16,506 nt of DNA. Source: a bacterium (GTDB taxonomy: Bacteria; RBG-13-66-14). The notes beneath the pieces were generated by a model. The model did no database searches, was not told the DNA's origin, and worked only from the letters and a program-made list of their open reading frames with translations. This document shows positions 1 through 16,506 of the stretch, piece by piece. The position numbers were made by a program, and so were the translations under genes. Every line of letters begins with the position of its first letter. The stretch's first letter is position 1. The stretch is taken from positions 1 through 16,506 of the forward strand of contig JAIOSI010000276.1 of assembly GCA_021107695.1 (NCBI GenBank). The letters are read 5' to 3'.

Positions 1-147
1 CGCTAAGTTGCAGACCGGCAACGCGGTGTGCCAGCTTGAAGCTGGACATAAGGCTGACCTGCGGTCAGAACACCTGACAGGTTTTGATGTTGTAGGGGCA
101 GGTCCCCGTGCCTGCCCTTTGTCATAATCAACAGAGGGCGGACACAC
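1..147. repeat. Intergenic hairpin repeats downstream of fabF
   Basis: No gene is visible here. The stretch holds three hairpins: CCAGCTT/AAGCTGG (31-37 with 39-45), CTGACC/GGTCAG around a 3-nt loop (54-59 with 63-68), and a GTAGGGGC-type palindrome with arms GGGCAGG/CCTGCCC (96-102 with 111-117). The first two belong to a modular family also found at 2191-2229, 8743-8843, 12299-12375 and 14680-14845. The third belongs to the dispersed GTAGGGGC family. These are seen directly; their function is unknown. Confidence 0.6.
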
Positions 148-173
148 AAAAGGAGATGCCGCGAGGCATCTCC
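148..173 (-). terminator. Rho-independent terminator of acpP-fabF
   Basis: Read on the minus strand, a 9-bp perfect stem (GGAGATGCC/GGCATCTCC, 4-nt loop) is followed directly by TTTT. It begins 26 nt past the fabF stop codon, the expected place for the end of a leftward acpP-fabF transcript. The T-run is short, so termination may be incomplete. Confidence 0.6.
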
Positions 174-198
174 CTGTTTTACAAATTGAATCGCGCTG

Positions 199-1437
199 CT
201 AGCCCTCGAAGCGTTTGAACGCCATGCGGGCGTTGTGTCCGCCCAAGCCGGGGCTGTTGGAGAGAGCGACCTTGTTTTCCATCTTCCGGTGGTCGCCGGG
301 GACGTAGTCGAGATCGCAATCTTCGCTTGGGTCGGTAAGGTTTGCCGTGGCGTGAACCAGACCGTTCTCGATGCTCTTCGCGACGACGACGGCTTCCAGA
401 CCGCCAGCGGCTCCCAGACCGTGACCGATCAGGGACTTGGTGGAGTTGACGGCAAGCTTGTAGGCGTGCTCACCAAAAACCGTCTTGATCGCCATCGTTT
501 CGTACTTGTCATTCAGCTCGGTGGAGGTTCCGTGGGCGTTAATGTAATCAACATCCGTCGGCTTCAGTCCGGCGTCTTCGATAGCCATCTTCATCGCCCG
601 AACCGCGCCTTCGCCACCGGGTGCCGGAGCGGTCAGGTGATGTCCGTCGCTGGAGAGTCCGTAGCCGACCAGCTCGCAGTAGATTTTTGCCCCACGGGCC
701 TGGGCGTGTTCCAGGGACTCGAACTGAAGAATCCCCGTGCCCTCGCCCATGATAAAGCCATCGCGTTTGGAGTCGAAGGGACAGGAGGCTTCTTCGGGCG
801 GGCAGTCGCGAGTAGTCAGCGCCCGGGCGGAGCAGAATCCACCAAAGCCCAGGTTGCCAATCGCTGCCTCGGATCCGCCAGCCAGCATCAGTTCAATTCT
901 GCCGCTGCGGATGTGATCGAAGGCCTCGCCGATGGCGTGGGTCGCTGAAGCGCAGGCACTGACCGTCGCCAGGTTCGGTCCCTTTAGTCCGGAGGCGATC
1001 GAGACCTGTCCCGCTGCCATATCGGCAATCACCATGGGAATAAAGAAGGGACTGATGCTCTTCGGTCCACGCTCTACAAACTTTTTGGCGGCCCGTTCGA
1101 TGGTGATGATATCGCCGATGCCCACACCGATGAAGACACCGAAGCGATCGCGGTCCACCGCTTCAAGGTCAATTCCGGAGTCTTCGAGAGCCTCTTTCGC
1201 CGCGGTCAACGAGAACTGGACAAAACGAGCGGCGCGTTTGGCGGTTCGTTTGTCAATGGTATCGTAGGGGTCGTAGCCCTTGACCTCGGCGGTTACCTTG
1301 CTGGGGTAGATGTCGGGGTCAACGGCGGTTGTGCTAGCCACTCCGAAACGCCCGGCGACAATGCTATCCCAGGTTTCCGGTACGTTCAGACCTACCGAGT
1401 TTACGTCACCCAATCCGGTAATGACGACACGTCTCAT
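199..1437 (-). CDS. fabF: Beta-ketoacyl-ACP synthase II (FabF)
   Basis: Condensing enzyme of type II fatty-acid synthesis. It elongates acyl-ACP with malonyl-ACP in the cytoplasm. At 412 residues it has the family's usual length and a complete thiolase fold. The active-site Cys is C162 in SACASATHA. The two catalytic His are H302 (NAHGTST) and H339 (SLIGHGLGA), with the conserved Lys K334 just before the latter. The glycine-rich GGSEAAI and GFIMGEG segments are also present. The ATG start has GGAGG 6 nt upstream. It lies 164 nt downstream of acpP on the same strand, the usual acpP-fabF pairing, although no fabD or fabG is visible upstream. The stop codon is TAG. Identification is firm; FabF rather than FabB is inferred from length, the MRRVVITGLG start and the acpP context. 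Confidence 0.96.
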   Translation of the reverse strand: MRRVVITGLGDVNSVGLNVPETWDSIVAGRFGVASTTAVDPDIYPSKVTAEVKGYDPYDTIDKRTAKRAARFVQFSLTAAKEALEDSGIDLEAVDRDRFGVFIGVGIGDIITIERAAKKFVERGPKSISPFFIPMVIADMAAGQVSIASGLKGPNLATVSACASATHAIGEAFDHIRSGRIELMLAGGSEAAIGNLGFGGFCSARALTTRDCPPEEASCPFDSKRDGFIMGEGTGILQFESLEHAQARGAKIYCELVGYGLSSDGHHLTAPAPGGEGAVRAMKMAIEDAGLKPTDVDYINAHGTSTELNDKYETMAIKTVFGEHAYKLAVNSTKSLIGHGLGAAGGLEAVVVAKSIENGLVHATANLTDPSEDCDLDYVPGDHRKMENKVALSNSPGLGGHNARMAFKRFEG

Positions 1438-1494
1438 GGTTTACCTCCGAAGAACTGTTCGCATAAAATAAGTGCTTTTCACAGCACACCGTTA

Positions 1495-1526
1495 AGATGG
1501 GCGTTCGCTCAAACGAACGCCCATCT
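1495..1526 (-). promoter_or_regulatory. Hairpin between acpP and fabF
   Basis: A perfect 13-bp inverted repeat (1495-1507 with 1514-1526, 6-nt loop) sits in the acpP-fabF spacer. On the minus strand the 3' arm is followed by only TTAA, so it is a poor terminator. It could be an attenuator, an RNA-processing site or a 3' stabiliser that keeps acpP mRNA more abundant than fabF mRNA. That role is inference; the inverted repeat is seen directly. Confidence 0.5.
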
Positions 1527-1601
1527 CTTACTCAGTGAATCTTCAGACAGCAATGTCGCAATCTCAGCGAATCGCTGCGAGCTTACCCGTAGTAAACTGC
1601 T

Positions 1602-1838
1602 TTAGGAGGCGTGCTCTTTGAGGTAGGTTACGGCATCGCCGACGGTGCGGATGTTACCGGCATCTTCGTCGGGGATTTCGATGTCGAACTCTTCTTCGAG
1701 CTTCATAACCAGCTCAACAGTGTCGAGGGAATCGGCACCGAGATCGTCCACAAAGGCTGCCTCAAGGGTAACCTGGTCGGCATCCACGGTCAGTTCGCTA
1801 ACTACGATTTCTTTCACTTTGGCTTCGATATCCGCCAT
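1602..1838 (-). CDS. acpP: Acyl carrier protein
   Basis: A small acidic carrier of growing acyl chains in fatty-acid synthesis. It is 78 residues long, typical for AcpP. The phosphopantetheine attachment site is S37 in the canonical [10 protein letters not shown] motif, followed by the acidic helix II and the EIPDEDA segment that docks partner enzymes. The ATG start has GGAGG 5 nt upstream (1843-1847 on the plus strand). It is first in a leftward acpP-fabF unit and has its own promoter at 1906-1934. The stop codon is TAA, one of only two TAA stops in the window. Confidence 0.97.
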
Positions 1839-1905
1839 TGATCCTCCACGGACAGTGCCTAAACAGGCGTGAGTTGTTTTAGAAAGGACTCTTGTCAGGG
1901 CGCGT

Positions 1906-1934
1906 AGTTTAGCAACTCAAAGGGGGAATGTCAA
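1906..1934 (-). promoter_or_regulatory. Sigma-70-type promoter of acpP
   Basis: On the minus strand a perfect -35 TTGACA (1929-1934) is separated by exactly 17 nt from a -10 TAAACT (1906-1911), followed about 65 nt later by the acpP start. Strong -35 matching suits a highly expressed gene. Found by reading the sequence; not experimentally supported. Confidence 0.6.
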
Positions 1935-2238
1935 GGTGTTGGAAACCGTGGGAATGATCAACTGCTTGCTCAACTGAATTGTCATGGAGAAGTTCGCCCT
2001 TTGCCAGACACAAAAAGAGGGCAAAGACATGTGTCGCCCAGTTTTTATGGTTACCCCTCACCCCCCAGCCCCTCTCCCCAAAGGGGAGAGGGTAGCTAAA
2101 ATCTCCGCTCTACATTAATGGGTAGCGACCAAGGGGAGCGCATACGCGGGTGGAACCGTTGTTTAGACAAGTCCGCCAGTCGCGAGTCTGTGTCCAGCTT
2201 CAAGCTGGTGATGCAACGCACCTCGTTGCTTAAGGGTG
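1935..2238. repeat. Gene-free gap with palindromic repeats
   Basis: No convincing gene is present in this divergent acpP/aminotransferase spacer. It contains a 10-bp GC palindrome CCCTCTCCCC/GGGGAGAGGG (2070-2079 with 2083-2092), embedded in a CCCTCACCCC-type context that recurs in altered form at 9161-9186 and 12621-12660. It also holds a minus-oriented copy of the modular hairpin family: CCAGCTT/AAGCTGG at 2194-2208 and GCAACG/CGTTGC at 2213-2229. Confidence 0.55.
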
Positions 2239-2267
2239 TTGTGAAAAGCTGTCGGCTGGGTTAACAT
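2239..2267 (+). promoter_or_regulatory. Possible promoter of the aminotransferase gene
   Basis: TTGTGA (2239-2244), a 17-nt spacer and TAACAT (2262-2267) match the sigma-70 pattern at 4/6 in each box. The start codon follows 53 nt further on. The match is moderate and could be fortuitous. Confidence 0.35.
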
Positions 2268-2320
2268 TCGTCTTGCTGGTTCTCGCTGCTCACCAAAATC
2301 CAACTTACAAGGAGTGTCAA

Positions 2321-3370
2321 GTGAGTAAACCTCGCTACTACTTCATCGGCGACGGAGACAAGGCGAACCTCGACTTCCCCAGCCTGCGCTTCGACTATCT
2401 CCGCTGTCCCTATCGTTTCGAGGCGATCTTCGAGCATGGTGTCTGGCGGGTACGCGGCGCCATCGAGGATAACGCCATGCACCTCCCCGAAGGCAGCCAG
2501 TGCCTCCACTACGGTCAGCAGCTCTTCGAAGGCATGAAGGTGCAGACCGGAGCCGACGGCAAGCTCTACGCCTTCCGCCCACGAGAGAACGCCAGACGGA
2601 TCAGCGACGGCGCGCGCTACCTCCACGGTCCGGAGATTCCCGAAGAGCTTTTCCTGCGGGGAATCGAAGAGGTTACCCTTGCCAACAAACCGTATATCCC
2701 GCCCTACGGCAGCGGAGCCGCCCTCTACGTCCGTCCCTTCTATCTGGGCATCGGCGATAACGTCGGCGTGAAACCCGCCAGCTCCTACATCTTCCGCATC
2801 TTCGTTACTCCGGTGGGTCCGTACTTCATCGGCGGCTTCGGTCCGGAGCAGGGCAAGGCGTTCCGGGTCTCCGAGTACGACCGCGCCGCCCCGATGGGAA
2901 CCGGGCATGTCAAGGCGGGCGGCAACTACGCCTGTTCCTTCCACCCCGGAGCCGAGGCGAAGGGCAGCGGCTACGCCGAGGCGCTCTACCTTGACCCCGT
3001 CGAGCATAAGTATATCGAGGAGATCGGCGCGGCGAACTTCCTCGCTCTCAAGGGCGATACCCTGCTCACGCCGAAGTCCGGGAGCATCCTGCCCTCGATC
3101 ACCCGCCGCTCGATTATGGAGCTGGGCGAGAAGGTCTTTAAGTGGAAGGTCGAGGAGCGGAAGATTGCCCTGATCGAGCTTGACGAGATCGACGCAGCGG
3201 CATGTTGCGGCACTGCGGCGGTGATTACCTGGATCAAGGAGATCGCGGGAGCCGACAAGAAGTGGAGCTTCCCCTTCGACAAACGCTGGCAGCAGCTCTA
3301 CGATAAGCTCACCGGCATCCAGACCGCCACCGAGGACGACCCCCTGGGCTGGCGTTACGAGATTAAGTAG
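2321..3370 (+). CDS. ilvE: Branched-chain amino acid aminotransferase
   Basis: A PLP enzyme interconverting Val, Leu and Ile with their 2-oxoacids, using 2-oxoglutarate/glutamate. The protein has 349 residues and a fold-type IV signature. The early segment HYGQQLFEGMK (about 63-73) is the family's substrate-side motif. K198 in GTGHVKAGGNY is the expected Schiff-base lysine. EEIGAANFLAL (233-243) matches the cofactor phosphate-binding strand. The start is taken as GTG at 2321 because AAGGAG lies 6 nt upstream; an in-frame ATG at 2273 lacks such a site. The length and spacing of motifs suit the longer (class II, eukaryotic-like) BCAT group. It is monocistronic: a strong terminator follows 29 nt after the TAG stop. 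No other ilv or leu gene is in the window. Confidence 0.93.
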   Translation: MSKPRYYFIGDGDKANLDFPSLRFDYLRCPYRFEAIFEHGVWRVRGAIEDNAMHLPEGSQCLHYGQQLFEGMKVQTGADGKLYAFRPRENARRISDGARYLHGPEIPEELFLRGIEEVTLANKPYIPPYGSGAALYVRPFYLGIGDNVGVKPASSYIFRIFVTPVGPYFIGGFGPEQGKAFRVSEYDRAAPMGTGHVKAGGNYACSFHPGAEAKGSGYAEALYLDPVEHKYIEEIGAANFLALKGDTLLTPKSGSILPSITRRSIMELGEKVFKWKVEERKIALIELDEIDAAACCGTAAVITWIKEIAGADKKWSFPFDKRWQQLYDKLTGIQTATEDDPLGWRYEIK

Positions 3371-3399
3371 CAGCGTCAGTAATAGTGTCGGATTGTTAC

Positions 3400-3427
3400 A
3401 AAACCTCCCCCACGCGGGGAGGTTTTT
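3400..3427 (+). terminator. Rho-independent terminator of ilvE
   Basis: A perfect stem AAACCTCCCC/GGGGAGGTTT with a 5-nt loop runs into TTTTT (3423-3427). It begins 29 nt after the ilvE stop codon and ends 14 nt before the next promoter, so it separates the two genes cleanly. Confidence 0.85.
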
Positions 3428-3441
3428 CTATGAGTTAACCC

Positions 3442-3470
3442 TTGACAACAAGAGTAAATGAGTATATATT
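3442..3470 (+). promoter_or_regulatory. Near-consensus sigma-70 promoter
   Basis: A perfect TTGACA (3442-3447), exactly 17 nt, then TATATT (3465-3470, 5/6 match). The local sequence is AT-rich. Transcription would start near 3477, about 50 nt before the propeller-protein start codon. This is the best promoter in the window and predicts strong expression of the secreted protein. Confidence 0.7.
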
Positions 3471-3529
3471 CTGGTTGTAACTGGAGTTCGTGTAATTGAG
3501 GTTTTCGTGAAGCTAAAGTGGAGGCAACA

Positions 3530-5587
3530 ATGCGCAGGCTGACAGGATTGTTTTTGATTCTCTTCGTGATGGTTGGTGTGAACTTTGCTGATGACGCTGT
3601 TCAGACCGACTGGTCGGGCGGTGGTGGCGTTGATGGTCCGGTTACCGACTGGGGCAATCGGTTTGATCGTCCAATTAATATTAATTGGTCGGATTTCCCC
3701 GGTGAACTGCACCTTGCTTTAGCACCAATTGAGCATACCATTGACAGCACCTATTATGGTGCCAATTTCGTATATGCAGCAGATGTTGACGGCGACGGCG
3801 ACCTGGACATACTGGGTTCGGGTGATGCTGGCACCAGCTGGTGGGAGAACGATGGCTCCGGTGGCGGCTGGACTGAGCATACCATTGACGATGCCAGATC
3901 GCGTTACGCTGCGGACGTTGACGGCGACGGCGACATGGACATACTGTGTTCGACCTATGATGCCAGTGACAGCATCTGGCTGGAGAACGACGGCTCTGGT
4001 GGTGGCTGGACCGAGCATCTTGTTAACGACAGCTTCGGCGGTTCCACGTCGGTTTACGCTGCGGACGTTGACGGCGACGGAGACTTGGACATACTGGGTT
4101 CGAGTATCGACGACGGCTTCATCTGGTGGGAGAACGACGGCTCTGGCGGCGGCTGGACCGAACATCTCGTTGATGGTATCCATGACAATGCGATGTCGGT
4201 TTACGCTGCGGACATTGACGGCGACGGAGACATGGACGTACTGGGTGCACTTTCTTACTTTGATCACTACATTAGCTGGTGGGAGAATACCGACGGTTTT
4301 GGCATTACCTGGACCGAGCATCTCGTTGACGGCAGCTTCTGCAATGCCAATGGTGTCTCTGCCGCCGACGTTGACGGTGACGGAGACATGGATATACTGG
4401 GTACAGCTGGGGGTGCCGACGACGACATCAGCTGGTGGGAGAACGACAGCTCTGGCGGCGGCTGGACTGAGCATCGCGTTGGTGACTACTGGGGCGGTGC
4501 AAATGATGTCTATGCCACCGACATTGATGGCGACGGAGACACGGACATACTCTGCGCAGCTTACTTTGCCAATGACATCAGCTGGTGGGAGAACGACGGC
4601 TCTGGCGGCGGCTGGACCGAACATACCGTTGATGTCAACTTCGGCGGTGCTGCTTCGGTTTACGCTGCGGACGTTGACGGCGACGGAAACATGGACATAC
4701 TGGGTGCGGCTGCTAGTTATAATGACATCACCTGGTGGGAGGCGGGGTTTAAAACTGGCAACCTGAACAGCTCGATTCTCGATACCGACGCTCTGCCGGA
4801 GTGGGGACAGATAAGCTGGACGGCGGATACTCCCACCGACACGACACTTTCCGTGAAAATCCGTGCCAGTAACGACTCCGACAATATGGGCGGGTGGATA
4901 CAGGTAGTTAACTCAGGTGATGAGCTGGGCGATTACCTGACCGACTACGACCGCTACTTCCAGTACAAGGTTGCCTTCGCAACGACGGACAGTGCTGTTA
5001 GCCCGACCTTTGAGGACATTACCATCAACTGGACAGATTGTACGGCGGTGGAATCCGTTGACCTCTCTGCCGAGGCTGCGGACGAAGGTGTGCTGCTGAG
5101 TTGGTCTATCATTGGTGATGAACCTGTGTCGCTCTCTGTCCTGCGCAGATGTGGCTCTGAGGAAACCCTTCACCCTATGGGTGAACTAAATGGTTCGGCG
5201 ACGAGCTGGCTCGATGTTTCCGCCGAGGCGGGCGTGGAGTACGCCTATTATCTTGAGGTTACGGAGTTCGACGGCACAGTCAGCCGCTTTGGTCCCAGCG
5301 AGGTAGTCGTTCCGGGAATGGTCAGCGAGCTGGCTCTGAGCGACCCGTACCCAAACCCAGCGGATGAGAGCCTGACTATTCACTACGAGTTGACCCAGAA
5401 TGGGTCAGTGGAGTTGAATGTTTACGACCTCTCCGGTCGTTTGGTGGAGACGTTGGTCAGCGGCGAGCAGACCGCCGGACGGCACAGCGTAAGTTGGGAT
5501 AGCTCCACCTCGGCGACGGGCGTTTACCTGCTGCGCCTTGAAGCAACGGGAGAGGCAATCACCAAACGCGCGGTGATCAGCCGGTAG
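3530..5587 (+). CDS. Secreted FG-GAP/VCBS beta-propeller protein with T9SS-type sorting domain
   Basis: A 685-residue exported protein of unknown ligand. A signal peptide (about 1-20: MRRLTGLFLILFVMVGVNFA) leads to a short Trp/Gly-rich region. Seven repeats of 44-52 residues follow, each carrying a DVDGDGDxDI-type calcium-binding loop and a WWENDGSGGGWTEH strand, as expected for a complete seven-bladed FG-GAP/VCBS propeller (about residues 80-405). Next come a beta-sandwich-like segment (about 410-500) and an Fn3-like segment (about 505-595). The C-terminus (about 597-685) has the PYPNPADESLTI, VYDLSGRLVETL and GVYLLRLEA pattern of type IX secretion sorting domains. The ATG at 3530 is preferred over GTG at 3518 because GGAGG lies 5 nt before it and the signal peptide then starts correctly. 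It sits alone between a promoter and a terminator. Surface location is inferred from the sorting domain. Confidence 0.88.
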   Translation: MRRLTGLFLILFVMVGVNFADDAVQTDWSGGGGVDGPVTDWGNRFDRPININWSDFPGELHLALAPIEHTIDSTYYGANFVYAADVDGDGDLDILGSGDAGTSWWENDGSGGGWTEHTIDDARSRYAADVDGDGDMDILCSTYDASDSIWLENDGSGGGWTEHLVNDSFGGSTSVYAADVDGDGDLDILGSSIDDGFIWWENDGSGGGWTEHLVDGIHDNAMSVYAADIDGDGDMDVLGALSYFDHYISWWENTDGFGITWTEHLVDGSFCNANGVSAADVDGDGDMDILGTAGGADDDISWWENDSSGGGWTEHRVGDYWGGANDVYATDIDGDGDTDILCAAYFANDISWWENDGSGGGWTEHTVDVNFGGAASVYAADVDGDGNMDILGAAASYNDITWWEAGFKTGNLNSSILDTDALPEWGQISWTADTPTDTTLSVKIRASNDSDNMGGWIQVVNSGDELGDYLTDYDRYFQYKVAFATTDSAVSPTFEDITINWTDCTAVESVDLSAEAADEGVLLSWSIIGDEPVSLSVLRRCGSEETLHPMGELNGSATSWLDVSAEAGVEYAYYLEVTEFDGTVSRFGPSEVVVPGMVSELALSDPYPNPADESLTIHYELTQNGSVELNVYDLSGRLVETLVSGEQTAGRHSVSWDSSTSATGVYLLRLEATGEAITKRAVISR
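3782..4745 (+). repeat. Seven in-frame propeller repeats
   Basis: The DNA encoding the DVDGDGD loops recurs at 3782, 3914, 4064, 4211, 4367, 4520 and 4670, with spacings of 132, 150, 147, 156, 153 and 150 nt, all multiples of three. Stretches such as GACGTTGACGGCGACGG are nearly identical between copies. This suggests growth by internal duplication or homogenisation by recombination. It is a protein repeat, not a mobile element. Confidence 0.85.
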
Positions 5588-5604
5588 GGTTTGATTGTGA
5601 TCGT

Positions 5605-5631
5605 AGGGGCGTATTGAATACGCCCCTTTTT
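5605..5631 (+). terminator. Terminator of the propeller-protein gene (GTAGGGGC-type palindrome)
   Basis: A 10-bp perfect stem AGGGGCGTAT/ATACGCCCCT with a 3-nt loop is followed by TTTTT, 18 nt after the stop codon. The element belongs to the dispersed GTAGGGGC palindrome family, so here a repeat copy appears to double as the terminator. Confidence 0.7.
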
Positions 5632-5645
5632 CACCCCCTCACACG

Positions 5646-5764
5646 TGTAGGGACCGACCTAAAGGTCGGTCCCTACATTAACTACAAAAGGGCGAACCCA
5701 ATATCCATGAATTGGTTTTGCCCCTTTTTCTATTCGGTAAAGGGGCGCAGCACGCCGCGCCCCT
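5646..5764. repeat. Cluster of palindromic repeats between convergent genes
   Basis: A perfect 15-bp inverted repeat with a 2-nt loop (5646-5660 with 5663-5677) has core GACCGACCT/AGGTCGGTC. An imperfect hairpin (about 5686-5730) reads into a T-run on the plus strand. A third element has arms AGGGGCGC/GCGCCCCT (5741-5748 with 5757-5764). The last one lies just past the lipoprotein gene and could weakly terminate it on the minus strand, where TTT follows. The first element recurs at 12556-12577 with a compensated base pair. Confidence 0.65.
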
Positions 5765-5782
5765 ACGGTTACCTAGCCGCTC

Positions 5783-6943
5783 CTATTCCTCCGGGGCCTC
5801 TTCCTCAATGGCTTCCTCTGGTGTTTCAAGGTCTTCTTCACTAACGGGTTCTACCTCAACAGCTTCTTCGACGACTTCTTCAATCACGACTTCTTCAACA
5901 ACCTCTTCTTCCGGCTCATCGGCGGTCGCTTCGGCTGGCTCCCAGACGTCAAGGTCGAAGATTTCGATGGTGTGCGATCCCGTATTCGCCAGGTAGAGCA
6001 GTCGGTCTTCGTAGTTCAACGCAACCCCGGCAGGCTGGAGCAGCACCGTGCCGTCGTCGGCGGACAGCTCCATCTCGTCGAGGGGCCGACCGTCCTCCCG
6101 GTAAAGCTGGATGATGTTGTCCAGATCGTCCACCACGGCGATGAGACCTCCATCGGCTGCCAGAGCCGCTGGTGAGTTGAGCATGGTATCGAAGCTGTCC
6201 GTAATCCGGGCGCGATAATCGATGTGATAGACCATCCCGGTCTCGGTCAACGCCCAGAAGGAGCGGTCGTAGTCAATCGCCAGATCGATGATGTCGTTGA
6301 TATGCTCAAAGCCCTCGCCGGTGGGGTAGAGAACCTCGCCCAGCCCACCACGGCTGTCGAACTGGAACAGCTCCTCGTCGGAGGAGACCCACAGCTCGCC
6401 GACTCAGGACGCCACCAGAGAGAGGGGATGACCGGGGACATCGGCGGAGCCGATGAGGGTGTTGTCGTCGCGAATCAGGCTCCCTACCGAGGAGAGCGGG
6501 GTGGTGCTTTCGCTGACCACAAAGGCGGTGGAGACATCGGTAAACTTGATCACCGTTCCGGCTCCGGCATCGGCGAGGAAGATATGCCCCTGCTGGTTGA
6601 CCGAGAGGTCCTGGAAGCTGTAGGCACGCTCAGCACCACCGAAGTCGTAGTCGTAGGCGCGGTAGAGTCCGCCCTCGTTATCGAAAATCTGCACCCGTCG
6701 ATTGCCGCTGTCCAGGACGCAGAGCCTCCCGGAGCTGTCCAGAGCCAGAGCCGTTGGATTGAGCAACTCGCCGAGGTCGCTGCCGTAGTAGCTCAGGGTA
6801 TCGCGATGATACATCGAGACCCGTCCACCTTCTGCCAGCCGCACCGTCTCCTTGGCGGTAACCTCCATGTCGGAGTTCATCGTAAGCTGGCAACCGACGA
6901 CGAGCAGCGTGAGTACCATAAACAAAAAGACTGACTTCCTCAT
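5783..6943 (-). CDS. NHL-type beta-propeller lipoprotein interrupted by one in-frame TGA
   Basis: The reading frame runs from ATG (6943) to TAG (5783): 386 sense positions broken only by TGA at codon 180 (6404-6406). The N-terminus is a lipoprotein signal (MRKSVFLFMVLTLLVVGC, Cys at 18), so an envelope location is likely. About six NHL-like blades follow, for example NPTALALDSSGRLCVLDSG and QPAGVALNYEDRLLYLANTG. The tail (about 334-386) is very acidic and Glu/Val-rich. The TGA falls in the variable turn of one blade (PLSLVAS-stop-VGELWVSS), and the same frame continues the propeller on both sides. The first possible restart is a TTG 51 codons later with no ribosome-binding site. Options are a recent nonsense mutation, a sequencing error, or TGA read-through. 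Conservative gene calling would give 6404-6943 plus a downstream fragment. The ligand and role are unknown. Confidence 0.75.
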
Positions 6944-7002
6944 ATAACCCCCGTCAGGAAGAAGTGGTTAAGCGTAGGTAATGCTTTTTCGTCTTACTTA
7001 CC

Positions 7003-7021
7003 GGGGCGTATTCAATGCCCC
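7003..7021. repeat. GTAGGGGC-type palindrome between mtnP and lipoprotein gene
   Basis: GGGGC and GCCCC arms flank a short spacer (7003-7007 with 7017-7021), followed by CTACAGG. The spacer text GTATTCAAT echoes that of the terminator at 5605-5627. No T-run follows on the minus strand, so mtnP and the downstream lipoprotein gene may be co-transcribed through it. Confidence 0.5.
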
Positions 7022-7059
7022 TACAGGTAATGTTCTGGCAAAATGCCGGATGGGCAGAT

Positions 7060-7917
7060 CTAAAGATACTCCCCGGCGATTGGCTTCAGGCGTTGCTTTG
7101 TCTCGGCGGAGATTCGTTCTTTGTCGGTTACGATTGCTCCCCGCAGGGCGTGGAAGCAGGGATCGTCCAGTTCCAGGGGAATCTCCGGAACCACCGCTTC
7201 GATGAGCTTGCGGGCGTGCTTTACATTGGCGGCAAAGTTCGCCATCACCATCTCTACGGAGACATCGTCGCTTTCGTGCCAGCAGTCGTAGTCGGTAACG
7301 AAGGCGGCGGTGGCATAGCCCAGCTCCGCCTCCCGCGCCAGTCGTGCCTCGGTGAGGTTGGTCATCCCGATAATTGAAACGCCCCAGGAGCGGTAAAGCT
7401 CGCTCTCCGCCCGGGTGGAGAATTGTGGTCCCTCCATGCAGAGGTAGCTGCCGCCGTCGTGGGCGCGGAGTTTGAGCTTCCGCGCTTGCGCCAGCATGAT
7501 CTGGCGCAGCGGCTCGCAGAAGGGATCGGCAAGGCTGACGTGGGCGACGATGCCCTCGGTGAAGAAGCTGTCCTGGCGGTGGCGGGTGCGGTCGATAAAC
7601 TGGTCGGGAAAGACGACATCCTGCGGGCTCAGCTCTTCCTTCATCGAGCCGACGGCGGAAATTGCCAGCACCCAGCGCACGCCGAGCATCTTCAAGGCGC
7701 AGATGTTGGCGCGGTAGTTCACCTCGCTGGGCGAGATACGATGTCCGCGACCGTGGCGGGGAATAAAGACGACCTCCCGCTCACCCAGACGGGCAACGGT
7801 CAGGCTGTCCGACGGCTCGCCAAAGGGAGTGCTGACCTTCTCTTCGCGAACATCGCTCAGTGAGTCCAGCTCGTACAATCCTGAACCGCCAATAATCCCA
7901 ATCCGAAACTTTTGCAT
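7060..7917 (-). CDS. mtnP: S-methyl-5'-thioadenosine phosphorylase
   Basis: Cleaves 5'-methylthioadenosine with phosphate to adenine and methylthioribose-1-phosphate, in methionine and purine salvage after polyamine synthesis. At 285 residues it is a full-length PNP/MTAP-family enzyme. GGSG at 10-13 and RHG at 54-56 are phosphate-binding segments. MEGPQFSTRAES (161-172) is the family signature around the ribose/methylthio site. TDYDCW (208-213) carries the Asp pair that favours 6-amino purines (adenine) over inosine or guanosine. The ATG start has a weak AAGGG 6 nt upstream. It lies 116 nt upstream of the lipoprotein gene on the same strand. No other methionine-salvage gene is adjacent. Stop codon TAG. 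Confidence 0.95.
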   Translation of the reverse strand: MQKFRIGIIGGSGLYELDSLSDVREEKVSTPFGEPSDSLTVARLGEREVVFIPRHGRGHRISPSEVNYRANICALKMLGVRWVLAISAVGSMKEELSPQDVVFPDQFIDRTRHRQDSFFTEGIVAHVSLADPFCEPLRQIMLAQARKLKLRAHDGGSYLCMEGPQFSTRAESELYRSWGVSIIGMTNLTEARLAREAELGYATAAFVTDYDCWHESDDVSVEMVMANFAANVKHARKLIEAVVPEIPLELDDPCFHALRGAIVTDKERISAETKQRLKPIAGEYL

Positions 7918-8138
7918 AGCTAACCCTTATCCTGTTCGTCCGGCTTGACTGAAGTCTTCGTTGTTTTCTAACTTCTGGCATGGTTACGGACTACTATACA
8001 ACTTGGCGGCAGCCTCCGTAATTGAGGAAAAGTCTAATTCATCAAGTTACGCAGAATCTCAATCCGACTGTCTCCTGCCTTTATGGAATGAGAAACCTGC
8101 CCTCAATAACCAACTTAGTTTACCAAAAAAATCGTTCC

Positions 8139-8163
8139 AGTGGGAATAAATCTTATTCCCACT
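8139..8163. promoter_or_regulatory. Perfect palindrome upstream of iscU promoter, candidate operator
   Basis: AGTGGGAATAA (8139-8149), a 3-nt spacer and TTATTCCCACT (8153-8163) form a perfect 11-bp inverted repeat ending 13 nt before the -35 box of the proposed iscU promoter. No T-run follows the arms on either strand, so a terminator is unlikely. The position and dyad symmetry suit a dimeric regulator's binding site. I do not recognise the regulator. Confidence 0.45.
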
Positions 8164-8176
8164 AAACAACTGGGTA

Positions 8177-8205
8177 TTGACGACTTTCCTCAAATGTGGC
8201 ATACT
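8177..8205 (+). promoter_or_regulatory. Sigma-70-type promoter of iscU
   Basis: TTGACG (8177-8182, 5/6), exactly 17 nt, then CATACT (8200-8205, 4/6). The transcript would begin near 8212, leaving an untranslated leader of about 80 nt before the start codon. Confidence 0.5.
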
Positions 8206-8294
8206 ACCGACGAGCAAGCTGAGTCAGATAAGTGTCAAATCCACGGGACAATTTAACCGTTCAAACGCTCTATCATCGACCATGAGGTATCATG

Positions 8295-8744
8295 ATGAGC
8301 TATACCGACAAGGTGATTGATCACTTTCAGAACCCCCGCAACGTGGGCGAGATCCCCGATGCCGACGGTATCGGGCGGGTGGGCAATCCCTCCTGCGGCG
8401 ACATTATGGAGATGTACATCAAGGTCGTGGACGGTGTGATCGTCCAATGCACCTTCAAGACCTTCGGCTGTGCCGCCGCCATCGCCACCAGTTCGATGAC
8501 CACGGAGCTGGTTATCGGCAAGACGATCGAAGAGGCCGAGCTGATGACCAAGAGCGACGTCGCCGAGTCCCTCGGCGGGCTGCCCAAGGTCAAGATGCAC
8601 TGCTCGAACCTTGCCACTGATGCCCTCCGGGCGGCGATTGCTCACTATCGCTGCAAGAGTAGCGGCAACTGCAAAGACCTGGCAAAGATGGACCTCAGCG
8701 ATGCCTGCGGTGCTGATCATCACCACGACGAGGATCTGGGTTAG
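8295..8744 (+). CDS. iscU: Fe-S cluster assembly scaffold, IscU/NifU N-terminal type
   Basis: A cytoplasmic scaffold on which Fe-S clusters are built and from which they are transferred. The protein has 149 residues and all IscU ligands in place: C34 and D36 in NPSCGD, C59 in FGCAAAIATSS, and H102/C103 in HCSNLA. LPKVK (96-100) corresponds to the LPPVK chaperone-recognition motif, with Lys for the second Pro. The C-terminus extends beyond the core with extra Cys (120, 126, 138) and a His/Asp-rich end (HHHDED) that could bind metal. Two ATGs are in frame; the one at 8295 is preferred because GAGGT lies 6 nt before it, against 3 nt for 8292. No cysteine desulfurase, HscA or ferredoxin gene is adjacent, so the partner IscS/NifS must be encoded elsewhere. 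NifU-like without the C-terminal Nfu domain is an equally fair name. Confidence 0.93.
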   Translation: MSYTDKVIDHFQNPRNVGEIPDADGIGRVGNPSCGDIMEMYIKVVDGVIVQCTFKTFGCAAAIATSSMTTELVIGKTIEEAELMTKSDVAESLGGLPKVKMHCSNLATDALRAAIAHYRCKSSGNCKDLAKMDLSDACGADHHHDEDLG

Positions 8745-8843
8745 GCAACGCGGTGCGTTATCCAGTTGCAACGCAGTGCGTTGCAACACAAGACTGAGCT
8801 ACGCTCAGGACACCTTGAGAACGCTTGCTCCCGCTGGTCGCTC
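8743..8843 (+). repeat. Modular hairpin repeat, copy downstream of iscU
   Basis: The modules run in order. First is a 9-bp stem TTGCAACGC/GCGTTGCAA with a 3-nt loop (8766-8786). Next is CACAAG, then a 6-bp stem CTGAGC/GCTCAG with a 3-nt loop (8794-8808), then GGACACCTTG, then the GCTCCCGCTGGTCGCTC box ending at 8843. The same order appears at 12299-12375 and 14774-14845 with different stem sequences that stay complementary. Confidence 0.65.
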
Positions 8844-9199
8844 ACAAATACTGTTATGATGTTACAAAGGGCAACCCTATGGGGTTGCCCCTTTTTTGCC
8901 GAATCTAGCAAGGGCGAAGACACAGGTCCGCCCCTACAAAATTATGCGAGATTTTGACGTTGTAGTTGTAGGGGAGGGTGTCCATACCCTCCCGCTAGCC
9001 GGACGCAGTCCGGCTTCCACGAAGATGTAAATCATACCAGTGGTTGAGTCTTTCTTGACAGACGAGCATAGCTCGTCTAGCGGGCGACCGTGGACGGTCG
9101 TCCCTACGGGTAGTTTGCGCTGGTAGGGGCGAACCCTGTCTTCGCCCTTTTTAGAAAGAATCCCTCTCCCCTGGAGGGGGGGGGAGATCGCCTTGCCAG
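8745..9199. repeat. Repeat-filled gap downstream of iscU
   Basis: No gene is seen here. Reading left to right: a modular hairpin copy (8743-8843); a terminator-like hairpin (8869-8897); a minus-oriented GTAGGGGCG element (8910-8937); GGGAGGGT/ACCCTCCC (8972-8979 with 8986-8993); AGCCGGAC/GTCCGGCT (8997-9015); AGACGAGC/GCTCGTCT (9060-9078); CGACCGT/ACGGTCG (9085-9100); a plus-oriented GTAGGGGCG element with arms GGGCGAA/TTCGCCC (9127-9147); and a CCTCTCCCC/GGGGG run (9161-9186). At least eight separate palindromes lie within 450 nt. Confidence 0.65.
8869..8897 (+). terminator. Rho-independent terminator downstream of iscU
   Basis: GGGCAACCC/GGGTTGCCC (9-bp stem, 4-nt loop) is followed by C and six T. 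It lies about 125 nt past the iscU stop, after the modular hairpin repeat, so the repeat would be part of the iscU transcript. Confidence 0.6.
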
Positions 9200-9228
9200 T
9201 TGACCAGGATTGCCCATAGTGCTACGAT
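9200..9228 (+). promoter_or_regulatory. Possible promoter of the UPF0182 gene
   Basis: TTGACC (9200-9205, 5/6), a 17-nt spacer and TACGAT (9223-9228, 4/6) precede the gene by about 100 nt. The nearby sequence turns AT-richer after the repeat block, which fits a promoter region. Confidence 0.45.
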
Positions 9229-9336
9229 AGGCTCTCTGTTCTATGGATTCAGTATCCACCTCGCAAGATGACGCTTTAGCATGTAACCTGCCTGTTGATA
9301 ATGATTCAGCGGGATTTGGGATAGATTGGAGCCTCC

Positions 9337-12225
9337 ATGAAGTGGCTTTCTCGCAAGACAATTTTCATTATTCTGGGGATTCTGGTCGCGGCGGTGGTCC
9401 TTGTCGTCGCCCTGACCAGCTTCTTCGTGGATATCTTCTGGTACCAGTCCGAGGGCTTTGACGATGTCTTCTGGACGCGGATATTCTCGCAGATCGAGTT
9501 CGGCGCGATAATCTTCGGTCTCTATGCGGTCGTGGTGGGGCTGACGATTCTGCTGGCGCACCTCTTCTCGCGGAAAAAGCAGCAGGTTGTTTCCGAAGAG
9601 GCGGTGATGCTGCCGCAGTTCGGTGAGAAGCTGAAGAAGTACGGAATCTGGCTATTCATTGGGGTCGGCGCGATCTTCGCCGTCACCAACGGCTTCTCGG
9701 CTGGTTCTTCGTGGGGGGTCTGGAAGAAGTTCCTCCACAGTGTCAGCTTTGGAGTCAGCGATCCGATCTTCGGCAACGATGTCTCCTTCTACGTCTTCGA
9801 CCTGCCACTTTTCCGAATCATCTACGATCACCTCTTCGGAGCGCTACTGCTCTCCACGGTGGTTGCCGTGGGCTACTACCTCTTCCGGCGGGTAATCTGG
9901 GTAGAGAAGTGGAAGCTACGCTCCAGCAAGCTGGTCAAGGGGCATATCCTCAGCATGATCGGCTCGCTCTTTGCGTTGAAGGCGGTTGGATATTATCTGG
10001 ATAAGTTCGACATCCTCTACTCGACCCAGGGCGGAGTCTTCGGGGCGAGCTTTACCGATGTCAACGCCAACCTGCCGATGTACGAGGTTCTCTTCTGGAT
10101 CACCCTCGCCTTCGGTCTGGTCGCCTTCGCGCTGACCTTCCTGAAAACCGAGAACTTCAAGGTGCTGCTGATTATCGGGGCATCGTTTATCGTGCTGCCG
10201 TATCTCATGCTCTCGATCTACCCCTGGGCGGTACAGACGCTGGAGGTTGACCCCAACGAGTTCCAGGCGGAAGAGGAGTACATCGGGCATAACATCGAGT
10301 TTACACAGATTGCCTATGGTCTTGATAAAGTTGATGTTTTGACCTTTGGCGAGCGTGGAGAACTAAAAGAGATTGAGGTCGAAGAATTAGCTGAGTTCAG
10401 TGAAGTCCTCCCCACCGAAACTCCCGTTGAGGTGGTTGAAGAGATCGAAGTTGTGGAGGGAGCCGGCGGCTATCGCGCCCTGACCCGGGCTGACATCGAG
10501 GACAACCGCCCCACCATAGACAACATCCGCCTCTGGGACTGGTCTCCCCTGGGCGATGTCTATCGGCAGATGCAGTCCTTCCGCCCGTACTACGAGTTCG
10601 TGGATGTGGACATCGACCGCTACATGATTGACGGGCATCAGAAGTCAATCACCCTGGCTCTGCGTGAACTGAACGTTGACCGCCTCGACAGTCAGGCGAA
10701 CACCTGGCAGAACCGCCACCTGGTCTATACCCACGGCTACGGTGCGGTGGCGAATACCGTCAACGAGGTTACCAAGTACGGTCAGCCGAAGTTCATCCTC
10801 AAGGACATCCCACTGATTAACGAAATGGGAATCGGTCTTGAGCGTCCGCAGATCTACTTTGGCGAGGGCAACATGGACTACTCCTTTGCCCCCACCGGAG
10901 CCGACGAGATCGACTACCCCCGTGGCTCCACCAACGCCTTTACCGAGTACACCGGCGAGGGCGGAATCCCCGTCGGTGGCTTCTGGCGGAGGCTGCTGCT
11001 GTCGATCTATCTGGGCAATATCGATGTCCTGCTCTCTGACTACATCACCGAGGACAGCAACCTGCTGATTCGCCGTAACATCAGCCAGCGGGTTCGGGAG
11101 GTCGCGCCGTACCTGGCTCTGGATAACGACCCCTACCCGGTGCTGACCGACGGTGGCATTCAGTGGATTGTTCAGTGCTTCACCACCACCAGGCTGTACC
11201 CGTATTCCGAGCCGCTGGTTGATAACGCCAACTACATCCGCAACTCTGCGGTGGTGGTGATTGATGCCTACAGCGGCAAGATGGACTTCTACACCATGGG
11301 CGATGACCCGCTCATCCGCACCTGGGGTGCCATCTTCCCAGGTATGTACAAGCCCTTCGAGGAGATGCCGGAGGAGCTTCAGGCACACATTCGCTATCCC
11401 AACGAGCTGTTCGCCATCCAGTCCGTCGTCTATTCGACCTACCACATGACCGATCCTTTGGTCTTCTACAACAAGAGCGACCGCTGGGTCATCCCCGGTC
11501 GTCCTGAGGGCGAGCTGTTCAACGCCTATTACATGACGATGCGGCTCCCCAGCGAGGAGAGCGAAGAGTTCCTGCTCATCTCCCCCTTCGTTCCGGAGAA
11601 TCGCCAGAACATGGTCGGCTGGATGTGCGCTCGCTGCGACCCCGGAGTCTATGGGGAGCTGGTTCTCTATACCTTCCCGACGACCAGCCTGGTTTACGGA
11701 CCGGAGCAGGTCGAGGGTCGCCTCAACCAGTTCGACAAGTTCTCCGAGAAACGCTCGCTCTGGGATCAGCAGGGTTCCAGCGTGGTCATCGGACGGATGG
11801 TGGTCATCCCGATTGAGGACTCGGTACTCTACGTCCAGCCGGTTTACCTAAAGGCGGTTGGCAATCCGATTCCGGAGCTGCGTCTGGTGCTGGTTACCTA
11901 CGGCACCGAGATCGCCATGGACACCACCCTCGAAGGAGCCTTAGCCCAGATATTCGGCTCGGCGGCTCCGGTAGTTGAGGGCGATGTAGCAGAGGTTGGT
12001 GAAGACACAGCCGAGACTACCGAAGCTATAGAGGCTGGTCTAACCGAGGAAGTGGTTGAACTACCGGTACTCTCCACAGAAACCGCTGAACTGGCGGAGC
12101 TGCTGCTGGAGACCTACGATCGTGGTCAAAAGGCGATGCAGCGTGGCGACTGGGCTGCCTACGGTGAGGCCGATGCCGAGCTTGAGCGGCTGATCAACGC
12201 CATCTCCGAGAGTCTGTCTGAGTAA
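9337..12225 (+). CDS. UPF0182 family integral membrane protein
   Basis: 962 residues, function unknown. The N-terminal third has seven hydrophobic segments at about 8-31, 50-77, 102-120, 155-184, 203-221, 249-269 and 275-297, as in UPF0182 (COG1615). The rest should be a large soluble domain outside the membrane (inference). Family landmarks include WYQSEGFDDVFWTRI (35-49), EVDPNEF with HNIEFTQIAYGLDKV (303-333), RQMQSFRPYYEFVDVDIDRY (410-429), HLVYTHGYGAVANTVNEVT and PQIYFGE. Two Glu/Val-rich acidic stretches (about 341-375 and 880-915) have more A/T-rich codons than their flanks and look like inserts. The ATG start has TTGGAG 5 nt upstream. It stands alone, with repeats on both sides; a GGGCGAAC/GTTCGCCC hairpin 27 nt after the TAA stop may terminate it. 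Confidence 0.92.
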   Translation: MKWLSRKTIFIILGILVAAVVLVVALTSFFVDIFWYQSEGFDDVFWTRIFSQIEFGAIIFGLYAVVVGLTILLAHLFSRKKQQVVSEEAVMLPQFGEKLKKYGIWLFIGVGAIFAVTNGFSAGSSWGVWKKFLHSVSFGVSDPIFGNDVSFYVFDLPLFRIIYDHLFGALLLSTVVAVGYYLFRRVIWVEKWKLRSSKLVKGHILSMIGSLFALKAVGYYLDKFDILYSTQGGVFGASFTDVNANLPMYEVLFWITLAFGLVAFALTFLKTENFKVLLIIGASFIVLPYLMLSIYPWAVQTLEVDPNEFQAEEEYIGHNIEFTQIAYGLDKVDVLTFGERGELKEIEVEELAEFSEVLPTETPVEVVEEIEVVEGAGGYRALTRADIEDNRPTIDNIRLWDWSPLGDVYRQMQSFRPYYEFVDVDIDRYMIDGHQKSITLALRELNVDRLDSQANTWQNRHLVYTHGYGAVANTVNEVTKYGQPKFILKDIPLINEMGIGLERPQIYFGEGNMDYSFAPTGADEIDYPRGSTNAFTEYTGEGGIPVGGFWRRLLLSIYLGNIDVLLSDYITEDSNLLIRRNISQRVREVAPYLALDNDPYPVLTDGGIQWIVQCFTTTRLYPYSEPLVDNANYIRNSAVVVIDAYSGKMDFYTMGDDPLIRTWGAIFPGMYKPFEEMPEELQAHIRYPNELFAIQSVVYSTYHMTDPLVFYNKSDRWVIPGRPEGELFNAYYMTMRLPSEESEEFLLISPFVPENRQNMVGWMCARCDPGVYGELVLYTFPTTSLVYGPEQVEGRLNQFDKFSEKRSLWDQQGSSVVIGRMVVIPIEDSVLYVQPVYLKAVGNPIPELRLVLVTYGTEIAMDTTLEGALAQIFGSAAPVVEGDVAEVGEDTAETTEAIEAGLTEEVVELPVLSTETAELAELLLETYDRGQKAMQRGDWAAYGEADAELERLINAISESLSE

Positions 12226-12248
12226 CACCAAAACAGAAACTTTTGTCT

Positions 12249-12506
12249 GTAGGGGCGAACCTTGTGTTCGCCCTTTCTGTATTATCTCGCAATGTAGGGG
12301 TACGGCGTGCCGTACCACAAAACTGGGCTTCGCTCAGAAAACTCAGGGAGCGTCTGCTTCCGTTGGTCGCTTGCAGATGTGTAATTAAGGGATATTGGCA
12401 TAGATATGTGTGTTTGCCTCGAACTTGCCAGCTTTTCTCCTTTTGGCAGCACGGAATGACCAAATCCTGTTTTTACAGCAAGGGCGAACACAAGGTTCGC
12501 CCCTAC
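12249..12506. repeat. 258-bp segment bounded by 27-bp exact inverted repeats
   Basis: The sequence at 12249-12275 is repeated exactly in reverse complement at 12480-12506. Each copy is itself a hairpin (GGGCGAAC/GTTCGCCC). The enclosed 204 nt hold a modular hairpin copy and no gene. No flanking target duplication is evident (ACTTTTGTCT on the left, GGTAGTGGA on the right). It could be a non-autonomous mobile unit or simply two family members inserted in opposite orientation. Confidence 0.5.
12299..12375 (+). repeat. Modular hairpin repeat, copy upstream of DUF2207-like gene
   Basis: Stem GGTACGGC/GCCGTACC with a 2-nt loop (12299-12316), then CACAAAA, then CTGGGC/GCTCAG with a TTC loop (12323-12337, one G-T pair), then a diverged CTTCCGTTGGTCGCTTG box. 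The order is the same as at 8766-8843 and 14774-14845. Confidence 0.6.
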
Positions 12507-12782
12507 GGTAGTGGATTTGATCAGGAAGGGTATTCTAAATCAATGACAAACCTGCGGGCCGACCTAAAGGTCGGCCCCTACATAAACCTCGCGCTTGCTC
12601 AAACTCCCTTTCATCGCTTAGAAACCTTCCCCTCCCCCCAGTGGGGGGAGGGATTAAGGGAGGGAGGCTAACGCCAGAGATGTTAACTTTTGCAAAAACC
12701 TCTAAGTGTTAATCGTTCCAAATGGTTAATCCTGCGGTTGTCTATTCGGTCAGGGGAGGTTGTCCAGTTTTAAGCTGCCCCC

Positions 12783-12811
12783 TTGTCTGCTCTGAAGCCC
12801 TTGACTATAAT
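12783..12811 (+). promoter_or_regulatory. Sigma-70-type promoter of the DUF2207-like gene
   Basis: TTGTCT (12783-12788, 4/6), exactly 17 nt, then a perfect TATAAT (12806-12811). The leader would be only about 25 nt, ending in AGGAGG (12831-12836) and a TTG start. Confidence 0.6.
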
Positions 12812-12842
12812 CAGCGGACTCAGGTAAATCAGGAGGAAGCCC

Positions 12843-14678
12843 TTGCGTCGTTACGGTCTGCTATTGCTGATTCTGCTCATCGCGCTGCCCGCCGGGGCGA
12901 GCTACTACTTCGAGCTACCCCGAATGGTCGCCACCGTGGCGATTAATCCCGCTGGCGACTGCGACATCTACTACGAGCTGACCTTCGCCAATCGCTCCTG
13001 GAGTCAGCCGGTGGATGTGGTGGATATCGGCCTGCCCAACGACGGCTGGGACATCACCACGGCGGCGGCGTGGCAGACCTCGCCGATGAGCGAGTTTCCC
13101 GCTCCGGTGAGGAATGAAGAGTACGAGGCTGCCCTCGCCCAGACCGGCGATGAAGCCCACACGCTGGAGCAGGAGGCGATCACCCAGTACGGTCAGCAGT
13201 GCCAGACCAACGACTCGCTGGTTACCCTGAACTCGATCAACAACAGCGAGTACGTCGAGGGAGTGGAGGTCTGGCTCGACGAGCCGCTCTACGAAGACGA
13301 AGCCGCCACCCTCTTTTTCCAGATCAAGACCTACCACTTTATCTATCCCGACGATGATAATGACGACTACGCCTCGGTGGAGTTCGCCCCGACCTGGTTC
13401 GGCAGTGAGTTTGTCAGCGGAAACAAAGACCTGACTGTAAAGATCGTCTTCCCCCCTGGAGTAACGCCGGAGGAGACTATCTATCACGGGCGGGAGTACG
13501 ACTACTGGACAACCATCGGCGAGGGCGAGAGCGAGCAGATAGTCTTCGTCTGGAACGACCCCTACGCCGGAACCGGCTACCAGGCGGATAACGTCGGGGT
13601 CAGCTTCCCGCGCAAGTACCTCGCCGATGACGCCGTTTATGTGCCCAGCGCGCTGGAGGAGTTCTTCGTCGGGCTTTGGATGTTCATCGTTGATATTTTC
13701 GAGATGTTTGGCTATTGCATCCTGCCGATTGGCTTCTTCATCATCAGCGCGCTGGCATCGTTCTTCGGTCGCCGTCGCCGCCGGATGCGCTACCTGCCGC
13801 CCTCGGCATCGGTAGAGGGAATCGGCATCAAGCGCGGTCTCACTGCGGTAGAAGCCGCCGTGGTGATGGAGCTGAAGCTGGACCGCATCCTCAACATGAT
13901 CATGTTTGGGCTGATTCGGAAGGGTCGGATTGAGGTTACAGACCAGAAACCACTGAAGCTCCGACGGCTCCCGGTTGCTGGCTCGGTCGGTGCAGCAGCA
14001 GCAACCCCAAAGCTCTACACTTACGAGCTGAAGTTCCTTGAGGCTCTGGACAACAGTAGTGGCAAACTTGCCAAAGGAAAACTCCGCACCCTCTTCGTCA
14101 GCCTGATTAGCGCGGTCAACAAAAAGCTAAAGGGTTTCTCCCGCAAGGAGACCAGAGAATACTACCGCGCCATCGTCGAGAAGGCGTGGAAGCAGGTCGA
14201 GGCAGGCGAGAACGGCGAAATCAAGATGGAGGCGTGGGACAGAGAGCTTGAGTGGGTGCTGATCGACAAGGACTTCAACGGACGCACCAGGCGAGCCTTC
14301 GGCGACCTCTACGTTCCCTATCCCCACTGGTGGGGACGCTACTATCCCAGCTACGGCGGTGGCGGATCCTTCGGCGGAGGTGGCTCGGTTGGTACGGGTG
14401 GCGGCTCCGGTGGCGGTTCCGCGCCGGGACGACTACCCCACCTGCCCGGTTCGCAGTTCGCCAACGATCTTGCCAATGGTGCCAGCGGCTTTGCCGGAGG
14501 TATCCTCGGCGACGTGAGCAGCTTCACCGGGTCTGTTACCAGCTCGACCAATCCCGTTCCGGTCAGCAGCTCATCGGGCGGCTATCGAGGAGGTTCCTCC
14601 TCCGGCGGTGGAAGCAGCTGCGCCTGTGCCTGCGCCTGCGCCGGATGTGCCTGCGCCTGCGCCGGAGGCGGACGCTAG
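12843..14678 (+). CDS. DUF2207-like membrane protein with glycine-rich, Cys-Ala C-terminus
   Basis: 611 residues, function unknown. The start is TTG, supported by AGGAGG 6 nt upstream and by the signal peptide that follows (about 1-19, ending PAGAS). Residues 20-270 form a beta-rich exported domain (opening YYFELPRMVATVAINPAGDC). A long hydrophobic segment (about 275-308) is followed by RRRRR (310-314), which places the rest in the cytoplasm. The part after it (YLPPSASVEGIGIKRGLTAVEAAV, 318-341, then a helix and GLIRKGRIEV) is a winged-helix-like arrangement as in DUF2207/YciQ-type proteins. The last 105 residues are Gly/Ser-rich, and the final 19 (593-611) alternate Cys and Ala, with seven Cys, ending GGGR. 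The family call rests on architecture, not on a search. Confidence 0.75.
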   Translation: MRRYGLLLLILLIALPAGASYYFELPRMVATVAINPAGDCDIYYELTFANRSWSQPVDVVDIGLPNDGWDITTAAAWQTSPMSEFPAPVRNEEYEAALAQTGDEAHTLEQEAITQYGQQCQTNDSLVTLNSINNSEYVEGVEVWLDEPLYEDEAATLFFQIKTYHFIYPDDDNDDYASVEFAPTWFGSEFVSGNKDLTVKIVFPPGVTPEETIYHGREYDYWTTIGEGESEQIVFVWNDPYAGTGYQADNVGVSFPRKYLADDAVYVPSALEEFFVGLWMFIVDIFEMFGYCILPIGFFIISALASFFGRRRRRMRYLPPSASVEGIGIKRGLTAVEAAVVMELKLDRILNMIMFGLIRKGRIEVTDQKPLKLRRLPVAGSVGAAAATPKLYTYELKFLEALDNSSGKLAKGKLRTLFVSLISAVNKKLKGFSRKETREYYRAIVEKAWKQVEAGENGEIKMEAWDRELEWVLIDKDFNGRTRRAFGDLYVPYPHWWGRYYPSYGGGGSFGGGGSVGTGGGSGGGSAPGRLPHLPGSQFANDLANGASGFAGGILGDVSSFTGSVTSSTNPVPVSSSSGGYRGGSSSGGGSSCACACACAGCACACAGGGR

Positions 14679-14679
14679 G

Positions 14680-15012
14680 CAGCGGCAGCTTAAAGCTGCA
14701 CATAGCATTACGATTAACCGCTAATCCATAGCTCACGATTATCTCCGCGTTTGACCGCTCCCGCTGGACGCTAGCAGCGCGGTGCGCTGCACCACAAGGC
14801 TGGGCTTCGCCCAGAACACCTTGTATCGCTCCCGCTGGTCGCTCTTTTACGCCCTCTCTCCTCTGGGAAGGAACTCATCCCACGGGTCAGAGTGAGGGGT
14901 TATATCAGAAAAAATGAGGTGACAATCTACCCTCACGGAGACGACGTAACCCGCCGTAGGGGCACGGCATGCCGTGCCCCTACAAAACCACCAACAACCA
15001 TTATCAGCGGCT
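14680..15012. repeat. Repeat-filled gap downstream of DUF2207-like gene
   Basis: No gene is visible. Contents: GCAGCTT/AAGCTGC (14685-14699); a box CGCTCCCGCTGGACGCT (14756-14772); a modular copy with stems GCAGCGC/GCGCTGC (14774-14790) and CTGGGC/GCCCAG, TTC loop (14800-14814), followed by GAACACCTTG and CGCTCCCGCTGGTCGCTC (to 14845); and a perfect 28-bp GTAGGGGC palindrome (14956-14983). Confidence 0.65.
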
Positions 15013-15041
15013 TTTACATATTTCGCAACAGTCCCTATCTA
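15013..15041 (+). promoter_or_regulatory. Possible promoter of the small secreted protein gene
   Basis: TTTACA (15013-15018, 5/6), a 17-nt spacer and TATCTA (15036-15041, 3/6), about 30 nt before the start codon. The -35 match and spacing are good but the -10 is weak. Confidence 0.35.
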
Positions 15042-15070
15042 CCATTGCTTCAAAACTCAGGGAGGTTCAG

Positions 15071-15703
15071 ATGCGCTGGTTACCCGTGCTTCTCGTTCTT
15101 GCTTTTGCCATGCCGGTTTTCGCTGGCAGTATCGTCGTTGGCTTTTGCGACGAATGCGGTTACGAAACCGATGAGTTCTTCATCGGCGGTGGCATGACCC
15201 CGGGGTACTCCGCCTCGGTTTACCTCGATCCCGAAACCGGAGAGTTCCACAAGGTGGGCTTCAATATTGTCCTGGTTGTTGCCGATGAGATCGCGGTTAA
15301 CATCAACAACAACCACCACGAGTTTGGTGAGCTATCCGCTGAAGAGATCGCAGTCAACATTACCAACAACCACCGTGGGATTGGGATAGATATCGCCGAA
15401 AAAATTGCCGTCAACATCACCAACAACCACCGTGAGCTTGGCGAGGTAACCGCTGAGAACGTTGCTGCTGTCATCAACGACATCTACATGGAAACCACTG
15501 ATACCTCAATCTATCGCTGGACAGCACCCGTGGTGTTAGGAGAGCTTCTCCTGGACGACAGACTGCCAGCAGGTGTTTTCTTATCTGATGAAGCCGCTGA
15601 AGTCTCGTTTAACTTGGAGCTGGTCAATATCGACACTCGGAACCATTGCCCAGCCTGTGGTGGAAGGACCATCGCCTTTGAACGGGTCGGCAAGTGGGAT
15701 TAG
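15071..15703 (+). CDS. Small secreted protein with split CxxC pairs and three tandem 19-residue repeats
   Basis: 210 residues, not recognised as a named family. The start at 15071 is chosen over an upstream in-frame ATG (14969) because GGAGG lies 5 nt before it and a clean signal peptide follows (MRWLPVLLVLAFAMPVFAGS). The mature protein begins with FCDECGYETDEFFIGGGM (C26, C29) and ends with HCPACGGRT (C193, C196). Together these resemble the two knuckles of a zinc ribbon, separated by about 165 residues. Residues 72-128 are three tandem copies of an EIAVNITNNHRxxG-type 19-mer, plus a decayed fourth (ENVAAVINDIY). The opening CxxCGY...IGGGM resembles small cytosolic zinc-ribbon proteins, so a secreted derivative with an insertion is possible (inference). 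The gene is monocistronic and ends at a bidirectional terminator. Confidence 0.72.
   Translation: MRWLPVLLVLAFAMPVFAGSIVVGFCDECGYETDEFFIGGGMTPGYSASVYLDPETGEFHKVGFNIVLVVADEIAVNINNNHHEFGELSAEEIAVNITNNHRGIGIDIAEKIAVNITNNHRELGEVTAENVAAVINDIYMETTDTSIYRWTAPVVLGELLLDDRLPAGVFLSDEAAEVSFNLELVNIDTRNHCPACGGRTIAFERVGKWD
15284..15454 (+). repeat. Three tandem 57-nt direct repeats
   Basis: Units at 15284-15340, 15341-15397 and 15398-15454 share the pattern GARATYGC-GT-AACAT-A-CAACAACCACC. Synonymous differences are common (GCG/GCA/GCC; GTT/GTC), while IAVNI-NNH is kept. A decayed fourth unit may follow at 15455. In-frame duplication with protein-level conservation is the simplest reading. Confidence 0.8.
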
Positions 15704-15735
15704 CTTGAATCTTGCGCAATCGATCTGGATTACCG

Positions 15736-15773
15736 GATATAGAAAAGACCCCTTTTGGGGTCTTTTCTATATC
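15736..15773. terminator. Bidirectional Rho-independent terminator
   Basis: A perfect 17-bp stem (15736-15752 with 15757-15773) closes a TTTT loop; the arms contain GACCCC and GGGGTC next to A/T tracts. It sits between the convergent stops at 15703 and 15794, so it can end both the small secreted protein gene and porB. Confidence 0.75.
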
Positions 15774-15793
15774 TGCGAGTAACGGTACGGTGT

Positions 15794-16506
15794 CTAAAAC
15801 TCTGCCGCCAGTTCCTCGGTCATCTTTACCTTCGCCTCAAGGAGCTTCCAGCGGTAGTCCCGCTGCTTGCGAATGTGGTCGATATGCTCCGGCTTGAGGT
15901 GCTTGAAGCGTCCCTGAAGCCCGAGGTAGTCCTCCAGCGGCTTGAACGTCTTCGGTTTGTAGTTGACCTTGTAAACGCCATCAACAACTTCGTAGAGCTG
16001 CCAGATTCCGGTCTGTACCACCAGACGGGCTGCCTGGACGGAGAAGTCAGCCTGCATCTTCCAGCCCGGTGGGCAGCTGGCGAATATCTGAATGTACTTG
16101 GCTCCCCGAATCTCTTTGGCTTTGTTGACCTTCTTGATGAAGTCTTCGGGGTGGCTGATCGAGGCGGTGGCGGCGTAGCGGATGCCGTGCGCCACCATGA
16201 TCTCCATGACGTTCTTCTTCTCTTCTTTCTTGAAGTGCCGCACCGGGGTGGTCGTCGTCCAGGCACCGTAAGGCGTGGAGCCGGAACGCTGGATTCCGGT
16301 GTTCATGTACGCCTCGTTGTCGTAGCAGATGTAGAGGATGTCTTCGTCTCGTTCGACGGCTCCGGAGAGAGCCTGAAGACCGATGTCCGCCGTGCCGCCA
16401 TCTCCCGCCCAAGCAACCACGTTTGTGTGGTCGTTGCCCCGAATGGAGAGACCGTTGCGGATACCCGACGCGGTAATCGCGGCGGTCTCGAAGGCGGTAT
16501 GGAAGA
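15794..16506 (-). CDS. porB: Pyruvate:ferredoxin oxidoreductase beta subunit, 5' part missing
   Basis: The thiamine-diphosphate-binding subunit of the enzyme oxidising pyruvate to acetyl-CoA and CO2 with reduction of ferredoxin, an anaerobe-type reaction. The gene runs off the window edge; 236 C-terminal residues are present, and the family's length suggests that roughly 75 N-terminal residues with the Fe-S cysteines are lost. The ThDP/Mg motif is AWAGDGGTADIG followed by YDNEAYMNTGIQRS. Further family segments are STPYGAWTTTTPV, RYAATASISHPEDF and IFASCPPGW. The frame is open to the edge, so the ATG at 16418-16420 is internal (MVAWAGDGG). The other subunits (A, G, D) should lie upstream, beyond the window. 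A 2-oxoacid oxidoreductase of other specificity is possible; the STPYGAWTTTTP segment favours pyruvate. Confidence 0.92.
   Translation of the reverse strand, partial: FHTAFETAAITASGIRNGLSIRGNDHTNVVAWAGDGGTADIGLQALSGAVERDEDILYICYDNEAYMNTGIQRSGSTPYGAWTTTTPVRHFKKEEKKNVMEIMVAHGIRYAATASISHPEDFIKKVNKAKEIRGAKYIQIFASCPPGWKMQADFSVQAARLVVQTGIWQLYEVVDGVYKVNYKPKTFKPLEDYLGLQGRFKHLKPEHIDHIRKQRDYRWKLLEAKVKMTEELAAEF

Follow-up and report, generated by a model that had tools for sequence, protein, structure and literature searches.

Scarce TGA and abundant TAG stop codons throughout the genome of a bacterium that retains both release factors

Described bacteria with scarce TGA stops

TAG and TAA are read by release factor 1 (RF1), while TGA is read by release factor 2 (RF2). 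According to PMC8629427, TGA has been reassigned to Trp in the Mycoplasmatales/Entomoplasmatales and in insect symbionts, and to Gly in Gracilibacteria and Absconditabacteria. A preference for UAG over UGA without reassignment is treated as codon-decoder adaptation by Wei et al. (2016, PMC4989110), in whose account it is expected only where third-site A+T exceeds about 0.71. In Flavobacterium johnsoniae, low prfB frameshifting is accompanied by 7% RF2-specific stops (PMC12421855). The low bacterial use of TAG, which is unresponsive to GC, has been called the 'TAG paradox' (PMC9348620), and whether release factors drive or follow stop use is disputed between PMC4989110 and PMC8789281.

The DNA described here, referred to as the window, is a stretch of 16,506 nucleotides (contig JAIOSI010000276.1, assembly GCA_021107695.1). 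Its genome resembles the TGA-reassigned bacteria of PMC8629427 in that TGA has largely gone from gene ends; unlike them, it keeps RF2, its interior TGAs are few and inconsistent, and no matching tRNA with a UCA anticodon was found in the incomplete bin. With the bacteria of PMC4989110 it has in common that TAG outnumbers TGA although RF1 and RF2 are retained and the code is apparently standard; however, the third-site G+C of the window genes is 0.62–0.82. Like F. johnsoniae, it combines a retained prfB frameshift motif with low TGA use, although low frameshifting in F. johnsoniae comes from experiments, whereas here it is the predicted pairing that is weaker. No comparable GC-rich, TAG-majority case was met among the open-licence papers listed by the searches. 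Whether release factors drive or follow stop use can usefully be examined in a GC-rich lineage such as this, with about 55% TAG, about 11% TGA, slightly shifted non-coding DNA, and family relatives that use TGA freely.

Stop codons of the window and of the genome

Re-reading of the stops bore out the preliminary description, which had found no TGA-terminated gene in the window: TAG ends 9 of the 11 genes, TAA ends 2, and TGA ends none (Table 1). If TGA were as frequent as in unrelated loci of 55–60% GC (0.38), 11 stops would lack it with a probability of 0.005; the figure is 0.004 for the rate of six family relatives (0.39), but 0.25 for that of the own genome (0.12); for at least nine TAGs, the corresponding values are 0.0002, 0.002, and 0.058. 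Since these values are ordinary only at own-genome rates, it is the genome as a whole that stands out, and the window is typical of it.

Table 1. Stop codons and the in-frame TGA of the window (family orthologues are those found in the six family relatives)
Feature	Position	Strand	Remarks
fabF stop TAG	199..201	-	gene 199-1437; family orthologues TAA 3, TAG 1, TGA 1 (5 found)
acpP stop TAA	1602..1604	-	gene 1602-1838
ilvE stop TAG	3368..3370	+	gene about 2318-3370; family orthologues TGA 4, TAG 2 (n=6)
Propeller protein stop TAG	5585..5587	+	gene 3518-5587
Lipoprotein gene stop TAG	5783..5785	-	gene 5783-6943; family orthologues TAG 3, TAA 2, TGA 1 (n=6)
Lipoprotein gene in-frame TGA, codon 180	6404..6406	-	Trp in 6/6 family genomes, also in P0121-P0126
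mtnP stop TAG	7060..7062	-	gene 7060-7917; family orthologues TGA 3, TAG 2, TAA 1 (n=6)
iscU stop TAG	8742..8744	+	gene 8292-8744
UPF0182 gene stop TAA	12223..12225	+	gene 9337-12225; family orthologues TAG 3, TAA 3 (n=6)
DUF2207-like gene stop TAG	14676..14678	+	gene 12843-14678
15071 gene stop TAG	15701..15703	+	
porB stop TAG	15794..15796	-	gene continues past window end

The avoidance of TGA and the dominance of TAG and TAA extend genome-wide. In 67 readable contigs of the 80 requested (440,760 of 1,832,185 bases), strictly called genes (n = 254; genes shorter than 120 aa or below 0.17 score per residue excluded) end in TAG in 142 cases (56%), in TAA in 84 (33%), and in TGA in 28 (11%), the last figure including an interrupted clpC, an interrupted yidC, and one antisense ORF in the window; a count with 264 genes likewise gives more TAG (146) than TGA (30). 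The TGA share is thus well below the 0.38 of unrelated loci of 55–60% GC. It also differs from that of the six family relatives, whose 336 stops comprise 131 TGA, 117 TAG, and 88 TAA (p = 2e-13), and among 14 genomes sampled from the phylum, this one has the highest TAG use and the lowest TGA/(TGA+TAG). One of these genomes, G012, uses equally little TGA (6/59), but TAA predominates there.

The unrelated comparison set consists of 80 loci among the matches listed, none of them from the phylum as judged by their titles and their identity of 46–55%. The initial premise that TGA is the commonest and TAG the rarest stop in GC-rich bacteria survives in its first half only: in this set, TGA is commonest from 55% GC up, but TAG is not the rarest, as TAA and TAG amount to 0.22 and 0.33 at 60–65% GC, 0.15 and 0.28 at 65–70%, and 0.04 and 0.33 at 70–75%.

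It is very improbable that the skew is an artefact, produced by the fragmentation of the bin or by the home-made gene caller. The bin does comprise 315 contigs and is 70.58% complete; 13 of the 80 contigs were read as N and left out, and the interior stops described below suggest sequence errors. Against this, the same caller returned ordinary values on the 80 unrelated loci and on the relatives, and reported contamination is 0.51%, with TGA:TAG only mildly heterogeneous across contigs (p = 0.07). Orthologue pairs with matched ends agree, the genome's side of 61 pairs (some genes in several pairs) ending in TAG 34 times, in TAA 19 times, and in TGA 8 times.

Drift with local mutation bias would require no role of release factors: the shift would track the GC of this lineage, which is lower than that of its family (57% against 61–66%), and the triplets that it prefers. 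This fits the view of Ho and Hurst that stop use comes first and the release factors adapt to it (PMC8789281). The non-coding DNA is indeed shifted in the same direction: TAG makes up 0.31 of the stop triplets in 3' flanks and 0.27 in intergenic DNA, whereas in unrelated loci of 55–60% GC both values are 0.20. This moderate excess of TAG outside genes makes a contribution of mutation or sequence context likely. However, the shift is far too small to be the sole cause, as gene ends use TAA, TAG, and TGA at 0.33, 0.56, and 0.11, whereas the genome's own 3' flanks hold them at 0.34, 0.31, and 0.35 and its intergenic DNA at 0.33, 0.27, and 0.40; moreover, unrelated loci of equal GC retain TGA at 0.38. 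We consider this explanation unlikely.

Coupled (overlapping) gene ends are fewer here (26/254) than in the family relatives (39/232), but this does not account for the skew, as only 18 of the 228 uncoupled genes end in TGA. The GTAGGGGCG repeats were also rejected as a source of TAG stops, since the bases 3' of these stops differ from the repeat.

Release factors, interior stops, and tRNAs

It had been suggested that RF2 might be weak or absent or that TGA might be turning into a sense codon. Absence is contradicted by a prfB that scores above the curated cut-off, whose reading frame is free of interior stops, and which carries the SPF and GGQ motifs (we take SPF, PxT, and GGQ to be the release-factor motifs) together with a CTT-TGA-C frameshift site; prfA is present as well. 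TGA still terminates core genes, among them genes presumably corresponding to lpxC, nusB, and ndk. We agree with the earlier conclusion that full reassignment has not happened.

The window genes contain, as first described, a single in-frame TGA, within the lipoprotein gene. Since intact copies of this gene exist elsewhere, a sequence error or a recent mutation appears the likeliest origin. A scan for interior stops outside called genes returned 19 TAG, 11 TGA, and 5 TAA, mostly true ends or antisense; the sense cases were chosen by eye from known protein motifs, so that the tally is a judgement, and the scan overlooked the window's own TGA. The recognised interior TGAs are few: one at a Trp position, one at a Gly position (Gly 2, Asp 1, and Ala 1 in four rows), another at a Gly position, one without an assigned residue, and a further one at a Cys-like position, which is probably selenocysteine (Sec). 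Two interior TAGs lie in pheT and in an Omp85 gene.

A TGA en route to becoming a Trp or Gly codon would fit its scarcity at gene ends and the interior cases at Trp and Gly positions. These residues disagree with one another, however, and interior TAGs occur too; RF2 is retained with its TGA-dependent autoregulation, and a ClpC 98% identical to that of this genome is intact. Gly in particular was rejected in view of the Trp position of the window's TGA, the Ala and Asp in one of the two Gly columns, and the same TAGs and intact clpC. Among 27 tRNA places read in the incomplete bin, in which there is also no 16S, the UCA anticodon occurs only in tRNA-Sec. No tRNA-Trp or tRNA-Gly with UCA was found, but little weight attaches to this, as tRNAs for Lys, Asp, Glu, and Tyr were missing from those found as well; a UCA pattern search, which had no positive control, gave no match in this genome and six in 4 of 13 genomes, none of them a tRNA by ARAGORN. 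Ongoing reassignment is hardly credible.

Selection could also act against a leaky TGA on grounds unrelated to the RF2 level, for example, if a near-cognate tRNA-Trp reads UGA well and TGA ends are costly as a result. In E. coli, UGA readthrough with Trp is about 2% (PMC8954436), and the window's interior TGA falls at a Trp position; however, interior TGAs fall at Gly positions too, and the tRNA-Trp gene, viewed on its own, appears ordinary by eye, with no suppressor-like feature apparent. We regard such selection as distinctly improbable.

As in selenocysteine-decoding genomes, tRNA-Sec (contig C249:3936-4029) adjoins selB (C249:1993-3870), and TGA is probably read as selenocysteine in a few genes; the window's lipoprotein TGA is not among them, as the relatives have Trp there. 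Such decoding is site-specific and does not explain the stop skew: the family relatives possess it (tRNA-Sec over the cut-off in 4/6, selB in 5/6) yet use TGA freely.

The prfB frameshift site and the supply of RF2

On balance, we favor a standard bacterial code in which TGA remains a stop, and termination tilted toward RF1 is the likeliest cause of the stop choice. A normal-looking RF2 would still read TGA as a stop, while a preference acting on the stop codon itself, which we infer to be selection, may have replaced TGA in most genes by TAG and TAA, the codons of RF1. The likeliest cause would be a low output or activity of RF2 relative to RF1, and the candidate handle is the frameshift in prfB, through which the synthesis of RF2 is regulated.

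In this prfB, a leader of 21 in-frame codons is followed by CTT TGA C, the programmed +1 frameshift site. Its Shine-Dalgarno-like stimulator is TGGGAG, whereas the six family relatives have TGGGGG; the consensus given in PMC12421855 is near AGGGGG, three bases 5' of CTT, which TGGGAG does not match. For TGGGAG, a weaker pairing with the ribosome is predicted: over the 15 bases 5' of CTT, with spacing not fixed, the predicted energy is -7.0, compared with -9.7 in five scored family relatives. It is conceivable, though rather unlikely, that this is a natural RF2-limited bacterium in which a stimulator change cut RF2 output and the genome swapped TGA for TAG and TAA, so that TAG became the majority stop despite a high GC. 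If so, codon capture would have taken its first step here by way of regulation and not of low GC, and the use of TGA in bacteria at large should be predictable from how strong the stimulator is; the stimulator difference is directly bench-testable.

Across genomes, the link between stimulator strength and TGA use is weak. Among 48 unrelated loci, energy and TGA use correlate with rho = -0.31 (p = 0.03; partial p = 0.07), while a permutation test on 64 loci gives p values of 0.09–0.12, and the relation is not monotonic across energy bins. According to PMC13245932, autoregulation and the use of UGA are not significantly linked. Within the phylum, the Spearman test over 11 genomes gives p = 0.11, and strong and weak stimulators differ with p = 0.20 without this genome and p = 0.09 for 9 against 4 genomes. 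G005 and G009 were called strong by eye, and G012, whose motifs were not located by script, was omitted. The weakest stimulator belongs to G011, yet its TGA/(TGA+TAG) is 0.50.

Stop codon usage in the window, the genome and other bacteria

Each stop codon of the 11 window genes was re-read, and the tally of the preliminary description was reproduced (TAG 9, TAA 2, TGA 0). Such an absence of TGA has a probability of 0.005 under the TGA rate of unrelated loci at 55–60% GC and of 0.25 under this genome's own rate; the window is a fair sample, and the genome itself is the odd one. Among the family orthologues of five window genes, TGA ends 9/29 (ilvE 4/6, mtnP 3/6, fabF 1/5, the lipoprotein gene 1/6, UPF0182 0/6) vs 0/5 in the window.

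The genome bin holds 1,832,185 bases in 315 contigs (70.58% complete, 0.51% contaminated); 80 contigs were requested, 13 of which read as N, and genes were called in the remaining 440,760 bases with a simple codon-usage caller that was also applied to the unrelated loci. The 351 called genes end in TAG (183), TAA (122) or TGA (46), and the TAG majority and TGA scarcity extend to a stricter set of 254 genes (TAG 142, TAA 84, TGA 28). Reciprocal orthologue pairs with matching ends, in which some genes enter more than one pair, number 61, with TAG 34, TAA 19 and TGA 8 on the side of this genome. Coupling to the next gene affects 26/254 genes here vs 39/232 in the family, and TGA still ends just 18 of the 228 uncoupled genes. 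Among the genes ended by TGA are some that appear to resemble lpxC, nusB, ndk, sfsA, prmC and rpe.

The premise that TGA is normally commonest in GC-rich bacteria holds at ≥55% GC in 80 unrelated loci around prfB, where TAG makes up 0.27–0.33 of stops. TGA/(TGA+TAG) is ≤0.2 in 1 of 31 such loci (50–65% GC, at least 8 genes); small TAG-rich samples do occur, since TAG accounts for at least half of the stops in 4/52 loci at any GC, with 8–18 genes each. The six family relatives use TGA far more, with pooled stops (n=336) of TGA 131, TAG 117 and TAA 88 vs TGA 30, TAG 146 and TAA 88 in this genome (n=264; chi-square 58.8, p 2e-13). Over 13 relatives, the TAG fraction ranges from 0.20 to 0.47; in the phylum relative G012, TGA is as scarce as here (6/59), yet TAA predominates.

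The TAA:TAG:TGA ratio of this genome is 0.33:0.56:0.11 at stop codons, 0.33:0.27:0.40 in intergenic triplets and 0.34:0.31:0.35 in sense-strand 3′ flanks, while unrelated loci at 55–60% GC give 0.31:0.20:0.48 in intergenic DNA and 0.34:0.20:0.46 in 3′ flanks; therefore, non-coding DNA tilts in the same direction, and stop codons tilt much further. For Wei et al., UAG exceeding UGA need not imply reassignment and is expected chiefly at very AT-rich third sites (PMC4989110). Ho and Hurst describe stop use as shaping release factors, which adapt (PMC8789281), and term the flat behaviour of TAG a paradox (PMC9348620). We class this genome with known cases of stop-codon bias, as an extreme one at unexpected GC.

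Interior stop codons and the genetic code

Five sense-strand in-frame TGAs were recognised in this genome. One, in L025, lies in a Cys-like context and is common to the relative G003, and judging from sequence it probably encodes selenocysteine in a selenoprotein; tRNA-Sec adjoins selB on C249, a contig of this genome. The remaining four lie in the window lipoprotein gene, clpC, a DnaC/IstB-like ATPase gene and yidC. The lipoprotein position is Trp in 6/6 relatives and in the database proteins P0122 (85%) and P0123 (88% identical); P0121 (386 residues) is the window lipoprotein with Trp at the TGA codon; its longest contig, at 11,786 bases, is another than that of the window, yet it might conceivably still be a recoded reading of the window's own DNA. 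The clpC position is Gly in two relatives, Asp in one and Ala in one, as well as Gly in P0001 (98% identical), and the ATPase position is Gly in 2/2 relatives. Two genes contain in-frame TAGs, which Pfam domains span in Omp85 and flank on both sides in pheT; these suggest assembly sequence errors or recent mutations.

The interior pattern as a whole likewise fits scattered errors or recent mutations rather than a new code. The proposal that TGA is becoming a sense codon is not borne out, as interior TGAs are few, fall at differing residues and are accompanied by in-frame TAGs; the doubt expressed about full reassignment to Trp or Gly stands, given TGAs at Trp, Gly and mixed positions. According to a 250,000-genome screen, known bacterial TGA changes are to Trp or Gly only (PMC8629427).

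Further in-frame TGAs near Cys occur in phylum relatives (L076, L077, L078), two of the three in a U-x-x-C-like context; these genes possibly encode selenoproteins.

Coordinates of genes, interior stop codons and repeats (L-numbers, loci of this genome or its relatives)
Feature	Locus	Position	Strand
Lipoprotein gene, in-frame TGA at codon 180	window	5783-6943	-
Gene with cytochrome c554/c7 domains, TGA at 1861	L025	1723-3015	+
TGA matching that of L025 (G003)	L069	around 10646	+
In-frame TAG, pheT	L185	2991	+
In-frame TAG, Omp85 gene	L028	3775	-
In-frame TGA near Cys (G007)	L076	15620	+
In-frame TGA near Cys (G012)	L077	18674	-
In-frame TGA near Cys (G012)	L078	4426	-
Gene with CVASQD tail	L022	2323-2781	-
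Gene with CVASQD tail	L197	5552-7303	-
Gene with EIAVNI(T/N)NNH unit	window	15071-15703	
GTAGGGGCG words	window	5603, 5758, 8929, 9123, 12249, 12498	three each strand

Release factors and the prfB stimulator

Termination in this lineage would favour RF1 (TAG/TAA), because the code appears standard and the skew is concentrated at stops. RF2 (TGA/TAA) is not absent, as had been entertained: prfB scores above the curated cut-off, contains no interior stops, keeps the SPF and GGQ motifs and is 74% identical to those of two family relatives. Its leader spans 21 codons and then reads CTT TGA C, the +1 frameshift site of prfB autoregulation. A prfA gene was also found. Across the phylum, prfB is above cut-off in 13/14 genomes (in G005 it is in pieces next to an N run) and prfA in 12/14; G001 and G004 gave no prfA match above cut-off despite reported completeness of 99% and 96%, probably owing to assembly gaps. 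The RF1 codon-reading motif is PST in this genome's prfA (L297), and PVT (6) or PET (5) in 11 other phylum prfA genes. In G012, the prfB profile match (L310) begins only at position 123, and the motif search did not pick up its motifs.

In RF2 control, this genome visibly differs from its family in one feature only, the Shine-Dalgarno-like stimulator before the frameshift site, TGGGAG here vs TGGGGG in the six family relatives, with duplex energies of -7.0 vs -9.7 for the five scored; this base difference could be a sequence error. Within the phylum, TGA/(TGA+TAG) is 0.32–0.69 with strong stimulators (n=9) and 0.17–0.50 with weak ones (n=4; two-sided p 0.09), a contrast that is non-significant without this genome (p 0.20), and G011, with the weakest stimulator, departs from the pattern. 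In unrelated loci, energy and TGA use correlate at rho -0.31 (p 0.03, n=48; partial p 0.07); at n=64 the permutation p is 0.09–0.12, and the lowest TGA use is not in the weakest energy bin. A link between stimulator strength and TGA use is a lead only. Flavobacterium johnsoniae offers a likeness: its reported prfB frameshifting is low, and 7% of its stops are specific to RF2 (PMC12421855). In a phylogenetic and experimental study, UGA use was not significantly linked to autoregulation, but lowered prfB frameshifting was found to carry a fitness cost (PMC13245932).

Repeats

Exact GTAGGGGCG words number six in the window vs 0.13 expected, and TAGGGGCG has 107 copies within 440,760 bases of this genome; together they suggest a family of intergenic repeats scattered over the genome. 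The C-terminal tail CVASQD with a TGA directly behind it occurs in two unrelated proteins, which might mean that one repeat supplied the ends of both genes. One window protein carries a repeated EIAVNI(T/N)NNH unit.
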